From the NCBI RefSeq assembly GCF_900095135.1, contig NZ_LT605205.1, forward strand, positions 1 through 64,000: DNA of 64,000 nt, given 5' to 3'. This document shows, in pieces, positions 1 through 64,000 of the stretch. The position numbers were made by a program, and so were the translations under genes. The stretch comes from Proteiniphilum saccharofermentans. Lineage in GTDB: Bacteria; Bacteroidota; Bacteroidia; Bacteroidales; Dysgonomonadaceae. The notes under the pieces were generated by a model. The model was not told the DNA's origin. It searched no databases and saw only the letters and a program-made list of their open reading frames with translations. Within the stretch, counting starts at the first letter, position 1, and each line of letters begins with the position of its first letter.

Positions 1-488
1 TGGGCGACTGCCGCCTGCGCATCACCGATTCCTTTCCTCGACAGTTCACGTGCACCGACAGCCTGCGTGGCAAGCAGTGCCTGCCGTTGTTCCATCAACA
101 GGATATTCTCACTCTCGCGGTTTGCCCGAGCCAAAACCTCCACTTCCTGCAGGCTGATATCATCTGAATTCAGCAAAAAATCGACTGTGACTTCATTGTT
201 TTCTCCAACGACAACGCCGGTTTTTGCTTCACTTTGATAGGCAACATACGATGCGATAAGCGTGTAACTGCCTGCATCCACATTCAGGATGATATAGTTT
301 CCGTCTAAATCGGCAGCAGCACCGTTGGTGGTTCCTTCTATCAGTACCGATGCACCTATAAGCGGTTCATTGGTTTGAGCGTCCACTATTTTTCCTTTGA
401 TAGTACCTGTCTGGCTATAAACATATACCGGAAAGGCAAGAAAAAATAACAAAACAGACAGTATTGACAAATCAAATCTATGTTTCAC
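1..488 (-). CDS. TonB-dependent receptor, N-terminal part (runs off the window)
   Basis: Only the first ~162 codons are present; the gene continues beyond base 1. I chose the GTG at 486-488 because an AAGGAG site lies a few bases upstream and the translation begins with a good signal peptide ending in VYSQ. A carboxypeptidase-regulatory-like beta-sandwich domain follows (TGTIKGKIVDAQTNEPLIGA, then GNYIILNVDAGSYTL), then the linker DISLQEVEVLARA that usually leads into the plug domain. This is the standard N-terminus of Bacteroidota outer-membrane TonB-dependent receptors. The substrate cannot be told, and whether it is a SusC or a FecA/CirA type is unknown. A near-consensus -7 box (GACCTTTG on the minus strand, 518-525) lies upstream. 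Confidence 0.8.
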   Translation of the reverse strand, partial: MKHRFDLSILSVLLFFLAFPVYVYSQTGTIKGKIVDAQTNEPLIGASVLIEGTTNGAAADLDGNYIILNVDAGSYTLIASYVAYQSEAKTGVVVGENNEVTVDFLLNSDDISLQEVEVLARANRESENILLMEQRQALLATQAVGARELSRKGIGDAQAAVA

Positions 489-666
489 AAATTACTCCTT
501 ACGTTAGATTTTCGGCACAAAGGTCACTTATAAATGTTACAGATCGATTACGGTTCAGTTACATTGTTATTAAGATTTAAGGGATGATATAAAACAAAAT
601 AGGGTAAATCACATCGTGAAATACCCCTACACAAGAAAATTCCGTTCTCCGGTTTATCTCTTCCGG

Positions 667-2397
667 TTATCTTTTCTGCTTATGTTTTTTCTTTTTCTTC
701 CCTTCGAAAGATTCAAAGAATTGCTTCTTCTCCTTTTGTGGTCTGTTTTCATCCCGAGAGACTTCAACAACCAGTCTCCTGTCTTCGATATACATCCCCT
801 TGAAGGCTTTTACCACTTTCGGGGCAAGTTCTTCCGGTATTTCGAAAAAGGAGAAATTCTTCATCAGGTCGATCCTGCCTACCGGCACTTTACCTTTTAC
901 ATGTTCATTGATAAAACCCATCAGTGTAGCAGGATTCACTCCATCCATTTTCCCTATATTGATAAACAGGCGTGCATACCCTTTCTCAGGCTGGACTACT
1001 CCGTTGTGCTGGCGTCTGCCCCCTCTCTCCGAACGTGCATCCTCTCTCCTGCCCTTCGATGATCTCTCTTCCGGTTCATAGATCTCCTCCGCCTGACGGT
1101 AATATTCAATCAGACGATTGAATTCAAGCGATACCACCCGTTTGATGATATCCTCTTTTTCAAGCCACTCCAATTTACGGAAAATAGAGGGTAACAACCG
1201 GTCGATCTCCTCTTCGTTGACCTTTACTTTCTCAATCTTATCCACAAAATTGAACAATTGCTTTTCACAGATAAGATCTCCTTTGGGGATAGTCCGTTTT
1301 TCAAATTGTTTATTGATCAGTTTTTCGATCTGCGCGATCTTTCCTTTTTCTTTTATATGGATAATGGAAATAGAGGTTCCCGTCTTCCCGGCACGACCGG
1401 TTCTGCCGCTACGGTGAGTATATACTTCATAATCGTCGGGTAACCCGAAGTTAATGATATGGGTTACATCATCCACATCCAATCCCCGTGCAGCCACATC
1501 GGTAGCAACCAGTATCTGAAGATTATGGTTCCTGTACTTAGTCATCACATAGTCGCGCTGTACCTGCGACAGGTCGCCATGCAATGAATCGGCATCATAT
1601 CCGTCCTGCATGAGTTTGTCGGCAATCTCCTGGGTCTCTTTTCTGGTGCGGCAAAAAACAATTCCGTATATATTGGGATAATAATCCACAATCCTTTTCA
1701 ACGCCAGATATTTATCTTTGGCATGCACCATATAATAGAGATGCCTCACGTTTTGGGCGCCTTCATTTTTTCTGCCGATGGTGATCTCAACCGGATCACT
1801 CATATATTTACGGGTGATCTTCTCGATCTCCTTCGGCATTGTAGCCGAGAAGAGCAGCATAGAACGACTTTCAGGCACACTTGAAAGGATCTCATCAATA
1901 CTTTCCGAAAAGCCCATGTTCAACATCTCGTCGGCTTCATCCAGTACAATAGTATGTACATGTTTCAACGAAACCGTTTTTCGGTTAATCAGGTCGATAA
2001 GCCGGCCGGGGGTTGCCACGATAATGTGAACCCCTCTCTTTAAAGTCCGTATCTGGCTTTCGATACTCGATCCGCCATATACAGGAAGTATTTTCAAATC
2101 TTCCACATAGGTGGAAAAATCGGTAAGGTCTCCTGCTATTTGCAGGCATAACTCCCTGGTAGGGCAAAGGATTACCGTTTGCGGTGATAACAGTGAAAGA
2201 TCTGTTTTCTGAATGACAGGAATGCCGAATGCAGCCGTCTTGCCCGTACCGGTCTGTGCCAGGGCAATAATGTCTCTCTTATGGGAAAGCAATTGCGGGA
2301 TCACTTCTGCCTGTACCGGCATAGGATTTTCAAATCCCAATTCCGTAATAGCCTGCCGGATCTCCGGAATAACTCCCAATTCTTCAAATGTACTCAT
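667..2397 (-). CDS. DEAD-box ATP-dependent RNA helicase (DeaD/CsdA/DbpA type)
   Basis: A 576-residue cytoplasmic helicase that unwinds short RNA duplexes, probably in ribosome assembly or RNA decay. The N-terminal Q-motif region (ENPMPVQAEVIP) is followed by Walker A AQTGTGKT, the DEAD box VLDEADEML, motif III SAT, and in the second RecA domain ARGLDVDDV and HRSGRTGRAGKTG. The C-terminal third carries a DbpA-type RNA-binding domain (GYARLFINIGKMDGVNPATL) and ends in a Lys-rich tail (GKKKKKHKQKR), so the length is normal for a DeaD-type protein with an RNA-anchoring tail. It is transcribed alone, away from the nadA side. The exact paralogue name cannot be fixed from sequence alone. Confidence 0.95.
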   Translation of the reverse strand: MSTFEELGVIPEIRQAITELGFENPMPVQAEVIPQLLSHKRDIIALAQTGTGKTAAFGIPVIQKTDLSLLSPQTVILCPTRELCLQIAGDLTDFSTYVEDLKILPVYGGSSIESQIRTLKRGVHIIVATPGRLIDLINRKTVSLKHVHTIVLDEADEMLNMGFSESIDEILSSVPESRSMLLFSATMPKEIEKITRKYMSDPVEITIGRKNEGAQNVRHLYYMVHAKDKYLALKRIVDYYPNIYGIVFCRTRKETQEIADKLMQDGYDADSLHGDLSQVQRDYVMTKYRNHNLQILVATDVAARGLDVDDVTHIINFGLPDDYEVYTHRSGRTGRAGKTGTSISIIHIKEKGKIAQIEKLINKQFEKRTIPKGDLICEKQLFNFVDKIEKVKVNEEEIDRLLPSIFRKLEWLEKEDIIKRVVSLEFNRLIEYYRQAEEIYEPEERSSKGRREDARSERGGRRQHNGVVQPEKGYARLFINIGKMDGVNPATLMGFINEHVKGKVPVGRIDLMKNFSFFEIPEELAPKVVKAFKGMYIEDRRLVVEVSRDENRPQKEKKQFFESFEGKKKKKHKQKR

Positions 2398-2572
2398 TTT
2401 TATAAATAGTTTTAATGTGATGGGTATTGATGCTTCTCTTTACCCCATAACCACACCATGAAAGAAGAGAGAAAATTCAATGACAACCTTTTATGATTTT
2501 TATTAAGGATGATAGATAACCCGATGCTCCAAAAAAGCCGGTTAAAAAATTATCCTGTTTTTTAATCGGGCG

Positions 2573-2580
2573 CAAAGGTA
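2573..2580 (-). promoter_or_regulatory. Bacteroidota -7 box upstream of the helicase gene
   Basis: The minus strand reads TACCTTTG, a perfect match to the Bacteroidota sigma-70 -7 element TAnnTTTG. No good TTTG -33 box lies 19-20 bases upstream. If used, it gives a leader of about 170 nt before the helicase start at 2397. The leader holds a 15-codon open frame (2412-2459, minus strand) starting with ATG. Confidence 0.45.
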
Positions 2581-2622
2581 TGAAAATAAATTGAATAACT
2601 GGGTAGAATGAATAAATAAATA

Positions 2623-3690
2623 TTAGAATTGGTAAAGCAGGTATTTCCTCAATAGATTTTTCTTTCCCGAGGTAACCCGAAGTTCTTTTTCGAGATAATT
2701 ATCTACAGAACCATATTTTTGTTTGATATGGTCGATAACATAGTTCAGGTAGGCCCTATTGACAGAAAGCATAGCGGTAACGGCTTCCTGTAGCGGTTCG
2801 GAAAGATTTTGTGCATCAATTTTTGCTTTTGCAGGATCAATCTCCCTGTTTGAAATCATATAATCGTCCTCTAATGTACTGTGAGGTACGCCCAAAGCAT
2901 GAAGAATAAAATAAGAAGCTAATCCCACACCATCTTTGCCTAATGATTCGGTAAGAAGAATAGGATAATTACTGTCATTAGTCAGTATATCGAACATTTC
3001 ACCAAATTGCTCCTTGTGATTCTCAACGATATCCACATACGATTCCTGTACATAACGAATAGCATCGCTTCTGTCGAACTGTTCATCCCTCAATTGTTCA
3101 TCTAATTTTTCGGCATCCATCGGACTCAGTGGTAATGATATTTTCCGGATAGAGGGATGAAGAAGTAGCGGATATTTTTTTGCAGTCCTTTCAGATCTGA
3201 AATCAATGACCGTTTTAATATTCAACCTGCGTATTCTCTCCTGATCATATAGAGTGGCATCGCTTAAATTGGCTGATCTGTATATTTCTCCCCATTTTAT
3301 CTGACGGTTATCCGCAGTGAAATATCCACCTATATCCCTGAAATTTTTAATATTATTCATTTCTATGATTCTATTCGCGACCACACCCGAATAGACACCG
3401 GCAGTACGAAGTATAAAATATTCCCTTAATCCCGAACCGGTAGGACTTACTCTTAGTACCTGATCGGTAATTTTCTTAGAGGTAAGGGGTGTAAAACTGG
3501 TAAGAGAGCTATCTGTAAGAGAAGAATAAATATCTATGTCTCCCTCCTGGTCAGGGCTTACTTCCCATTTCAATAAAAAATCCCCTTCCCTGTCTTTTTC
3601 TACGACAGAAGTAATTTTTACTGTTGACATACATGAATACCCTGAAATTAACAGTAAAAAAAGATATGATATGGAATACAGTTTTTTCAC
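2623..3690 (-). CDS. Tyrosine phosphatase-like lipoprotein, probably catalytically dead
   Basis: About 356 residues. I placed the start at the GTG 3688-3690, next to an AAGGAG sequence, because it gives a clean lipoprotein signal (LFLLLISGYSC). A longer reading from a TTG at 3717 is possible but has no support. The C-terminal two thirds match the Y_phosphatase3 family (PF13350): NFRDIGGYFTADN, GEIYRSANLSD and TVIDFRSERT. The family's catalytic loop is HCxxGKDRTG, but here it reads TESLGKDGVG: the nucleophile Cys is Glu248, and the His and the catalytic Arg are also replaced. The N-terminal ~100 residues look like a beta-sandwich. It may be a binding or regulatory pseudophosphatase on the envelope. 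No operon partner is visible. Confidence 0.8.
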   Translation of the reverse strand: MKKLYSISYLFLLLISGYSCMSTVKITSVVEKDREGDFLLKWEVSPDQEGDIDIYSSLTDSSLTSFTPLTSKKITDQVLRVSPTGSGLREYFILRTAGVYSGVVANRIIEMNNIKNFRDIGGYFTADNRQIKWGEIYRSANLSDATLYDQERIRRLNIKTVIDFRSERTAKKYPLLLHPSIRKISLPLSPMDAEKLDEQLRDEQFDRSDAIRYVQESYVDIVENHKEQFGEMFDILTNDSNYPILLTESLGKDGVGLASYFILHALGVPHSTLEDDYMISNREIDPAKAKIDAQNLSEPLQEAVTAMLSVNRAYLNYVIDHIKQKYGSVDNYLEKELRVTSGKKNLLRKYLLYQF

Positions 3691-3740
3691 CTCTCCTTCT
3701 ACAAATACTATAAACAAAACAAATATAGTGAAAGCCGGGA

Positions 3741-3768
3741 GACAAGCTAAGCTTGCTTAAGCTTGTCC
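3741..3768. repeat. Imperfect palindrome upstream of the phosphatase-like gene
   Basis: ACAAGCTAAGC at 3742-3752 pairs with GCTTAAGCTTGT at 3757-3768 apart from one bulged base, giving a hairpin of about 11 bp. It lies just upstream of the minus-strand gene in the AT-rich gap. It resembles the ACAAGCTT/ACTTGTC hairpins common between Bacteroidota genes. Function unknown. Confidence 0.4.
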
Positions 3769-3984
3769 GAGGCGCATCCTATATTATACAAATATACAAA
3801 AAACTTTATTCCAAAATAAAAACAATGGATATTGATTAACAATATATAATTATTCGTTTTCCTTTTTAATACTCAATGGTTCAGTAGTTATTCGATAGAT
3901 ATTCAGTGATTAAACGTGAGTGGAGCGAATGAATATCCCGTAAAGCAGGAAACAACTAGAGTGAAGCGAACGAAGAGAATGAAC

Positions 3985-4379
3985 TGTTGATAACTTGTGG
4001 AATGGATGTAAATAGAAATTGATAAAATAATTTGCAAAAGAGAAAAAACCGATCCTTTGTAAAAAATTTTGACATTGCCTAAGAAAGATATTTTTTTTAT
4101 AGGAAAGATTTCAGCCACTTTTCAACAGGAAAAGTGTAACATAAAAGAAATAAATTATTAACTTTGCTCTTTGTAAACAGTTTATGATAACATTTGTAAT
4201 TATCACATCTACAGATAGAAAAAAAATATTTTTTTGTTGATAAGTTATGATAACATAGATACAAAGTTTAATAACATCATTTCTTGCTTTTCTATGTAAA
4301 AATCATCAACAGTTTCAACAGGCAATCATCAATATCATATATTTTTTAAATTTAAAACTATATATAATAAATATAAATT
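3985..4379. other. AT-rich gap with DnaA-box-like repeats (candidate replication origin)
   Basis: No convincing gene lies between 3691 and 4434. This part holds nonamers close to a DnaA box: TTATCAACA on the minus strand at 3985-3993 and again at 4235-4243, TTTTCAACA at 4119-4127, TCATCAACA at 4303-4311 and GTTTCAACA at 4312-4320. A 12-base direct repeat TTATGATAACAT occurs at 4182-4193 and 4245-4256, 63 bases apart. A run of almost pure A/T (4339-4379) follows the last boxes, as expected for an unwinding element. Genes to the left are on the minus strand and nearly all genes to the right for 57 kb are on the plus strand. The origin role is inferred; dnaA is not in the window. The repeats might instead regulate nadA. 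Confidence 0.4.
4159..4166 (+). promoter_or_regulatory. Possible -7 box for nadA
   Basis: TAACTTTG matches TAnnTTTG exactly. No TTTG -33 box sits at the usual distance, and the resulting leader of about 265 nt would run through the repeat region, so use of this promoter is uncertain. Confidence 0.3.
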
Positions 4380-4434
4380 CGGTTGAAAAATCTTAGAAGG
4401 ATCTGGATGCCGGAATAGAAGAATAAACAGACGT

Positions 4435-5379
4435 ATGACAAAAGAAGAACTTGTACAGAATATAAAGTTGCTGAAGAAGGAAAAGAATGCTATTATATTG
4501 GCACATTACTATCAGGAACCGGAAATACAGGATATTGCTGATTTTGTAGGGGACAGTCTTGCATTAGCCCAATGGGCTGCTAAAACTTCGGCAGATATCA
4601 TCGTATTGTGTGGCGTACACTTTATGGGTGAGACAGCAAAAATATTGAGTCCGGAAAAACGTGTATTTATTCCCGATCTGAATGCCGGTTGTTCGCTAGC
4701 TGAAAGTTGTCCGGCCGGACCGTTTGAAGAATTTGTAAATGCCCATCCCGACCATACCGTTATCTCCTATGTGAATACAACAGCAGCTGTAAAAGCGCTT
4801 ACAGATATCGTGGTGACTTCCACCAATGCCAGGCAGATTGTTGAGTCGCTCCCGGAAGATGAAAAAATAATCTTTGGTCCGGATAAGAATCTGGGTGATT
4901 ATATCAATAAGCTGACCGGTAGGAATATGCTTTTATGGGATGGAGTGTGTCATGTGCATGCGCAATTTTCCCTTGAAAGAATACTGGAATTGAAAAAGGA
5001 ATATCCCAATGCTTTGTTACTGGCCCATCCCGAATGTCCTAAATATCTGTTGGAGATAGCTGATCATGTGGGATCTACTTCTTCTATTTTAAAATTTGCT
5101 ACCAATTCCGAGAATAAACAGTTTATAGTGGCTACAGAAGCAGGAATTCTGCATCAGATGCAGAAAGAAAATCCCGAGAAGGAATTTATTCCTGCTCCTC
5201 CCGAAGATTCAACCTGTGCATGTAATGAATGTTTTTACATGAAGATGAATACACTGGAGAAGTTGTATCTGTGTCTGAAAAATGAAAAACCTGAAATTGT
5301 CGTGGATGAGGAGGTAAGGGTAAAAGCAGTGAAACCTATTGAGCGTATGCTGGAGATATCGGCACGGTATGGTTTATAA
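4435..5379 (+). CDS. nadA: Quinolinate synthase NadA
   Basis: A 314-residue cytoplasmic [4Fe-4S] enzyme that condenses iminoaspartate with dihydroxyacetone phosphate to quinolinate, the de novo precursor of NAD. The signature ILAHYYQEPEIQDIADFVGD is near the N-terminus. The three cluster ligands by comparison with the short Thermotoga-type NadA are Cys86 (NAGC), Cys172 (DGVCHVH) and a Cys in the C-terminal CACNEC motif. PECPKYLLEIADHVGST is also typical. Length matches the short NadA form. It is not next to nadB or nadC here, and it borders the repeat-rich gap. Confidence 0.97.
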   Translation: MTKEELVQNIKLLKKEKNAIILAHYYQEPEIQDIADFVGDSLALAQWAAKTSADIIVLCGVHFMGETAKILSPEKRVFIPDLNAGCSLAESCPAGPFEEFVNAHPDHTVISYVNTTAAVKALTDIVVTSTNARQIVESLPEDEKIIFGPDKNLGDYINKLTGRNMLLWDGVCHVHAQFSLERILELKKEYPNALLLAHPECPKYLLEIADHVGSTSSILKFATNSENKQFIVATEAGILHQMQKENPEKEFIPAPPEDSTCACNECFYMKMNTLEKLYLCLKNEKPEIVVDEEVRVKAVKPIERMLEISARYGL

Positions 5380-5402
5380 GAAATAGCTTTATCATTTAGG
5401 AG

Positions 5403-5433
5403 TTTGGAAATACTTCAATTTTATGTACTTTTG
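5403..5433 (+). promoter_or_regulatory. Bacteroidota sigma-70 promoter for ychF
   Basis: TTTG (5403-5406), a 19-base spacer, then TACTTTTG (5426-5433) fit the TTTG/TAnnTTTG consensus exactly. The promoter starts just after nadA and would give ychF a leader of about 95 nt. Confidence 0.7.
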
Positions 5434-5534
5434 CACCCACTAAATAAAAGTATAAATTTCAGCTTTGTCTCCAGTCTTGTGTCTTGATTCTTAGCTCTTG
5501 TCTTTTGGCGAAGCGGTCTTAAACTCTTAATAGA

Positions 5535-6638
5535 ATGGCTCTGCAATGTGGTATTGTAGGACTTCCCAATGTGGGGAAATCCACCCTTTTTAATTGTTTG
5601 TCGAATGCGAAAGCGCAAGCGGCAAATTTTCCATTCTGCACTATTGAACCCAATGTGGGGGTTATTACTGTTCCCGATGAACGGTTGAATAAGCTGGCAG
5701 AATTGATCCATCCCCAAAAGATTGTACCTACTACTGTAGAGATCGTCGATATTGCCGGATTGGTAAAAGGCGCCAGTAAAGGAGAAGGTTTGGGAAATAA
5801 ATTTCTGGCTAATATCCGTGAGACAGATGCCATATTGCATGTATTGCGTTGTTTTGACGATGAAAATGTGACCCATGTCGATGGCAGTGTGGATCCGGTA
5901 CGTGATAAAGAGATCATTGATGCCGAGTTGCAGTTGAAAGACCTGGAAACGATTGAGACCCGTATCAATAAGGTAGAGAAACAGGCTAAAACGGGGGGAG
6001 ATAAAGATGCCAGGCTTGCTTTCGAAGTTTATTCAAAGATCCGGGAAACATTATTACAGGGTGAGTCGGTACGTACAGTCACTTTCGATACAAAAGACGA
6101 AAACAGGATTGCCCGCGAACTTTTCCTGTTGACGGCAAAACCTGTATTATATGTCTGCAATGTGGATGAAGCGAGTGCTGTAACCGGCAATCAATACGTA
6201 GAAGCAGTACGTGAAGCAATAAAAAACGAGAAAGCGGATATATTGGTAGTTGCAGCAAAGATTGAATCCGAAATAGCCGAGTTCGACACCTACGAAGAGC
6301 GTGAAATGTTCCTGAATGAAATCGGATTGGAAGAATCAGGTGTAAGCCGCTTGATCAAAGCCGCATATAACCTGTTGGATCTACAAACATTCCTGACAGC
6401 AGGTGTGCAGGAAGTACGCGCATGGACTTTCCAGAAAGGATGGAAAGCACCGCAGTGTGCCGGAGTGATCCATACCGATTTTGAAAAGGGATTTATCCGG
6501 GCAGAAGTGATCAAATATGAGGATTTTATTACTTACGGTTCCGAAAATGCCGTGAAGGAAGCAGGGAAAATGAGTGTGGAAGGAAAGGAATATATTGTGC
6601 AGGACGGGGATATTATGCATTTCAGGTTTAATGTTTGA
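5535..6638 (+). CDS. ychF: Redox-regulated ATPase/GTPase YchF (Obg-like, OLA1 family)
   Basis: A 367-residue cytoplasmic P-loop NTPase of the Obg family that binds ribosomes and prefers ATP. The P-loop GLPNVGKST is at residues 8-16, and the G3 region reads [17 protein letters not shown]. The G4 motif is NVDE, the NxxE form that explains YchF's ATP preference over the NKxD form of GTPases. A coiled-coil insert is followed by a C-terminal TGS domain ending [11 protein letters not shown]. Length and architecture are normal for the family. It is a monocistronic housekeeping gene with its own promoter. Confidence 0.97.
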
Positions 6639-6822
6639 CGTCGTCCATAAAACTAATTTTATATCGTTGATACCTATATCTTTAAGTTTATTGAATATCT
6701 CTTTTAAAATACTTTCCCGATCTACTTCTTATCCTATATCTAACGATATTTTTATTTAGAATTGATATAAATAATCATTGTATAGCATAAATATGTTATA
6801 AAACATAAGAAATAATTTTTAA

Positions 6823-6847
6823 TTAATCGATTAACCTTATACTTTTG
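6823..6847 (+). promoter_or_regulatory. Promoter and palindromic operator of the first LacI-type gene
   Basis: TACTTTTG (6840-6847) is a perfect -7 box. A perfect 12-base palindrome TTAATCGATTAA (6823-6834), with the central CG expected of LacI-family operators, lies just upstream between the -33 and -7 positions. Binding there would block the promoter, so the regulator is probably autoregulated. Confidence 0.55.
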
Positions 6848-6878
6848 CGTTAAGTTACGTTATAAATGTCTATAGAGA

Positions 6879-7874
6879 GTGGAAAAAGTTTCCTTAAAGG
6901 TAATAGCAAAAGAGCTAGGAGTATCTGCTGCAACCGTGTCACTTGTTTTGAACGGAAAGAACAAGAACGGCAGGGTAAGTGAGGAAATGTCAAAAAAAAT
7001 CATAGATAAAGCGGCTGAGTTGCATTATATACCTAATAGCCTGGCCAAAGGTTTGAAAATGGGGCATTCAAAGTCAATCGGATTAATAGTCGCTGATATT
7101 TCGAATGTATTTTTTGGCACGTTGGCTCTCCATATTCAGAATTACGCTGAGAAAGAAGGATACACAGTGATTATTGGTAATACCAATGAAAAATTGGAGG
7201 AGATGGGAAAGATAATCACTTTTCTTAATTCCCGGCAGGTGGATGGTTTAATCATCACTCCTGCAGAAGGAAGTGAGGTTTTGATAGAATCTGTTTTGAA
7301 AGGTAAGAAACCGTTGGTTTTGGTAGACAGGGGATTTCCGGATTTAAACGTTCCTTCTGTACTGATCAACAATTATGAAATATGTTATCGTTCCACAAAG
7401 CAGTTGATTGACCAGGGATTTAAAAATCCGGCATTCATTACTTACAGACAGGATCAGTTTCATACCAACGAACGAAAACGGGGATTCATAGAGGCAATGA
7501 AAGATGCAGGACTTTTTACTCCGGATCATGTGAAGGAAGTAAGTTATCAATATTTGAATGAAGATATGGATAAGGCGATTTCACAATTATTGAAATGTGA
7601 AAAAAAAGTAGATGCCATTTTCTTTGCTACCAATACTATCTCCATGGCGGGTGTGAAATCGTTGTTCAAACGAGGAATGCTTATTCAAAAAGATATTCAG
7701 GTAATGTGTTTTGATGAAACTGATGCTATTAATTTGTTCCCCTTTAGGGTACCCTTCATTAAACAACCTATCGAAGAAATGGCTAAAAGTGCATTGGAAC
7801 TGCTGATTGATCAGATAGAGAAAAAGGATGTAAAAAACCAAAAACTCTTTTTGGAAGCAGAATTGATTACCTGA
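6879..7874 (+). CDS. LacI-family transcriptional regulator of locus 1
   Basis: 331 residues with a GTG start at 6879. The N-terminal helix-turn-helix (VSLKVIAKELGVSAATVSLV, about residues 4-24) and hinge helix (PNSLAKGLKMG) are followed by a periplasmic-binding-protein-like sensor domain (SIGLIVADISNVFFGTLAL; ICYRSTKQLIDQGFKNPAF). The family represses sugar-utilization operons and releases DNA when a sugar or sugar phosphate binds. It lies directly upstream of and co-oriented with the fucI-led operon, whose promoter region carries two LacI-type palindromes. The likely effector is D-arabinose or a product of its catabolism, but that is inferred only from context. Confidence 0.92.
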   Translation: MEKVSLKVIAKELGVSAATVSLVLNGKNKNGRVSEEMSKKIIDKAAELHYIPNSLAKGLKMGHSKSIGLIVADISNVFFGTLALHIQNYAEKEGYTVIIGNTNEKLEEMGKIITFLNSRQVDGLIITPAEGSEVLIESVLKGKKPLVLVDRGFPDLNVPSVLINNYEICYRSTKQLIDQGFKNPAFITYRQDQFHTNERKRGFIEAMKDAGLFTPDHVKEVSYQYLNEDMDKAISQLLKCEKKVDAIFFATNTISMAGVKSLFKRGMLIQKDIQVMCFDETDAINLFPFRVPFIKQPIEEMAKSALELLIDQIEKKDVKNQKLFLEAELIT

Positions 7875-7892
7875 AATTTTTTCTACAGTTAG

Positions 7893-7904
7893 TTAAACGT
7901 TTAA
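7893..7904 (+). promoter_or_regulatory. LacI-type operator O1 of the D-arabinan operon
   Basis: TTAAACGTTTAA is a perfect palindrome with central CG. It lies 19 bases after the regulator gene, overlaps the expected -33 position of a weak promoter (TGCTTTTG at 7922-7929) and is repeated exactly 76 bases downstream. Confidence 0.65.
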
Positions 7905-7968
7905 TTTAATCTCTGGTAAATTGCTTTTGTATAGGATTAAATAATTATGATAAGTGTGTGGATAGTAG

Positions 7969-7980
7969 TTAAACGTTTAA
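7969..7980 (+). promoter_or_regulatory. LacI-type operator O2 of the D-arabinan operon
   Basis: A second exact copy of TTAAACGTTTAA, 76 bases from the first and 42 bases before the fucI start. Two identical sites at about seven helical turns suit a DNA loop formed by a tetrameric regulator or two dimers. Confidence 0.65.
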
Positions 7981-8021
7981 TTCTATCATTATATATAGTA
8001 TAAAAAAGTAAACTAAATTGT

Positions 8022-9797
8022 ATGCAACAAAATTATCCTAAGATCGGAATTCGTCCTGTGATTGACGGACGACGCGGAGGTATCAGGGAATCTCTCGAAG
8101 ATACCACTATGAATCTGGCGAAAAGTGTAGAGAAGCTATACCGTGAAAATCTTCGGTATCCCGACGGTTCGCCGGTAGAATGTGTGATTGCCGACAGTTG
8201 TATCGGGGGGGTGAGAGAAGCAGCTTTATGTGCTGAAAAATTTGAAAAAGAGAACGTAGGACTTTCTTTGTCGGTTACTCCTTGTTGGTGTTATGGGTCG
8301 GAGACCATTGACATGAATCCTACTATACCGAAAGCGATTTGGGGATTCAATGGTACTGAGCGCCCGGGTGCGGTTTATCTTTCGGCTGCGCTGGCGGTTC
8401 ATAATCAAAAGGGACTGCCTGCATTCGGTATTTACGGAAGGGAGGTACAGGATATGAACGACCCGTCGATTCCGGCCGATGTACAGGAGAAACTGCTTCG
8501 CTTTGCGAAGGCGGGACTTGCCGTAGCTATCATGCGGGGAAAATCATACCTTTCCATCGGTTCCGTCTCGATGGGGATCGGTGGCTCTATGACTAATCCC
8601 GATTTCCTGCAGGAGTATCTCGGGATGCGCACTGAATTTATAGATGCAAGCGAAATACTTCGTCGCATTCAACTGGGTATCTATGATCATGATGAATTCG
8701 CCAAAGCGATGCAATGGACAAAAGAGCACTGTATGACTCGTGAAGGAGAGGATTTTAATCCTGAACATCTGAAACACAGCCGGGAACAGAAAGATAAAGA
8801 CTGGGAGTTCGTGGTGAAGATGACACTGATCATGCGTGACCTGATGATCGGAAATCCTGCATTGGACACTATGGGGTATGGTGAAGAAGCCCTTGGACAC
8901 AATGCCATAGCGGGAGGTTTCCAGGGACAACGGCAGTGGACCGATTTTCTGCCTGATGGTGATTTTTCGGAAGCGATCCTCAATTCTTCATTCGACTGGA
9001 ATGGGATACGGAAGCCATTCACTTTTGCTACTGAAGATGATCATCTCAATGGTATCAGTATGTTGTTCAACCAACTAATTACCAATACGTCCCAGATCTT
9101 TGCCGATGTACGTACCTACTGGAGTCCCGAAGCGATAGAACGGGTAAGCGGATGGAAACCGGAAGGAATATTGAAAGATGGTGCGATCCACCTGATCAAT
9201 TCCGGCTCATGCACCCTTGACGGTACCGGCCAGCAATCGGACGAAAACGGCAATCCTGTGATGAAACCTTTCTGGGAGATCAGTGAGGAAGAGGTGGAAA
9301 AGATGCTCGATGCCACTACCTGGTATCCTGCATCGCTTGAATATATGCGTGGAGGAGGATATTCTTCACAATTTCTGACCAGGGCAGGTATGCCGGTGAC
9401 CATGTGCCGCCTGAACCTGATCAAGGGGTTGGGGCCTGTATTGCAGATTGCTGAAGGATGGACAGCTACCTTTCCTGAAGAAGTTTTCGACATCATCAAT
9501 AAGCGAACCGACAAGACATGGCCGTCTACCTTTTTCGTGCCGCGCATCACCGGTAAAGGCCGCTTTACAGATATCTATTCGGTAATGAATTATTGGGGCG
9601 CAAATCATGGTGCTATCAGTTACGGACATATCGGTGCCGACCTGATCACACTGGCTTCAGCGCTTTCTATTCCGGTGAATATGCACAATGTGGATGATGA
9701 AAAGATCTTTCGTCCGGATGCATGGTCCGCATTCGGTTCTGATAACGAAGGAGCGGATTACCGTGCCTGTGCTGCTTACGGACCGCTGTATAGATAG
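8022..9797 (+). CDS. fucI: L-fucose/D-arabinose isomerase FucI
   Basis: 591 residues, the same length as E. coli FucI. The enzyme interconverts L-fucose and L-fuculose and, as known for the family, D-arabinose and D-ribulose, using Mn2+ in the cytoplasm. The metal ligands align with E. coli E337, D361 and H528 shifted by one: Glu338 (TEDDHLNG), Asp362 ([12 protein letters not shown]) and His529 (NHGAISYGH). There is no signal peptide. It is the first gene after the double operator and leads an operon of D-arabinan-type hydrolases; no fuculokinase or fuculose aldolase is present. D-arabinose is therefore the likely physiological substrate here, by inference. Confidence 0.93.
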
Positions 9798-9950
9798 AGA
9801 ACCAAGAGCCAGGAATCAGGAACCAGGACGTTCAGATGCAAAATATTCAGACTCAAAAGTAAAATAATGAGGTGAATATGTGAAACAGGACGAAGTGGAT
9901 CAAAGATTCCGGTTTATCGGAATAATAATAAACCAAATAAAACAGATACA

Positions 9951-11150
9951 ATGGAGAGAATTAATTTTAAAATGCTGAAAGTAAGCATCCTTATTTTGGG
10001 AATTATGCTTTCATTCCCCCTCTTTTCCCAAACGGAGTCGATGGGAGATATGTTTGAACTGGCGAAATTGAAATCGGGCATGAAAAACAGGAGGATATCC
10101 AGTACCGATCCCACGGGAGGAAACCGGGACCATCTGGAACCTTTCAAACCCGGTGAAAAGCGAACTATTGCGGAGATAAAAGGGACCGGTGTAATCAACC
10201 ATATCTGGATAACCATTGCACCTCCGCCCGGTGAATTAAGCAGGAACGATATCATTATCAGGATGTATTGGGACGGGAACGATTATCCATCGGTGGAATC
10301 ACCTATCGGGCCTTTCTTTGGCCAGGGATGGGACGAGCGGTATAATTATGCTTCGCTTCCCCTGTCGGCAGGACCCGAGGAAGGAACAGGTCTGAGCAGT
10401 TATTTTGCGATGCCCTTTGAGAAAGGAGCAAGAATAGAGATTGAGAATCAGACCGATAAGACGATCAATGCTTTCTATTTTTATGTAGATTATCTCGAGA
10501 TGGCGGAGCTTCCCGAAGGAATGGGCCGTTTTCACGCCTGGTATAATCACAGCTTATCTAAAGCCCTGCCTGAAGGAGAAACTGAATGGGCACTGACAGG
10601 CGAATGGAAGCCCAATACCCGGTTAGACCGGAACTATGTTTTTATCGAAACCAAAGGGAAAGGGCATTTTGTAGGGATCAATTATTACGTACACTCTCCT
10701 ACTCCCATGTGGTACGGCGAGGGAGATGATATGTGGTTTATCGATGGGGAGAAGACTCCTTCTTTGATCGGCACCGGTACGGAAGATTTCTTCAATACCT
10801 CCTGGTGTCCCAAAGAGCCGTTCTCACATCCCCATTTCGGTTATCCCAGGGTGAATAACGATATAGGCTGGCTGGGAAGAACCCATGTGTATCGTTTCTT
10901 TATCAATGACCCCATCTTCTTTGAAACAGAAGTGAAAGGAACCATTGAAACAGGACACAACAACAATCTTACCCTTGATCTGGCCACTGTGGCTTACTGG
11001 TATCAGGATAGTGCGGTAAAATTGCCTCCGGCGCCATCTAAGGAAGCACGTAAACCCAAGCCTTTTATCAACCATATGGATATGCACCGCTGGAGAGATG
11101 CCTGGCGGAAAGCGAAAGGAAATGACCCGCAGTTGTGGGGAAATGAGTGA
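9951..11150 (+). CDS. GH172 (DUF2961) exported glycosidase, first of three
   Basis: 399 residues with a signal peptide ending FPLFSQ. The DUF2961 fold is seen from GTGVINHIWITI, through the jelly-roll strand SPIGPFFGQGWDE, to the conserved motif GTGTEDFFN, whose Glu278 is a probable catalytic residue. GH172 members include exo-alpha-D-arabinofuranosidases acting on mycobacterial D-arabinan and difructose dianhydride I synthase/hydrolase. Its place between fucI and susC, with GH183 and GH116 genes downstream, favours exo-D-arabinofuranosidase in the periplasm. Length is typical of single-module members. The exact linkage cleaved cannot be read from sequence. Confidence 0.88.
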   Translation: MERINFKMLKVSILILGIMLSFPLFSQTESMGDMFELAKLKSGMKNRRISSTDPTGGNRDHLEPFKPGEKRTIAEIKGTGVINHIWITIAPPPGELSRNDIIIRMYWDGNDYPSVESPIGPFFGQGWDERYNYASLPLSAGPEEGTGLSSYFAMPFEKGARIEIENQTDKTINAFYFYVDYLEMAELPEGMGRFHAWYNHSLSKALPEGETEWALTGEWKPNTRLDRNYVFIETKGKGHFVGINYYVHSPTPMWYGEGDDMWFIDGEKTPSLIGTGTEDFFNTSWCPKEPFSHPHFGYPRVNNDIGWLGRTHVYRFFINDPIFFETEVKGTIETGHNNNLTLDLATVAYWYQDSAVKLPPAPSKEARKPKPFINHMDMHRWRDAWRKAKGNDPQLWGNE

Positions 11151-11171
11151 TCAATCAATAAATTTAGTCAT

Positions 11172-14100
11172 ATGAAAAATTTTATAAGCAAACTCGTTTT
11201 GGTTTGTCTGTTTCTGGGATTCACTCTCTATACCTTTGCAGCCCAGACACCCAACGAGATACAACAGACTAAAACCATCAGAGGAGTTGTTACAGAACAA
11301 AATACCAATGACCCCTTGCCGGGAACAAGTGTATATGTGAAAGGTACAACTGTGGGTACTATCACCGATATGGATGGTAGATACCAGCTAAATGTGCCTT
11401 CAGAAGATGCGGTACTGGTTTTTTCCTTTATCGGAAAGAGGACAGTGGAACAATCCGTGAGAGGAGCGACGGTAATTGATGTGGTGATGGAAGATGATGC
11501 TACCATGCTGGAAGAACTGGTCTATACCGGTTATATGACACAGCGGAAAGCCGATCTTACCGGATCGGTTTCCATGGCGACGAGCAGTGATATCATCAAG
11601 AATCCTTCGGCCAATGCGATGAAAGCGTTGCAGGGAAAACTTTCCGGGGTCCATATTACAACAAACGGGGGAAATCCTGCTGAAGATGTGAATATTCAGA
11701 TTAGAGGGCTCTCTTCCCTTTCAGGTGGAGTAAAACCGTTGATCGTATTGGATGGGATGCCCACGGAGAATCTCAACCTTAGGGATATTAATTCCGGAGA
11801 TATAGAATCGATTCAGATATTGAAAGACGCTGCTTCAGCCAGTATATACGGTGCACGCGCATCAGGGGGCGTAATTTTGATTCAAACCAAAAAAGGGAAA
11901 GAAGGTGCAATATCCGTTGAATACAACGGAAGTGTTTCATTCAGTTCCGTTGTGAACAAACCCCGGTTGATGAATGCTGAAGAGTACGGAATAGCTGCTT
12001 TCAGAGCGCAGGCATATGACGAGAAAGTGTATGGCGTATCTATGTCATTACCCACTACCTATGATTTTACCTGGCACAGAAATGACAACGGATTGGCAGT
12101 GCTCGACGGGGTGAAACCGGCGGAATGGCTCAATCCGGAACAGACTGTCAGAGGCTCGGATACCGACTGGATGGACGAAATCTTCCGTACCGCGATGATG
12201 ACAAACCATCAGGTGACCGTTTCTCAAGGAACAGATCGGTCAAAGAGCCTGTTTTCATTGGGTTATTATAACAATGAAGGTACGCAAATTCATACCTTTT
12301 TCAGACAATACTCGGTGCGTGCCAATACGGAATACGCCTTGTTGAACAACCGGTTGAAAATCGGTGAAAATATTGCATTGAGTTACCTGCAATATAAAGA
12401 TGCGAACGAAACCCGTTGGGCAATGATCAATCCTCCTGCCGGGCCGGTTTACGACATCAATGGTAACTGGGCGGGAGCTCCCGGCTTTGATGATTTTACC
12501 AATCCGGTACGTCTATTGACAATGAATAAAGACAATATCAATAATTACGTGAAAATAATCGGTAATATTTTCCTTGACCTTGATATCTGGAAAGGGATAT
12601 CGGCACGTACTCAGTTCGGGGTAGATTACGGTAATGCCTACAACAGGGCAGTCGATGGCATCTGGTCCGAGACCGGAGGAAGAAACAGCGACGGAGAAAA
12701 TTATGTAGGGAGTTACCAGTCACATCCTTTGAGTTATGTATGGACCAATAGCCTTTCCTATACGCTGAATACCGGAAGGCATTCGCTTGATGCGGTGGTT
12801 GGTACAGAGTTTACCCGATTCGTTCAGGAGGGATTTTCTGCCAGAAGAGAAGGAATATACCTTGAAGACAGGGATTTTGCCCATATTGGCGTGACTACCG
12901 GTACGAAATATTCCCTGGGTAGTTCGGCAGATGAATATACCTATTTCTCACTTTTTGGTAAAGTAAACTATTCGCTTGACTCAAAGTATCTCCTTTCATT
13001 CACACTACGGCGAGATGGGTCATCACTCTTTGGAGCAAACAACCGGTATGGAACCTTTCCCGCTGTTTCGGCCGGATGGAGAATCAACAACGAACCTTTT
13101 ATGGCTGACGTGGAAGCAGTATCTGACCTGAAGCTTCGTGCAAGCTGGGGAGCCAACGGAAGTGTGCAGGGATTGCCGCGTGGATATACTTCCACACCTT
13201 TCACAACCGACTATTTTGGTACATCCTATCCGATAGAAGGCAATGAATCCGGACCGCTCTGGTCAGGTTATCGGAGAACCTGGCTTGGAAATCCAAATCT
13301 TAAGTGGGAAACGACAAAACAGACTGACATTGCAGTCGATTTTGGTTTTCTGAATCAACGCCTGTTCGGTTCTCTAAGCTATTATTTTAAAAAGACGAAC
13401 GATGTATTGGTACAGGTACCCTATATTGCTGCGATGGGTGAAGGAGGTGAACCATGGATCAATGGCGCTAATATGAATAACCAGGGGGTTGAATTTGAAA
13501 TTACATATAGAAATGATCCTTCAGCTGATTTCCAGTATGCCATAACTGCCAATATAGGTTCTTACAGGACAAAACTGGTAGAACTTCCCGAAAATGTGGT
13601 TAACAGGTATCCGGGTGACGGTATGCGTGACTTTGTGATAGGCAGAACACCTAATATCCTTTATGGATTGGTGGCCGATGGTATCTTCAAAACCCAGGAA
13701 GAGGTAGATAACCATGCCGAGCAGACAGGAAAGGCTATCGGAAGGATCCGTTATAAGGACCTGGATGGGAATGGGGTCGTTGATGAATTGTATGACCGTA
13801 CTTTTATAGGAATTACCGATCCTGACTTTTTCGGAGGCATCACCTTTGATCTCGGTTACAAAAATTTTGATATGAATATCTTTTTCCAGGGTGTATACGG
13901 TAATAAAGTAAATAATATCTGGAAACAGGAGAGCGATCTGTGGAATATTTCTGTTCCTGCAGGGAAGAATCATGAAAAAAGAATATTGGATGCATGGTAT
14001 TTCGATAATCCCGATTCCGATATTCCGGCTATGTCCAATTCAAATCCAAATAGCGAGCAACGGTTTTCCTCCTATTTCGTAGAAGACGGTTCCTATCTGA

Positions 14101-14315
14101 AGTTGAGAAATATAGAACTAGGATACACCTTCCCGAAAAAACTTACAGATGCAATGCTGATGCAGCACCTCAGGATTTATGCTTCGGCACGCAACGTGCT
14201 TACGCTTAAGAAAGGATGGGGAAACGACAGATATACCAGTTTTGATCCTGAAATGCCGGGATACGGTTATTTGACACCATTTACCATGGCTTTTGGAGTT
14301 AATGTAACATTCTAA
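11172..14315 (+). CDS. SusC-like TonB-dependent outer-membrane transporter (locus 1)
   Basis: 1047 residues with a signal peptide (FLGFTLYTFAAQ). A carboxypeptidase-regulatory-like domain (TIRGVVTEQNTNDPLPGTSV) comes first, then the plug domain with SusC hallmarks (GKLSGVHITTNGGNPAEDVN; IQILKDAASASIYGARASGG), then the beta-barrel ending in the aromatic outer-membrane signature MAFGVNVTF. It imports oligosaccharides powered by TonB and pairs with the SusD lipoprotein 14 bases downstream. From context the ligand is probably D-arabino-oligosaccharide. The domain order is complete and no frameshift is visible. Confidence 0.95.
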   Translation: MKNFISKLVLVCLFLGFTLYTFAAQTPNEIQQTKTIRGVVTEQNTNDPLPGTSVYVKGTTVGTITDMDGRYQLNVPSEDAVLVFSFIGKRTVEQSVRGATVIDVVMEDDATMLEELVYTGYMTQRKADLTGSVSMATSSDIIKNPSANAMKALQGKLSGVHITTNGGNPAEDVNIQIRGLSSLSGGVKPLIVLDGMPTENLNLRDINSGDIESIQILKDAASASIYGARASGGVILIQTKKGKEGAISVEYNGSVSFSSVVNKPRLMNAEEYGIAAFRAQAYDEKVYGVSMSLPTTYDFTWHRNDNGLAVLDGVKPAEWLNPEQTVRGSDTDWMDEIFRTAMMTNHQVTVSQGTDRSKSLFSLGYYNNEGTQIHTFFRQYSVRANTEYALLNNRLKIGENIALSYLQYKDANETRWAMINPPAGPVYDINGNWAGAPGFDDFTNPVRLLTMNKDNINNYVKIIGNIFLDLDIWKGISARTQFGVDYGNAYNRAVDGIWSETGGRNSDGENYVGSYQSHPLSYVWTNSLSYTLNTGRHSLDAVVGTEFTRFVQEGFSARREGIYLEDRDFAHIGVTTGTKYSLGSSADEYTYFSLFGKVNYSLDSKYLLSFTLRRDGSSLFGANNRYGTFPAVSAGWRINNEPFMADVEAVSDLKLRASWGANGSVQGLPRGYTSTPFTTDYFGTSYPIEGNESGPLWSGYRRTWLGNPNLKWETTKQTDIAVDFGFLNQRLFGSLSYYFKKTNDVLVQVPYIAAMGEGGEPWINGANMNNQGVEFEITYRNDPSADFQYAITANIGSYRTKLVELPENVVNRYPGDGMRDFVIGRTPNILYGLVADGIFKTQEEVDNHAEQTGKAIGRIRYKDLDGNGVVDELYDRTFIGITDPDFFGGITFDLGYKNFDMNIFFQGVYGNKVNNIWKQESDLWNISVPAGKNHEKRILDAWYFDNPDSDIPAMSNSNPNSEQRFSSYFVEDGSYLKLRNIELGYTFPKKLTDAMLMQHLRIYASARNVLTLKKGWGNDRYTSFDPEMPGYGYLTPFTMAFGVNVTF

Positions 14316-14329
14316 ATTTATAATAGATT

Positions 14330-16138
14330 ATGAAACGATTAAAATATATCTTTTTGCTCGTCACTTTCCTCGTTACGGCAAATAACTGCTCCGATCTTTT
14401 GGAAGTGAATCCGAAACAGGTACTGGATGAGGGATTACTGAATTCTCCGGAAGATATGGAAGGTTTTGTGACAGCAGCTTATGCAAGGATTACCGATATA
14501 CCATCCTGGGATTCTCCTTTTTCGCCCTGGTGGTCCGGCTCTATGCGGTCTGACGACTCATATAAGGGTGGTGGTGGCGTCTGGGACGGCGGTGACGGAT
14601 GGGGTTTTATGGAAACCTTTGTGAATCTGACTGCCAATGGTTGGCCGATTGATTATCCGTGGTATGTTTCCTATCAGATTATCCAGCGTAGCAACACCGC
14701 AATACAGAAACTGAATAACATCTCCGAGGAGGATTATCCTTTAAAGAGTGTGAGAATAGGGGAGATGAAATTTATCAGGGCTTTTGTTCATTTCAGGTTG
14801 AAACAGTTTTTCAAATATATACCTTATATCGATGAAAATGTAGTGGGTAGTTCGGCTGAGTTTGAAGCGATTCCCAACAGAGATTCCAGTTTTCCGAACG
14901 ACCAGTATCTCTGGGAACGGATATTGAGTGATTTTAAAGATGCCGAAGAGGCGTTGCCCGATGTGCAACCGGAGAAAGGAAGGGTAGATAAAAATGCAGC
15001 CACAGCAATGGTGGCCAGAACCCTGATGTTCATGGCATATGAGCAGAACGACAGGCATCAGGTGGTTAATATCAATAAAGACCGGCTCTCGGAGGCGTTG
15101 GTTTACCTGAACAAGCTGACCGATCAGGAAGGCGGTAAAGTGGACCTTTGTCAGGATTTCGGGGAAAACTTTATTCATACTTCCGATAATAATACCAAAG
15201 AGTCGATCTGGGAAATTCAATATTCTATTGATGACGGCAGCTCTACCGGAGGAAAAATCAATCGTGGAGAAGGATTGAATCACCCCTGGAACTGGGCAGG
15301 ATTCCAATGTTGCGGATTTCACCATATCAGTTATAATATGGGGAATGCCTTTAAGACAGGTCCTGACGGATTGCCGCTGTTTGATGACTACAATAATGAC
15401 AGCTACGGAAATTATATCAAGAATACAGATGGAAGTGATAATATAGCACTTGTTGAAGCGGGAAATCCGGACTATTTTAATAAGTACAATTGGGATCCCC
15501 GTTTCAGCCATACGGCCGGTGTGCCCGGACAGCCGTGGAAATACGATCCTGATCTGATTTTTGAAAGCAGGGGAATAAGGAACGGAGCTGAATATGGTTG
15601 GTTGAAATCAGTGAAAGAATTGCCCCATCCCGGTTGCGATTGTCTCTTGTATGACGGATGGCAGTTCAATTCGATGAACAAGCGGATGATCCGTTACGAT
15701 GAAGTCCTGCTCTGGAAAGCAGAAGTATTGATTCAACTGGACAGATGGAATGAAGCCTTAATCCCTATCAATAAAGTTCGTGAACGTGCTGCTAACAGCA
15801 CTGGTTGGTTGATCAAGGCCGATGGTACACCGGTAATGAACTATCATGTGGAGGTCTATAAACCAGGTGAGAACTGTGTATGGGATAAGGATTTTGCCTG
15901 GAAGGCAATGCAATGGGAAAACCGCCTGGAAATGGCCGGTGAAGGACGCCGTTTCTTCGATCTGCAACGCTGGGGTATCCTGGAAGAAGTGATGAATAAC
16001 TATTTTACCGTGGAGAAGACACGATTCTCATGGATGGCAAATGCCCGCTTTACTGCCGGACGGGACGAGTTTTTCCCGATTCCGCAAAATCAGATGAAAT
16101 GGGCCAAAGGTAACTATACACAAAACCCCGGATATTGA
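14330..16138 (+). CDS. SusD/RagB-type surface glycan-binding lipoprotein (locus 1)
   Basis: 602 residues. The lipoprotein signal LLVTFLVTANNC gives Cys at about residue 20. Then come the N-terminal LLEVNPKQVLDEGLLNSPED region, helical TPR-like repeats and the typical SusD C-terminal block ENRLEMAGEGRRFFDLQRWG followed by FFPIPQNQ. It sits on the cell surface as the lid of the SusC transporter and captures released glycan. Translation is likely coupled to the upstream susC-like gene (14 bases apart). Length is normal for the PF07980/PF14322 family. Confidence 0.94.
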   Translation: MKRLKYIFLLVTFLVTANNCSDLLEVNPKQVLDEGLLNSPEDMEGFVTAAYARITDIPSWDSPFSPWWSGSMRSDDSYKGGGGVWDGGDGWGFMETFVNLTANGWPIDYPWYVSYQIIQRSNTAIQKLNNISEEDYPLKSVRIGEMKFIRAFVHFRLKQFFKYIPYIDENVVGSSAEFEAIPNRDSSFPNDQYLWERILSDFKDAEEALPDVQPEKGRVDKNAATAMVARTLMFMAYEQNDRHQVVNINKDRLSEALVYLNKLTDQEGGKVDLCQDFGENFIHTSDNNTKESIWEIQYSIDDGSSTGGKINRGEGLNHPWNWAGFQCCGFHHISYNMGNAFKTGPDGLPLFDDYNNDSYGNYIKNTDGSDNIALVEAGNPDYFNKYNWDPRFSHTAGVPGQPWKYDPDLIFESRGIRNGAEYGWLKSVKELPHPGCDCLLYDGWQFNSMNKRMIRYDEVLLWKAEVLIQLDRWNEALIPINKVRERAANSTGWLIKADGTPVMNYHVEVYKPGENCVWDKDFAWKAMQWENRLEMAGEGRRFFDLQRWGILEEVMNNYFTVEKTRFSWMANARFTAGRDEFFPIPQNQMKWAKGNYTQNPGY

Positions 16139-16155
16139 TACCGGAAATAAAATCT

Positions 16156-16572
16156 ATGGTTATGAGAAAAATAGGAAAACTTATTATTGTAGCACTGATC
16201 TTAGTACTGTTTACAGGATGCTACGACAGAGATATTATCGACAGGAAAGATTTTAATCATTCCTTACCTAAAGTAGAGAATCTGTCTTATACGCTGGAAG
16301 GGAATGTGGTTAGACTGTCATGGCAAATACCCGGCAATATCCCACAGAACTTCAATCGACCGCTGGAAGCAAGTATTCAGGTGGTGGAGGATGATATTTA
16401 CAGACAGATAATCTCCGTATTCGATGAGGTCAACTCTGCACAGATTACAATAGATCCGAATAAAGAGTACCGGTTTATTGTCAAATTGCTGGGTTTTCTG
16501 ACTCCCGAAGCAAAAGAAGAAGGGTTTACCGACAGGGTCTTTTCTGAAGGTGTAATAATTAAAATTGAATGA
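16156..16572 (+). CDS. Small lipoprotein with Fn3-like domain (DUF4945-like)
   Basis: About 138 residues from the ATG at 16156; an ATG at 16162 is equally possible, and a TTG overlapping the SusD stop at 16135 is less likely. The signal LIIVALILVLFTGC predicts lipidation. The rest looks like one fibronectin type III-like sandwich (LPKVENLSYTLEGNVVRLSW, DPNKEYRFIVKLLGF). Similar small lipoproteins follow SusD in many polysaccharide loci. A role in glycan binding or holding an enzyme at the surface is inferred from position only. The domain name is from memory and moderately certain. Confidence 0.7.
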   Translation: MVMRKIGKLIIVALILVLFTGCYDRDIIDRKDFNHSLPKVENLSYTLEGNVVRLSWQIPGNIPQNFNRPLEASIQVVEDDIYRQIISVFDEVNSAQITIDPNKEYRFIVKLLGFLTPEAKEEGFTDRVFSEGVIIKIE

Positions 16573-16595
16573 CAACTGTGATACCATAAGTAGTG

Positions 16596-16652
16596 AGGGT
16601 GTACCGAAAGCGAGGTATATGTTTTGAGTCACACCGCTTAGCGGTACACCCT
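16596..16652 (+). terminator. Long hairpin between the SusCD block and the GH183 gene
   Basis: AGGGTGTACCG (16596-16606) and CGGTACACCCT (16642-16652) form a perfect 11 bp inverted repeat, and AAAGCG/CGCTTA extends the stem inward. It ends in TTTTATCTTTG, so it can act as a terminator or attenuator. The tail itself contains TATCTTTG (16655-16662), a perfect -7 box without an obvious -33 box, so a new transcript could begin here. This would let transport and enzyme genes have different mRNA levels. Confidence 0.55.
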
Positions 16653-16705
16653 TTTATCTTTGTTTACAGAGAATTGGATAAATAGCATTTAGCCGAAAAA
16701 AGTGT

Positions 16706-18136
16706 ATGAGCCCGGAAGAAAACAGAAATTATTGGATACTTATAGCCTTTGCTATCATTACGATAATTATATCGTCCTGTAGCAAAGAAGAAGGCAGTGA
16801 TGAGCCTTATATTCCGGTTGATGAGATCTCGTCGGCCGAAACCGATCTCATACCTGACAAGGAGACAAAAACTGTTTCCACTCTTCTCCAGTTTAAAAAT
16901 CTTGACAATATTGATTATCTGGTCATTAATAAGAGTGGAGGAGAAAGTTATTCGGAAAAGATCAGCCGGAGCGAACTCTCTTCCTCTTATCTTTTTACAT
17001 ACCAAGTGAGAGTTTCTGATCCTGATTTTTTCAGACTGATCCTGAAAGCTGTTTATCTGGATGGAAATATCTCGAAAGAAATTTCACTGAATGTAGATAA
17101 CCGGTGGGGCTTTTTTATCCGTAATGTGAGCCGGATAGCACGTGTGACCGGTGCCCCGGTATCCGGAGAGACATTCCCCAGTCCCAACAATACATTAAAC
17201 TGGAATGTGGGTGGGACTGATCTGGGCATTGTCTGGGAAATGGAACCGGGTAAATATGGGATATTCTTTGGGGATACTTTCGGTCGGGATTTCAAACCGA
17301 ACCCCACTAATCCCGGCCCCAACGGAGGTAGTTGGAGAAGTAACGTGCTGGCTTTTTCAGAAGATAAAAACCTGGATGACGGGTTGACCTTCAGCAGTAT
17401 GGCGACCGATGCCAGGGGAGATGCCCGTGAAATTGTTTATGGCGGGAAGGACGGTTCGGGTAATGGAGACTGGACTTCTATTCCCACAGCAGCCATTCGC
17501 GCCAATGGGGCTGATTATGTCCATTACTTCAATATGAGGAACTGGACCGGCTGGATCACTAATTATTCGGGAATGTACAAGTCGACCGATAACGGACTGA
17601 CATGGGAGAAGTGTGAAGGAGTTACGTTCTCTTCCAACAGTCCCTTTGGACAAGGTGGATATTTTAAGAAAGATGGATATGTATATATGATCGGCACACA
17701 AACCGGGCGCGACAGCAAAGCCGCTCTTGCCCGGTTTCGTGAAGCTGATATTGAGAAACGGGATCAGTATGAATATTGGAACGGCTCTTCCGGGCAATGG
17801 ATCAAAGGAGATGAAAACCTGGCAACCGTCATTATAGATGATAAGGTGGGTGAGTTGTCGTTCATCTATAGTGAGACATTTAACAAGTGGTTCGTTGCTT
17901 ATTTCAATGGCGACAGGTATAATATCACCATGCGTACAGCGGAACAGATTACCGGTCCCTGGAGTGAACCGTATGAACTGGCAGCGGGGAAGGATTATGC
18001 GCAATTATATGGATCTTATTTCCATCCCCTGTCCGTAAACAGCGACAACCTCTATTTCCTGATGTCGATGTGGATGCCGTACAATGTTTTTTTGATGAAA
18101 GCCGAAATAGCAGATATGGGTAGCTTTCAGGATTAA
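16706..18136 (+). CDS. GH183 (DUF4185) lipoprotein, probable endo-D-arabinanase
   Basis: 476 residues. The lipoprotein signal reads IITIIISSC. A beta-sandwich of about 110 residues follows, and the DUF4185 catalytic propeller begins near residue 135 (SRIARVTGAPVSGETFPSPN; WNVGGTDLGIVWEM; GIFFGDTFGRDF). An Asp-box-like turn (KSTDNGLTWEKCEG) and FGQGGYFKKDGYVYMIGTQT are further family features. DUF4185 proteins are now classed as GH183 and are endo-D-arabinofuranases that cut the alpha-1,5-linked D-arabinan of arabinogalactan and lipoarabinomannan. Surface anchoring fits a first cut outside the cell before SusCD import. Family assignment is strong; the substrate rests on family knowledge. Confidence 0.9.
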   Translation: MSPEENRNYWILIAFAIITIIISSCSKEEGSDEPYIPVDEISSAETDLIPDKETKTVSTLLQFKNLDNIDYLVINKSGGESYSEKISRSELSSSYLFTYQVRVSDPDFFRLILKAVYLDGNISKEISLNVDNRWGFFIRNVSRIARVTGAPVSGETFPSPNNTLNWNVGGTDLGIVWEMEPGKYGIFFGDTFGRDFKPNPTNPGPNGGSWRSNVLAFSEDKNLDDGLTFSSMATDARGDAREIVYGGKDGSGNGDWTSIPTAAIRANGADYVHYFNMRNWTGWITNYSGMYKSTDNGLTWEKCEGVTFSSNSPFGQGGYFKKDGYVYMIGTQTGRDSKAALARFREADIEKRDQYEYWNGSSGQWIKGDENLATVIIDDKVGELSFIYSETFNKWFVAYFNGDRYNITMRTAEQITGPWSEPYELAAGKDYAQLYGSYFHPLSVNSDNLYFLMSMWMPYNVFLMKAEIADMGSFQD

Positions 18137-18171
18137 AGAATAGTACAAACGATTATTTAGAAAACAGAGAT

Positions 18172-19224
18172 ATGCGACAGTTACTACTTTCTTTATTTTT
18201 ACTGATAATCCTCCCTTCGGGTGCTCAGCAGAGTTTTTCGAATTGGAAACAATTGGCACCTCCCGATACGGTTGGCGCATGGATACAACCGGCACAGGGA
18301 AAACCGGCGATGCCGGTATGGGGCCATGCCGATGGTATAATTGTGGGATTGGCTCCGTTACCGGGCCCCAGAGGATTGATCAGAATTTACACTCCCTATC
18401 TGGATTATGAATTTCCTGAGGTGATGAATTTCATTGCTTTTGAGCCGATTCCGAGAGGGGCAGAAGAACGTGGGTATTCGGAACTTGAAAAGAGTAGTCT
18501 GGATAAGGATGAATGGGGAAAACGTTTTTGGAGCTCTGACGATGCTACGGCTGTTTTACCTTTAAATGAGCAATACCCGGCAAGAGGGGTAGTGGAAAAG
18601 ATAGACGGGGAGGAGACGCTGACATTGTATGTCTTTTCCGAACCTTTTGATAACGGTGCTAAAGTATATGCCCGTCTTCGGTTTTTTGAATCCCGTCCTT
18701 ACGAATTTGAGATAACCTCTTATAAATATGATGGTTCTGTGGATCTGGATTATTTCATAACGAGTGCAACAATGGGAAACAAAGCCCGTCTGAGGACGCT
18801 TTTCTTCAAAGACAAACAAATATCCTCACTTCAAATATGGCCCGATTATAAGGATATTCATTTTACTTCACGTGAATATTTTTCACAAGAGAAGATGATG
18901 CGGGATAAAAAGGGTAACGTCTATTTTATTGCCGCGCCCGATGAGGAAGATTACAGCCAGACTGTATTTACGCACGACACGAAACTGCATTGGCAATACA
19001 GGGGTAAACATGCAACCCAGTATTGGATAAAAGAGAATCCCCATAAAGAGTTAAAGGGAGTAATTACCGGCCGCTTTACTTATTGGGCAAGTGAGGCACC
19101 CATACCGGGAGGTATATCCATCGAAAATTTAGAATTGAATTCACCGTTTAAGAACGGAGAAAAGTTTATCTTTGGGATTACTCCGTTGTCACCGCAACAG
19201 TTTATCGGGAAAATACAAAATTAG
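18172..19224 (+). CDS. Exported protein of unknown function, mutarotase-like fold suspected
   Basis: 350 residues with a signal peptide ending PSGAQQ. I do not recognise the family with certainty. It is rich in beta strands and aromatic residues, with conserved-looking stretches GIIVGLAPLPGPRGLIRIYT, FIAFEPIPRGAEERGYSELE and DKDEWGKRFWSSDDA. The all-beta pattern suggests a galactose-mutarotase or carbohydrate-binding sandwich. It lies between the GH183 and GH116 genes (35 and 9 bases), so it is almost surely translated with them and acts on the same glycan in the periplasm. Candidates are an uncharacterised lyase or hydrolase, or a sugar-binding accessory protein. Confidence 0.6.
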   Translation: MRQLLLSLFLLIILPSGAQQSFSNWKQLAPPDTVGAWIQPAQGKPAMPVWGHADGIIVGLAPLPGPRGLIRIYTPYLDYEFPEVMNFIAFEPIPRGAEERGYSELEKSSLDKDEWGKRFWSSDDATAVLPLNEQYPARGVVEKIDGEETLTLYVFSEPFDNGAKVYARLRFFESRPYEFEITSYKYDGSVDLDYFITSATMGNKARLRTLFFKDKQISSLQIWPDYKDIHFTSREYFSQEKMMRDKKGNVYFIAAPDEEDYSQTVFTHDTKLHWQYRGKHATQYWIKENPHKELKGVITGRFTYWASEAPIPGGISIENLELNSPFKNGEKFIFGITPLSPQQFIGKIQN

Positions 19225-19233
19225 AGAGGTAAA

Positions 19234-22200
19234 ATGAATAATAATCGCAGAACATTCCTAAAAAAAATTGGCCTAGGCACTATTGCCGCGTCAAATATTC
19301 CCGGCTTTGCATCGGCTGAAAGTTTATTGAGATCAAATAATCCTGAAAAATTGAATTTTCAGCTTGAAAGAACCGAGAGAAGCTATAACGGAGAATACAG
19401 GAATGAGTACTTAAGCAAAGTGGCTTTTCCGATTGGAGGCATAGGTGCCGGCATGTTCTGCCTGGAGGGAACCGGCGCGATTTCTCACCTATCGGTTAAC
19501 CATCGCCCGGAGATTTACAATACGCCCTATGCTTTTGCAGCTATCAGTATTAAAGGTATAAAAAACGGAGCAAAAGTGCTGGAATCAACTGTTCCTACCT
19601 GGAAACTGTTTGGCCCACGCGGAAGTGGAAATGGTTTGGGTAACAGGAATTACGGGTTACCGAGGTTTGAGAAAGGTTCGTTCATAGCCAGATTTCCTTT
19701 TGGAATAATAGATTTAGAAGATAAAGATATTCCACTGGATGTAAGAATTACCGGCTGGAGTCCCTTTATTCCTACTGATGAGGATAATTCGAGCCTTCCG
19801 GTAGGTGTACTGGAATATTCCTTTAAAAACAGATCCAAGGAGGTGATTGAAGCCGTCTTCTCGTACAATGCACGTAATTTTATTGACGATGGAGGGTATA
19901 TATCCGAACAGAAGAACGGCTTTAGGATGATCAAAGCCGGTATGGACAAAAATGATGGAATTGGAGGATTTGCTGTTTATCTGGACGATAATAATGCTGT
20001 GACCGATCATTGCTGGTTCAGGGGTGGATGGTTTGATTCGCAGACGATCCTTTGGGATAATATCAGGAGTGCAAAGATTATTGGTAACGCACCCATTGAA
20101 GGAGTTTCTCCGGGAGCTTCTGTCTATCTGCCGGTAAATCTGAATCCGGGTGAAGAAAAAACAGTGAAAGTCAATTTCTGTTGGTATCTTCCTAAATCGG
20201 ATCTTTCTATCGGACAGAGAATTGTTACCGGACCGGCATTTACCGGTAAAACAACAAAGCAACCGGTAAAGGGTCAGCAAAAAGTGTCGGGTTATGTAGG
20301 GGAAGGTTTGTTGAACTCTTTTGATCCGAATGGGGATGGACAAGTGGGAACTTTGCTCTCTCCTGAGTTTACCATCAACAAAAGGTACCTCAAATTTTTA
20401 GTGGGAGGCGGGAATCAAAAGGGAAAAACATCTGTCAACCTGTGGATAAATGACCGGATCGTGGAGACTGCGGTGGGAAACAATACAGAACAATTAACAG
20501 AAGTAATCTGGGATTTGAAAAAATATGCGGGAAAAACTGCCCGGTTGAAAATCATTGATCTGGATACATTCCCCTGGGGACATATTCTCGCCGACCAGTT
20601 TGTTTTGACCGACCGTCACGATGAGATACTATCCTCCCCTTCCTCCGGAGCAATTGTGCTGGCTGATTTTGAAGGTAATTATTCAGAAGGATGGGAAATT
20701 ATAGAATCCGAAGAATTGGGTGTTGTAACTCCCGGGAATTCCTATTATCGTCCGTGGTATGCAACCCGGTTTGAGAATCTGGACAGTGTAATCGGATACT
20801 GGAACGAGAACTGTACAACGTTGAAAAAATACTCCGAACTATTCAGTAGATCCTTTTATGACTCGACCCTCCCTCCTGAAGTACTGGAAGCAGTTGCTGC
20901 CAATCTGACCATACTGAAATCACCAACCGTTTTACGTGTATCAGATGGAAGGCTTTGGGCATGGGAAGGTTGTAACGACGATTCCGGATGTTGTCATGGT
21001 AGCTGTACGCATGTATGGAATTATGCGCAGGCTATTCCTCATCTTTTTCCTGCTTTGGAACGAACATTACGTGAAACGGAATTTAAAGTAAGCCAGAACG
21101 AAGAAGGACATCAGAATTTCAGGACCAATATTCCCATCACTCCTACCGACCATAGCTTCCATGCGGCGGCAGACGGTCAATTGGGAGGAATCATGAAAGT
21201 CTACCGGGATTGGAGGATAAGTGGAGATACGGAATGGATGAAATCGTTGTATCCATATGTGAAGAAGAGCCTCGATTATTGTATCCGCACGTGGGATCCG
21301 AAGAGGAAAGGATACCTTGAGGAGCCGCATCATAATACGTACGATATTGAATTTTGGGGGCCTGATGGAATGTGCACCAGTTTTTATCTGGGTGCGCTCA
21401 CGGCTTTTATTGAAATGAGCAAAACATTGAAGGAGCCTTATAAAGATTACCGGGCTTTACTGACAAAAGGTAAGAAGTATATGGAGGATAACCTGTTTGA
21501 TGGTGAGTATTTTATCCAGAAAATTCAATGGGAAGGGTTGGAAGCCCCTAATCCGGTAAATGTACAATCATTTGGAGGTGCATATTCTGAAGAGGCTATT
21601 GCTTTGTTACAAAAAGAGGGACCTAAATATCAATATGGTACCGGTTGCCTTTCGGATGGAATTTTGGGAATGTGGATGGCTTCTGTGTGTGGTCTTCCGG
21701 AGGTCGTAGATGATGAGATGGTTACCAGTCACCTGAAGGCAGTACACAAATACAATCTGAAAACAACGTTACTCGATCATTACAATCCGCAACGACCGAC
21801 ATATGCTTGTGGTGAAGACGGAGGATTATTACTCTGCTCATGGCCGAAAGGAGGAGCATTATCTCTACCGTTTGTTTACAGTAACGAGGTCTGGACCGGG
21901 ATTGAATACCAGGTGGCAAGCCATCTGATGCTGAAAGGAGAGGTAGAAAAAGGGCTGGAAATAGTGCGCGTCTGCCGTGACAGGTACGATGGTTCTGTAA
22001 GAAACCCTTTTAATGAATATGAATGCGGTCACTGGTATGCCAGGGCAATGGCAAGTTATGCCATGATACAAGCGCTGACGGGGATCAGATACGATGCAGT
22101 AGATAAAATACTGTATATTGATTCAAAAATAGGAGATTTTACCAGTTTTATCAGTACCGGTACAGGCTTTGGCACACTCTCATTAAAAAATGGAAAACCC

Positions 22201-22272
22201 CGGTTGGAAGTGTTATTGGGTTCGATTGATGTTAAAAAATATAATATCTTTGGTGAAGAAATTAATCTATAA
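19234..22272 (+). CDS. GH116 glycosidase with inserted beta-sandwich, Tat-exported
   Basis: 1012 residues. The N-terminus NNRRTFLKKIG is a textbook Tat signal. The GBA2_N-type domain starts near residue 55 (KVAFPIGGIGAGMFCLEGTG). A sandwich insert occupies about residues 350-465 (NVNLWINDRI-like strand, then LKIIDLDTFPWGHILADQF), resembling the accessory domains of GH32-type proteins. The helical barrel holds WAWEGCNDDSGCCHGSCTHV, where the family nucleophile Glu is expected, and HNTYDIEFWGPDGMCTS, with the likely acid/base Asp. GH116 includes beta-glucosidases, beta-xylosidases and exo-beta-D-arabinofuranosidases. With GH183 and GH172 beside it, removal of beta-1,2 D-arabinofuranose caps is the best guess. 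Confidence 0.88.
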   Translation: MNNNRRTFLKKIGLGTIAASNIPGFASAESLLRSNNPEKLNFQLERTERSYNGEYRNEYLSKVAFPIGGIGAGMFCLEGTGAISHLSVNHRPEIYNTPYAFAAISIKGIKNGAKVLESTVPTWKLFGPRGSGNGLGNRNYGLPRFEKGSFIARFPFGIIDLEDKDIPLDVRITGWSPFIPTDEDNSSLPVGVLEYSFKNRSKEVIEAVFSYNARNFIDDGGYISEQKNGFRMIKAGMDKNDGIGGFAVYLDDNNAVTDHCWFRGGWFDSQTILWDNIRSAKIIGNAPIEGVSPGASVYLPVNLNPGEEKTVKVNFCWYLPKSDLSIGQRIVTGPAFTGKTTKQPVKGQQKVSGYVGEGLLNSFDPNGDGQVGTLLSPEFTINKRYLKFLVGGGNQKGKTSVNLWINDRIVETAVGNNTEQLTEVIWDLKKYAGKTARLKIIDLDTFPWGHILADQFVLTDRHDEILSSPSSGAIVLADFEGNYSEGWEIIESEELGVVTPGNSYYRPWYATRFENLDSVIGYWNENCTTLKKYSELFSRSFYDSTLPPEVLEAVAANLTILKSPTVLRVSDGRLWAWEGCNDDSGCCHGSCTHVWNYAQAIPHLFPALERTLRETEFKVSQNEEGHQNFRTNIPITPTDHSFHAAADGQLGGIMKVYRDWRISGDTEWMKSLYPYVKKSLDYCIRTWDPKRKGYLEEPHHNTYDIEFWGPDGMCTSFYLGALTAFIEMSKTLKEPYKDYRALLTKGKKYMEDNLFDGEYFIQKIQWEGLEAPNPVNVQSFGGAYSEEAIALLQKEGPKYQYGTGCLSDGILGMWMASVCGLPEVVDDEMVTSHLKAVHKYNLKTTLLDHYNPQRPTYACGEDGGLLLCSWPKGGALSLPFVYSNEVWTGIEYQVASHLMLKGEVEKGLEIVRVCRDRYDGSVRNPFNEYECGHWYARAMASYAMIQALTGIRYDAVDKILYIDSKIGDFTSFISTGTGFGTLSLKNGKPRLEVLLGSIDVKKYNIFGEEINL

Positions 22273-22278
22273 AAATAA

Positions 22279-22461
22279 GAAACTGTTTAAATTTTATTGC
22301 TATACTATTTTGAGATAGATTTTTTATTTTTTTCTTGCGGATTTAGTGGGCTAAATCAAAAGGAAAAAGTGAAAAAGATGCGCAAAAGAGACCAAAATAG
22401 TAGCAAAGAAAAATAGACAGTCCAATTATAAAAAATATTTCGGTAAAATTTAAACAGTTTC
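22279..22461. mobile_element. 183 bp MITE-like element with perfect inverted ends and TAA duplication
   Basis: The ends are GAAACTGTTTAAATTTTA (22279-22296) and its exact reverse complement (22444-22461). The flanks are TAA on both sides (22276-22278 and 22462-22464), consistent with a 3 bp target duplication. A second inner inverted repeat, TTGCTATACTATTTTG (22297-22312) with CAAAATAGTAGCAA (22393-22406), makes it largely foldback. It encodes no protein. Size, ends and a 3 bp TNA-type duplication fit a non-autonomous derivative of an IS5-family (IS1031-like) element. It landed between the GH116 and second GH172 genes without breaking either. Confidence 0.75.
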
Positions 22462-22494
22462 TAAGAGTACCAATAATTTTTTAATTTGTTTATT

Positions 22495-23661
22495 ATGCGT
22501 TTAAAAACAACTTTCTTTTTTCTTTTTTGTATTGCATTTACGACAACTGTTTTTTCCCAAAATCGTGATTTCAATGGTTTGGATATGAATATGGGTAACC
22601 TATACCGGCTATCCAACGCGGAAACACGTTCTATCAGTCCGGAAAATTTTACCGGCGAGAAAGGGAAAGGGGGGATGGCTATCCCGGATCCCAACGCACC
22701 CCGCAATACGGCGAATGCTACAAATCCTGCACGTGATCTGGGACAGGGCTGGAAAGTGAATCCGTTTGTGACCATCAATCCGGGTGAAACTTTCACCATG
22801 GCCGAAATTGAAGGGCCGGGTGCTATTCAGCATATCTGGATGACGCCGACTGGTAACTGGCGTTTTTCCATTATACGTATCTATTGGGATGATGAAACGG
22901 AACCGTCAGTAGAGGCACCTGTGGGTGATTTCTTCGGCATGGGGTGGAATGAATATGCCCATCTGAATTCCCTGCCTGTAACCGTCAATCCGGGAAGTGC
23001 ATTTAATTGTTATTGGGTGATGCCGTTCCGTAAAAAATGCAGGATCACCATGACCAATATCAATGATGAACAGCCGATGAACCTCTATTATCAGATCGAT
23101 TATACGCTGACCGATGTGCCCGACGATGCTGCCTATTTCCATGCACAATTCCGCCGCACAAAAGTGAATGAAACATCCGATTATACCATTATCGACGGAA
23201 TAAAGGGTGAAGGGCACTATGTAGGTGTCTATATGGCGTGGCAGGTGAATAACAATGGCTGGTGGGGCGAAGGAGAAATCAAATTCTTCATGGATGGAGA
23301 CAAGCAATTCCCTACCATCATAGGAACCGGGACTGAGGATTATTTCTGCGGATCGTATAATTTCGACCGGCACGGGAAGTACGTTACTTTTACAACACCT
23401 TATGCCGGATTGGTACAGGTATTGCCTCCCGATATTACCTACAGATCCGGACAACGATTCGGAATGTATCGCTGGCATGTGATGGATCCTATACGGTTTA
23501 AGAAAGACCTGAGAATCACCATTCAGGATCTGGGTTGGAGGCATGGACACCGTTATCTGCCACAGAAATCGGATATCTCGTCTACTACTTTCTGGTATCA
23601 GAAAGAGCCTCATGCTCGGTTTCCCAAGTTTCCTTCCTGGCAGGAATTGGAAGTGAATTGA
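22495..23661 (+). CDS. GH172 (DUF2961) exported glycosidase, second of three
   Basis: 388 residues from the ATG at 22495; the reading can be extended to a TTG at 22486, but the ATG gives a better signal peptide (FFLFCIAFTTTVFSQ). DUF2961 features are AEIEGPGAIQHIWMTPTG, EAPVGDFFGMGWNEYAHLN, a lectin-like strand YVMAWQ region and the GTGTEDYFCGSYNF motif with probable catalytic Glu281. Length equals the first GH172 in this locus, so both are single-module exo-acting enzymes. Differences around the active-site loops suggest a different linkage or position preference. The upstream gap holds the MITE-like element, which may affect transcription. Confidence 0.88.
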   Translation: MRLKTTFFFLFCIAFTTTVFSQNRDFNGLDMNMGNLYRLSNAETRSISPENFTGEKGKGGMAIPDPNAPRNTANATNPARDLGQGWKVNPFVTINPGETFTMAEIEGPGAIQHIWMTPTGNWRFSIIRIYWDDETEPSVEAPVGDFFGMGWNEYAHLNSLPVTVNPGSAFNCYWVMPFRKKCRITMTNINDEQPMNLYYQIDYTLTDVPDDAAYFHAQFRRTKVNETSDYTIIDGIKGEGHYVGVYMAWQVNNNGWWGEGEIKFFMDGDKQFPTIIGTGTEDYFCGSYNFDRHGKYVTFTTPYAGLVQVLPPDITYRSGQRFGMYRWHVMDPIRFKKDLRITIQDLGWRHGHRYLPQKSDISSTTFWYQKEPHARFPKFPSWQELEVN

Positions 23662-23708
23662 CCCTATGCTCTGAATGATAAAATCGATACAGGAATAATT
23701 AAAATATA

Positions 23709-25664
23709 GTGAAAAGAATGATGAAGAGAATCGGATTAAAGACATTATTACTCATTTTTACGTTTTTATTATCTCTCTTTCAGATGAACGGGCAAACTCA
23801 AACCTACCGGTGGAGTGATGAGGTAGAGCTTTTGAAAAGAGTGGACCGGTTGCCTGCATATCGACATAATCAATTGATAGAACAGGAGTCGAGTTACGAC
23901 CGGACGGGTGGAAATGACGATGGCTTCAGTGGCACTTATTCTTTTATCCGTAAGGAAAAAGAGGGACTGGTGCTGGCCGAATTTGAAGGACCGGGTGTAG
24001 TAAACCGTATATGGACTCCTACACCTACAGAAGACACATTGTTGTTTTACTTCGATGGAGAAAGGGTCCCACGCCTGAAGATTCGTTTTATGGATCTTTT
24101 TTCGGGAAAGGTCTATCCTTTCGTAAAACCGGTTTGTGGTAACGAAATAGGAGGGTATTACAGCTATATCCCTATTCCATTCGCAAAATCATTAAAGATC
24201 GTGTTCCAGGGAGACCGGATCATGTTCCATCAAATTCAATACCGGATGCTACCCGGAATGAATGTGGAAAGCTGGACCGGGAATTTCTCCGCTTCCGACA
24301 AAGAATTGTTGGCAGAGGTGAGTGACGTATGGGCTGATATATCACCTACAGTAAACCGCTATGCAACCGGTTTGTCGTCTAGTGTCCGTACCGAAGAAAA
24401 ATCATTTACTATTGAACCGGGAGAAGAGATAGCTTTCTTTGAGAAAACAACCTCCGGCCGTATTGTCGGTTTTGAGATTGACGGTGGAACTGCATTTGAA
24501 GGGATTTATAAAGATATCATCCTTTCCGCAGAATGGGATGATGAACCGGTAGAAGCCATCCATGCACCCCTGGCTGATTTTTTTGGTTACGCCTACGGAA
24601 AACCGGCTATGCGAAGTATCGTAATGGGACGGCAGGAAACTTCCAACTACTGTTACCTGCCCATGCCTTTCGATAGATCGGCTTCCATGAAACTCATCTA
24701 TGAGAAAAGGGAAGGAGTACAGCAAAACGCTATACCGGTGAATGTGAAAGTGTATTATAACGACAACGGACGAAATATCAATGAGGAAGGAAAACTCTAT
24801 ACTGTTTGGAGAAGAGAAAAACCTGAATCGGGTCAGTTCTATACTTTTATGGAAACCAAAGGAAAAGGTCATTATGTGGGGACCATCCATCAGGCACAGG
24901 GTTTGCGACCGGGTATGACTCTCTTCTTCGAAGGTGATGATACCACATATGTGGATGGAAAAATGCGTCTGCATGGTACCGGTTCAGAAGATTATTATAA
25001 CGGAGGGTGGTATGCGCTGCTCGACCGGTGGGACAGGGGAATCAGCATGCCGGTACACGGTTCACTCGATTATTCCCTGCCGATGGGACGTACCGGAGGT
25101 TACCGTTTTTTCCTTTCGGATAAGATGTCTTTCGAGAAAGAAATTTATCACGGTATGGAACATGGAGAGGTAGGCAATAATTTTCCCGTAGATTATACGT
25201 CTGTTACATTCTTTTACGCGGCACAACCGTTGAAAGAACGTATGGAACTGACCGCGGATTTAAGGGAGGTTTACTTTCCTGAAAAGCATATCTATTTCCC
25301 GCAGTTGATGGAGATTACCCTCGACAGGGGAATACAGGCTATTTTAGACAGAGGGCTGATGCTTACCTCCTTTGGTCAGGGTATGGTTAGGGTGATGCTT
25401 ACGGATGTGCCCGAAGGGAAATACAGGGTATTGGTCAACTATCACGAAAAGCCGAACGGAGCCGATTTTCAGGTATGGCAACGGCAGAATCGACTGTCGG
25501 AGTGGATTTCGACAAAAGCCGACAAAGAAATCTTCAGGGAGAATGTCCATGTAGGGGATATACAACTCACTTCCCAGACAAACTCTGTCACCTTCCATGT
25601 GAGGAACAATGACAAAGCCAACCAGTTCGAACTGAATCTGGTCATACTCGAAAGAATAGAGTAA
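23709..25664 (+). CDS. GH172 (DUF2961) exported protein, long form, third of three
   Basis: 651 residues from GTG 23709; ATGs at 23718 and 23721 are equally plausible starts and give the same signal peptide (LLLIFTFLLSLFQMNGQ). The long form has a first jelly roll (LAEFEGPGVVNRIWTPTP), a second one with APLADFFGYAYGKPAM, and the family motif HGTGSEDYYNGGW with Glu427 at the expected catalytic place. A C-terminal sandwich of about 130 residues (from LTADLREVYFP) is extra compared with the other two copies and may bind carbohydrate. It probably removes D-arabinofuranose from side branches, but this is inferred from the family and neighbours. Confidence 0.85.
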   Translation: MKRMMKRIGLKTLLLIFTFLLSLFQMNGQTQTYRWSDEVELLKRVDRLPAYRHNQLIEQESSYDRTGGNDDGFSGTYSFIRKEKEGLVLAEFEGPGVVNRIWTPTPTEDTLLFYFDGERVPRLKIRFMDLFSGKVYPFVKPVCGNEIGGYYSYIPIPFAKSLKIVFQGDRIMFHQIQYRMLPGMNVESWTGNFSASDKELLAEVSDVWADISPTVNRYATGLSSSVRTEEKSFTIEPGEEIAFFEKTTSGRIVGFEIDGGTAFEGIYKDIILSAEWDDEPVEAIHAPLADFFGYAYGKPAMRSIVMGRQETSNYCYLPMPFDRSASMKLIYEKREGVQQNAIPVNVKVYYNDNGRNINEEGKLYTVWRREKPESGQFYTFMETKGKGHYVGTIHQAQGLRPGMTLFFEGDDTTYVDGKMRLHGTGSEDYYNGGWYALLDRWDRGISMPVHGSLDYSLPMGRTGGYRFFLSDKMSFEKEIYHGMEHGEVGNNFPVDYTSVTFFYAAQPLKERMELTADLREVYFPEKHIYFPQLMEITLDRGIQAILDRGLMLTSFGQGMVRVMLTDVPEGKYRVLVNYHEKPNGADFQVWQRQNRLSEWISTKADKEIFRENVHVGDIQLTSQTNSVTFHVRNNDKANQFELNLVILERIE

Positions 25665-25677
25665 GACGATTTATTGA

Positions 25678-25783
25678 TCCCTACTTGTCGGGACTATGTA
25701 GTGATAATTTACTGATTTGATGATCCCGGTAAGTCGGGACAACTTGTCCCGATCCTTCGGAAACTTATCCCGATTTTTCGGGA
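25678..25783. repeat. Cluster of TCCCGA/TCGGGA palindromes
   Basis: The gap before the next gene contains several short inverted repeats built on TCGGGA and TCCCGA: an arm pair at 25678-25693, a perfect 9 bp palindrome TCGGGACAA/TTGTCCCGA around 25743, and a hairpin CCCGA/TCGGG near 25770-25782. This REP-like pattern can stabilise mRNA ends or mark insertion sites. No coding frame is supported here. Confidence 0.55.
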
Positions 25784-25813
25784 AATAGTAGTGATTTTGA
25801 TGATTTGAAAGAT

Positions 25814-27907
25814 ATGATAAAGAGGCTTATTTATACAGTGTTGGGTATGGTTATAATTTTCTCTTCCGTGGTGCAGGCACAGGATGCGGAGGTAGGGAGC
25901 CAATCTTTGCCGATGGAGCTGAAGCTGCCCCGTTCATTGGAGAAAGCTGTTCGGAAAATCCAATATAACCTGTTGGGGAGTGAAAAGGGGGCTAGCCGGA
26001 TCGAGGTACTGGACGAGAATTGTCTTCACATACAGTTCAACTTCTCTCCCGGCCAGACTGTTCGCCAGGATGACTGGCAGGTGGTTGTCACTCCCGGGTT
26101 TACCCCGTCTTTCCATTGGGCGCCCCACCTTACACCTACCGGCAGCCATATTATCGACCAGCATGTATTCCGTTCTCCGGCACTGATCGTCGCCGATGAC
26201 CGGCAGGTGATTACCCTGATCCCCGATCTTGATATTATGAAAAAGGGAACTCCAGTAAGGTGGTATCTTGATCTCGATGCTGAAAATAATCGCCTGGTAT
26301 TGGGGATGAGTAACAGCAGGGTCGACGATCATGTCCTGTTTGTCCGTAAACCGGGTGCTGAGTATCCGGCAGGAGAAGTGGAGATCGGATTTTTCCTGAT
26401 GGTGCATAGTGACGAAGCGTCACTAAAAAACCCTTTCAGGAGGCCACTCGATTTCCTCTGGAATCGTTGGGGGCATGATCTTTATCAGGCCGGGAATCCG
26501 GTAGATGCCGATTTGGAACGATATGTGGAGCACACCTATAACTGGGCTTTCAACAGTTGGGCGGATAACGTATGGCAGGAGTTCGAACTGGACGGTAAGA
26601 AGGTCGGTTCACCGGTTTTTATCGTGAATGTCACGCAGAGCCCCAATTATCCGGGAGAAGTCAATGAACGGGAATTCCGTTCGGTATGGAATCAGGCCTG
26701 GTTTAGTTCCCTGCGTTCTGCCGGCGGATTGTACCGGTATGCCAGAAGGACCGGCAACACAGCCTTGATGGAAAAGGCGCTGCTTACCAAAGAACTGGCT
26801 CTCTCTTTTCCGAAGGTTGAAGGTTTCTTTTACGGCTTGATCGGTACAGAGATGCATGAAGTGGAGATCGATGGGAGAAAATATAACCGTAGTAAGGGAT
26901 GGGATACCTACTACTGGGGAAATTCGAACCGGAATCCTTATACCTGGAATGCAGCCGAATCACCATTCCATATCCTCGATATGAGCTGGACGGCGTTGCT
27001 GATGCTTCGTTGGTATGATGAACTGGAAAAGGACGAACGATTACTTCATTATGCGGAGCAATACGCCGGATCATTACTCGGTATCCAGTCGGAGAATGGT
27101 TTTTTCCCGGGATGGCTCGACCTGCGTACGCTGCAACCCATGGCTCACCTGAACGAATCTCCTGAGACCTCTATGTCGGCGACCTTTCTTTTGAAACTCT
27201 ATGAGCTGACCGGAAAACAGGAATATAAGGAGGCAGGCCTTAAAGCCATAGATGCGGTAATCCGGGATATTATCCCTACGGGGAGATGGGAGGATTTCGA
27301 AACCTACTGGTCCTGTTCACGGTACGGGTCGGATCATCTGGTCGGGAAAAAGGTTATCCGGAACAATATGTACAAACAGAATAATTTCTCCATGTTCTGG
27401 ACGGCCGAAGCACTGTTCGAATGTTACCGGCTAACCAGCGACCGCCGATATCTGGACCAGGGACAGCGTACCCTCGATGAATTACTGATGACACAGGCTT
27501 CGTGGCAGCCACCCTACATGTATGTGAATGTGCTTGGCGGTTTCGGGGTATTGAATGCCGATGCCGAATGGAACGACTCCCGCCAGAGCCTGTTCTCTGA
27601 GTTGATCCTGCAATACGGGAAACTTTTGGACAGTGATGAGTACAATGGGAGAGGGTGGGCTGCGCTGAAAGCTTCGTTTGTAATGATGTATAGTCCCCTG
27701 AATCCTGTCACCAAAGCACAATGGGAAAAAGTGTATCCCTTCTTCGGAGAGGAAGATTATGGCTTTATGATGGAAAATTACGGCCATGGAGGGCGTACCA
27801 GCCCCGAAGGTGAAGGAATGGGAGAATTTACAATATACGATTGGGGAAACGGTGCTGCTGCGGAAGCCTATAACCGTATTCTCGATAAATTCGGAAAAAT
27901 TGAATAA
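25814..27907 (+). CDS. Exported helical-barrel protein of unknown function (candidate glycosidase)
   Basis: 697 residues from ATG 25814 (a TTG at 25805 is in frame). A signal peptide ends IIFSSVVQAQD. Residues about 40-200 look like a beta-sandwich, and about 220-690 are a helix-rich region with the spacing of an (alpha/alpha)6 barrel (AGGLYRYARRTGNTALMEKA; TEALFECYRLTSDRRYLDQG-like repeats). Acidic and aromatic residues cluster in NESPETSMSATFLLKLYEL and FETYWSCSRYGSDH. I cannot assign a CAZy family. It lies between a GH172 and a DUF6786 gene in the same operon, so it may cleave another linkage or a non-arabinose substituent of the same polymer. Confidence 0.6.
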   Translation: MIKRLIYTVLGMVIIFSSVVQAQDAEVGSQSLPMELKLPRSLEKAVRKIQYNLLGSEKGASRIEVLDENCLHIQFNFSPGQTVRQDDWQVVVTPGFTPSFHWAPHLTPTGSHIIDQHVFRSPALIVADDRQVITLIPDLDIMKKGTPVRWYLDLDAENNRLVLGMSNSRVDDHVLFVRKPGAEYPAGEVEIGFFLMVHSDEASLKNPFRRPLDFLWNRWGHDLYQAGNPVDADLERYVEHTYNWAFNSWADNVWQEFELDGKKVGSPVFIVNVTQSPNYPGEVNEREFRSVWNQAWFSSLRSAGGLYRYARRTGNTALMEKALLTKELALSFPKVEGFFYGLIGTEMHEVEIDGRKYNRSKGWDTYYWGNSNRNPYTWNAAESPFHILDMSWTALLMLRWYDELEKDERLLHYAEQYAGSLLGIQSENGFFPGWLDLRTLQPMAHLNESPETSMSATFLLKLYELTGKQEYKEAGLKAIDAVIRDIIPTGRWEDFETYWSCSRYGSDHLVGKKVIRNNMYKQNNFSMFWTAEALFECYRLTSDRRYLDQGQRTLDELLMTQASWQPPYMYVNVLGGFGVLNADAEWNDSRQSLFSELILQYGKLLDSDEYNGRGWAALKASFVMMYSPLNPVTKAQWEKVYPFFGEEDYGFMMENYGHGGRTSPEGEGMGEFTIYDWGNGAAAEAYNRILDKFGKIE

Positions 27908-27928
27908 AAGCTTTTAAATAATACACAA

Positions 27929-29182
27929 ATGAAACTAAAACAAATCTATCGCAGTGTACTGCCTGCCATAATCGGGGGTGCAATTTTACTCTCCTGTACA
28001 GGCAACAGGAAAACATCAGGAAATATGGAAAAGGAATATGAAAAGGGGACTTTCGGATATGATCTTAACTATCTGTCCGAAAAAGATGAGGGATTGATCG
28101 TACTGAAGTCGGAAGATGAAAAGGCACAAATAATCCTGTCGGCGAAGTATCAGGGAAAAGTATTTACTTCTACGGCTAATGGACCGGAAGGTAATAGTCA
28201 CGGATTTGTAAATTACAACTTCTTCGATGCGGGTATAGTAGATGAACATATGAACGGCTTCGGCGGAGAAGATCGTTTCTGGCTCGGCCCGGAAGGGGGG
28301 AAGTATTCCATATTTTTTGAGCCGGGGAAAGAGCAGGTATATGATAACTGGCATACTCCCAAAGCCATCGATATCGAAGAGTGGGAGGTAAGCCGTGTGA
28401 CTCCCAAAGAGGCTGTTTTTGTCAAGGAGATGGAACAGAAGAACTACTTGGGGAGTCTCCTGAATATTGCGATAGAACGGAAAGTTGCATTGCTTTCCCC
28501 CAGTGAAATAACGGGTAAATTGCAGGTTGAAATCCCTGAAGGAGTGAATGGGGTGGCCTATGAAACAACCAACAAAATTGTCAATGGCAATGATTTCGAA
28601 TGGACCCCGGAGACCGGTACGGTCTGTATATGGATGCTCGATATGTTCAATCCTTCCGAAGCTGCCGTAACTGTGATCCCTTATAATACCGGTGACGGGA
28701 AGGAACTGGGTAAGGTGGTGACATCCGATTATTTCGGTGAAATTCCTGCCGATCGGCTGGTTGATGATAATGGTATCCTCTATTTTAAAACCGATGGAAA
28801 ATCAAGAGGCAAACTGGGAATGAATGCCAAACGCACCAAATCGGTCGCGGGAAATTATGATCCGCTTGCAAAGCGATTGACCATCGTGACATTTGATACT
28901 GATCCGGATGCGACCTATTTGAATCAGGAATGGAATCCTGACAGGGATCCGCTTGTAGGAGATGCGTTGAATGCTTATAACGACGGTCCGTTGGAAGACG
29001 GAAGCATTATGGGCCCCTTTCTGGAGCTTGAAAGCTGTTCGCCCGCTGCATTCCTGAAACCGGGAGAGTCGCTGTCGCACAGACACAACGTATTCCATTT
29101 CACGGGCGATGAGGCAAGCCTTTCTCCTATAGCTGAGAAATTATTGGGAGTAAGCCTTGATAAAGTCAGGAATATCTTCTAA
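27929..29182 (+). CDS. DUF6786-like lipoprotein
   Basis: 417 residues. The signal IIGGAILLSC gives a lipid-anchored Cys. The conserved block NGFGGEDRFWLGPEGGKYSI and the C-terminal SPAAFLKPGESLSHRHNVFH identify a family found beside sugar-utilization genes in Bacteroidota and Planctomycetota, which I recall as DUF6786. The strand pattern and the C-terminal His-containing segment suggest a galactose-mutarotase-like fold. A role as mutarotase or epimerase for the released sugar, or in binding it, would fit the position just ahead of the sugar permease, but no activity is known to me. Confidence 0.65.
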   Translation: MKLKQIYRSVLPAIIGGAILLSCTGNRKTSGNMEKEYEKGTFGYDLNYLSEKDEGLIVLKSEDEKAQIILSAKYQGKVFTSTANGPEGNSHGFVNYNFFDAGIVDEHMNGFGGEDRFWLGPEGGKYSIFFEPGKEQVYDNWHTPKAIDIEEWEVSRVTPKEAVFVKEMEQKNYLGSLLNIAIERKVALLSPSEITGKLQVEIPEGVNGVAYETTNKIVNGNDFEWTPETGTVCIWMLDMFNPSEAAVTVIPYNTGDGKELGKVVTSDYFGEIPADRLVDDNGILYFKTDGKSRGKLGMNAKRTKSVAGNYDPLAKRLTIVTFDTDPDATYLNQEWNPDRDPLVGDALNAYNDGPLEDGSIMGPFLELESCSPAAFLKPGESLSHRHNVFHFTGDEASLSPIAEKLLGVSLDKVRNIF

Positions 29183-29334
29183 ATAAGTTCTCTTCTTAAC
29201 TTCTTGACTTCAGACTTCTTAAATAGTTATTTAAAACAATAAGGGACAGGAAATAAGAGCAAATATCGATTGTTTGAAAGTTGATTTCAAATATCCTTGT
29301 TCTTTGTTCTTGACTCTTTATTCTAAACAAAAAT

Positions 29335-30783
29335 ATGAACACAAATAATGTAGAAAAGCACCGATTGATCCCTCCCGGGATCCTGTTCCCTTTTATTCTT
29401 CTTACTTCGCTCTTCTTTATCTGGGCGGTACCCAACAATATGACCGACACTATGCTGGCGGCGTTCAAGCGCATCATGAGTCTTACCGATACGCAAACAG
29501 CATGGATCCAGGTAGTTTGCTATCTTCTCGGGTACGGTTGTTTCGCACTTCCCGGAGCAATTTTTATCAAGAGACGCACTTTCAAGTCAGGAGTATTGTT
29601 AGGACTTCTGCTTTGTATAGTGGGGTCGATGTTGTTTTATCCGGCTATGCTGGTAAATGATATCAGTTCACCGTTGAGTTTCGCTACCTATCTTTTCGGT
29701 ATATTCATATTGTTTGCAGGATTATCAGTACTCGAAACCTCGGCCAATGCGTATGTCTATGCACTTGGTGATCCGATAACGGCCACCCGCAGATTGAATT
29801 TTTCCCAATCGTTCAATCCATTTGGTGCACTGACCGGTGTGCTGGCCAGCCAGATATTTGTCTTATCTCAGTTGAATACCATGACGGCCGGCGAAAGGGC
29901 TGTCCTGAGCGGGTCAGAACTGGTTGCCATTCAACGGGGTGAACTTAATGCAGTCACCATGGCCTATCTGATCCTGGGGGCAGTGATGCTGGTATTATTA
30001 CTGCTGATCATATTCACCAAAATGCCGAAAGCACAAGACGACGATAAGAGTTTGGACTTGAAAGCGACATGGAATCGGTTGAAAAAGAATAAGAATTACA
30101 TCTGGGGAGTATTGGCACAGTTTTTCTATGTGGGTGCGCAGATCGCAGTCTGGTCGTTCATCATCCGTTACGCCATGCAGCAACTCGATTTGGACGCAGT
30201 GATTGCCGGTCTGGGTGCAAATCCTTCGCAGGAAGCAATTATCGGGGCACTGCGTGGTGTGGAGCCGGTGGCCGGAGGTTTTTATTCCCTGAGTGAATTC
30301 CTCGGGTTGGATGCACTGTTACCTCGTACGGCAGAACAGGCCGGAGCTACTTACTATATCTTGTCGTTGGTATTGTTCGTCGTAGGACGCTTTATCTGTA
30401 CCTGGCTGATGAAATATACCCGGCCGGTAAACATATTGTCAGGATTGGGCATTCTTGCGGTAATCTGTTCACTTTTGACGATTTACGGAGAAGGCTTTGT
30501 GGGAGTATATGCCTTGATGGGTATTTCGGGTTGTATGTCCGCCATGTTCCCCACTATTTATGGTCTTGGTATGAGAGGACTGGGAGACGATACCAAGATT
30601 GCCGGTTCGGGCATGGTAATGGCGATTGCCGGTGCAGCGTTACTGACACAGATGCAGGGTATCCTCTCCGATCAGGCGGGGAGCATTAAATTCGCCTACT
30701 GGGTACCTGCCGTCGCATTTATTATCATTACTTATTATAGTTTTACGATTGCACGCAGCAAGAAGTTGGGTAACGGAAAATAG
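29335..30783 (+). CDS. fucP: FucP-type sugar:proton symporter (MFS)
   Basis: 482 residues with about 12 membrane segments. It matches L-fucose permease: the acidic residues known to drive transport in E. coli FucP, Asp46 and Glu135, correspond to Asp38 (NNMTDTML) and Glu134 (LETSANAY). FQP-like SFNPFGALTG and GRFICTWLM are further family marks. A hydrophilic insert near residues 280-330 (GANPSQEAIIGALRGVEPVA) is larger than in E. coli. D-arabinose has the same configuration as L-fucose at C2-C4 and is a known FucP substrate, so in this operon it probably imports D-arabinose across the inner membrane. The stop codon is one base from the kinase start. Confidence 0.9.
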   Translation: MNTNNVEKHRLIPPGILFPFILLTSLFFIWAVPNNMTDTMLAAFKRIMSLTDTQTAWIQVVCYLLGYGCFALPGAIFIKRRTFKSGVLLGLLLCIVGSMLFYPAMLVNDISSPLSFATYLFGIFILFAGLSVLETSANAYVYALGDPITATRRLNFSQSFNPFGALTGVLASQIFVLSQLNTMTAGERAVLSGSELVAIQRGELNAVTMAYLILGAVMLVLLLLIIFTKMPKAQDDDKSLDLKATWNRLKKNKNYIWGVLAQFFYVGAQIAVWSFIIRYAMQQLDLDAVIAGLGANPSQEAIIGALRGVEPVAGGFYSLSEFLGLDALLPRTAEQAGATYYILSLVLFVVGRFICTWLMKYTRPVNILSGLGILAVICSLLTIYGEGFVGVYALMGISGCMSAMFPTIYGLGMRGLGDDTKIAGSGMVMAIAGAALLTQMQGILSDQAGSIKFAYWVPAVAFIIITYYSFTIARSKKLGNGK

Positions 30784-30784
30784 T

Positions 30785-32419
30785 ATGGATATGGAAAAGT
30801 TAGTCATAGGTATTGATTATGGTACCGATTCATGTCGTGCGGTAGCATTAGACACCGCGTCGGGGAAAGAGCTGGCGACAGCGATCTCCGGTTATATCCG
30901 CTGGAAAAAAGGATTATATTGTGATCCTTCTGCCAACCGGTACCGGCAGCATCCGCAGGATTATATTGATTCACTTGTGGAGGTGATTCACGATTTATTG
31001 GCACAATTATCACCTGATGAGGTGAAAAATATTGTTGCTCTCGGAATTGACACGACGGGGAGCACACCCTGCCTGACGGATCGTGACGGCACACCGTTGG
31101 CATTGCTGCCTGAATATGCCGACGATCCCGATGCAATGTTTATTCTCTGGAAAGATCATACTTCTATCCGGGAGGCAGATGAAATCAATGCCCTGGCCCG
31201 TAAATGGGAGACCGATTTTACGTCCCGCTCCGGAGGAATCTACTCTTCAGAGTGGTTCTGGGCAAAAGCGCTGCACGTACTTCGTGCAAATAAAAAAATA
31301 AGAGAGAAAGCCTGTTCCATTATTGAGCATTGCGACTGGATGCCGGCATTATTGACGGGAAATCTGCGGCCTGAACAGGTGAAGCGTAGCCGTTGTGCTG
31401 CGGGGCACAAAGGAATGTGGGCGTCAGCATGGGGCGGTTATCCGTCGCAGGAGTTCCTTTCCGCACTCGACCCCTTGTTCGGGGGATTTGCAACCCGTCT
31501 GGAGAACAAAACTTACACAAGCGATGTCTCTGCCGGAAAACTGACTGATGAATGGGCAGAGCGGCTCGGACTACCTCACAACGTTGATGTGGCCGTCGGT
31601 ATTCTCGATGCGCATGCCGGAGCTATTGGTGCGGGGATCACGGCGCACACGATGGTGAAAATTGTCGGTACCTCTACCTGTGATATTGTGGTTACCCCCA
31701 AAAAGGATATAGCCGGGAAGCTGATCCCCGGGATCAGTGGTCAGGTAGACGGGTCGGTTATCCCCGGCCTGATAGGTCTCGAGGCGGGACAATCTGCTTT
31801 TGGCGATGTATATGCCTGGTGGAAGGAGATACTTTCCTGGTCGTTGAACCTGCTCCCGGAAGAACAAAAGAGAGAAATAATAGCGCAGATATTGCAGAAG
31901 CTGACCGAAGAGGCGGAAAAACTGCCGGTAACTGAATCGGATCCGGTGGCGACCGACTGGTTGAACGGACGGCGTACCCCCTTTGCCGACCTCACATTGA
32001 AGGGAGGCATTGCCGGTATCACTTTGGCTACTACCCCTGCGCATATCTTCAAAAGCCTGGTGGAAGCCACAGCTTTCGGTTCCCGTGCTATTATGGAGCA
32101 TCTTGAGAAAGAGGGTGTACAGGTGAATGAGGTGATTGGAGTGGGAGGTATTTCATTGAAATCATCCTATGTGATGCAGACACTCTCCGATATCATGGGC
32201 GTACCTATCAAAGTGGCGGCTACACAACAGGCAGGAGCGTTGGGTGCCGCTATGTGTGCTGCTGTCGCGGCAGGTGTTTTTCATAGCATGGAAAGTGCCC
32301 TCGAATCCCTGGGGCAGGGTTATAAAACCGTATACGTTCCCCGTGTGGAAAACCGGGAGACGTATGATGTGTTGTATGAAAAATACCGGCAACTGAACCG
32401 GTTCTTGGAAGCAAGATAA
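30785..32419 (+). CDS. Ribulokinase-like FGGY carbohydrate kinase (AraB family)
   Basis: 544 residues from ATG 30785, one base after the permease stop; a longer reading into the permease gene is not credible. The FGGY N-domain begins VIGIDYGTDSCRAVALD, with the ribulokinase-type IVALGIDTTGSTPCL. The C-domain has MVKIVGTSTCDIVV, SGQVDGSVIPGLIGLEAGQS and FGDVYAWW, close to AraB. AraB enzymes are known to phosphorylate D-ribulose as well as L-ribulose. No araA or araD lies nearby, while fucI opens the same operon, so the likely reaction is D-ribulose to D-ribulose 5-phosphate, feeding the pentose phosphate pathway directly. It is the last gene of the operon. Confidence 0.9.
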   Translation: MDMEKLVIGIDYGTDSCRAVALDTASGKELATAISGYIRWKKGLYCDPSANRYRQHPQDYIDSLVEVIHDLLAQLSPDEVKNIVALGIDTTGSTPCLTDRDGTPLALLPEYADDPDAMFILWKDHTSIREADEINALARKWETDFTSRSGGIYSSEWFWAKALHVLRANKKIREKACSIIEHCDWMPALLTGNLRPEQVKRSRCAAGHKGMWASAWGGYPSQEFLSALDPLFGGFATRLENKTYTSDVSAGKLTDEWAERLGLPHNVDVAVGILDAHAGAIGAGITAHTMVKIVGTSTCDIVVTPKKDIAGKLIPGISGQVDGSVIPGLIGLEAGQSAFGDVYAWWKEILSWSLNLLPEEQKREIIAQILQKLTEEAEKLPVTESDPVATDWLNGRRTPFADLTLKGGIAGITLATTPAHIFKSLVEATAFGSRAIMEHLEKEGVQVNEVIGVGGISLKSSYVMQTLSDIMGVPIKVAATQQAGALGAAMCAAVAAGVFHSMESALESLGQGYKTVYVPRVENRETYDVLYEKYRQLNRFLEAR

Positions 32420-32453
32420 ACTGATAATTATTAATTTGTCTCTATCCAAATAT

Positions 32454-32498
32454 AAAACCGGGATTGCCTGTTCAGCTTGAGCAGGTGGTTCTGGTTTT
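32454..32498 (+). terminator. Terminator hairpin ending locus 1
   Basis: AAAACCGGGATTGCCTG pairs along its whole length with CAGGTGGTTCTGGTTTT if G-U pairs are allowed (17 bp, loop of 11), followed by AATTTT and a second T-rich stretch. It lies 34 bases after the kinase stop and is the natural end of the D-arabinan operon. The rest of the 366 bp gap up to 32785 holds only the next promoter and operator. Confidence 0.7.
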
Positions 32499-32725
32499 AA
32501 TTTTCAATTGTTTTCTTGATCTTCTATAAAACATCTTTGTATCACAAAATTACAGTGTAAAATATATCTTTTTTTGTAATAAATACACCCCTAAAATAAA
32601 TAAATTATGTACCAAAACCTAAGATAAAATCGGAATATTTTGTAACAAAACCAGGGATTGTACGGTATTGAAGTAACATAATTTGTACCAGACGTAAAAA
32701 GATGTTGTAAAACATATAAATTTAT

Positions 32726-32757
32726 TTTGCTAAAACGATTTAATGAAACTATTTTTG
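32726..32757 (+). promoter_or_regulatory. Promoter and operator of the second LacI-type gene
   Basis: TTTG (32726-32729), 20 bases, then TATTTTTG (32750-32757) form a Bacteroidota promoter. TAAAACGATTTA (32731-32742), an imperfect palindrome with central CG, lies between the two boxes. The same 12 bases recur at 33851-33862 ahead of the next gene, which supports a shared operator for the LacI protein encoded here. Confidence 0.6.
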
Positions 32758-32785
32758 TATTTCATTCTTATTCTTTCACCTGCAA

Positions 32786-33802
32786 ATGGAAAAAAAGGTA
32801 TCGATAAAAGATATTGCGAAAATGGTAGGTGTCTCGCCCGCCCTTGTTTCAATGGTATTGAACGGGAAGGCTGAACAATACAGGATCGGGGAGGAAGTTG
32901 CCAAGCGGGTTGTTGAGACTGCGAAGGAGATGCATTATGCGCCAAATCTTGTCGCAAAAAATTTACGGTCCGGAAAAACTCAATTGGTAGGTTTGATCGT
33001 TACCGATATTTCCAATCCCTTTTATTCGGCAATCGCAAGAATTGTAGAAGATAGGGCCAGCGAATTGAATTACACCGTGTTAATCAGTAGTACGGATGAA
33101 AATCTGAAAAATACCGAAAGGTTGGTGGATGTGCTGCTCAACAAAGGAGTAGAAGGATTGATACTGGTGCCATGCGATGGTTCGATGAAGCTTATCCAAA
33201 GACTTTATGACAGCCATTTCCCTACAGTGTTGCTTGACAGATATTTTCCGGATATAGATTTGAGTTCATCCTGTTTGGATAATTACAGGGCAACGGAACT
33301 GGCCACGGAGCATTTGCTCGGACAAGGATATAAAAACATCGCGTTGATCGCTTATAATACAGAAATGCATCATATTCTGGATCGTGTTTCGGGATATGAA
33401 GACACGATGAAAAATGCGGGACTAAGTGCTTATGTACATGTCAGGAAGGTGAATATCCTGAATCCGAGACCGGGTATCAGGGAAGCATTGGAGGAATTGA
33501 TCCACAGGAAGCATGTGGATGCCATTATGTTTCTGACCAATATGCTTGCTACCAATGGATTGTATTGCTTGAATGAAATGAATGTGAAAATACCGGAGGA
33601 TGTTGCTGTAGTGGGGTTTAATGGAAATGATGCATTTAATCTCTTTTATTCACCCATAACCTATATCAGGCAACCGATCGAGCAAATTGCAAAAGGATCA
33701 ATAGATATATTGATCAAGCGCATTAAGAAAAGTAATTATAAATCAAAACTATTTTTAGAGCCGGAATTGGTGATTCAACAATCATCTCAAAGAATCTCGT
33801 AA
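32786..33802 (+). CDS. LacI-family transcriptional regulator of locus 2
   Basis: 338 residues. The helix-turn-helix KVSIKDIAKMVGVSPALVSM (residues about 3-22) and hinge (NLVAKNLRSGKT) precede a sugar-binding sensor domain (LVGLIVTDISNPFYSAIARI; IALIAYNTEMHHILDR). It resembles the locus 1 regulator in length and layout, so the two are paralogues serving adjacent loci. Its own promoter contains TAAAACGATTTA and the same site precedes the aldolase gene downstream, pointing to autoregulation and control of the second locus. The effector is unknown. Confidence 0.92.
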   Translation: MEKKVSIKDIAKMVGVSPALVSMVLNGKAEQYRIGEEVAKRVVETAKEMHYAPNLVAKNLRSGKTQLVGLIVTDISNPFYSAIARIVEDRASELNYTVLISSTDENLKNTERLVDVLLNKGVEGLILVPCDGSMKLIQRLYDSHFPTVLLDRYFPDIDLSSSCLDNYRATELATEHLLGQGYKNIALIAYNTEMHHILDRVSGYEDTMKNAGLSAYVHVRKVNILNPRPGIREALEELIHRKHVDAIMFLTNMLATNGLYCLNEMNVKIPEDVAVVGFNGNDAFNLFYSPITYIRQPIEQIAKGSIDILIKRIKKSNYKSKLFLEPELVIQQSSQRIS

Positions 33803-33850
33803 GAAACCCTGGAATTGCAGTTAAATTATAGATACAATATACATATAAGC

Positions 33851-33862
33851 TAAAACGATTTA
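33851..33862 (+). promoter_or_regulatory. Operator-like site ahead of the locus 2 structural genes
   Basis: TAAAACGATTTA, extended to GCTAAAACGATTTAGC with symmetric GC/GC ends, is identical to the site in the upstream regulator's promoter. A weak -7 box (TATTGTTG, 33865-33872) follows at once, so binding would block transcription of the locus. Confidence 0.55.
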
Positions 33863-33943
33863 GCTATTGTTGAATGAAAAGTGAGATGAGAACAGGCTTT
33901 CCGTCTGTGGATAGAGTAAGAAACATATAATAAAAATAATCGT

Positions 33944-34879
33944 ATGATAAACAGGAAAATAAAACCACTTGAAGGGATTATTGTCCCTCTTGTAACGCCA
34001 TTGTGCGGTAATAACCGGATCGACATAGATGGATTGAGTAATCTGGTTGAGCATGTGGTCAGAGGAGGTGTGCATGGAATTTTTATCCTGGGCACCACCG
34101 GAGAAGCGCAGAGCTTAAGTATGAGCCAACGTGAAGAGATGATAAAAGAGACAAGCCGTATTCTGGGGAATCGGTTACCTTTGTTGGTCGGTATTTCCGA
34201 TACATCCCTTACTGACAGCACCGCTTTGGCTCAAAAGGCATATGAGTGTGGAGCATATGCCGTTGTTGCCACTCCACCCTATTATTTTGCTACGGCACAG
34301 TCGGAGCTGATTGATTATTTCGAGAATCTGATTTCCTTGTTGCCACTTCCCCTATTCTTGTACAACATGCCTGTTCATACAAAAGTGACATTTGATCCTA
34401 AAACGATTAAGCGAATTGCTCAGAATGAGAAAGTGATCGGTTTTAAAGACAGTTCCGCCAATGGTACTTATCTCCAGACAGTAATGTACACCATGAGAGA
34501 TGATCCTGAATTCATGATTTTTGTAGGCCCGGAAGAAATGACAGCCGAAATGGTGCTAATGGGCGCCCATGGAGGGGTAAACGGAGGAGCCAATTTATTT
34601 CCTGAATTATATGTTGAACTGTATGGTGCGGCTAAATCACACAATATTGAAAAAGTGAGGCGTTTGCAACAAAAAGTGATGCAAATATCTAGTGGTATTT
34701 ACAGCAAAGGCAAGTATGGTTCCAGTTATTTGTTAGGGCTCAAATGCGCCTTGTCAGTAGCAGGAATTTGCAGTGATTTTCCGGCGATGCCTTTTACCCG
34801 TTTCGATGAGGAATACAGGAATAAAATAGAGCAGGAGATGGTAAAAATAGAAAATCTACTGCATACCGGAAAAATGTAA
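33944..34879 (+). CDS. DapA/NanA-family class I aldolase
   Basis: 311 residues, cytoplasmic TIM barrel of the dihydrodipicolinate synthase/N-acetylneuraminate lyase superfamily, which makes or cleaves bonds to pyruvate through a Schiff base. The Lys is Lys168 in GFKDSS, the conserved Tyr is Tyr140 in LYNMP and the GTTGEA loop is near residue 49. Similarity alone cannot separate lysine biosynthesis, sialic acid cleavage or 2-keto-3-deoxy-sugar-acid cleavage. Being inside a sugar locus behind a LacI operator, a catabolic aldolase is more likely than DapA. It is the first structural gene of locus 2. Confidence 0.85.
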   Translation: MINRKIKPLEGIIVPLVTPLCGNNRIDIDGLSNLVEHVVRGGVHGIFILGTTGEAQSLSMSQREEMIKETSRILGNRLPLLVGISDTSLTDSTALAQKAYECGAYAVVATPPYYFATAQSELIDYFENLISLLPLPLFLYNMPVHTKVTFDPKTIKRIAQNEKVIGFKDSSANGTYLQTVMYTMRDDPEFMIFVGPEEMTAEMVLMGAHGGVNGGANLFPELYVELYGAAKSHNIEKVRRLQQKVMQISSGIYSKGKYGSSYLLGLKCALSVAGICSDFPAMPFTRFDEEYRNKIEQEMVKIENLLHTGKM

Positions 34880-34936
34880 TTAAATCATTATAGCGAGAAT
34901 TATCCATGTTATTAATCCAAAAAACGCAACAATTGT

Positions 34937-35950
34937 ATGAGAAGAGTTATCTATTATCTTTCATCCGTTTTTTTGTACTTGCTGGTTTTCCTTTTTCCGG
35001 CATGCTCAGACGACGGATCAAAAACAGATCTTCCGCTTTCTGCTGTAATTTTTCACAGTATAGACGGAAAACAGGTTGCTTTTACGGCACTTACCCATAG
35101 TGCTGTAAGCTGGGAATGGGATTTTGGGGACGGAAACGTCAGTACTGAGAAAGATCCTGTACATGTCTATGAAGAAGGGGGTTATTATATTGCCACATTA
35201 ACTGCAAAGGACAATGCCGCCAATTCGGTATCTACGAAAGTGAATCTGGCAGTTTCACTCACCCCATATGCTTTGCTGACAGGAGACCATACAGCCGAAG
35301 GGTATGATGGCAAAACATGGAAACTGACCATGTCGCATACTGTCAATGACAAGTTGGTGAACTCCGATGCGAACTTCTCATTACTTGCCCCCAATATTCC
35401 GTCGTTACCGGCCGGGGCTTTTAGTGTATATGTAGGACTGCCTGAAGCATATAATGATGAGTTCACTTTTTATTATGATGGTCGTTACAGTCATAAGACT
35501 ACTGATGGTACCTCTTTTGGAGGAATCGTATACGCCACTGTATTGCAACAGATGGGATTATCCGAGATTACTAAAGTGGGTGGAAAGGCGGCATTAGGAC
35601 AGGATATTTTCGCATTGACCACCTATACACCTGCGGAAAACGCCATATTTGTATTGAATGAGAATGAAAATTTCACTATCCCTACTGCTCCCGATTTCGC
35701 GACCGGTACGCAGCCTCCCGGCATCCCTGTAGTGACCTATCCGGGTGTGATGACATTAGATTTTCCTGATTCAGATGCATTTATCGGCATACGGGATTTT
35801 CACCGGAAAGTGATTGTACAGGAGATCACGAGCAGTTCCATGAGATTAGTGATGTTTATGACTCTGGATCCCAGGGCAATAGTAAACCAGAATCCTCTGA
35901 TTGCTTTGAGCACTTCTGCAGCAATACTTACATTCGAAGCAGTTAATTAA
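34937..35950 (+). CDS. PKD-domain surface lipoprotein
   Basis: 337 residues. The signal SVFLYLLVFLFPAC is a lipoprotein signal. A PKD domain spans about residues 30-105 (WEWDFGDGNVSTEKDPVHVY). The rest is beta-rich and includes a segment (TAEGYDGKTWKLTMSHTVND) of the kind found in SusE/F-like and laminarinase-associated binding modules. It is probably a surface glycan-binding protein. Unusually it precedes rather than follows the SusC/SusD pair. No catalytic residues are recognisable. Confidence 0.8.
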   Translation: MRRVIYYLSSVFLYLLVFLFPACSDDGSKTDLPLSAVIFHSIDGKQVAFTALTHSAVSWEWDFGDGNVSTEKDPVHVYEEGGYYIATLTAKDNAANSVSTKVNLAVSLTPYALLTGDHTAEGYDGKTWKLTMSHTVNDKLVNSDANFSLLAPNIPSLPAGAFSVYVGLPEAYNDEFTFYYDGRYSHKTTDGTSFGGIVYATVLQQMGLSEITKVGGKAALGQDIFALTTYTPAENAIFVLNENENFTIPTAPDFATGTQPPGIPVVTYPGVMTLDFPDSDAFIGIRDFHRKVIVQEITSSSMRLVMFMTLDPRAIVNQNPLIALSTSAAILTFEAVN

Positions 35951-35972
35951 ACCTATTCAAACCAATGTAAAC

Positions 35973-38900
35973 ATGGAAGCAAAAAATTTGCCAATGAATA
36001 AATATCAAAACTGGTATAAAGTGATTCTGTCTTTGGCTTTTCTCCTCTTATCTATAGGAGTTGGTTCTGCAGAGACAACCGATACAAAGCAAAATACAAT
36101 AACTCTTACCGGTAAGGTTACGTCTGCCATTGACGGGATGCCACTTATCGGAGTCAGTATCGTTGTAAAGGGAACTGCCGAGGGTACAGTCACTGATGTG
36201 GAAGGGAATTACAGGCTTAATGTGCCCTCAAATGCAACGCTTGTCTTTTCCTATATAGGACATATTACACAGGAAATAGCGGTTGAAGGCCGTACAAGTA
36301 TCAGTATTGTCATGGAAGAGAGTACTGAAACGTTGAGTGAGGTAGTAGTGACAGCGCTTGGTATTGGACGTGAAGAGAAATCACTCGGTTATTCCGTTGG
36401 AAAACTGGGTTCTGAAGAACTTGCCAAAGTGGTTCATGAAAATGTGCTTACTTCAATGGCCGGTAAAGTGACGGGGGTCACCATCAACTCGACCGGGGGA
36501 GCAGGGTCTACTGTCAGTATGATCATCCGGGGAGCTACCTCCATGAGTACTGATAACCAACCATTGTTCGTGATTGATGGTGTGCCTATGACCAGCTCCG
36601 TAAATAATGTCGGTGGTTTTGGTAATGGCAACTTGGTCGACTATGGAAATGCTATTTCAGATATCGATCCGGAAAGTATTGAAAGTGTTTCTATCCTGAA
36701 AGGCCCCAGTGCTGCGGCGCTCTATGGTACCCGTGCCGGTAACGGGGTTGTACTTATCACTACGAAAAAGTCAGACCGGAAAGGCGGAATGAAAGTGGAA
36801 GTGGTTTCAAATACTGTTTTCGATATCCCGTCAAAGTACCTGGATGTGCAGAACCGCTTCGGATTTGGCGCCAGAAGCTATACCGATGCTACTTTCCCCG
36901 GAGGGATCCTTCCTCCTTTCAGTCCCTCGGAACAGGCCGGTGCAGGCCCCGAACTGAACAAAGGTTATTGGCAGGTCCAGCCCTTTGCACCACTCGATGC
37001 CAACGGTGTCCCAGTACCTACGGAATTGGTTTCCTATCCCGATAACTACAAGAACTTTATTAATGGTAGTGCCATCACTACTACCAATAGTGTGGCGATA
37101 TCAAGCAGTAGCGACAGGGTGAATTACCGGCTCGGTGTATCCAATATGACCAATAAAGGTTTGGTTCCTAATTCGGATCTTAACCGGAACAATCTGACAC
37201 TTGCAGCCTCATCGGAGGTAGTGAAAGGGCTTACTGTTAGTACCGATATTAACTATACACAGAATTGGGCGGACAACAGGCCGGCCACGCAGGAAAGGGG
37301 CGCCAATCCTCTGCAATGGGCTGCCTGGACACCCCCCAATGTGGATATCCGCAAAATGAAAGATTATGATCTTGGCGGGGGACAAGTGCTTACCATAGGT
37401 GAAGGCTGGGAAAATCCCTACTTCCTTGCGTATGGTATCAATAACAGTTTCAAAAGGAACAGGCTTATAGGGAATGTTTCCGCTACCTGGGAGATAACTC
37501 CGCAATTGAGCCTTATGGGAAGATACGCGCTGAACAGATCGGACGAGACAAGGGAAACGAAAATAGATCCGGGATATTCCCAGGAACCCAATAATGGAGC
37601 GTATGGTATTGTTACCAGTGAAAGCACTGAAACCAATGCTGATGTGCTGGCTACTTATAAAAACCATTGGGATGATTTCTCTCTTACGGCTTCTGTCGGA
37701 GGTAACCTTCTCTATTCCCGTTGGGCGAATGTGAGTAATTCATCGAAACCGGGATCGGGATTGATTATTCCCTATCTTTATACGATCCAGAATATTGAAA
37801 ATACTTCGCTAAACTATTCTAATGCCCGTTACGAAAGGGCAATCAACAGCCTTTACGCAACGGCTAATCTGGGATGGAAAGACATGATTTACCTCGATCT
37901 GACAGCGAGAAACGACTGGGCCAGTACACTTCCTGCGGAAAACAGATCCTATTTCTATCCTTCTGCCTCATTGAGCCTTCTGCTGAATAATATGATTGAT
38001 ATGGGGAGGAATGTAAATCTTCTCAAACTCAGAGGAGGTGTTGCCCAGGTAGGGAATGACACCTCTCCTTACAGCCTTTATGCCACCTATTATGATGTGG
38101 GACAATGGGGTGATGCGATCCGACTCGGAAAACCGGGTGATCTCTTAAATCCCATTCTGCTACCGGAAGAATCGAAATCTTACGAAATAGGGGTGGATCT
38201 GAAAATGTTCAATAATAGGTTACGTTTCGAAGGTACTTACTACCAGGCAGATAATCGCAATCAAATCCTTAGTGTACCATTGGCAGGGTCGGCCGGATTC
38301 AACAGTATAAAGATCAATGCCGGTCTATTGCAAAGCAAGGGCGTGGAATTGATGCTTGGCTTTACGCCTATTGAAACCAAAGACTGGAGATGGGATCTGA
38401 ATGCGAATTTCACAAAGAATAAGACTTGGTTGTTGGAACTGTCTGAAGGAACCGACTTTGTTGAGTTCTGGAATGAAGCCCGGGTGAGGAATATTGCCTA
38501 TGCGAAAGATGAATCCTTGGGCAGGGATGGGTTGATTGGAAATCTTTATACCCGGAAAATACTGAGAGTAACCGATAAAAATTCTCCCTATTACAATTAT
38601 CCCTTGTTACCGGAGAATGACGAAGATGCCGAATGGCAGTCTGAAGACGACTATTCCAAAGTGGGCAATTACAACCCCAATTTTATTATGGGACTCCAGA
38701 CCTCTATCACCTACAAGAATTTTACTTTGAGCATGACGTTCGACTGGCGGTCGGGAGGACAGTATGTGTCACAAACCTGGCGTTACCTCACCGAGGGGGT
38801 TGTTTCAAACACATGGCTCAACCAGTTGATTACTCCACCTGAAGGATTGGGTGGTGGTCCGAGTCAGGCGCTTCGTGACTGGGTGGTAGCCAATGCCGAC

Positions 38901-39407
38901 AGGTTGATTTATACCAATAATCCAAGGCCTGTCGGTGGACCCACTCCTGATTTTGGTGGATACTACAATGATTTCTATACCGGAATTGGAGCATACGACG
39001 GTGTTTTTGCTCCAGGCGTATACGGCCATTATGACGATAACGGTAATTTTATTCTCAGTAAGGAAAATCTTGGCAATGAGGGTACTGAATTCAGACCTTA
39101 TGTAATGAGCTATCCCTGGGATATTGGAGAAGCTAACCTGTTCGATGCCGACTATATAAAACTGAGAGAGATCTCTTTGAATTACAGGGTTCCCGATAAG
39201 GCTGCCCAGAAACTGAGAATGAGAGACCTGAATATTTCGGTCTATAGTAGGAACATTATGCTTTGGGCGAAAAGTGCCGGCATGGGGATAGATCCTGAAA
39301 GAGCCTATCAATCGGGTAGTAACGGAAGTTTCAAGCAAGGTGTCGAACGTTTTAACGCCGAGCCCTGGGTTGTTCCGGTTGGGTTTAAATTAAGTTTTAC
39401 TTTTTAA
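35973..39407 (+). CDS. SusC-like TonB-dependent outer-membrane transporter (locus 2)
   Basis: 1144 residues; ATG 35973 is used, though ATG 35994 (MNKYQNWYK) would give a more compact signal peptide. A carboxypeptidase-regulatory-like domain (TLTGKVTSAIDGMPLIGVSI) is followed by the plug (MAGKVTGVTINSTGGAGSTV; SVSILKGPSAAALYGTRAGN) and a long barrel ending VVPVGFKLSFTF. It imports glycan fragments with the SusD partner 13 bases downstream. It belongs to the longer RagA-like subgroup (the sequence ALGIGREEKSLGYSV after the first domain is typical), unlike the locus 1 SusC, so the ligand is probably different. Confidence 0.94.
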   Translation: MEAKNLPMNKYQNWYKVILSLAFLLLSIGVGSAETTDTKQNTITLTGKVTSAIDGMPLIGVSIVVKGTAEGTVTDVEGNYRLNVPSNATLVFSYIGHITQEIAVEGRTSISIVMEESTETLSEVVVTALGIGREEKSLGYSVGKLGSEELAKVVHENVLTSMAGKVTGVTINSTGGAGSTVSMIIRGATSMSTDNQPLFVIDGVPMTSSVNNVGGFGNGNLVDYGNAISDIDPESIESVSILKGPSAAALYGTRAGNGVVLITTKKSDRKGGMKVEVVSNTVFDIPSKYLDVQNRFGFGARSYTDATFPGGILPPFSPSEQAGAGPELNKGYWQVQPFAPLDANGVPVPTELVSYPDNYKNFINGSAITTTNSVAISSSSDRVNYRLGVSNMTNKGLVPNSDLNRNNLTLAASSEVVKGLTVSTDINYTQNWADNRPATQERGANPLQWAAWTPPNVDIRKMKDYDLGGGQVLTIGEGWENPYFLAYGINNSFKRNRLIGNVSATWEITPQLSLMGRYALNRSDETRETKIDPGYSQEPNNGAYGIVTSESTETNADVLATYKNHWDDFSLTASVGGNLLYSRWANVSNSSKPGSGLIIPYLYTIQNIENTSLNYSNARYERAINSLYATANLGWKDMIYLDLTARNDWASTLPAENRSYFYPSASLSLLLNNMIDMGRNVNLLKLRGGVAQVGNDTSPYSLYATYYDVGQWGDAIRLGKPGDLLNPILLPEESKSYEIGVDLKMFNNRLRFEGTYYQADNRNQILSVPLAGSAGFNSIKINAGLLQSKGVELMLGFTPIETKDWRWDLNANFTKNKTWLLELSEGTDFVEFWNEARVRNIAYAKDESLGRDGLIGNLYTRKILRVTDKNSPYYNYPLLPENDEDAEWQSEDDYSKVGNYNPNFIMGLQTSITYKNFTLSMTFDWRSGGQYVSQTWRYLTEGVVSNTWLNQLITPPEGLGGGPSQALRDWVVANADRLIYTNNPRPVGGPTPDFGGYYNDFYTGIGAYDGVFAPGVYGHYDDNGNFILSKENLGNEGTEFRPYVMSYPWDIGEANLFDADYIKLREISLNYRVPDKAAQKLRMRDLNISVYSRNIMLWAKSAGMGIDPERAYQSGSNGSFKQGVERFNAEPWVVPVGFKLSFTF

Positions 39408-39420
39408 TCGAAAGAATGTC

Positions 39421-41088
39421 ATGAATAAGTTAAAAAGCAGTTTTATCATATTTTTAACGCTGATACTCGGATTTATCGTTTCATGCAAGGATCTGGATGA
39501 ACTGAATATCAATCCGAACGGTGTTGATCCGTCAATCGCCGATGTAAACTTCCTGTTGCCTACAGTCCAGACGAATATAGGGCAGACCGTTTATAATATT
39601 GGCTTTGGCACATTCTCCGGAATTATGCAACATACACAGCAGACAGGCTGGTTCGGCGGATATAATAATTATGATTGGAATACCCTTTCGCATAGCTGGA
39701 ATGGATATTACAGTATTTTGATGAATAACGATGAGTATTTCAAAAAGGCAGTTGAACATAATTACGAGTTCCACGAGGGAGTAGCCCGGATCATGAGGGC
39801 TTATGTTTTCGGCCTGATCACCGATATATGGGGCGATGCACCTTATAAAGACGCTCTCAAGGCCGAACAGGGGTCAGACCATTTTATGCCGGCTTTTGAT
39901 CCGCAACAGGAGATTTACCATGGTATCCTTGTCGACTTGGACACAGCCAATACGCTCTTGTCGAAAAGTGCGAATGAGTATCGCAACATTGTGGCCAAAC
40001 AGGATGTGATATACAGGGGCGATGTCTCCAAATGGCAGAAATTTGCGAATTCACTGGCCTTACGGTACTATATGCGATTACAGGCTAAAGAACCTACGTT
40101 TGCGGAAGAGGGAATCAAAAGAATTGCGAGTGATCCTGACAAATACCCGTTGATAAGGTTGGCCGGGGATGATGCCAATATCAGTTTTCCCGGTACTTCG
40201 AGAGCTACTTCCAACCCATTAAATACCGTGTATGATTTAGATCCGGCGGGTGCTTATATGAGGGTAAAAATGGGAAAAACATTGGTGGATGCCATGAGGG
40301 ATTATAATGATCCGAGACTTGAGGTATGGGCTGAGAAAATAAAAATTCCGTTAAGATTGGTTTCGGGAACAGGTATAGATCGTATTGTAGATATTGATGA
40401 TGATCATCAAATTCGTGAAGTGTCACAGGATGTGGTGACCGCTTTTGAGACCAATGGTATGAAGGTTGATTTTGATCCGGAGTATGCAGGAGTGACCATT
40501 TCCCATCCGTTGGTACAAATCTTTAATATGAACAATGCCAATGCATCTCAGGGAACCGTGAATCCGTATGCTTCCCATTTAAATAGTAGATATAGACAGA
40601 CAGCCGATCCCCTTGTCCTGATGAGGTTGATATCAGCTGCAGAGGTCAATCTGATACTTGCCGAAGCTGCATTCAGGGGATGGATTGCCGGCAATCCGGC
40701 CGACTATTATGCCGAAGGTGTAAGGGAATCATTTAAAGCATGGGGAGTAGAAAGTGAATTTGACAGTTATATTGGAAATGTATCTTATGATGGACTGGAA
40801 AGTATTATTGAACAAAAGTGGATCGCCCATTGGACAACTGCACATGAAGCCTGGTTCGACTGGAGGAGAACCGGTTTACCGGCACTGAAAACAGGCCCGG
40901 CAGCTGTACGTCCTGTATTGCCTGTCCGTTGGTATTATCATACCTCCGATGAGATTGAGAAGAACAGAGCCAATGCCGAAGCGGCTATCGAAAGACTGGA
41001 AGCGACACCCTACCAGGGTACAGACCAATCTAAAAACAGTGCCTGGTCGAAGATGTGGCTTCTTCAGGGAACAGGTAAACCATGGTAG
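39421..41088 (+). CDS. SusD-like lipoprotein, SusD/RagB family 2 type
   Basis: 555 residues. The signal LTLILGFIVSC is followed by KDLDELNINPNGVDPSIADV, the opening typical of the SusD-like family 2 (PF12771-type) rather than the classical one. QHTQQTGWFGGYNNYDW, an aromatic stretch near residue 75, could line the glycan site. The C-terminal IEQKWIAHWTTAHEAWFDWR is conserved in this group. It pairs with the SusC-like protein just upstream. These SusD proteins are often found with peptide- or oligosaccharide-importing RagAB-like systems, so the ligand need not be a simple glycan. Confidence 0.92.
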   Translation: MNKLKSSFIIFLTLILGFIVSCKDLDELNINPNGVDPSIADVNFLLPTVQTNIGQTVYNIGFGTFSGIMQHTQQTGWFGGYNNYDWNTLSHSWNGYYSILMNNDEYFKKAVEHNYEFHEGVARIMRAYVFGLITDIWGDAPYKDALKAEQGSDHFMPAFDPQQEIYHGILVDLDTANTLLSKSANEYRNIVAKQDVIYRGDVSKWQKFANSLALRYYMRLQAKEPTFAEEGIKRIASDPDKYPLIRLAGDDANISFPGTSRATSNPLNTVYDLDPAGAYMRVKMGKTLVDAMRDYNDPRLEVWAEKIKIPLRLVSGTGIDRIVDIDDDHQIREVSQDVVTAFETNGMKVDFDPEYAGVTISHPLVQIFNMNNANASQGTVNPYASHLNSRYRQTADPLVLMRLISAAEVNLILAEAAFRGWIAGNPADYYAEGVRESFKAWGVESEFDSYIGNVSYDGLESIIEQKWIAHWTTAHEAWFDWRRTGLPALKTGPAAVRPVLPVRWYYHTSDEIEKNRANAEAAIERLEATPYQGTDQSKNSAWSKMWLLQGTGKPW

Positions 41089-41095
41089 ATAAATT

Positions 41096-41190
41096 AGGAC
41101 CAAGAGCCAAGACAGCTTGTGAACTAAAAACTAAAAGTGAAAAGTTTGAGATGTTCTTTAATTGGTACATTAGTCTTGGTTCTTGGTTCT
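41096..41190. repeat. Inverted repeat of the CCAAGAnCCAAGA type
   Basis: AGGACCAAGAGCCAAGAC (41096-41113) pairs with GTCTTGGTTCTTGGTTCT (41173-41190) over 18 bp with two G-U pairs, followed by AAAAAATTAT. Related words (gaaccaagagccagg near 9803; tcttgtctt-type runs near 5470 and 29285) occur in other gaps of the window. It may end or protect the SusCD transcript. Confidence 0.45.
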
Positions 41191-41224
41191 AAAAAATTAT
41201 AATATAAATAAATATTTTAATCAT

Positions 41225-43402
41225 ATGAAATTAAGCCAAATAGGCATTTTCCTATGCCTTTTGTTTGTAAAACCTGTTTCCGCAGGAACAGTCTCGCCGG
41301 TAAAGGACGAACCTTATGCCGTCCCGGTATCGGTGAAGTATACATTATCTCCGAAATGGAAAGATGTCCACTTCAAGAAAGTTGTGGCAGATGGGGATAA
41401 CAGTATTTTCATATTGACCGATGCCGGCCTGTTCCGTGATTTTCCGGGTGAAATGATTTCCAAGGATCTCCTGTATGCCTCCCTGGCAGATAAATATCCT
41501 GTCGATATTTGTATCCAGGAAGGGACTGGTTATCTCTATTATCTGTATCCCGACCGTTTCCTTACCAATAAACATGCCGGAGCAATATGCAGCCTGCTGC
41601 CTGAAAACAAATACAGACACATTGCTGTAAATAGCAATGATGATGTGTTGTTGGTAGGAGAGCAGGCGGGTGTATTGTATAACCGAAACACGAAGATCAG
41701 AGAGTTAGGTATTCCACATAGTGAATTGATTAGGTTGTATGTATCGGATGATCAATTCTGGTATTTATCTGCTACAGGTATCTATTTGCTTAACCATGAT
41801 AAATGGGTAAAAATCCATTCCGGTAATAACCTGACAGCAATGGCATTCAATAGAGATAAGATAGCTGTGGGTACAACTGATGGCTATTATGTGATTGACC
41901 GGAACGGAAAAATCGTTGAACCTCACAATAACAGGCTTCCTGTCCCCGTTATTAACCATATGTTGACCGTGGATGGAAAGTATTGGTTTGCAACGGATCA
42001 GGGCGCTTTTGTAAAACAACCGGAACGGTTCGACTATTATGCTTCTGAACGCTGGCTCGATCAGGACAAGGTCATAGATATGGCCGCGGATAACGACGGA
42101 AACCTTTACTTTTTAACTCCGACCGGTTTGAATAAGGTGCAGTTTGAACAGGAAACACTGGCTGAAAAAGCGGAGTTTATGCAGGACAACCTGCGCAAGT
42201 ATCATCTCCGTTATGGTTTCTCAGCCGCTTCGCGGTTGGTCGACCCGGACGATCCTACCACCATGCGCCTCGACGATGATGACAATGACGGTTTATGGAC
42301 CTCATTCTATCTGGGAAGTCAGGCATTCCGTTATGCCGTCACCAAAGAGGAAAAAGCCAAAGAGTATGTATGGGAATCATTCGAGGCTTTTGAAAGATTA
42401 CTGACTATCCATCCCATAGAGGGATTTTCGGCAAGGACATTCGAACGGACAGGTTATATCGCCGGAGATACAATCCCCTGGAGGCCTGCACCCGATAAGA
42501 ACTGGTGGTGGAAGGGAACGACCAGCACCGATGAATTCGTGGGTTATCTGTTTATTACTTCCGTAATAGACCAGTTTGCCGCACAGACGCCGGAAGAAAA
42601 AAAACGGGTAGCAGACTATTTCGATGCTATCATGACCCATATCATCACCAACGATTATTATTTTATCGATTATGATGGTAAACCTACGCTTTGGGGCAGA
42701 TGGAATCCCGAATATGTGAACTCTTTTGCTACCACGCAGTTCGACCGCAGGTTGAACAGCACATTGACCATTACGGGGTTGCAATTGGCATATAAACTCA
42801 CAGGAAAAGATATCTATAAGAGTGAGGCGTTTCGTATGATGGAAGAACATGGATATCTGGATAATATGAAAATACCGATGGGTAATATCCGTTTTACCTC
42901 AGGATTCCAACACCAGGGAATCACCATGGGAGAGGACTGGAACCATTCTGATGATGAGATGGCATTCCTTACCTATTGGGTGTTATACCATTATGCGTTT
43001 GATGATACGTTAAAGCAGGAATATGCGAAAATGATACGTGATCATTGGGAGATTGAGAAACCCGAACGCAATGCACTCTGGAATCTCCTGGCCTATGGAA
43101 CATCGGGTGATATCGATCTGGAATCTACCATCTGGTATCTGCAAGGGTTTCCCAAAGATCGTAACCGTTATGTGGTAAAAAACTCACACCGGAAAGACCT
43201 GGAATTTCTGCCGAAAGATATTCATACCAACTTTAGGGAGCAGACAACTACCGAACTTCTTCCTAAAAGGGAACGGCCGCTGAACAGGCATAATAATAAT
43301 GAGTTTATTATTGACGGGGGGCGGGGAGCGCACCAGCAACTTACCGGTGATGAATTCCTGTTGCCCTACTGGATGGCGCGTTTCTTGAGTGTGATTCAAT
43401 GA
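41225..43402 (+). CDS. Exported beta-propeller plus helical-barrel protein, unknown function
   Basis: 725 residues from ATG 41225, which gives a good signal peptide (FLCLLFVKPVSAG); an upstream in-frame TTG/ATG region at 41183 adds an unlikely extension. Residues about 30-310 contain six propeller-like repeats (SIFILTDAGLFRDF; IAVGTTDGYYVIDRNG; YWFATDQGAFVKQ; LYFLTPTGLNKV). The second half is an (alpha/alpha)6-like domain with RLDDDDNDGLWTSFYLGSQA, GFSARTFERTGYI, WWWKGTTSTDEFVGY and GRWNPEYVN, whose clustered Asp/Glu/Trp look like a catalytic cleft. I cannot assign a known glycosidase family. It follows the SusCD pair, so it probably acts on the imported glycan. Confidence 0.65.
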   Translation: MKLSQIGIFLCLLFVKPVSAGTVSPVKDEPYAVPVSVKYTLSPKWKDVHFKKVVADGDNSIFILTDAGLFRDFPGEMISKDLLYASLADKYPVDICIQEGTGYLYYLYPDRFLTNKHAGAICSLLPENKYRHIAVNSNDDVLLVGEQAGVLYNRNTKIRELGIPHSELIRLYVSDDQFWYLSATGIYLLNHDKWVKIHSGNNLTAMAFNRDKIAVGTTDGYYVIDRNGKIVEPHNNRLPVPVINHMLTVDGKYWFATDQGAFVKQPERFDYYASERWLDQDKVIDMAADNDGNLYFLTPTGLNKVQFEQETLAEKAEFMQDNLRKYHLRYGFSAASRLVDPDDPTTMRLDDDDNDGLWTSFYLGSQAFRYAVTKEEKAKEYVWESFEAFERLLTIHPIEGFSARTFERTGYIAGDTIPWRPAPDKNWWWKGTTSTDEFVGYLFITSVIDQFAAQTPEEKKRVADYFDAIMTHIITNDYYFIDYDGKPTLWGRWNPEYVNSFATTQFDRRLNSTLTITGLQLAYKLTGKDIYKSEAFRMMEEHGYLDNMKIPMGNIRFTSGFQHQGITMGEDWNHSDDEMAFLTYWVLYHYAFDDTLKQEYAKMIRDHWEIEKPERNALWNLLAYGTSGDIDLESTIWYLQGFPKDRNRYVVKNSHRKDLEFLPKDIHTNFREQTTTELLPKRERPLNRHNNNEFIIDGGRGAHQQLTGDEFLLPYWMARFLSVIQ

Positions 43403-43459
43403 TTTAATAATTCAAGATTTGATGATTGGTTGTAAAATTAAAAAATAAATATCGAGTGT

Positions 43460-44815
43460 ATGAAGAGACTACTGTTTATTTTAGCTGTCTGTTTTTGTTT
43501 TGTTGTGGGTTATGCCCAACAAGCGATTACACCTGAAACTGCGCTGAATGCTTATCTCCACAATGATGATCCTACATGGGGATGGGAAGTGCGGAACACA
43601 TACCAAATGGATGACACAGAGGTCTATTCCTTACTGTTCATCTCTCAGAAATGGCATGGGATGCTATGGAAGCATGAACTCATTATCTTTGTCCCGCAGT
43701 CTGTAAAACAGGATGGAGCACTCCTGTTTATTGACGGAGGGTCGGTAAATGATGGCATTCCAAAATTTTCGAAAGAGGATAATGCCTTGTTCATGTTCCT
43801 CTCGGCCCTGGCTAACCGAAATAATGCCCTTGTATGTGTATTAAAGCAGGTGCCCAATCAACCCCTTTATGGCGGTTTGAAAGAAGATGCATTGATCTCC
43901 TATACGCTCAATGAGTTCAGGAAAGACAAAGATTATTCCTGGCCGTTGTTGTTTCCGATGACCAAAACGGCTTACAAAGCCATGGATGCGGTACAGGAAT
44001 TTGCCACCCAACAGTTGGACCAGAAGATAAATCGCTTCCTTGTTTCTGGAGCATCGAAGAGGGGATGGACCACCTGGCTTACCGGGGCGCTTCAGGATCC
44101 ACGTGTGGAAGCAATCGCACCCATGGTGATTGAAATGCTGAATATGCCGGCCAGCCTGGATTATCAGAAACAGGTATACGGGGAATACAGTGAAGAGATC
44201 AATGATTATGTCAATCTGGAGATCCCGCAGGCAATCCACAGTGAATTTGGAAACGCTGTGGTACAGATGATAGACCCTTATTCCTACCGCGAAAAACTGA
44301 CAATGCCCAAAATGATCTTTATGGGGACAAATGACCCTTATTGGGTTGTGGACGCCATTAAACATTATATCAACGATATTCCGGGGCATAATCTGTTGCA
44401 TTACGTTCCCAATGCAGGCCACGGTTTGGGAGATAAGATACAGGCTTTTGGAGCGCTCAGTTCATTTTTCGCGCATATGTTGAACAAGACGGATTATCCT
44501 ACCTGTGAGTGGAACCTGACGGGGAAAGGTAAAAATATTGACCTGAAGGTAAAAGCCTCTCCCGATAACTTGGTAGGGGCTACCCTATGGAAATCGGTCT
44601 CGGACAGCAGGGATTTCCGTAAAGCTACCTGGACTAAAAGTGATATACAGCTTAATGCCAAGAACAGGTCGGCTGTCGACATAAGGATCCAATATCCGAA
44701 AAAAGGATTCCAAGCCTTTTATGTGGACCTGGTCTATAAAGATCCCTATGGTGACGAGTATACGGTCAGTACACGGACCTTTGTCTCGGATAATAAAAAA
44801 GTATTTGTAGAGTAA
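43460..44815 (+). CDS. PqaA-family (PhoPQ-activated protein-like) exported alpha/beta hydrolase
   Basis: 451 residues with a signal peptide ending CFVVGYAQQ. It matches PF10142: TYQMDDTEVYSLLFISQKWH, ELIIFVPQS and the nucleophile elbow SGASKRGW. A plausible triad is Ser199, Asp292 (MGTNDPYW) and His321 (NAGHGLGD). Members are periplasmic alpha/beta hydrolases of poorly known substrate, named after a Salmonella PhoP/PhoQ-activated gene. In a glycan locus it may be an esterase that removes acyl groups. Family assignment is good; the reaction is inferred. Confidence 0.87.
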   Translation: MKRLLFILAVCFCFVVGYAQQAITPETALNAYLHNDDPTWGWEVRNTYQMDDTEVYSLLFISQKWHGMLWKHELIIFVPQSVKQDGALLFIDGGSVNDGIPKFSKEDNALFMFLSALANRNNALVCVLKQVPNQPLYGGLKEDALISYTLNEFRKDKDYSWPLLFPMTKTAYKAMDAVQEFATQQLDQKINRFLVSGASKRGWTTWLTGALQDPRVEAIAPMVIEMLNMPASLDYQKQVYGEYSEEINDYVNLEIPQAIHSEFGNAVVQMIDPYSYREKLTMPKMIFMGTNDPYWVVDAIKHYINDIPGHNLLHYVPNAGHGLGDKIQAFGALSSFFAHMLNKTDYPTCEWNLTGKGKNIDLKVKASPDNLVGATLWKSVSDSRDFRKATWTKSDIQLNAKNRSAVDIRIQYPKKGFQAFYVDLVYKDPYGDEYTVSTRTFVSDNKKVFVE

Positions 44816-44851
44816 TCGTGGAAGTTTAATTAACTTAATAAATCAAACGAG

Positions 44852-45769
44852 ATGAGAGGAATTCTTATACTGGGTTTATTGTTTTTTATAGGAAGCCTGT
44901 CCGCCCAAACGTTGGCAGAACGTCTGGGATATAAAAAAACGGATAAACTGCTAATTATCAACAATGACGATGCCGGTATGTGCCATGCTGCCAATACCGC
45001 TACGATTGAAGGAATGGAGAATGGGTTTATCAGCTCGGCTACCATCATGATGCCCTGTTCCTGGTCGAATGAGATCGTAAAGTATGCGAAAGAAAATCCG
45101 GATAAAGGATTTGGTGTACATCTCACATTGACCTCGGAATGGAAGAACTACAGATGGGGTACGGTAGCGCCGCGCAATGAAGTCCCGGGGTTATATGACG
45201 AGCAGGGATATATGTGGAAAGGTGTAATGGAAGTATATAAAGCCTCCAATACCGAAGAAGCCTTGATTGAAGGCAGGGCGCAGATCCGCAAGGCGCTGGA
45301 TGCCGGGGTACCGGTCACCCATATCGACTCCCATATGGGAACCTATCAGTATTCACCGGACTATATGTACGTCTACCTGCAATTGGCAGAAGAGTTTAAC
45401 CTGCCGGTACGTATGCCGTCGCAATCCACACTGGACAATATGGGAGCACCTCCTTTCAGGGATATCTGTAAGGAGAAAGGAATTATTCATCCCGATTACT
45501 TTATTCACGAGGAGCTGCAAAACTACAAAACAGAAAACCTGGAGGAGTTCTGGACAGAGTATATTAAGAATATACAGCCCGGAGTGACGGAAATTTATAT
45601 TCATGCGGCCACGGAAGGAGACGAGATACGGGCGATCACCGGTTCTGCTCCCAAACGCATAAAGGAATTGGAGTTTTTTACCAGTGACCGGTTCAGGCAA
45701 TTGATTGAAAAAGAGGGTATCATTGTTATCAGTTACCATCCCTTGTTTGAATTACAAAGAAAAAAATGA
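44852..45769 (+). CDS. YdjC/ChbG-family carbohydrate deacetylase, exported
   Basis: 305 residues with a signal peptide (LGLLFFIGSLSAQ). The family (PF04794) removes N-acetyl groups from chitooligosaccharide-type sugars with a divalent metal. The metal-site motif IINNDDAGMCHAANTA, the strand GFGVHLTLTSEW and THIDSHMGTYQYSPDYMYVY hold the conserved Asp and His residues. It is exported, unlike E. coli ChbG, so it would act in the periplasm. An exo-beta-glucosaminidase-like GH2 lies four genes downstream, which needs free amino groups, so the two may work in series. Its stop overlaps the next start by 4 bases. Confidence 0.88.
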   Translation: MRGILILGLLFFIGSLSAQTLAERLGYKKTDKLLIINNDDAGMCHAANTATIEGMENGFISSATIMMPCSWSNEIVKYAKENPDKGFGVHLTLTSEWKNYRWGTVAPRNEVPGLYDEQGYMWKGVMEVYKASNTEEALIEGRAQIRKALDAGVPVTHIDSHMGTYQYSPDYMYVYLQLAEEFNLPVRMPSQSTLDNMGAPPFRDICKEKGIIHPDYFIHEELQNYKTENLEEFWTEYIKNIQPGVTEIYIHAATEGDEIRAITGSAPKRIKELEFFTSDRFRQLIEKEGIIVISYHPLFELQRKK

Positions 45770-48700
45770 AAATAATAAAAATCATAGGGATCTCGTTGCT
45801 GGTGTTGCTTCTCCTGGCTTGTATTTACAGTTACACCAATATGCGCGACCGTCATCCGGGATATAGTATCGACCTGAAAATCGAAAGTAAGGAGCCGGGA
45901 GTCATGCGTGCCGGCTTTGCTGCGGTTACGATCACGCCTGAGTATATGGAACCGTGGAACGATGTGGATAGTAATGCACGTTATGAGCCGAAGAAAGGAG
46001 ATACCTATGAGGATCTGAACGGAAACGGGAAATTCGATACCTACTGGATCGCCGGTTTCGGAAACCGGGTTGCTGCACAGGGTGTGCATGACGACTTGTG
46101 GGCGCGGACAATGGTGCTGGATGATGGCAATACCCGCCTTGCAGTGGTGGCGGTGGATGTGATTGGTATGTTTCACCCGATGGTAATCGATATCCGGAAA
46201 ATGTTGCCGGAAGAAGCAGGCATCACCTATCTGGTGATTACATCCACCCACACCCATGAAGCCCCGGACCTGCTGGGACTTTGGGGTGAGTCACCCTTCA
46301 AGAGCGGTGTGGACAAAGAGTGGAAAGAGTATATAAAGAAACGGGTAGTCCAATCTGTCGTGGAGGCCGTGGATGCATTGCGTCCTGCCCATTTCCGTTT
46401 TTCCCAGAACCTCACGGAGGGGATGGTGACGCTGAAAGACACGCGTGAACCTTATGTTTTTGACGAAGGCCTCAGAATGATGCAGGTCACCGATGCCGAA
46501 ACCTCACAAACGCTTGGGACACTGATCCAATGGGCCAACCATCCCGAAACATTGTGGAGTAAAAACCTGCTTATCTCCTCCGATTTTCCCCACTATCTGA
46601 GGGAAGCCGTCGAGAAAGGAGTCTATCACGGAGACAGCCTTGTCAGAGAGGGGGTCGGCGGCGTTGCCCTTTATGTAAACGGGGCACTGGGTGGATTAAT
46701 GACTACCCATGCCAGCATGGAGATACATGATCCGTTTCGCGATACGGTGTATGTAGAGCCGTCGTTCGATAAGATACGTGCCCAGGGAGATACCCTTGGA
46801 TTGATCATACTCCGTACGATGGAGGAAAAGGCTGTTGAAGTGAGAGAAGCAGGCATCAACCTACGTGCGAAGACGTTCGAACTTCCCCTGAAAAATAAGC
46901 TGTTCCGCCTTGCTGCCGCTATCGGGATAATGGATGCGGATATGACCGGATGGATGAAAAAGCGTACCGAAGCTGCTGTATGGAGCATCGGGCCGGCCGG
47001 TTTTATCACTTTCCCGGGAGAACTCTATCCGGAGATATTGAACGGAGGGGTAGTAGCCCTTCCCGGCCGGGATTTTCCGGTCGATCCTCAAGAAACGCCA
47101 CCTCTGCGTGACCTGATGCAGGGAGAGTTCCGTTTTGGCATCGGTCTTGCCAATGACGAGATCGGATATATAATCCCCAAAAGCCAGTGGGATGTGAAGG
47201 AGCCGTATGTATACCGGGACAAGCCTTACTACGGTGAACAGAATTCGCTCGGTCCCGAGACTGCTCCACTTTTATATAGAGAATTGCGCCAACTTCTGGA
47301 GGAGTTACCCGTTACTCCCCCACTCCCTTCTGTGATCGAACAGGCGAGGGATGCACTGTTGGAACGGATTATTTCTGAAATTCCGGCAGGGAAATTGAAC
47401 GAGTTGACCCATCAGCAACTATTGGGAATGATCACTGAAGAGGAAAAAGAGATCTTCGCCAATGATCATTGGCGTTTTACAGTTGATAATCCTGCCCTGG
47501 TGTCGGTAATGCGTCATAAAGGGCAGGAAATCGTTCCTTTCTGGCTGGAGGAAAAGGGATTCCACAAGACCGATATGTCGGTATCCAACGAAAATTACGA
47601 CTATGAAGTATGGCAAAAGGAGTTTCCTGCTGGAGAGATTAACCTCGGGATCAATGGATTTGACCTGCACCGGGTGGTCTATTTTGTGACGATCGGTCCG
47701 GTTGCCGGAAATCAGATGCCAAAAATTTTGCATCATTTCCCCGCCAGATGGAAAGTGATCCCGATGGAAAAAGGAGCTTATACCTATAACGACTGGGATG
47801 AATTGGTGATCGAACAACTACCCGAAGAGCTTGAAGGGCATATTCTCTTTACCACTATACGGGGACGTGCACGTGAAGCCGCCATATTGAATTCTTTCCG
47901 GGAGACAGCCTATCCAGCATCACCTGAAGCGGACCAGATTGTACTGACCTGGTGTGATGACCCGGCTACTACACAGGCGATCCAGTGGAGAACCGATACT
48001 TCGGTCGATAAAATGACGATTCGTTATAGGAGTAAAGAGAGTGATAAGCAGGAATTCTCGGAGGCACCGGCTTCACAACAACTGCTTAGCGATAAGTATA
48101 TCCACAACAACCCCGTTGTAAAACATTGGGAAGTAAATATTACAGGTTTACAGACTGATAATGAGTATATTTATCAGATATATAATTCGGATAGCGGGAA
48201 AGAGAGTCCGGTTTATACATTCCGTACAGCACCCGGGGAAAAATCGTCATTCACCTTTATCCATCTGGGTGATACCCATAACGACGATATCGTGGAAACG
48301 GTGCTGAAACAGGCAGTGAAAGAAGTGCCGGATGCCGCATTCCTGGTACATTCGGGAGACCATGTAAATACCGGGTTGTTCAGGGACCTATGGGATAAAT
48401 ACCTACATTCCGGAAGGGATGTTTTTCCCCGATTCTCTTTTGTTCCCACTCTGGGCAACCACGACAGCCAGGATGGCCTGCCGCCTACGCTTTATACGCA
48501 ACTGTTTATGTTGCCTCAAGACAAAGCCTGCGGCCTCTCTCCCGGACGCAATTATACTTTCTCCTACGGGGATGCACGTTTTTTTATGATCGATGCTACA
48601 GGTGATGTAGAGAAGATCGCCTGCTGGCTGGAAAAAGAACTCAGACAGACCAAAGAGAAGTGGAAAATAGCTGTCACCCACTTTCCTCCTTATGTGGAGG

Positions 48701-49032
48701 ATAACTCCTACCCCGACATACGCAAATCATGGTGTTCACTGTTCGACCAATATCGGGTCGATCTGGTATTGTCGGGACATATCCATCAGTATTTCCGCTC
48801 CTACCCCATTTATAATGAGCAGGTTGTAACTGAACCGAAGAACGGAACGATCTATCTCTCTTCGGTAGTGGTCGAACCTCGCAAACCTGAACCGCCATCC
48901 GAAAAGTACAATGAAGTGTATGCCAATAAGGGAGGATTGTTTCAGGTTATCCGTGTCGATACCAATACCCTCAATTTTATATCCAAACGATTTGACGGCA
49001 CGATCATAGATCAGTTTTCACTCAGGAAATAA
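45766..49032 (+). CDS. Ceramidase-like domain fused to purple-acid-phosphatase module
   Basis: 1088 residues, starting in an ATGA overlap with the previous gene. An N-terminal membrane anchor or signal (ISLLVLLLLACIYSY) is followed by a domain of the neutral/alkaline ceramidase family (about residues 45-480): THTHEAPD, QWANHPETLW and FPGELYPEI supply the zinc ligands. The usual catalytic GDVSP segment is replaced by NGALGGLMTT, so the reaction may differ. From about residue 720 a fibronectin-like domain (DQIVLTWCDDPATTQAIQW) leads into a metallophosphatase (LGDTHND, HSGDHVN, LGNHDS, THFPPY, SGHIHQY; from ~830). The fusion would join an amidase-like and a phosphoesterase activity in one periplasmic protein. 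It is unlike any family-standard length. Confidence 0.8.
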   Translation: MKIIKIIGISLLVLLLLACIYSYTNMRDRHPGYSIDLKIESKEPGVMRAGFAAVTITPEYMEPWNDVDSNARYEPKKGDTYEDLNGNGKFDTYWIAGFGNRVAAQGVHDDLWARTMVLDDGNTRLAVVAVDVIGMFHPMVIDIRKMLPEEAGITYLVITSTHTHEAPDLLGLWGESPFKSGVDKEWKEYIKKRVVQSVVEAVDALRPAHFRFSQNLTEGMVTLKDTREPYVFDEGLRMMQVTDAETSQTLGTLIQWANHPETLWSKNLLISSDFPHYLREAVEKGVYHGDSLVREGVGGVALYVNGALGGLMTTHASMEIHDPFRDTVYVEPSFDKIRAQGDTLGLIILRTMEEKAVEVREAGINLRAKTFELPLKNKLFRLAAAIGIMDADMTGWMKKRTEAAVWSIGPAGFITFPGELYPEILNGGVVALPGRDFPVDPQETPPLRDLMQGEFRFGIGLANDEIGYIIPKSQWDVKEPYVYRDKPYYGEQNSLGPETAPLLYRELRQLLEELPVTPPLPSVIEQARDALLERIISEIPAGKLNELTHQQLLGMITEEEKEIFANDHWRFTVDNPALVSVMRHKGQEIVPFWLEEKGFHKTDMSVSNENYDYEVWQKEFPAGEINLGINGFDLHRVVYFVTIGPVAGNQMPKILHHFPARWKVIPMEKGAYTYNDWDELVIEQLPEELEGHILFTTIRGRAREAAILNSFRETAYPASPEADQIVLTWCDDPATTQAIQWRTDTSVDKMTIRYRSKESDKQEFSEAPASQQLLSDKYIHNNPVVKHWEVNITGLQTDNEYIYQIYNSDSGKESPVYTFRTAPGEKSSFTFIHLGDTHNDDIVETVLKQAVKEVPDAAFLVHSGDHVNTGLFRDLWDKYLHSGRDVFPRFSFVPTLGNHDSQDGLPPTLYTQLFMLPQDKACGLSPGRNYTFSYGDARFFMIDATGDVEKIACWLEKELRQTKEKWKIAVTHFPPYVEDNSYPDIRKSWCSLFDQYRVDLVLSGHIHQYFRSYPIYNEQVVTEPKNGTIYLSSVVVEPRKPEPPSEKYNEVYANKGGLFQVIRVDTNTLNFISKRFDGTIIDQFSLRK

Positions 49033-49051
49033 ATAATCAAACAATAAAGAG

Positions 49052-50296
49052 ATGCGCTACAACAGACTTTATTCTACAATACAGGCTATCTCTGTCAGAC
49101 TATTCTTTTGCTTCGTTGCATTTTCTTTCATTGCAGCTTCTCCTTATCCTGACAGAGTGGTATTAACCTGGGCGGGGAATCCATCCAACTCCCAGGCTGT
49201 CACCTGGAGGACGGATCGCTCCGTGCAACGCGCGCTGGCACAGATTGCCGTGGCAGAAGAGAATGGACATGATATCAGGCCTACTGAGATAGAAGCGACA
49301 ACCACAACATTTAGCAGTGAATTGGGTGGAGAGGTCTGTTACCATAGTGTGAACTTCACGGGACTGCTTCCCGGAACCACTTATACATATCGGGTAGGGG
49401 ATGGGGATGTATGGACTGAATGGTTTCATTTCAGGACTGCTTCCCCCAACCCGGAACCCTTTTCATTTATTTACTTCGGCGATGCGCAGGCAGATATTAA
49501 AACTTATTGGTCACGCGTTTTCCATCAGGCCTTTCGACATGCTCCCTATGCGGCATTCACGCTTCATGCCGGAGACCTCATTAACAGGGCCGAAAATGAT
49601 GATCAATGGGGTGAATGGTTCAATGCTCCGGGATGGGTGAATGCTTCTGTGCCGGTAATTGCCACTCCCGGAAATCATGAGTATTCTCGTGACCGCCACG
49701 CTGAATCCGGTTCACCACGTTTAAGCAGCTTCTGGCAGCCTCAGTTCACTTTCCCCCAGAATGGACCCGAGGGAGTAAAAGAGAGTTGTTATTATATCGA
49801 TTACCAGGGAGTGCGGATCATTTCACTCAATTCGAATGAGAAACAAGAAGAGCAGGAACAATGGTTACGGGATCTGCTTTCCCATAATCCGCAGAAATGG
49901 ACAATCGTTACCTTTCACCACCCGATATTTTCTCCAAAAGCAGGTCGTGATAACCCGGAATTACGCAGTTTGTGGAAACCTTTGTTCGACGAATTTAAAG
50001 TCGACCTGGTCTTGACGGGGCATGATCATACCTATGCCCGCACCCATTCCGAAGGGACTGCATATATTGTCTCCGTCAGTGGACCGAAACTATACCAACT
50101 CGACAAGCAGGAATGGATGCATCGATCCGCTGAGAAAATACAGTTATATCAGATTATCCGGATAGACTCCGGCGAGCTGACCTATGAGGCGTATACCGCT
50201 ACGGGGAGGTTATATGACAAGTTCACGCTCAAAAAGCAGGAAGGTGGAAAAAATAACCTGATGGAGGAGATAACAGATACAATTATGTCAAAATAA
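49052..50296 (+). CDS. Purple acid phosphatase-like metallophosphoesterase
   Basis: 414 residues with a signal peptide (FFCFVAFSFIAASPY). A fibronectin-like N-domain (DRVVLTWAGNPSNSQAVTWR) is followed by the metallophosphatase: YFGDAQAD, HAGDLIN, TPGNHEYSR, FHHPIFS and TGHDHTYAR provide the dinuclear metal ligands. It repeats the architecture of the C-terminal module of the preceding protein, including the opening VVLTW motif, so the pair probably arose by tandem duplication. Likely substrates are phosphomonoesters on glycans or lipids. It lies 20 bases after the fusion gene and 21 before the GH2 gene. Confidence 0.9.
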   Translation: MRYNRLYSTIQAISVRLFFCFVAFSFIAASPYPDRVVLTWAGNPSNSQAVTWRTDRSVQRALAQIAVAEENGHDIRPTEIEATTTTFSSELGGEVCYHSVNFTGLLPGTTYTYRVGDGDVWTEWFHFRTASPNPEPFSFIYFGDAQADIKTYWSRVFHQAFRHAPYAAFTLHAGDLINRAENDDQWGEWFNAPGWVNASVPVIATPGNHEYSRDRHAESGSPRLSSFWQPQFTFPQNGPEGVKESCYYIDYQGVRIISLNSNEKQEEQEQWLRDLLSHNPQKWTIVTFHHPIFSPKAGRDNPELRSLWKPLFDEFKVDLVLTGHDHTYARTHSEGTAYIVSVSGPKLYQLDKQEWMHRSAEKIQLYQIIRIDSGELTYEAYTATGRLYDKFTLKKQEGGKNNLMEEITDTIMSK

Positions 50297-50316
50297 ATAG
50301 AGGGAGATATAATCCT

Positions 50317-52974
50317 ATGAAGTTAAGTCATATTATCATTACGTTGGCAGGCCTTTTCTTTTTGTGGTCCTGTACGCAGAAAAGCACGATTGAAGAACTG
50401 GTTTTGACCGATAACTGGTATATCCATTCTGCTGAGGGATTGGATCAGGATGGAGAGACATTATCTGTCTCTCCGGTGACGGATAACTGGATACAAACAT
50501 CTTTACCCGCCACGGTGTTAGGGGCATTATGCAATGCAGGCGTATATGAAGCCCCCTTTTTTGGTATGAATCTGGAAGAGATACCGGTTGAGCAGTTCAA
50601 AAAAAACTGGTGGTACCGGACCTCTTTCGACCTGACCGGGTTCGATCCGGAGAAAGAACAGACGAAGTTGCTGCTGGACGGCATCAATTACAGCGCCAAT
50701 GTCTGGCTGAACGGACGGTTGATCCTTTCGGCAGACAGTGCTTTCGGAGCCTTCCGACAGTTTGCCTGTGATATCACCTCTATCGCTTTGGAATCGGGAA
50801 ATAATCTGGCTATCGAGATATTGCCTCCGCAGCCGGGTGATTTCTATATGGGGTTTGTCGACTGGGCACCTGTCCCACCCGACCATAACATGGGTGTGTA
50901 CCGGCCGGTAAGGATCAAGCGGAGTGGAAAGGCTTCAATCGACCGTCCTTTTGTGATAACCGATGTGAACACCGAAACATTGGATGAAGCCACCCTGTCC
51001 ATTTCGACAGAACTGACCAATCATCATTCCGAACCAAAAAAAATGACCCTGGAAGCCAGGATAGAAAACAGTGTGGTCAGTGAGACTTTTACTGTGGAAC
51101 CGGGTAAGATCTTTCTGGCCGAACTCGGCCCTGAAAAATTCAAAGAGTTGACCATAAAGAATCCCCGTCTCTGGTGGCCAAACGGACTGGGAAATCCGGA
51201 AATGTACACCATGCATCTGTCGCTGAAAGAGGGGAATACGCTCTGCGACACGGCGACGGTCCGCTTCGGTATCCGTACCATAGATACCTATCTCAATGAA
51301 CAAAACGTACGGGGATATAAAGTAAACGGAAGGGAAGTGCTGATCAAGAGTGCCGGTTGGGTAGATGACCTCTTTCTTCGTGATAACACCCGTAGTAACA
51401 GGGCGCAGATACGCTACGTAAAGGAAATGAACCTTAATTCTCTCCGGTTTGAAGGCTTCTGGGGGACGAGCCGGGAGATATATGACCTCTGCGACGAAAA
51501 CGGTATCCTGCTGATGGTCGGATGGAGCTGCCAATGGGAATGGCCCGATTACCTCGGCCTGGAGATGGAGGTTCCGGAAGAGGATGAGAATATTCCCATC
51601 AATGAAGGGGTCGATAAATATGGCGTGAAAATCACTCCTGAAGAAGAACAATTGTTATCGGATATGTTCAGGGATCAGCTGTTGTGGCTGCGTAACCACC
51701 CCTCTATTTTTGTCTGGGCGGTGGGTAGCGATGCCATGCCTAAGCCCTCATTGGAAAAGAAATACGCCGAGACAATGGAGAGGTATGACAAAAGCCGTTC
51801 GTTACTGGTCTCTGCCGGTGATTTTACCAGCGAGCTCTCCGGGGTAACGGGGATGAAGATGAACGGGCCTTATGAATACGTCCCTCCCGTCTATTGGTTC
51901 GAAGATAAAAAACTGGGGGGCGCTTTCGGGTTCAATACAGAAACAGGTCCCGGACCGCAAATACCCCCGATAAGCAGTATCAGGAAAATGATCCCCGAAG
52001 AATATCTTTGGCCGCCATTGAACGAGATGTGGGATTATCACTCGGGACGGAAAGACTTCAACAGTGTGAAAGTCTACCTGAATGCGTTAAACAAAAGATA
52101 CGGCACACCGGAGAGTCTGGAAGAACTGGCCATGAAGGCGCAATGGGCGAATTATGAAGCTATCCGGCCGATGTTCGAGGCATTCGTCGTAAACCGTCCG
52201 GTAGCAACGGGAGTGGTGCAATGGCAGTTGAATTCAGCCTGGCCGGAATTTTACTGGCAACTTTACGATTGGTTTTTAATGCCTACCGGCGCCTATTTCG
52301 GCACAAAGAAAGCATGCCAACCCATCAATATCATTTACAACTATCATGACAGGAAAATATATGTTTCCAACGATGTATTGGGTGATATTACCGAACATAC
52401 GGTCAGGGCAACATTGTACGACAGTCAGTCCAAAATAATATTCGAACAGGGGAAAAAGTTGTCTGTAAAAGAGAATACATCCGTCGTTTTTACCGAATTA
52501 CCGGAACTACCCGGTAAAAAAGAAACCTATTTCCTGAACTTAACCTTGCATGACAGTCAGCACAAGCTGGTTGCCGACAATTTTTATTGGTTGTCGGGTC
52601 AGGAAGATCAGATGGATTGGGATCAATACTATTGGTTCTATACTCCCCAAAAGCGATATGCCGATTTCCACGAGTTGAATAACCTGCCTCAGCCGCAGGT
52701 GGGGGCTACAAAGAAAGTGTACAAAGAGGGCGACGAATGGGTTGTGGAGATAGAATTGAGCAATACCAGCAAGAATATCGCATTCAGTATAGAACTGTTA
52801 TTAGTAGATAATCAGACAGAAAATCCGATACTTCCGGTGTATTGGAGTGATAATTATGTATCTTTGGTGAATGATGACACAAAAACGGTTACGGCTCGCT
52901 GTAGTCTGGCTGATGCAATATCTGAACCTTCGGTAATTATACAGGGAATAAATGTAGAACGGATAAAAAAATAA
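50317..52974 (+). CDS. GH2 exo-beta-D-glucosaminidase-like lipoprotein
   Basis: 885 residues. The signal LAGLFFLWSC marks a lipoprotein. A jelly-roll sugar-binding domain (WWYRTSFDLTGFDPE, VWLNGRLI), an immunoglobulin-like domain, and a TIM barrel follow. The acid/base Asp472 (VGSDAMP) and nucleophile Glu542 (FNTETGPGP) align with D469 and E541 of exo-beta-D-glucosaminidase CsxA, in place of the Glu acid/base of ordinary GH2 enzymes. The fold and residues fit cleavage of non-reducing beta-glucosamine; related GH2 members with the same layout cut mannosyl-GlcNAc linkages, so that stays open. The deacetylase upstream supports glucosamine. Confidence 0.87.
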   Translation: MKLSHIIITLAGLFFLWSCTQKSTIEELVLTDNWYIHSAEGLDQDGETLSVSPVTDNWIQTSLPATVLGALCNAGVYEAPFFGMNLEEIPVEQFKKNWWYRTSFDLTGFDPEKEQTKLLLDGINYSANVWLNGRLILSADSAFGAFRQFACDITSIALESGNNLAIEILPPQPGDFYMGFVDWAPVPPDHNMGVYRPVRIKRSGKASIDRPFVITDVNTETLDEATLSISTELTNHHSEPKKMTLEARIENSVVSETFTVEPGKIFLAELGPEKFKELTIKNPRLWWPNGLGNPEMYTMHLSLKEGNTLCDTATVRFGIRTIDTYLNEQNVRGYKVNGREVLIKSAGWVDDLFLRDNTRSNRAQIRYVKEMNLNSLRFEGFWGTSREIYDLCDENGILLMVGWSCQWEWPDYLGLEMEVPEEDENIPINEGVDKYGVKITPEEEQLLSDMFRDQLLWLRNHPSIFVWAVGSDAMPKPSLEKKYAETMERYDKSRSLLVSAGDFTSELSGVTGMKMNGPYEYVPPVYWFEDKKLGGAFGFNTETGPGPQIPPISSIRKMIPEEYLWPPLNEMWDYHSGRKDFNSVKVYLNALNKRYGTPESLEELAMKAQWANYEAIRPMFEAFVVNRPVATGVVQWQLNSAWPEFYWQLYDWFLMPTGAYFGTKKACQPINIIYNYHDRKIYVSNDVLGDITEHTVRATLYDSQSKIIFEQGKKLSVKENTSVVFTELPELPGKKETYFLNLTLHDSQHKLVADNFYWLSGQEDQMDWDQYYWFYTPQKRYADFHELNNLPQPQVGATKKVYKEGDEWVVEIELSNTSKNIAFSIELLLVDNQTENPILPVYWSDNYVSLVNDDTKTVTARCSLADAISEPSVIIQGINVERIKK

Positions 52975-53005
52975 CAGATTGGCTGCCATGTATAGACCTA
53001 AGATC

Positions 53006-55333
53006 ATGAATAAATGGGATGCAGTATTAAAAATCTGTATTGCTTTACTGTGTATACCCTCAACTCTTTATGCCGGTGAGATCGATCTCTCCGGCAGCAG
53101 ATTATTTGTGTCGCCTTCTATCAAATCCCCAGTCAAGGAAACTATCATCCGGGTTCTGCAGGAAGAGGTCCGCAAGCGTACGGACATCCATTTAGGCATA
53201 ACCGATGGCTGGAGTGGCTCACCCGTTATTGCCTTGGCGCTCTCCTCGGATGGGGTATTGAACGGTAAACCACTTCCTGAAAAGACTCGATTATCCTTAC
53301 AGGCCGAATCATTCAGTGTCGTGGTAGAAGAAGATAACTCCCATCCGATTGTCTGGCTTATCGGGGCGGATGAGCGTGGGGTTTTGTTCGCTACAGGACA
53401 TCTGCTGCGTACATCATTGCTTGCCGACAAGCAGATATTGTTCGATTCTTCAAACGCCATACAAAGCGCACCGGAGTATCCTGTCAGGGGACATCAATTG
53501 GGCTATCGCAATACCGCCAATTCTTACGATGCATGGACAAAGGAGCAGTATGAGCAATATATCCGGGAGTTGGTCATTTTCGGGACAAACTGTATTGAGA
53601 CCATTCCTTTTGACAATACGCCCAGTCCCCATATGAAACTATCCAAGGAAGAGATGAACCGGCATATAAGTACCATATGCAAAAATTATGGCATTGATTA
53701 TTGGGTCTGGACACCGGCTAATGTGGATCTGTCGGATGAAAGCCTGTTCCGTACGGAAGTGAAAAAACACAGTGATTATTACAGGGAGTGTCCGCATCTG
53801 AGCCATGTCTTTGTGCCGGGCGGTGATCCGGGAGATAATCATCCGCGGTATGTGATGCCTTTCCTAAAAGCGATTGCCGCTGAGCTGGAGAAGTACCACC
53901 CCCGGGCAGGTGTCTGGGTTTCATTGCAGGGTTTCAGCGATGAGCAGATCGATTATTTTTACCATTACCTGGAGACAGAAAATCCTGATTGGTTGCGGGG
54001 AGTAGTAAGCGGTCCGGGTAGCCCTCCCCTGTCCGACACGCGCTATCGTCTGCCAAAGAAATATATGCATCGCCATTATGCCGATATTACCCATACTGTC
54101 CGTTGCCTCTACCCCACCCTCCGATGGGATCAGGCGTTTGCCCTTACGTTGGGTCGTGAGCCGGTCAACCCACAGCCGTTTTACTATGCCGGATTACATG
54201 ACCGGTATGCCCCTTTCACCGATGGCTTCCTCACCTACTCCGACGGGGCACATGATGATCTGAACAAGTTTATCTGGAGCCGGAAAGGATGGAGTATGGA
54301 GGAAGATGCCACTGGCATTACGGAACAATACGTACGGTTCTTCTTTGGCACCAAACCCGATGATCGTGTAGCAGACGCCATACTGGGATTGGAACGCAAC
54401 TGGGACGGCCCGATAGAGGCAAACGGGGGGATAGAGATGACTTTCCTGCGCTGGCAGCAATTTGAGGAGGCCTATCCCCGCTTACAAAACGACTGGCGCT
54501 GGCAGATGCTGCTTCTCCGCGCTTATTATGACACTTATACCAAGAGGCGGAAGTTATACGAACAAGGGTTGGAACAGGAAGCCAATAAATTGCTCGGGCA
54601 GGCCCCGGAAATGGGTGCTGCCAAAGCGATGAAACTGGCTTTGGAGAAAGTGAATGAAGCCGACCTGGTAAATATTGCCCCTTCGTTGAGAAAGAAGATC
54701 GATGGGTATTGTGATGCGTTGTATCACTCGATAGGTTTGCAGACAAGTGTGGAAAAATATCAGGCCAGCGGGGCTGAACGAGGCTGTGTCCTCGATTTCG
54801 TGGACTATCCGCTGAACAACCGCTGGTGGTTGTCCGACCAGTTTGAAAAGATCGGACAAATGGAAACCGAAGCCGAAAAACTTTCGGCTTTAGAAGTGAT
54901 CGCCGGATGGGAAAATCCCGGGAAGGGGAGCTATTACGATAACATATCGAATATCAGCCAGAGTCCGCGGGTAAAGACAACGGTCTATGATGCTACCGAT
55001 GTGGCCTGGTGGGATCGTGGAAAGAGCCGTAAAAGGCTATCTACCCAGTTATTCCAGAACTTCCCGCAACTCCTGTATGAGGATCTTGATCCGAAAGCAC
55101 GTTACCTGATCCGTATAGCCGGATATGGCGATGCATTGCTCAGGGTGGATGGAGAGCGCATATCACCTACCCTCTACAATAAGGAACTGGAGGAATTCAA
55201 AGAGTTTCCCATAGATAGGCGATTTTTTCAGGACGGTAAGCTGGAAGTATCCTTTGATGAACCGGAAGAGTCTCACCTGAACTGGCGTCAATATTCTAAG
55301 GTTTGTGATATCTGGCTTATAAAGATATATTGA
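53006..55333 (+). CDS. Exported GH20/GH67-like protein, unassigned glycosidase
   Basis: 775 residues from ATG 53006, giving a signal peptide (CIALLCIPSTLYAG); ATG 52988 is in frame. The N-terminal ~130 residues (VIRVLQEEV-like helix, then IVWLIGADERGVLFATGHLL) match the non-catalytic N-domain shared by GH20, GH67, GH84 and GH115 families. A TIM-barrel-like part follows from PVRGHQLGYRNTANSYDAWT through WVWTPANVD and FVPGGDPGDNHP; a helical part and a beta-sandwich end the protein. The typical GH20 Asp-Glu catalytic pair is not visible. It could be a new family acting on an acidic sugar or hexosamine. Confidence 0.6.
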   Translation: MNKWDAVLKICIALLCIPSTLYAGEIDLSGSRLFVSPSIKSPVKETIIRVLQEEVRKRTDIHLGITDGWSGSPVIALALSSDGVLNGKPLPEKTRLSLQAESFSVVVEEDNSHPIVWLIGADERGVLFATGHLLRTSLLADKQILFDSSNAIQSAPEYPVRGHQLGYRNTANSYDAWTKEQYEQYIRELVIFGTNCIETIPFDNTPSPHMKLSKEEMNRHISTICKNYGIDYWVWTPANVDLSDESLFRTEVKKHSDYYRECPHLSHVFVPGGDPGDNHPRYVMPFLKAIAAELEKYHPRAGVWVSLQGFSDEQIDYFYHYLETENPDWLRGVVSGPGSPPLSDTRYRLPKKYMHRHYADITHTVRCLYPTLRWDQAFALTLGREPVNPQPFYYAGLHDRYAPFTDGFLTYSDGAHDDLNKFIWSRKGWSMEEDATGITEQYVRFFFGTKPDDRVADAILGLERNWDGPIEANGGIEMTFLRWQQFEEAYPRLQNDWRWQMLLLRAYYDTYTKRRKLYEQGLEQEANKLLGQAPEMGAAKAMKLALEKVNEADLVNIAPSLRKKIDGYCDALYHSIGLQTSVEKYQASGAERGCVLDFVDYPLNNRWWLSDQFEKIGQMETEAEKLSALEVIAGWENPGKGSYYDNISNISQSPRVKTTVYDATDVAWWDRGKSRKRLSTQLFQNFPQLLYEDLDPKARYLIRIAGYGDALLRVDGERISPTLYNKELEEFKEFPIDRRFFQDGKLEVSFDEPEESHLNWRQYSKVCDIWLIKIY

Positions 55334-55389
55334 TTAAAATCGTATTAGCAGTAAACTATAATCAATTAACAACATAAATTATATGCGTC

Positions 55390-56748
55390 ATGGAAAATAG
55401 AAGGGAGTTTATTAAAAAAGTATCGGCCGGGGTAGCTGCTATGGCCATTGGAGGTACCGGTTTTGATCTGAGCGCTAAGAGTTATGCCCATATCCCCGGT
55501 GCGAATGATAAGATCCGGGTAGGTGTTGTCGGTTTTTCCGACAGGTTCAGGAGTTCGCTTTTACCCAGCTTTATGAACCATGCCAGGGAGTTGAATTTCG
55601 AACTGGTAGCACTGTCGGATATCTGGAACCGCCGTCGTGAGGAGGGAAGAGCCTATATCAAGGAAAAAACCGGATGGGATGTCGCCCTGTGCCGCAATAA
55701 CGAAGAACTGTATGACCGGAACGACATTGATGCGGTCATTATCAGCACGGCAGATTTCCAGCACGCCCTGCATCTGGTGGAGGCCGCAAAAGCGCGCAAG
55801 GATGCCTATTGCGAAAAACCGTTTGCGGAAACCATGGATGATGCCAATGCCGCATTAAAAGCCTGCAAGGAAAGCGGTATCGTGGTGCAGATAGGATCAC
55901 AGCGCCGTAGTGGGGCAAATTACCATGCTGCCCATGATTATATCCAATCCGGAAAATTCGGTGATATCGTGATTGCCGAGATGTGCTGGAACGTGAACCA
56001 ACCGGGCCGTTGGAGAAGGCCGGACTTATGTGCTTCTATCCGGGAGAGCGATGTGGACTGGAACCGCTATCTGATGAACCGTCCCAAAGTGGCGTGGGAC
56101 CCACGCAAATATCTTGAATATCGCCTCTTCTGGCCCTATTCGTCGGGCATACCGGGACAATGGATGTGTCACCAGATCGACACGGTACACTGGTTCACCG
56201 GCTTCCCCTACCCGCGCAGCGTGGTATCCAACGGAGGGATTTACCAGTGGAAAGACGGCCGTACCAACGCCGATACGCTGACCTCGGTATTCGATTACGG
56301 GCCGCTGGATGATCAGGAGAAGGGTTTCCAGGTGGTTTATTCGTCCCGTTTCAGTAATTCTGCCGGGGGTACAAAGGAACTTTACTATTCGAACGGCGGG
56401 ATGTTGAACCTGGATACCAACGAAATTACTCCCGAGGGCGGGCTGCGTGAGCGTGAGGCATCAGCCATGGGATTAAAGGCCAACCTGCTCGACAAGTTCA
56501 CATTGCCGAGCGTTACCGTGGAAGCGGAAGCCAATACGGGAGGCGATCCCCTCACATCCGCCCATATGCGTAACTGGATGGAGTGTGTCAGGGCGAAGAA
56601 TGTGGCCACCAACTGCCCGGTGGAAGCAGGGCATAGCCACACTATTGCCTGTGCCATGGCTAACGCCGCCTACCGGACAGGTATGCGTGCGGTGTACGAT
56701 CCGGCAACACAACAGATCATGGCTGGAGGTAAGATGTTTAAGTACTAA
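55390..56748 (+). CDS. Tat-exported Gfo/Idh/MocA-family oxidoreductase
   Basis: 452 residues. MENRREFIKKVSAG is a Tat signal, implying export of a folded, cofactor-loaded protein. The Rossmann domain begins KIRVGVVGFSDRFRSSLL, and the family EKP motif is in AYCEKPFAETMDDA; the second domain holds IGSQRRSGANYHAAHDYIQ and GQWMCHQIDTVHWFTG. The family oxidises or reduces sugars and polyols with NAD(P); exported members include glucose-fructose oxidoreductase and GH109 N-acetylgalactosaminidases. The following gene encodes an exported TIM-barrel isomerase-like protein, a pairing known from 3-keto-glycoside pathways. Substrate unknown. Confidence 0.88.
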   Translation: MENRREFIKKVSAGVAAMAIGGTGFDLSAKSYAHIPGANDKIRVGVVGFSDRFRSSLLPSFMNHARELNFELVALSDIWNRRREEGRAYIKEKTGWDVALCRNNEELYDRNDIDAVIISTADFQHALHLVEAAKARKDAYCEKPFAETMDDANAALKACKESGIVVQIGSQRRSGANYHAAHDYIQSGKFGDIVIAEMCWNVNQPGRWRRPDLCASIRESDVDWNRYLMNRPKVAWDPRKYLEYRLFWPYSSGIPGQWMCHQIDTVHWFTGFPYPRSVVSNGGIYQWKDGRTNADTLTSVFDYGPLDDQEKGFQVVYSSRFSNSAGGTKELYYSNGGMLNLDTNEITPEGGLREREASAMGLKANLLDKFTLPSVTVEAEANTGGDPLTSAHMRNWMECVRAKNVATNCPVEAGHSHTIACAMANAAYRTGMRAVYDPATQQIMAGGKMFKY

Positions 56749-56761
56749 ATAATATTGCCTT

Positions 56762-57610
56762 ATGAAGCTTTTTTATTACAGTATGGTACTGATATGCCTT
56801 ATGCTTGGAATGACCTCTTTTTCCAACACTTATGAGCCGGAATTTGCTGTGTGTACAAGTGTATCCAATTATCCGTTGCTTAAAGCGACAGGGTATCAGT
56901 ATGTCGAATCAAATGTGGCATACCTGATGCCTGATAAAAGTGATGCTGAGTTTCAGGAACATCTGGATGAAATAAAGAGATTAAATGCCAGAGTTATTTC
57001 CTGTACCAGTTTTATTCCGGGCAGTTTGCCACTTATCGGCCCTGAAGCCAAACAGGATGAGGCGGTGGTATGGGCCGACTCCGCTCTGCGTAGGGCCGGG
57101 ATGGCAAATATTCCCTATATCGTTTTCGGAAGCGGAAAAGCCCGTAATGTACCGGAGAATGTCAGTAAGGGACAAGCTACGGAGCAGTTTATCGCTTTTT
57201 GTAGAAAGATTGCTCCATTAGCCAAGAAATACAATGTGACCGTGGTTATCGAGCCTTTGAACAGGGCAGAAACCAATCTGGTCAATTCCCTGGAGGAAGG
57301 CGCCCGTATCGTGGAAGCGGTCAATCATCCCAATTTGAAGTTACTATGTGATATATATCACATGATGCGGGAAGATGAGCCGGCTTCGGAAATAGTGAAG
57401 TATGGCAAATATATCCGCCATTGCCATATTGCCGAAAGAGAAGAACGCACTTCCCCAGGGACCAAAGGGGATGACTTCAGGCTCTATTTCAAGGCATTGA
57501 AAGAGATTGGCTATAAAGGATGTGTCTCTATTGAGTGCAGGTGGAAAGACCTGCCACAGGAGATCCAGCCGGCGCTCTCCTATATGCAGGAGCAGTTCCG
57601 GTCGTTATAA
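56762..57610 (+). CDS. Exported TIM-barrel sugar isomerase/epimerase-like protein
   Basis: 282 residues with a signal peptide (LICLMLGMTSFSNT). The AP-endonuclease-2/xylose-isomerase-like TIM barrel (PF01261) shows the metal ligands: Glu in VVIEPLNRAETN, Asp in LLCDIYHMM, His in RHCHIAERE and Glu in VSIECRW. Cytoplasmic relatives isomerise or epimerise sugars, while exported Bacteroidota relatives beside Gfo/Idh/MocA proteins can cleave 3-keto-glycosides. It starts 13 bases after the oxidoreductase, so joint function is likely. The exact reaction is not decided by sequence. Confidence 0.83.
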   Translation: MKLFYYSMVLICLMLGMTSFSNTYEPEFAVCTSVSNYPLLKATGYQYVESNVAYLMPDKSDAEFQEHLDEIKRLNARVISCTSFIPGSLPLIGPEAKQDEAVVWADSALRRAGMANIPYIVFGSGKARNVPENVSKGQATEQFIAFCRKIAPLAKKYNVTVVIEPLNRAETNLVNSLEEGARIVEAVNHPNLKLLCDIYHMMREDEPASEIVKYGKYIRHCHIAEREERTSPGTKGDDFRLYFKALKEIGYKGCVSIECRWKDLPQEIQPALSYMQEQFRSL

Positions 57611-57686
57611 GTTTTTGACCGAATTTATTTACGAAACTTGAATCATCAATTAAAAAAATTAAATATTATCGTATGAAACCGACATG

Positions 57687-57730
57687 TTTAAAATAATCAT
57701 TAGACATCCGAAGGGAATGATTATTTTAAA
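57687..57730 (+). promoter_or_regulatory. Perfect inverted repeat in the leader of the alkaline phosphatase gene
   Basis: TTTAAAATAATCATT (57687-57701) and AATGATTATTTTAAA (57716-57730) are exact reverse complements separated by 14 bases. A 7-codon frame (ATG 57673 to TAA 57694) ends inside the left arm. The element lies 43 bases before the alkaline phosphatase start. There is no T-run after it, so it looks more like an operator or an RNA leader structure than a terminator. Confidence 0.5.
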
Positions 57731-57773
57731 TATCAAAGGTTCCATACACCGAAATATAAAAAAAAATAATCGT

Positions 57774-58865
57774 ATGAAAAAAATTCATTTATTGCTTCTT
57801 ATTGTTTTATCGATATTCTTTGTACAATGTGCATCTACAGGTAATAAGACCGAAGAAAAGGCTGCCCCGCAGGTAAAGAACGTGATTGTGATGATTGGAG
57901 ACGGCATGGGTGTCAGCCAGGTGTATGCGGGATTGACGGCAAATAAGGGAATGCTCTTCCTCGAAAAGAGTCAATTTGTAGGCTTCTCCAAGACCTATTC
58001 AGCAAACAGTTATATAACAGATTCAGCCGCAGGCGGTACCGCCATCGCATGCGGAACCAAAACAAAGAACGGTGCTATTGGTGTTGATCCTGATGGGAAT
58101 CCGGTTAAATCGATGCTGGAGTATGCAGCTGAAAACGGTTTGTCTACTGGGGTTGTAGTGAGTTGTGCCGTTACCCATGCTACGCCGGCATCATTTGTTG
58201 CCCACCAGCCTAGTCGTAAAATGGAAGAGGAGATCGCAGTCGATTTTGTGAATTCTGATCTTTCGGTCTTTATTGGAGGAGGAAAGAAATACTTCGATAG
58301 TCGCTCTGATAACGAGAATCTGCTCGATAAACTGTCTGCAAAAGGTTTCCAGATTGCTTTCAATCTGGACGATATCAAGAAAGTCGGCTCGGGCAAACTG
58401 GCAGGTTTGGTAGCAGACGAACATCCGGCTCTCTATCCTGAAAGGGGGGAATTCCTTCCCGAAAGTGTACAGGCGGCTATCAATCTTCTGAAAAACAATG
58501 ACAAAGGCTTTTGTCTGATGGTGGAAGGTTCCCAAATCGATTGGGCTTGCCATGCGAATGATAAGGATGCCACTATCAGTGAAATGCTGGATTTCGACCG
58601 GGCTATTAAAGTGGCTTTCGATTATGCGGACCAGGATCCCAATACGCTTGTCATTATTACCGCAGACCATGAGACAGGAGGCATGTCGCTTACAGGAGGT
58701 GACCTGTCGACCGGGGAAGTAGAAGCCAATTATGGTACAAAAGGGCATTCCGCCGTGATGGTTCCCGTGTTTGCCTATGGTGCAGGTGCAGCCGAATTTG
58801 CCGGGATATACGAGAATACCGATATTCTTACCAAAGTATTAAAGTTATATGGTATTGAAAAATAA
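57774..58865 (+). CDS. Alkaline phosphatase, lipoprotein
   Basis: 363 residues from ATG 57774, which follows an A-rich start region and gives a clean lipoprotein signal (IVLSIFFVQC); an in-frame extension to 57684 runs through the inverted repeat and is rejected. PhoA-family motifs are MIGDGMGVSQVY, TDSAAGGTAIACG with nucleophile Ser84, and ITADHETGG; GSQIDWACHANDKD carries further metal ligands. It hydrolyses phosphomonoesters at the outer face of the periplasm or cell surface. It is shorter than E. coli PhoA (about 450 residues mature), as usual in Bacteroidota. It is the third phosphatase-type gene of the locus; its end overlaps the next gene by 17 bases. Confidence 0.93.
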   Translation: MKKIHLLLLIVLSIFFVQCASTGNKTEEKAAPQVKNVIVMIGDGMGVSQVYAGLTANKGMLFLEKSQFVGFSKTYSANSYITDSAAGGTAIACGTKTKNGAIGVDPDGNPVKSMLEYAAENGLSTGVVVSCAVTHATPASFVAHQPSRKMEEEIAVDFVNSDLSVFIGGGKKYFDSRSDNENLLDKLSAKGFQIAFNLDDIKKVGSGKLAGLVADEHPALYPERGEFLPESVQAAINLLKNNDKGFCLMVEGSQIDWACHANDKDATISEMLDFDRAIKVAFDYADQDPNTLVIITADHETGGMSLTGGDLSTGEVEANYGTKGHSAVMVPVFAYGAGAAEFAGIYENTDILTKVLKLYGIEK

Positions 58866-59907
58866 TAACATTGCACTGCTGTTATGCCTGCTTTTACTAT
58901 CGGCAGGACGAGTGTCTGGCAACGACTCTTTTTCTGAGCAAACTGACAGGAGCCGGTTACGTGCAATTAAACCGGTAATCCTTCATTCGGAAATAATCCC
59001 GGAGCCGGCTTCAGTGCCTTCAGCACATGCCTCGACCATTGTGGAGACAGGGGATGGCATATTGGCAGCATGGTTCGGGGGTACCTACGAGAGGCATCCC
59101 GATGTGAGTATTTATACTTCCAGATTCAAAAATGGCCAATGGAGCGAACCTGTTAAAGTGGCCGATGGCGTACAGAATGAGTCACAGAGATTTCCCAGCT
59201 GGAATCCGGTTCTGTTCAAACGTGACAATGGGGACTTGATCCTTTATTACAAAGTAGGGCCAAGTCCCAGTACCTGGTGGGGTGAATACAAGATATCGAC
59301 CGATGAAGGTAAGAGTTGGTCTGCCATGGAGGCTATTCCGCGCGGATGCCTCGGGCCGATCAAAAACAAACCGGTCATCATCCCCGGAGGCAAAATACTC
59401 TACCCTACCAGTATAGAGATTGTAGGCAAATGGAATGTCTATATGGAGATGTCGAACCAGGATCTGACGGATTGGGAAAAGATAGAGGTCGACAATAATG
59501 GTTTTGACGCTATCCAGCCTTCAGTATTATTCCATAAGGATGGAGCCCTTCAAATTCTCTGCCGCTCGAAAAACGAAAGAGTAGTGGAGTCCTGGTCGTA
59601 TGACAACGGTAAAACATGGTCGCCCCTGGCACCGACCGAGCTGCCCAATAATAACTCCGGTACGGATGCTGTGACCCTATCCGGTGGCTTGCAGTTGATT
59701 ATCTACAATCCGGTTACCTCAGGTAGGAATAAATTGGCGATAGCCGGTTCATATGACGGTAAAATATGGGAGAAGCTGATCGATCTGGAAGACCAACCCT
59801 CCGGTGAATTCAGCTACCCTGCCATTATACAGGATAAGGACGGGATTATCCATGTGACTTATACCTATAATCGCGAGAGGATCAAATACGTGCAATTGAA
59901 GCTCTAA
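58849..59907 (+). CDS. BNR-repeat sialidase-like exported protein
   Basis: 352 residues, starting in a 17-base overlap with the phosphatase gene, with a signal peptide (CLLLLSAGRVSGN). It matches BNR_2 (PF13088): a six-bladed propeller with Asp boxes STDEGKSWS and SYDNGKTWS and the block DGILAAWFGGTYERHPDVSI. The FRIP/YRIP motif and arginine triad expected of true GH33 sialidases are not evident, and WNPVLFKRDNGDLILYYKVG with PSPSTWWGEYKIS is typical of a different subgroup whose members act on other sugars or are uncharacterised. I would not call it a sialidase without assay. It probably acts on a glycan product in the periplasm. Confidence 0.75.
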   Translation: MVLKNNNIALLLCLLLLSAGRVSGNDSFSEQTDRSRLRAIKPVILHSEIIPEPASVPSAHASTIVETGDGILAAWFGGTYERHPDVSIYTSRFKNGQWSEPVKVADGVQNESQRFPSWNPVLFKRDNGDLILYYKVGPSPSTWWGEYKISTDEGKSWSAMEAIPRGCLGPIKNKPVIIPGGKILYPTSIEIVGKWNVYMEMSNQDLTDWEKIEVDNNGFDAIQPSVLFHKDGALQILCRSKNERVVESWSYDNGKTWSPLAPTELPNNNSGTDAVTLSGGLQLIIYNPVTSGRNKLAIAGSYDGKIWEKLIDLEDQPSGEFSYPAIIQDKDGIIHVTYTYNRERIKYVQLKL

Positions 59908-59911
59908 ATTG

Positions 59912-61189
59912 ATGAGGCTTATGTTAAATTTAACCTCAAAAAAATCCTATCCATGGTTAGTGGTGGGCATGCTGTGGTTTGTAGCGCTGTTGAACTATCT
60001 CGACCGGCAGATGCTTGCCACCATGAAACCATTTATGGAAGTGGATATAGCAGAACTGGTTACCGCAACCAATTTTGGACGGCTGATGGCGGTATTTCTC
60101 TGGATATACGCCTTTATGAGTCCATTATCGGGTGTTATTGCCGACCGGCTGAACCGCAAATGGCTGATCGTGGTCAGCCTCTTTGTCTGGTCGGGAGTAA
60201 CCCTTACCATGGGGTATGCCCGGAATATAGACCAGTTATATATTCTGAGGGCCGCTATGGGTGTCAGTGAGGCTTTTTATGTACCTGCCGCCCTCTCCCT
60301 GATTGCGGATTATCATCAGGGAAAAACCCGGTCATTAGCCATTGGATTCCACACTTCAGGGATCTATCTCGGGCAGGCATTCGGTGGATTCGGAGCGACT
60401 CTGGCCGCAGGTACCTCCTGGCAGTTTACATTTCATACATTTGGCCTTATCGGAATGATGTATAGTTTGTTGTTGATTGCCTTTTTGCGTGAAAGGAAAA
60501 CCTATTCGATCGATACAACCAGGAAGAGGTCTGTCAGGCAGGAATTCAGTGCAATGGGAAAGGGGCTGTCCATGCTTTTCTCCAATATTGCATTCTGGGT
60601 AATCCTCTTTTACTTTTCTGCACCGAGTCTGCCGGGATGGGCGACTAAAAACTGGCTGCCGACACTGTTCTCGGAATCACTCAATATGGGAATGGAAAAA
60701 GCAGGGCCTTTGTCGACTATGACATTGGCAATGGCGTCGTTAGTCGGTGTGTTGGTCGGAGGATATATGTCCGACCGTTGGGTAGCGAAGCGGTTAAAAG
60801 GACGGATCTATACTGGTGTGATCGGATTGGGACTCACTATTCCGGCATTGGTGTTGATCGGTTACGGTAGTGGTTTGGCCTTGATTGTTACCGGAGCACT
60901 TATGTTCGGTCTTGGATTCGGGATCTTCGATGTGAATAATATGCCGATCCTCTGCCAGTTTGTGCCGTCACGTTATCGTGCCACCGGTTACGGGTTTATG
61001 AATCTGGCAGGTATTTCTGCCGGGGCAGTGATTACCAATGAGCTAGGTAAAGCGTTGGATGCCGGTCATATGAATACTGTTTTTATTGCGATGATCGGAG
61101 CGGTTGTCATTGCCATTATCCTGCAGTTGACTGTCCTCAGGCCCAGAACGATAGACATGACGGATGAATTGCTGGAAAAAATGAAATAA
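59912..61189 (+). CDS. MFS transporter, anion:cation symporter-like
   Basis: 425 residues from ATG 59912 (a TTG three bases earlier is in frame). About 12 membrane segments. The first helix has LWFVALLNYLDRQMLA and the loop after helix 2 has SGVIADRLNRKWLIV, both typical of the ACS/hexuronate-type branch of the major facilitator superfamily. Such proteins import organic acids, uronates or phosphorylated sugars with protons. It is the last gene of locus 2, four bases after the BNR gene, so it probably carries the final monosaccharide or sugar acid into the cytoplasm, where the aldolase at the front of the locus could act on it. Confidence 0.87.
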   Translation: MRLMLNLTSKKSYPWLVVGMLWFVALLNYLDRQMLATMKPFMEVDIAELVTATNFGRLMAVFLWIYAFMSPLSGVIADRLNRKWLIVVSLFVWSGVTLTMGYARNIDQLYILRAAMGVSEAFYVPAALSLIADYHQGKTRSLAIGFHTSGIYLGQAFGGFGATLAAGTSWQFTFHTFGLIGMMYSLLLIAFLRERKTYSIDTTRKRSVRQEFSAMGKGLSMLFSNIAFWVILFYFSAPSLPGWATKNWLPTLFSESLNMGMEKAGPLSTMTLAMASLVGVLVGGYMSDRWVAKRLKGRIYTGVIGLGLTIPALVLIGYGSGLALIVTGALMFGLGFGIFDVNNMPILCQFVPSRYRATGYGFMNLAGISAGAVITNELGKALDAGHMNTVFIAMIGAVVIAIILQLTVLRPRTIDMTDELLEKMK

Positions 61190-61208
61190 CAGGAAATTTT
61201 TCTGTTTT
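61186..61208. terminator. Compact bidirectional terminator
   Basis: AACAGGAAA (61188-61196) pairs with TTTCTGTT (61199-61206) with one bulged G, between two convergent genes and overlapping both stop codons. A-rich and T-rich flanks on either side give the tail for each direction. Confidence 0.5.
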
Positions 61209-62682
61209 ATTCTTCGGAAGAGATCTCTTCGTATTGTTGCAAGACCATAAAGTGATTTATACAATCGGGGATCTCTTCTTTTCTGTGTGTGACATAGATG
61301 AGGGACTTCCCGTTTTGGTGTGCAAAAGACTCTACGATGGATGTACACCGTATTTTGTTATGCCGGTCTAATCCGTGGAAAGGCTCATCAAGGATCAATA
61401 ATTCAGGATTTTTGATCAGCGCCCTGGCAAAAAAGAGTAACCGCTGTTCGCCCGAAGAGACTTTCAGGAACGGCCTTTCTTTCAAGTGTGCTATTTGTAA
61501 TATTTCCATTAATTTCTCCGAGAGAAGAGTCTGTTGTGCATTGCACTTGCGGTATAATCCGATACTGTCGAAAAATCCGGAGGCAACCACCGCCGAACAA
61601 CTTACATTTTCCCTGTAATAGAGGTGTAATTCTGAAGAGCTGAAGCCAATACGCCGTTTGATATCCCAAATGCTTTCCCCGGTTCCTCTTTTTCTCCCAA
61701 AGAGGCGTATATTCTTAGCATATGCCTGCGGATTGTCGGCAAAGATATAACTGAGTAAGGTCGACTTCCCGGAACCATTAGGCCCCAATAGCGCCCATTT
61801 TTCGTCCTTTAAGATTGTCCAGTTGACATCCTTCTGAATGATTCTTTTCCCGTAAGCAATATCCACATGGGTCATCGATACAAGTTCGTTGCTTTCGGGG
61901 TTACGGTCTTCGGGTGTGAAATCATCCCAGTTGATTCCGGGAAGAGAAGCTGTCATAGACAGGCTTTCCGGGATAAAATCAGATTTTTCTCCACGGAAGT
62001 TGACCGAGCAGTGTTTCATTTCCAAGATATGCGTTGTGCAGGCCGGCAGGTCGTCGAATGACGGAGAAATAAACAATAGCCGGATATTATAGCGGTTAAG
62101 AAGAAACACAAACATTGCATTGAGAGACTTACGCGATTCTTCATCCAGACCGATAAAGGGATTATCGAATATCAGCATTTTCGGGTTGTCGAGCAATACC
62201 TTAGCTATAAGGAATTTCCGTAATTCTCCACTTGACAGGTGGATAAACTTCCGATCCATTAGGTCGAAAAGATGGAAAGTTTTGAAAATAAGACGATTCT
62301 CTTCGGAGAGGTTGTCTAATGGTAATAGATCACTTACCAACGGTATTTCTTCATTTTCGGAGTTATTGAATCGTTGTTGATAGAATAGCTTACGGTAATC
62401 GAGTAGGGAATAGGCGGCGTTGAACTCGATCTTCCTGATCTGTTGGGAAGGTAACCGGAAACCGCCTTTTTTATCCGGATCATCTGAAAAATGATACCGG
62501 ATATTACCTGATTGTATTGCTATCTTTCCACATATCAGTTCCGATAGTAATGATTTACCACTTCCGTTACGCCCTGTAATGCCCCAAACCTCATCACTGT
62601 TAATTTGCCAGTTGATAGGTTGTGTGAAAGGTGAATCGGGCATCCTTGGTATAACGTTGTCCAGTGCAATGACCTGATGCAT
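61207..62682 (-). CDS. ModF-like protein with two ABC ATPase domains
   Basis: 491 residues, nearly equal to E. coli ModF (490). Two nucleotide-binding domains are present: Walker A GRNGSGKS with signature LSSGE and LIFDNP in the first, and GPNGSGKS with SSGEQRLLFFARAL and LILDEPFHGLD in the second. There are no membrane segments. ModF is encoded near molybdate transport genes in E. coli, but its function is unclear and no mod genes lie here. It is transcribed convergently with locus 2 and has nothing to do with it by context. The first domain's Walker B ends in Asn-Pro rather than Glu-Pro, so it may hydrolyse ATP poorly. Confidence 0.87.
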   Translation of the reverse strand: MHQVIALDNVIPRMPDSPFTQPINWQINSDEVWGITGRNGSGKSLLSELICGKIAIQSGNIRYHFSDDPDKKGGFRLPSQQIRKIEFNAAYSLLDYRKLFYQQRFNNSENEEIPLVSDLLPLDNLSEENRLIFKTFHLFDLMDRKFIHLSSGELRKFLIAKVLLDNPKMLIFDNPFIGLDEESRKSLNAMFVFLLNRYNIRLLFISPSFDDLPACTTHILEMKHCSVNFRGEKSDFIPESLSMTASLPGINWDDFTPEDRNPESNELVSMTHVDIAYGKRIIQKDVNWTILKDEKWALLGPNGSGKSTLLSYIFADNPQAYAKNIRLFGRKRGTGESIWDIKRRIGFSSSELHLYYRENVSCSAVVASGFFDSIGLYRKCNAQQTLLSEKLMEILQIAHLKERPFLKVSSGEQRLLFFARALIKNPELLILDEPFHGLDRHNKIRCTSIVESFAHQNGKSLIYVTHRKEEIPDCINHFMVLQQYEEISSEE

Positions 62683-62709
62683 AAATGTTTGAAGTAAGAT
62701 GAAAGAGCC

Positions 62710-63489
62710 TTATCCCGCCACGTTTGTTTGTATCCCTAACCCTTCCACCCTGGCAGCTATTTTCTGCAAATCGCCGACAGGCACTTTTTCAAGCTCTTTA
62801 GCGGGCGTTTCCCGGTCGATGGTGTAGATCATCACCTCGCGGGGATTAAGCGCCCTGACGAGCTCTAACCATGCTGAAATCTCCTCTTCGGTGGTGTTGT
62901 CTATCTCCTTTCCCTCGAACCGGCCTCTCACGAACATAGTCTGTAGGATAAAATCACCTTTGAAACGCTTATAGCGTTCTACCTGTTTGGCCACTGAATA
63001 TCCTGGTGCGTTGGGACGGTCGAGCAGACGTACGGTCTTATCGAGTGCCGAGTCGAGTTTCACTATGGGATTCTCTATCTTTTGGAGTGCCTCGAATACC
63101 TCGGGCTTGTTGAGGTGCATACCGTTTGTCAGCACACTTATTTTGGCATCGGGGAAATAACGGTTCCGTAACTCTATGGTGTCATCAATGATACCCTTGA
63201 ATTCAGGATGCATCGTCGGTTCCCCGTTACCGGCAAAAGTGATTACATCGGGTGTGATTCCTTCCCGGCGGAGCGATAACAGTTTATCTTCCAGCGCCGC
63301 CCGTACATTTTCCCGGTCGGGTAATTTGGTCTTTGTACGGAAATCCTTATTGAACCCGCATTCGCAATAGATACAGTCGAATGAACAGAGCTTACCGTCA
63401 TACGGCAGCAGGTTCATTCCAAGCGATACCCCCAGCCTCCTGCTGTGGATAGGCCCAAAAACAATCTCATGAAAAAGTATGGTGGACAT
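62710..63489 (-). CDS. Radical SAM protein (COG0731-like)
   Basis: 259 residues. The radical SAM cluster motif CSFDCIYCECG (CxxxCxxC) is near residue 34, after a conserved opening GPIHSRRLGVSLGMNLLP. Further family features are TFAGNGEPTMHPEF, SVLTNGMHL and KLDSALDKTVRLLD. It would bind a [4Fe-4S] cluster and S-adenosylmethionine. Members of this group are widespread single-domain proteins related to the TYW1 fold; the substrate is not known. It shares orientation with the ModF-like gene (27 bases between them) and may be cotranscribed with it. Confidence 0.88.
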   Translation of the reverse strand: MSTILFHEIVFGPIHSRRLGVSLGMNLLPYDGKLCSFDCIYCECGFNKDFRTKTKLPDRENVRAALEDKLLSLRREGITPDVITFAGNGEPTMHPEFKGIIDDTIELRNRYFPDAKISVLTNGMHLNKPEVFEALQKIENPIVKLDSALDKTVRLLDRPNAPGYSVAKQVERYKRFKGDFILQTMFVRGRFEGKEIDNTTEEEISAWLELVRALNPREVMIYTIDRETPAKELEKVPVGDLQKIAARVEGLGIQTNVAG

Positions 63490-63558
63490 GTGAATAAATA
63501 GTGAAAAATGAATAGTGAAAAATGAAAAATTAAAAACTAAAAGTGAGCGGCTGTTCCA

Positions 63559-64000
63559 TTAAAACCATGAAAGGATGCGGTCGGTGCCGAAAGCGATCAC
63601 CAGATACCGCAGAAATTTACCGGCAGTCATTGATATCATCACTATGGGTGTGTTGGCCCGCATGAAGCCTAATGCGACCAGCATCAGGTCTCCCACACCG
63701 GGGAGAAAGCCGAAAAAACCCATAATTGCCCCTTTGGTCTGCAACCGTGAGATCATGCTATCTATCTTCTCCCGTTTTATATTAAACCACTTTTCGAGCC
63801 ATTCTATTTTACCTAAGCGTCCCAGATAATAGCAGGTTGCACCGCCAATGGAGTTTCCAACCGTGGCATAGGTGATGCAACTCCATATATCATATCCTGC
63901 GGCAATCAGCGCGGCGAAAACCACTTCCGAACTTAACGGCAGGATAGTGGCTGCCAGAAAAGAAGCCAGCAGTAGTCCCCAGTAACCGAATTCCGCTAAT
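63559..64000 (-). CDS. YqaA/DedA-type membrane protein, C-terminal part (runs off the window)
   Basis: At least 146 codons; the true start lies beyond base 64000, because the frame stays open to the edge (LAEFGYWGLLLASFLAATIL precedes the internal GTG at 63924). Features are SSEVVFAALIAAGYDIW, TVGNSIGGATCYYLGRLG and FFGFLPGVGDLMLVALGFMR, typical of the SNARE-associated/VTT fold of the YqaA branch of DedA proteins. These are inner-membrane proteins with re-entrant helices, thought to move lipids. The visible length suggests that only a few residues are missing. Confidence 0.85.
   Translation of the reverse strand, partial: LAEFGYWGLLLASFLAATILPLSSEVVFAALIAAGYDIWSCITYATVGNSIGGATCYYLGRLGKIEWLEKWFNIKREKIDSMISRLQTKGAIMGFFGFLPGVGDLMLVALGFMRANTPIVMISMTAGKFLRYLVIAFGTDRILSWF

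Follow-up and report, generated by a model that had tools for sequence, protein, structure and literature searches.

The genes at 6879-32419 of the Proteiniphilum saccharofermentans contig NZ_LT605205.1 raise two questions: do they form a route from D-arabinan to D-ribulose 5-phosphate, as a preliminary description had claimed, and what would a 700-residue protein of the run, U700, do in it? The window, meaning the whole stretch of DNA analyzed, comprises 64,000 nucleotides (positions 1 to 64,000 of the contig). We consider it highly probable that the run is a polysaccharide utilization locus (PUL) for D-arabinan under the control of LacI, with a proposed role for U700, in the genus of Proteiniphilum within the Dysgonomonadaceae. 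This reading draws on sequence tests of gene families, active-site residues, operators, conservation and the association of U700 with GH172.

Fifteen open reading frames, called mechanically with the first start codon chosen, extend from LacI (6879) through the kinase (32419), all on the + strand, and the gaps of 133-213 bases between genes inside the run make a single transcript for the whole of it putative. Every gene named in the preliminary description was found there on that strand, and Pfam and NCBIfam matches bore out the families, with SusC, SusD and LacI recognized by their profiles; its list lacked DUF4945 (16135), U350 (18172), U700 (25805) and DUF6786 (27929). The features are as follows.

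6823..6834, no strand: palindrome TTAATCGATTAA before lacI, putative autoregulatory operator
6879..7874, +: LacI-family regulator LacI1 (Pfam LacI and Peripla_BP)
7891..7906, no strand: predicted LacI-type operator 1, AGTTAAACGTTTAATT
7967..7982, no strand: predicted LacI-type operator 2, identical AGTTAAACGTTTAATT, 76 bases downstream of operator 1
8022..9797, +: FucI-type isomerase, proposed to convert D-arabinose to D-ribulose (NCBIfam fucI)
9951..11150, +: GH172_1, predicted exo-alpha-D-arabinofuranosidase, DgGH172c-like (sequence match)
11172..14315, +: SusC-like TonB-dependent outer membrane transporter (profile match)
14330..16138, +: SusD-like surface glycan-binding lipoprotein (profile match)
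16135..16572, +: DUF4945 small lipoprotein after SusD (profile match)
16706..18136, +: GH183 (DUF4185) lipoprotein, predicted endo-D-arabinanase (310 bits to DUF4185)
18172..19224, +: U350, exported, 350 aa, no family match
19234..22272, +: GH116, subfamily 4-like, predicted exo-beta-D-arabinofuranosidase (GH116 matches of 194 and 115 bits)
22486..23661, +: GH172_2, predicted exo-alpha-D-arabinofuranosidase, ExoMA1/DgGH172a-like (sequence match)
23709..25664, +: GH172_3, long form like DgGH172b (DUF2961 match)
25805..27907, +: U700, 700 aa, proposed periplasmic exo-acting enzyme on D-arabino-oligosaccharides (neighborhood, distant profile similarity)
27929..29182, +: DUF6786 lipoprotein (Pfam)
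29335..30783, +: FucP-type MFS permease, proposed D-arabinose importer (TIGR00885)
30785..32419, +: AraB-type kinase, proposed D-ribulokinase (NF003154 and tree; listed ORF start 30749)

Glycoside hydrolases of the locus

GH183 scored 180 bits against EndoMA1, the crystallized Microbacterium D-arabinan enzyme, and keeps both catalytic aspartates, D172 and D190, which align with EndoMA1 D33 and D51. Read by eye, its lipobox carries CSKEE, which we take to be a surface-lipoprotein motif; the enzyme is probably on the cell surface, where it would cut D-arabinan into pieces for import by SusC/SusD. GH116, with a leader of twin-arginine type (also read by eye), scored 348 bits against the exo-beta-D-arabinofuranosidase ExoMA2, likewise a crystallized Microbacterium enzyme, and at most 43 bits against the glucosidases listed. 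ExoMA2 residues E431, D557, H446 and R483 (chain index is the paper's number plus 4) are kept as E578, D704, H593 and R630. H446 and R483 replace the Asp and His of beta-glucosidase, and the features of subfamily 4, namely nucleophile, acid/base and equivalents of H446 and R483, are all there. Bit scores and retained catalytic residues place GH183 with D-arabinan enzymes, and GH116 with such enzymes and not with glucoside-acting members.

DUF2961, the domain of GH172, matched three times, at 268, 329 and 181 bits. GH172_1 scored 643 bits against DgGH172c (8ah3) and 766 against 4kq7, and keeps E257, E278 and D279, the equivalents of DgGH172c E233, E254 and D255. With DUF2961, these residues and a D-arabinofuranose enzyme as its nearest, it has the marks of a GH172 exo-alpha-D-arabinofuranosidase. 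Because GH172 also includes the fructan enzyme alphaFFase1, to which the accessible part of PMC10509167 describes DgGH172c as similar, we weighed an alpha-fructan or difructose anhydride locus with GH172 as alpha-D-fructofuranosidase. GH172_1 is indeed nearer alphaFFase1 (175 bits) than ExoMA1 (105 bits), and GH172_3 does not discriminate, scoring 67 bits against DgGH172c, 65 against alphaFFase1 and 54 against ExoMA1. However, GH172_1 is far nearer DgGH172c, which has D-arabinofuranosidase activity according to the accessible text of PMC10115798, and GH172_2 is nearer ExoMA1 (8ic8, 392 bits) than the fructan enzyme (156 bits). GH183, GH116 with its D-arabinofuranose residues, FucI and the ribulokinase would moreover be of no evident use for fructose, and we regard a fructan locus as extremely improbable. 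The earlier expectation that the GH172 proteins would side with D-arabinofuranose enzymes and not fructan members held for GH172_1 and GH172_2, while GH172_3 resembles DgGH172b, for which weak activity is reported (PMC10115798, accessible text).

GH183, GH116, GH172_1 and GH172_2 all match D-arabinan enzymes, in line with the substrate first suggested for the locus. After import, the exported GH172 enzymes would strip alpha-linked and GH116 beta-linked D-arabinofuranose.

Proposed route from D-arabinose to D-ribulose 5-phosphate and its probable control

The sugar released would be carried inward by the FucP-type permease, converted to D-ribulose by FucI and phosphorylated to D-ribulose 5-phosphate by the AraB-type kinase. 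The preliminary description had named all three genes, and NCBIfam fits agree: FucI scored 1063 bits (cut-off 775, NF008220) and 1034 bits (cut-off 850, TIGR01089), FucP 398 bits, above the cut-off of 280 for TIGR00885, and 278 bits, below that of 427 for NF007524. The kinase reached 684 bits (cut-off 428, NF003154) and 582.4 bits, just below the 583.25 of TIGR01234. Its true start is likely an internal ATG near 30785, the ORF start at 30749 overlapping fucP. In a tree the kinase is AraB-like, with the kinases of Dysgonomonas loci closer to AraB than to the Proteiniphilum locus kinase; we propose that it prefers D-ribulose.

Since FucI passes both L-fucose cut-offs and FucP one of two, these proteins and the kinase might instead serve L-fucose, with the glycoside hydrolases acting on fucosylated glycans. 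Among the assigned genes of the locus, however, there is no fuculokinase, fuculose-phosphate aldolase or fucosidase, and the kinase scored only 44 bits against the fuculokinase profile. The same genome has a GntR-FucI-FucP locus at 4.24 Mb whose FucI is 69% identical to the one described here and whose FucP fits the FucP profile better (616 bits versus 398), as well as a separate araB-araA-araD locus. With separate L-arabinose and FucI/FucP loci elsewhere, the copies in the D-arabinan locus look dedicated to D-arabinose. The evidence from Dysgonomonas gadei, as given in the accessible text of PMC10115798, likewise comes from growth on D-arabinan, and we judge an L-fucose locus very unlikely.

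Control of the D-arabinan locus would lie with LacI1, which occupies an equivalent position in 7 relatives and would repress the run from the two operators before fucI, probably responding to a pathway intermediate. In the 4.41 Mb genome the AGTTAAACGTTTAATT operator has two exact copies, both before fucI, and none further within one mismatch; its backward control pattern occurs once. The palindrome TTAATCGATTAA is a probable autoregulatory operator of lacI. In 4 of 9 relatives no operators were found before fucI, and among the 8 named loci whose upstream DNA was long enough, 6 likewise showed none.

U700, a protein without a family assignment

U700 has no Pfam assignment, and we considered its neighborhood at the best 80 of 209 places, many of these loci being cut by contig ends. 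Twenty-three (L063-L085) belong mostly to near relatives, leaving 57 outside. GH172 was present within 52 of the 80 loci (31 of the 57) and was the directly adjoining gene in 39 (19 of the 57). All of 24 selected U700 genomes carried GH172, compared with 33 of 395 sampled Bacteroidota; the 24 were hand-picked from the 80 loci and include Bacillota, and the background is Bacteroidota only. DUF4185 was absent from 6 of the 24, and 3 more had weak matches only; 19 of the 80 loci, several on short contigs, had neither GH172, GH183 nor GH116. Among these best 80, DUF6786 occurred in 25 loci and U350 in only 7, so we make no functional claim for U350; a sulfatase family recurred in 5, which could mean a different substrate there.

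U700 occurs in Bacteroidota and Bacillota, to which MAG labels add Acidobacteriota and Aminicenantes; a plasmid search gave no match. An export segment was found in all 59 members outside Bacillota and Lokiarchaeota, and inside these groups in 1 of 18 U700 members and 0 of 10 GH172. Diderm members thus have such a segment, and those of Bacillota almost never do. In Bacillota, permeases of ABC sugar importers stand near U700 in 8 and 7 loci, and a solute-binding protein does so in 7.

By hhalign, U700 has distant similarity to part of the GH127 toroid domain (94.6%, 133 columns), in a comparison that covered two toroid-fold families, GH127 and GH116, and so does not rank GH127 as the nearest; this similarity fits a glycoside-active enzyme. 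Membership in GH127 was rejected: the window protein scored 12.6 bits, below the Pfam cut-off of 24.9, and no Cys is invariant in 59 members (one is nearly so). GH127 has zinc-binding cysteines and a Cys nucleophile, and its zinc-cysteine site is thus not there in U700. Candidate invariant acids are E290, D392, E454, E496, D497, E499, D586, E588, D591 and E657. Comparison with solved structures gave nothing meaningful (best E 0.83 by profile, 0.083 by single sequence).

U700 is probably another enzyme for D-arabinan breakdown, and we propose that it represents a new family and, alongside GH172, acts in exo fashion on D-arabino-oligosaccharides after their import. More specifically, and at somewhat less than even chances, it would found a new glycoside hydrolase family that joins GH172 after uptake and splits, in D-arabinofuranosyl oligosaccharides, a linkage or cap left uncut by GH183, GH172 and GH116. 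These three together degrade D-arabinan completely in vitro (PMC10509167, accessible text), so U700 is not needed for known linkages. That coverage lends some weight to a different role, on a decoration such as a cap or branch sugar, or as an epimerase or lyase of like fold and not a D-arabinofuranosidase. Weak family matches among the 59 members are likewise scattered: GH127 (38), C5-epimerase (28), GH88 (24), pectic acid lyase (12), GH47 (11) and GlcNAc 2-epimerase (8), the lowest E being 1.2e-06 for GH88, with 4.6e-06 the best for GH127. The recurring neighbors, however, are GH172 and other D-arabinose-route genes, and the ten other neighbor clusters examined comprise components of importers, a histidine kinase, housekeeping genes, a sulfatase and a DUF4886 protein; we give such a role roughly one chance in three.

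The DUF6786 profile had no match among solved structures, and neither U350 nor DUF6786 matched GH127, GH172_3, GH183 or U700 by hhalign. No mention of DUF6786 was found in a literature search that had most subscription journals outside its reach. U700, DUF6786 and U350 are candidates for activities left unassigned in the accessible parts of PMC10115798 and PMC10509167. Should U700 be an enzyme of the D-arabinan route, finding it next to GH172 and ABC importers in Bacillota would point to D-arabinan users beyond the groups known so far; were it a new family of the kind proposed, the published clusters would understate how widely D-arabinan is used.

Conservation and known D-arabinan systems

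A comparable locus was found in 9 of 11 relative stretches examined, 7 of them adjoining ychF as in P. saccharofermentans, which suggests that the grouping is more than chance. Several L063-L085 genomes are those of the 11 stretches, so these two locus counts are not independent. A search of 101 Dysgonomonadaceae genomes gave 14 with a strong GH183, and 11 of the 14 carry GH183, GH172, FucI and U700 in one locus; these counts include the genome of the window itself and one in which GH183 is broken. As in a PUL of the PUL42 kind (below), GH183 and GH172 stand with SusC/SusD and FucI in a single locus.

D-arabinan is characteristic of the cell walls of mycobacteria and their relatives, and it was not until 2023 that genes encoding endo-acting D-arabinan enzymes were identified. 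The natural food could be another D-arabinofuranose glycan, since pilin and LPS glycans of this kind are known, and their cleavage by some DUF4185 enzymes is described (PMC10115798, accessible text). GH116, for beta-D-arabinofuranose ends, and several alpha enzymes nevertheless suit the branched mycobacterial polymer, and we hold another glycan to be rather unlikely.

The idea of such a locus is not new. D. gadei PUL42 is a published D-arabinan locus whose proteins were abundant during growth on D-arabinan (Al-Jourani et al. 2023, PMC10115798, accessible text). It shares with the Proteiniphilum locus FucI, three GH172 (types a, b and c), GH183 and GH116, but has two GH183 where Proteiniphilum has one. 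For gene-level comparison a Dysgonomonas relative (G010) stood in for D. gadei; it has two SusC/SusD pairs against one, whereas Proteiniphilum has U350, a FucP of another branch and a kinase on another branch of the AraB tree. The gene order of the stand-in fits the D. gadei locus tags, by which we infer that HMPREF9455_02469 would be DUF6786 and _02470 U700; the likely D. gadei U700 gene would sit inside a PUL with proteins abundant on D-arabinan. The Proteiniphilum locus is a compact regulated set, with one GH183 and one SusC/SusD pair. The published Microbacterium arabinogalactanolyticum D-arabinan cluster (PMC10509167, accessible text) also has GH183, GH172 and GH116, with the GH183 and GH116 active-site residues kept in both, but it relies on an ABC importer and its exo-enzymes lack signal sequences, whereas Proteiniphilum has SusC/SusD and exported exo-enzymes.

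Gene content, regulation and conservation of the locus

The gene set placed at 6879-32419 by the preliminary description, which had proposed a complete D-arabinan utilization locus, was borne out, with 15 named genes on one strand.

6879-32419, + strand: in order, LacI1, FucI, GH172_1, SusC, SusD, DUF4945, GH183, U350, GH116, GH172_2, GH172_3, U700, DUF6786, FucP, AraB-type kinase
7891-7906 and 7967-7982: two identical 16-base LacI-type operators upstream of fucI
18172-19224, + strand: U350, an exported 350-aa protein without known family
25805-27907, + strand: U700, a 700-aa protein with no assignment against Pfam
From 32786: a second LacI-controlled run

A whole-genome scan detected no further site within one mismatch of the 16-base operator; the backward pattern, used as a control, matched once in the genome. 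The 13-base core gave four matches in the window (two sites, both strands), more than in any of 100 shuffles. The core or a one-off form stood upstream of fucI in 5 of 9 relatives and of lacI in 6 of 7, though three of these relatives, G051 (same genus), G052 and G063, lie so near the window that they do not count as independent. In relative G074, fucI has moved and the core or a one-off form stands upstream of GH172_1. Among 12 fucI genes of named U700 loci the core was present in two and not found in six, with almost no upstream DNA in four. A different core accompanies LacI2 of the next locus and lies upstream of lacI2 itself and of the aldolase gene. The previously drawn boundary is thus well supported. 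The second run (32786-61189) is PUL-like, encoding a DHDPS-family aldolase, a PKD protein, SusC/SusD, a PhoPQ-related protein, YdjC, a ceramidase/phosphoesterase fusion, a GH2 glucosaminidase-like protein, an alkaline phosphatase and a BNR protein; two of its large proteins (41183-43402, 52979-55333) gave no significant Pfam match.

The host genome is one contig of 4.41 Mb, of which the window covers the first 64 kb. A comparable locus was found in 9 of the 11 relative stretches read, adjoined by ychF in 7 of the 9, as in the window. Within the family, DUF4185 matches occurred in 29/101 genomes and strong ones (>250 bits) in 14/101, and 11 of these 14, including the window's own genome and G050 with its broken GH183 (L057 11802-13216), carried GH183, GH172, FucI and U700 together in one locus. 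As for the other three, G007 has the locus but shows no U700 in the stretch read, G027 carries a GH183 outside any such locus, and the G039 contig is 3 kb long. The broken GH183 in G050 and a GH116 split over two ORFs in G052 (L037 15591-18625) suggest that the pathway may have been partly lost in some strains. The G074 locus lacks GH116, U350 and the kinase; in G063 (L042/L043, ~13.0-21.0 kb of the joined stretch) another SusC and proteins of 667 and 753 aa replace GH116 and part of U350.

Several side observations were made. In G092 a DDE_Tnp_1 transposase gene lies between DUF4945 and GH183 (L033 15907-17148). In related genomes, loci L060, L061 and L062 combine LacI1 and FucI with other SusC/SusD and a divergent DUF4185 protein of 430 aa; since genes of ychF and nadA length adjoin it, the L062 locus (1-18966) could occupy the same slot as a variant. 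The window's genome (G000:C1) has two more weak DUF4185 matches, at 4377583 (48 bits) and 1387974 (30 bits).

Substrate and sugar pathway

The glycoside hydrolases were compared with sequences of solved structures, D-arabinan-acting as well as fructan- and glucoside-acting. GH183 matched the endo-D-arabinanase EndoMA1 (E 1e-51), and GH116 scored 348 bits against the exo-beta-D-arabinofuranosidase ExoMA2 versus at most 43 against the 13 other chains listed, which are glucosidases or glucosylceramidases and one unnamed. GH172_2 gave 392 bits to the exo-alpha-D-arabinofuranosidase ExoMA1 versus 156 to a fructan enzyme, and GH172_1 gave 643 to DgGH172c, 766 to an uncharacterised Bacteroides protein, 175 to the fructan enzyme and 105 to ExoMA1. 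GH172_3 did not discriminate between these references (83, 67, 65 and 54 bits to the Bacteroides protein, DgGH172c, the fructan enzyme and ExoMA1) and is a long form like DgGH172b of Dysgonomonas gadei, which was weakly active (excerpt of PMC10115798).

Active-site residues, numbered in the references as in excerpts of PMC10115798 and PMC10509167 (where a mutant printed D225A appears to mean D255), are kept in GH183 (D172 and D190, aligned with EndoMA1 D33 and D51), GH116 (E578, D704, H593 and R630, with ExoMA2 E431, D557, H446 and R483) and GH172_1 (E257, E278 and D279, with DgGH172c E233, E254 and D255). ExoMA2 H446 and R483 are named as the key difference from beta-glucosidase (excerpt of PMC10509167). 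GH116, GH172_1 and GH172_2 are thus nearer to D-Araf enzymes than to the fructan or glucoside members compared, GH183 matches a D-arabinan enzyme, and the D-arabinan reading of the locus is supported.

Separate araB-araA-araD (~1.09 Mb, with arabinofuranosidases) and GntR-FucI-FucP (~4.24 Mb) loci lie elsewhere in the genome, so the FucI, FucP and kinase copies in the window come on top of these, consistent with a third sugar, D-arabinose. By family profiles the locus kinase matches ribulokinase, not fuculokinase. In a kinase tree (n=29, no support values), Proteiniphilum/Petrimonas-type locus kinases form one group, and three Dysgonomonas locus kinases cluster with the window genome's own AraB, to which they are 67-70% identical versus 56-58% to the window kinase. 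With a single AraB as reference, this gives only a hint that the kinase may have been recruited from AraB more than once.

U700, a candidate enzyme of a new family

A single scan that used seven relatives gave 209 coding places for U700 kin, the best 80 of which were kept (56-96% identity). These 80 come from Bacteroidota, from Bacillota (Paenibacillus, Cohnella, Neobacillus) and from MAGs assigned to Acidobacteriota, Aminicenantes and Lokiarchaeota, labels that may be binning errors; L123 and L131 are on contigs of Lokiarchaeota MAGs, possibly through such errors. Within 10 kb each side where the contig allows, these 80 loci carry GH172 in 52, FucP-like proteins in 31, kinase-like in 29, DUF6786 in 25, GH116 in 20, GH183 in 18 and FucI in 13. 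GH172 forms the largest neighbour cluster and adjoins U700 in 39 of the best 80; in 47/50 loci U700 and the closest GH172 share a strand. Split into L063-L085 (23 loci, largely near relatives) and the remaining 57, the loci show GH172 in 21/23 and 31/57, adjoining GH172 in 20/23 and 19/57, and GH183 in 6/23 and 12/57. GH172 occurred in 24/24 U700 genomes that we picked versus 33/395 sampled Bacteroidota, and DUF4185 in 18/24 of the former, 15 of them strong. U700 matched in 14/395 of the sample, with GH172 in all three strongly matching genomes (one the window's own) versus 3/11 of the others.

Against a link of U700 to D-arabinan, 19 of the best 80 loci lack GH172, GH183 and GH116, partly through short contigs. 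Among the neighbours scanned (69, taken from 16 of the 19), no Pfam family occurred more than four times, sulfatase being commonest; a sulfatase near U700 in five loci (L074, L093, L098, L103, L123) may mark another substrate context. Ten recurrent unnamed neighbour clusters scanned for family comprised two of ABC-importer permeases (8 and 7 loci, each labelled Bacillota), an SBP_bac_8-kind solute-binding protein (7), a DUF4886 protein (6), a histidine kinase (5), the sulfatase just mentioned (5) and four housekeeping genes that in near relatives adjoin the locus (8-9). The Microbacterium cluster likewise has an SBP_bac_8 binding protein (excerpt of PMC10509167).

A hydrophobic N-terminal segment was present in 59/59 U700 members outside Bacillota/Lokiarchaeota versus 1/18 inside (alignment A3, 77 rows), the sole positive inside lying at threshold. 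Corresponding counts in the same loci were 70/79 versus 0/10 for GH172, 10/21 versus 0/1 for GH116 and 11/11 versus 4/7 for GH183, whose misses possibly come from over-long ORF starts. As its pattern follows GH172 and not GH183, U700 behaves like a post-import enzyme, unlike the endo-enzyme.

The U700 profile resembled GH127 (94.6%, score 73, 133 columns); nine further families from the locus scored no higher than 35, and ten column-shuffled controls no higher than 24.5. Single members weakly matched GH127 (38/59), C5-epimerase (28/59), GH88 (24/59) and, more rarely, pectic acid lyase (12/59), GH47 (11/59) and GlcNAc 2-epimerase (8/59). These families have helical toroid folds in common. Because profile and single-member matches point to them, we propose from sequence, at close to even odds, that U700 could represent a new family of toroid enzymes with D-arabino-oligosaccharides as substrates.

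Comparison with D. gadei PUL42

This kind of locus has been known since 2023; what the present analysis contributes is the U700 family, the two operators and a hint that the kinase was recruited repeatedly. In PUL42 the tags are 02467 (GH172a), 02468 (GH116), 02471 (GH172b), 02479 (GH172c), and 02480 and 02481 (GH183), and abundant proteins included several without annotation (excerpt of PMC10115798). In the Dysgonomonas relative G010, GH116 and GH172_3 are separated by exactly two genes (DUF6786 and U700), and GH172_3 and GH172_1 by seven. Because this order and spacing agree with the PUL42 numbering, 02470 is probably U700 and 02469 DUF6786.
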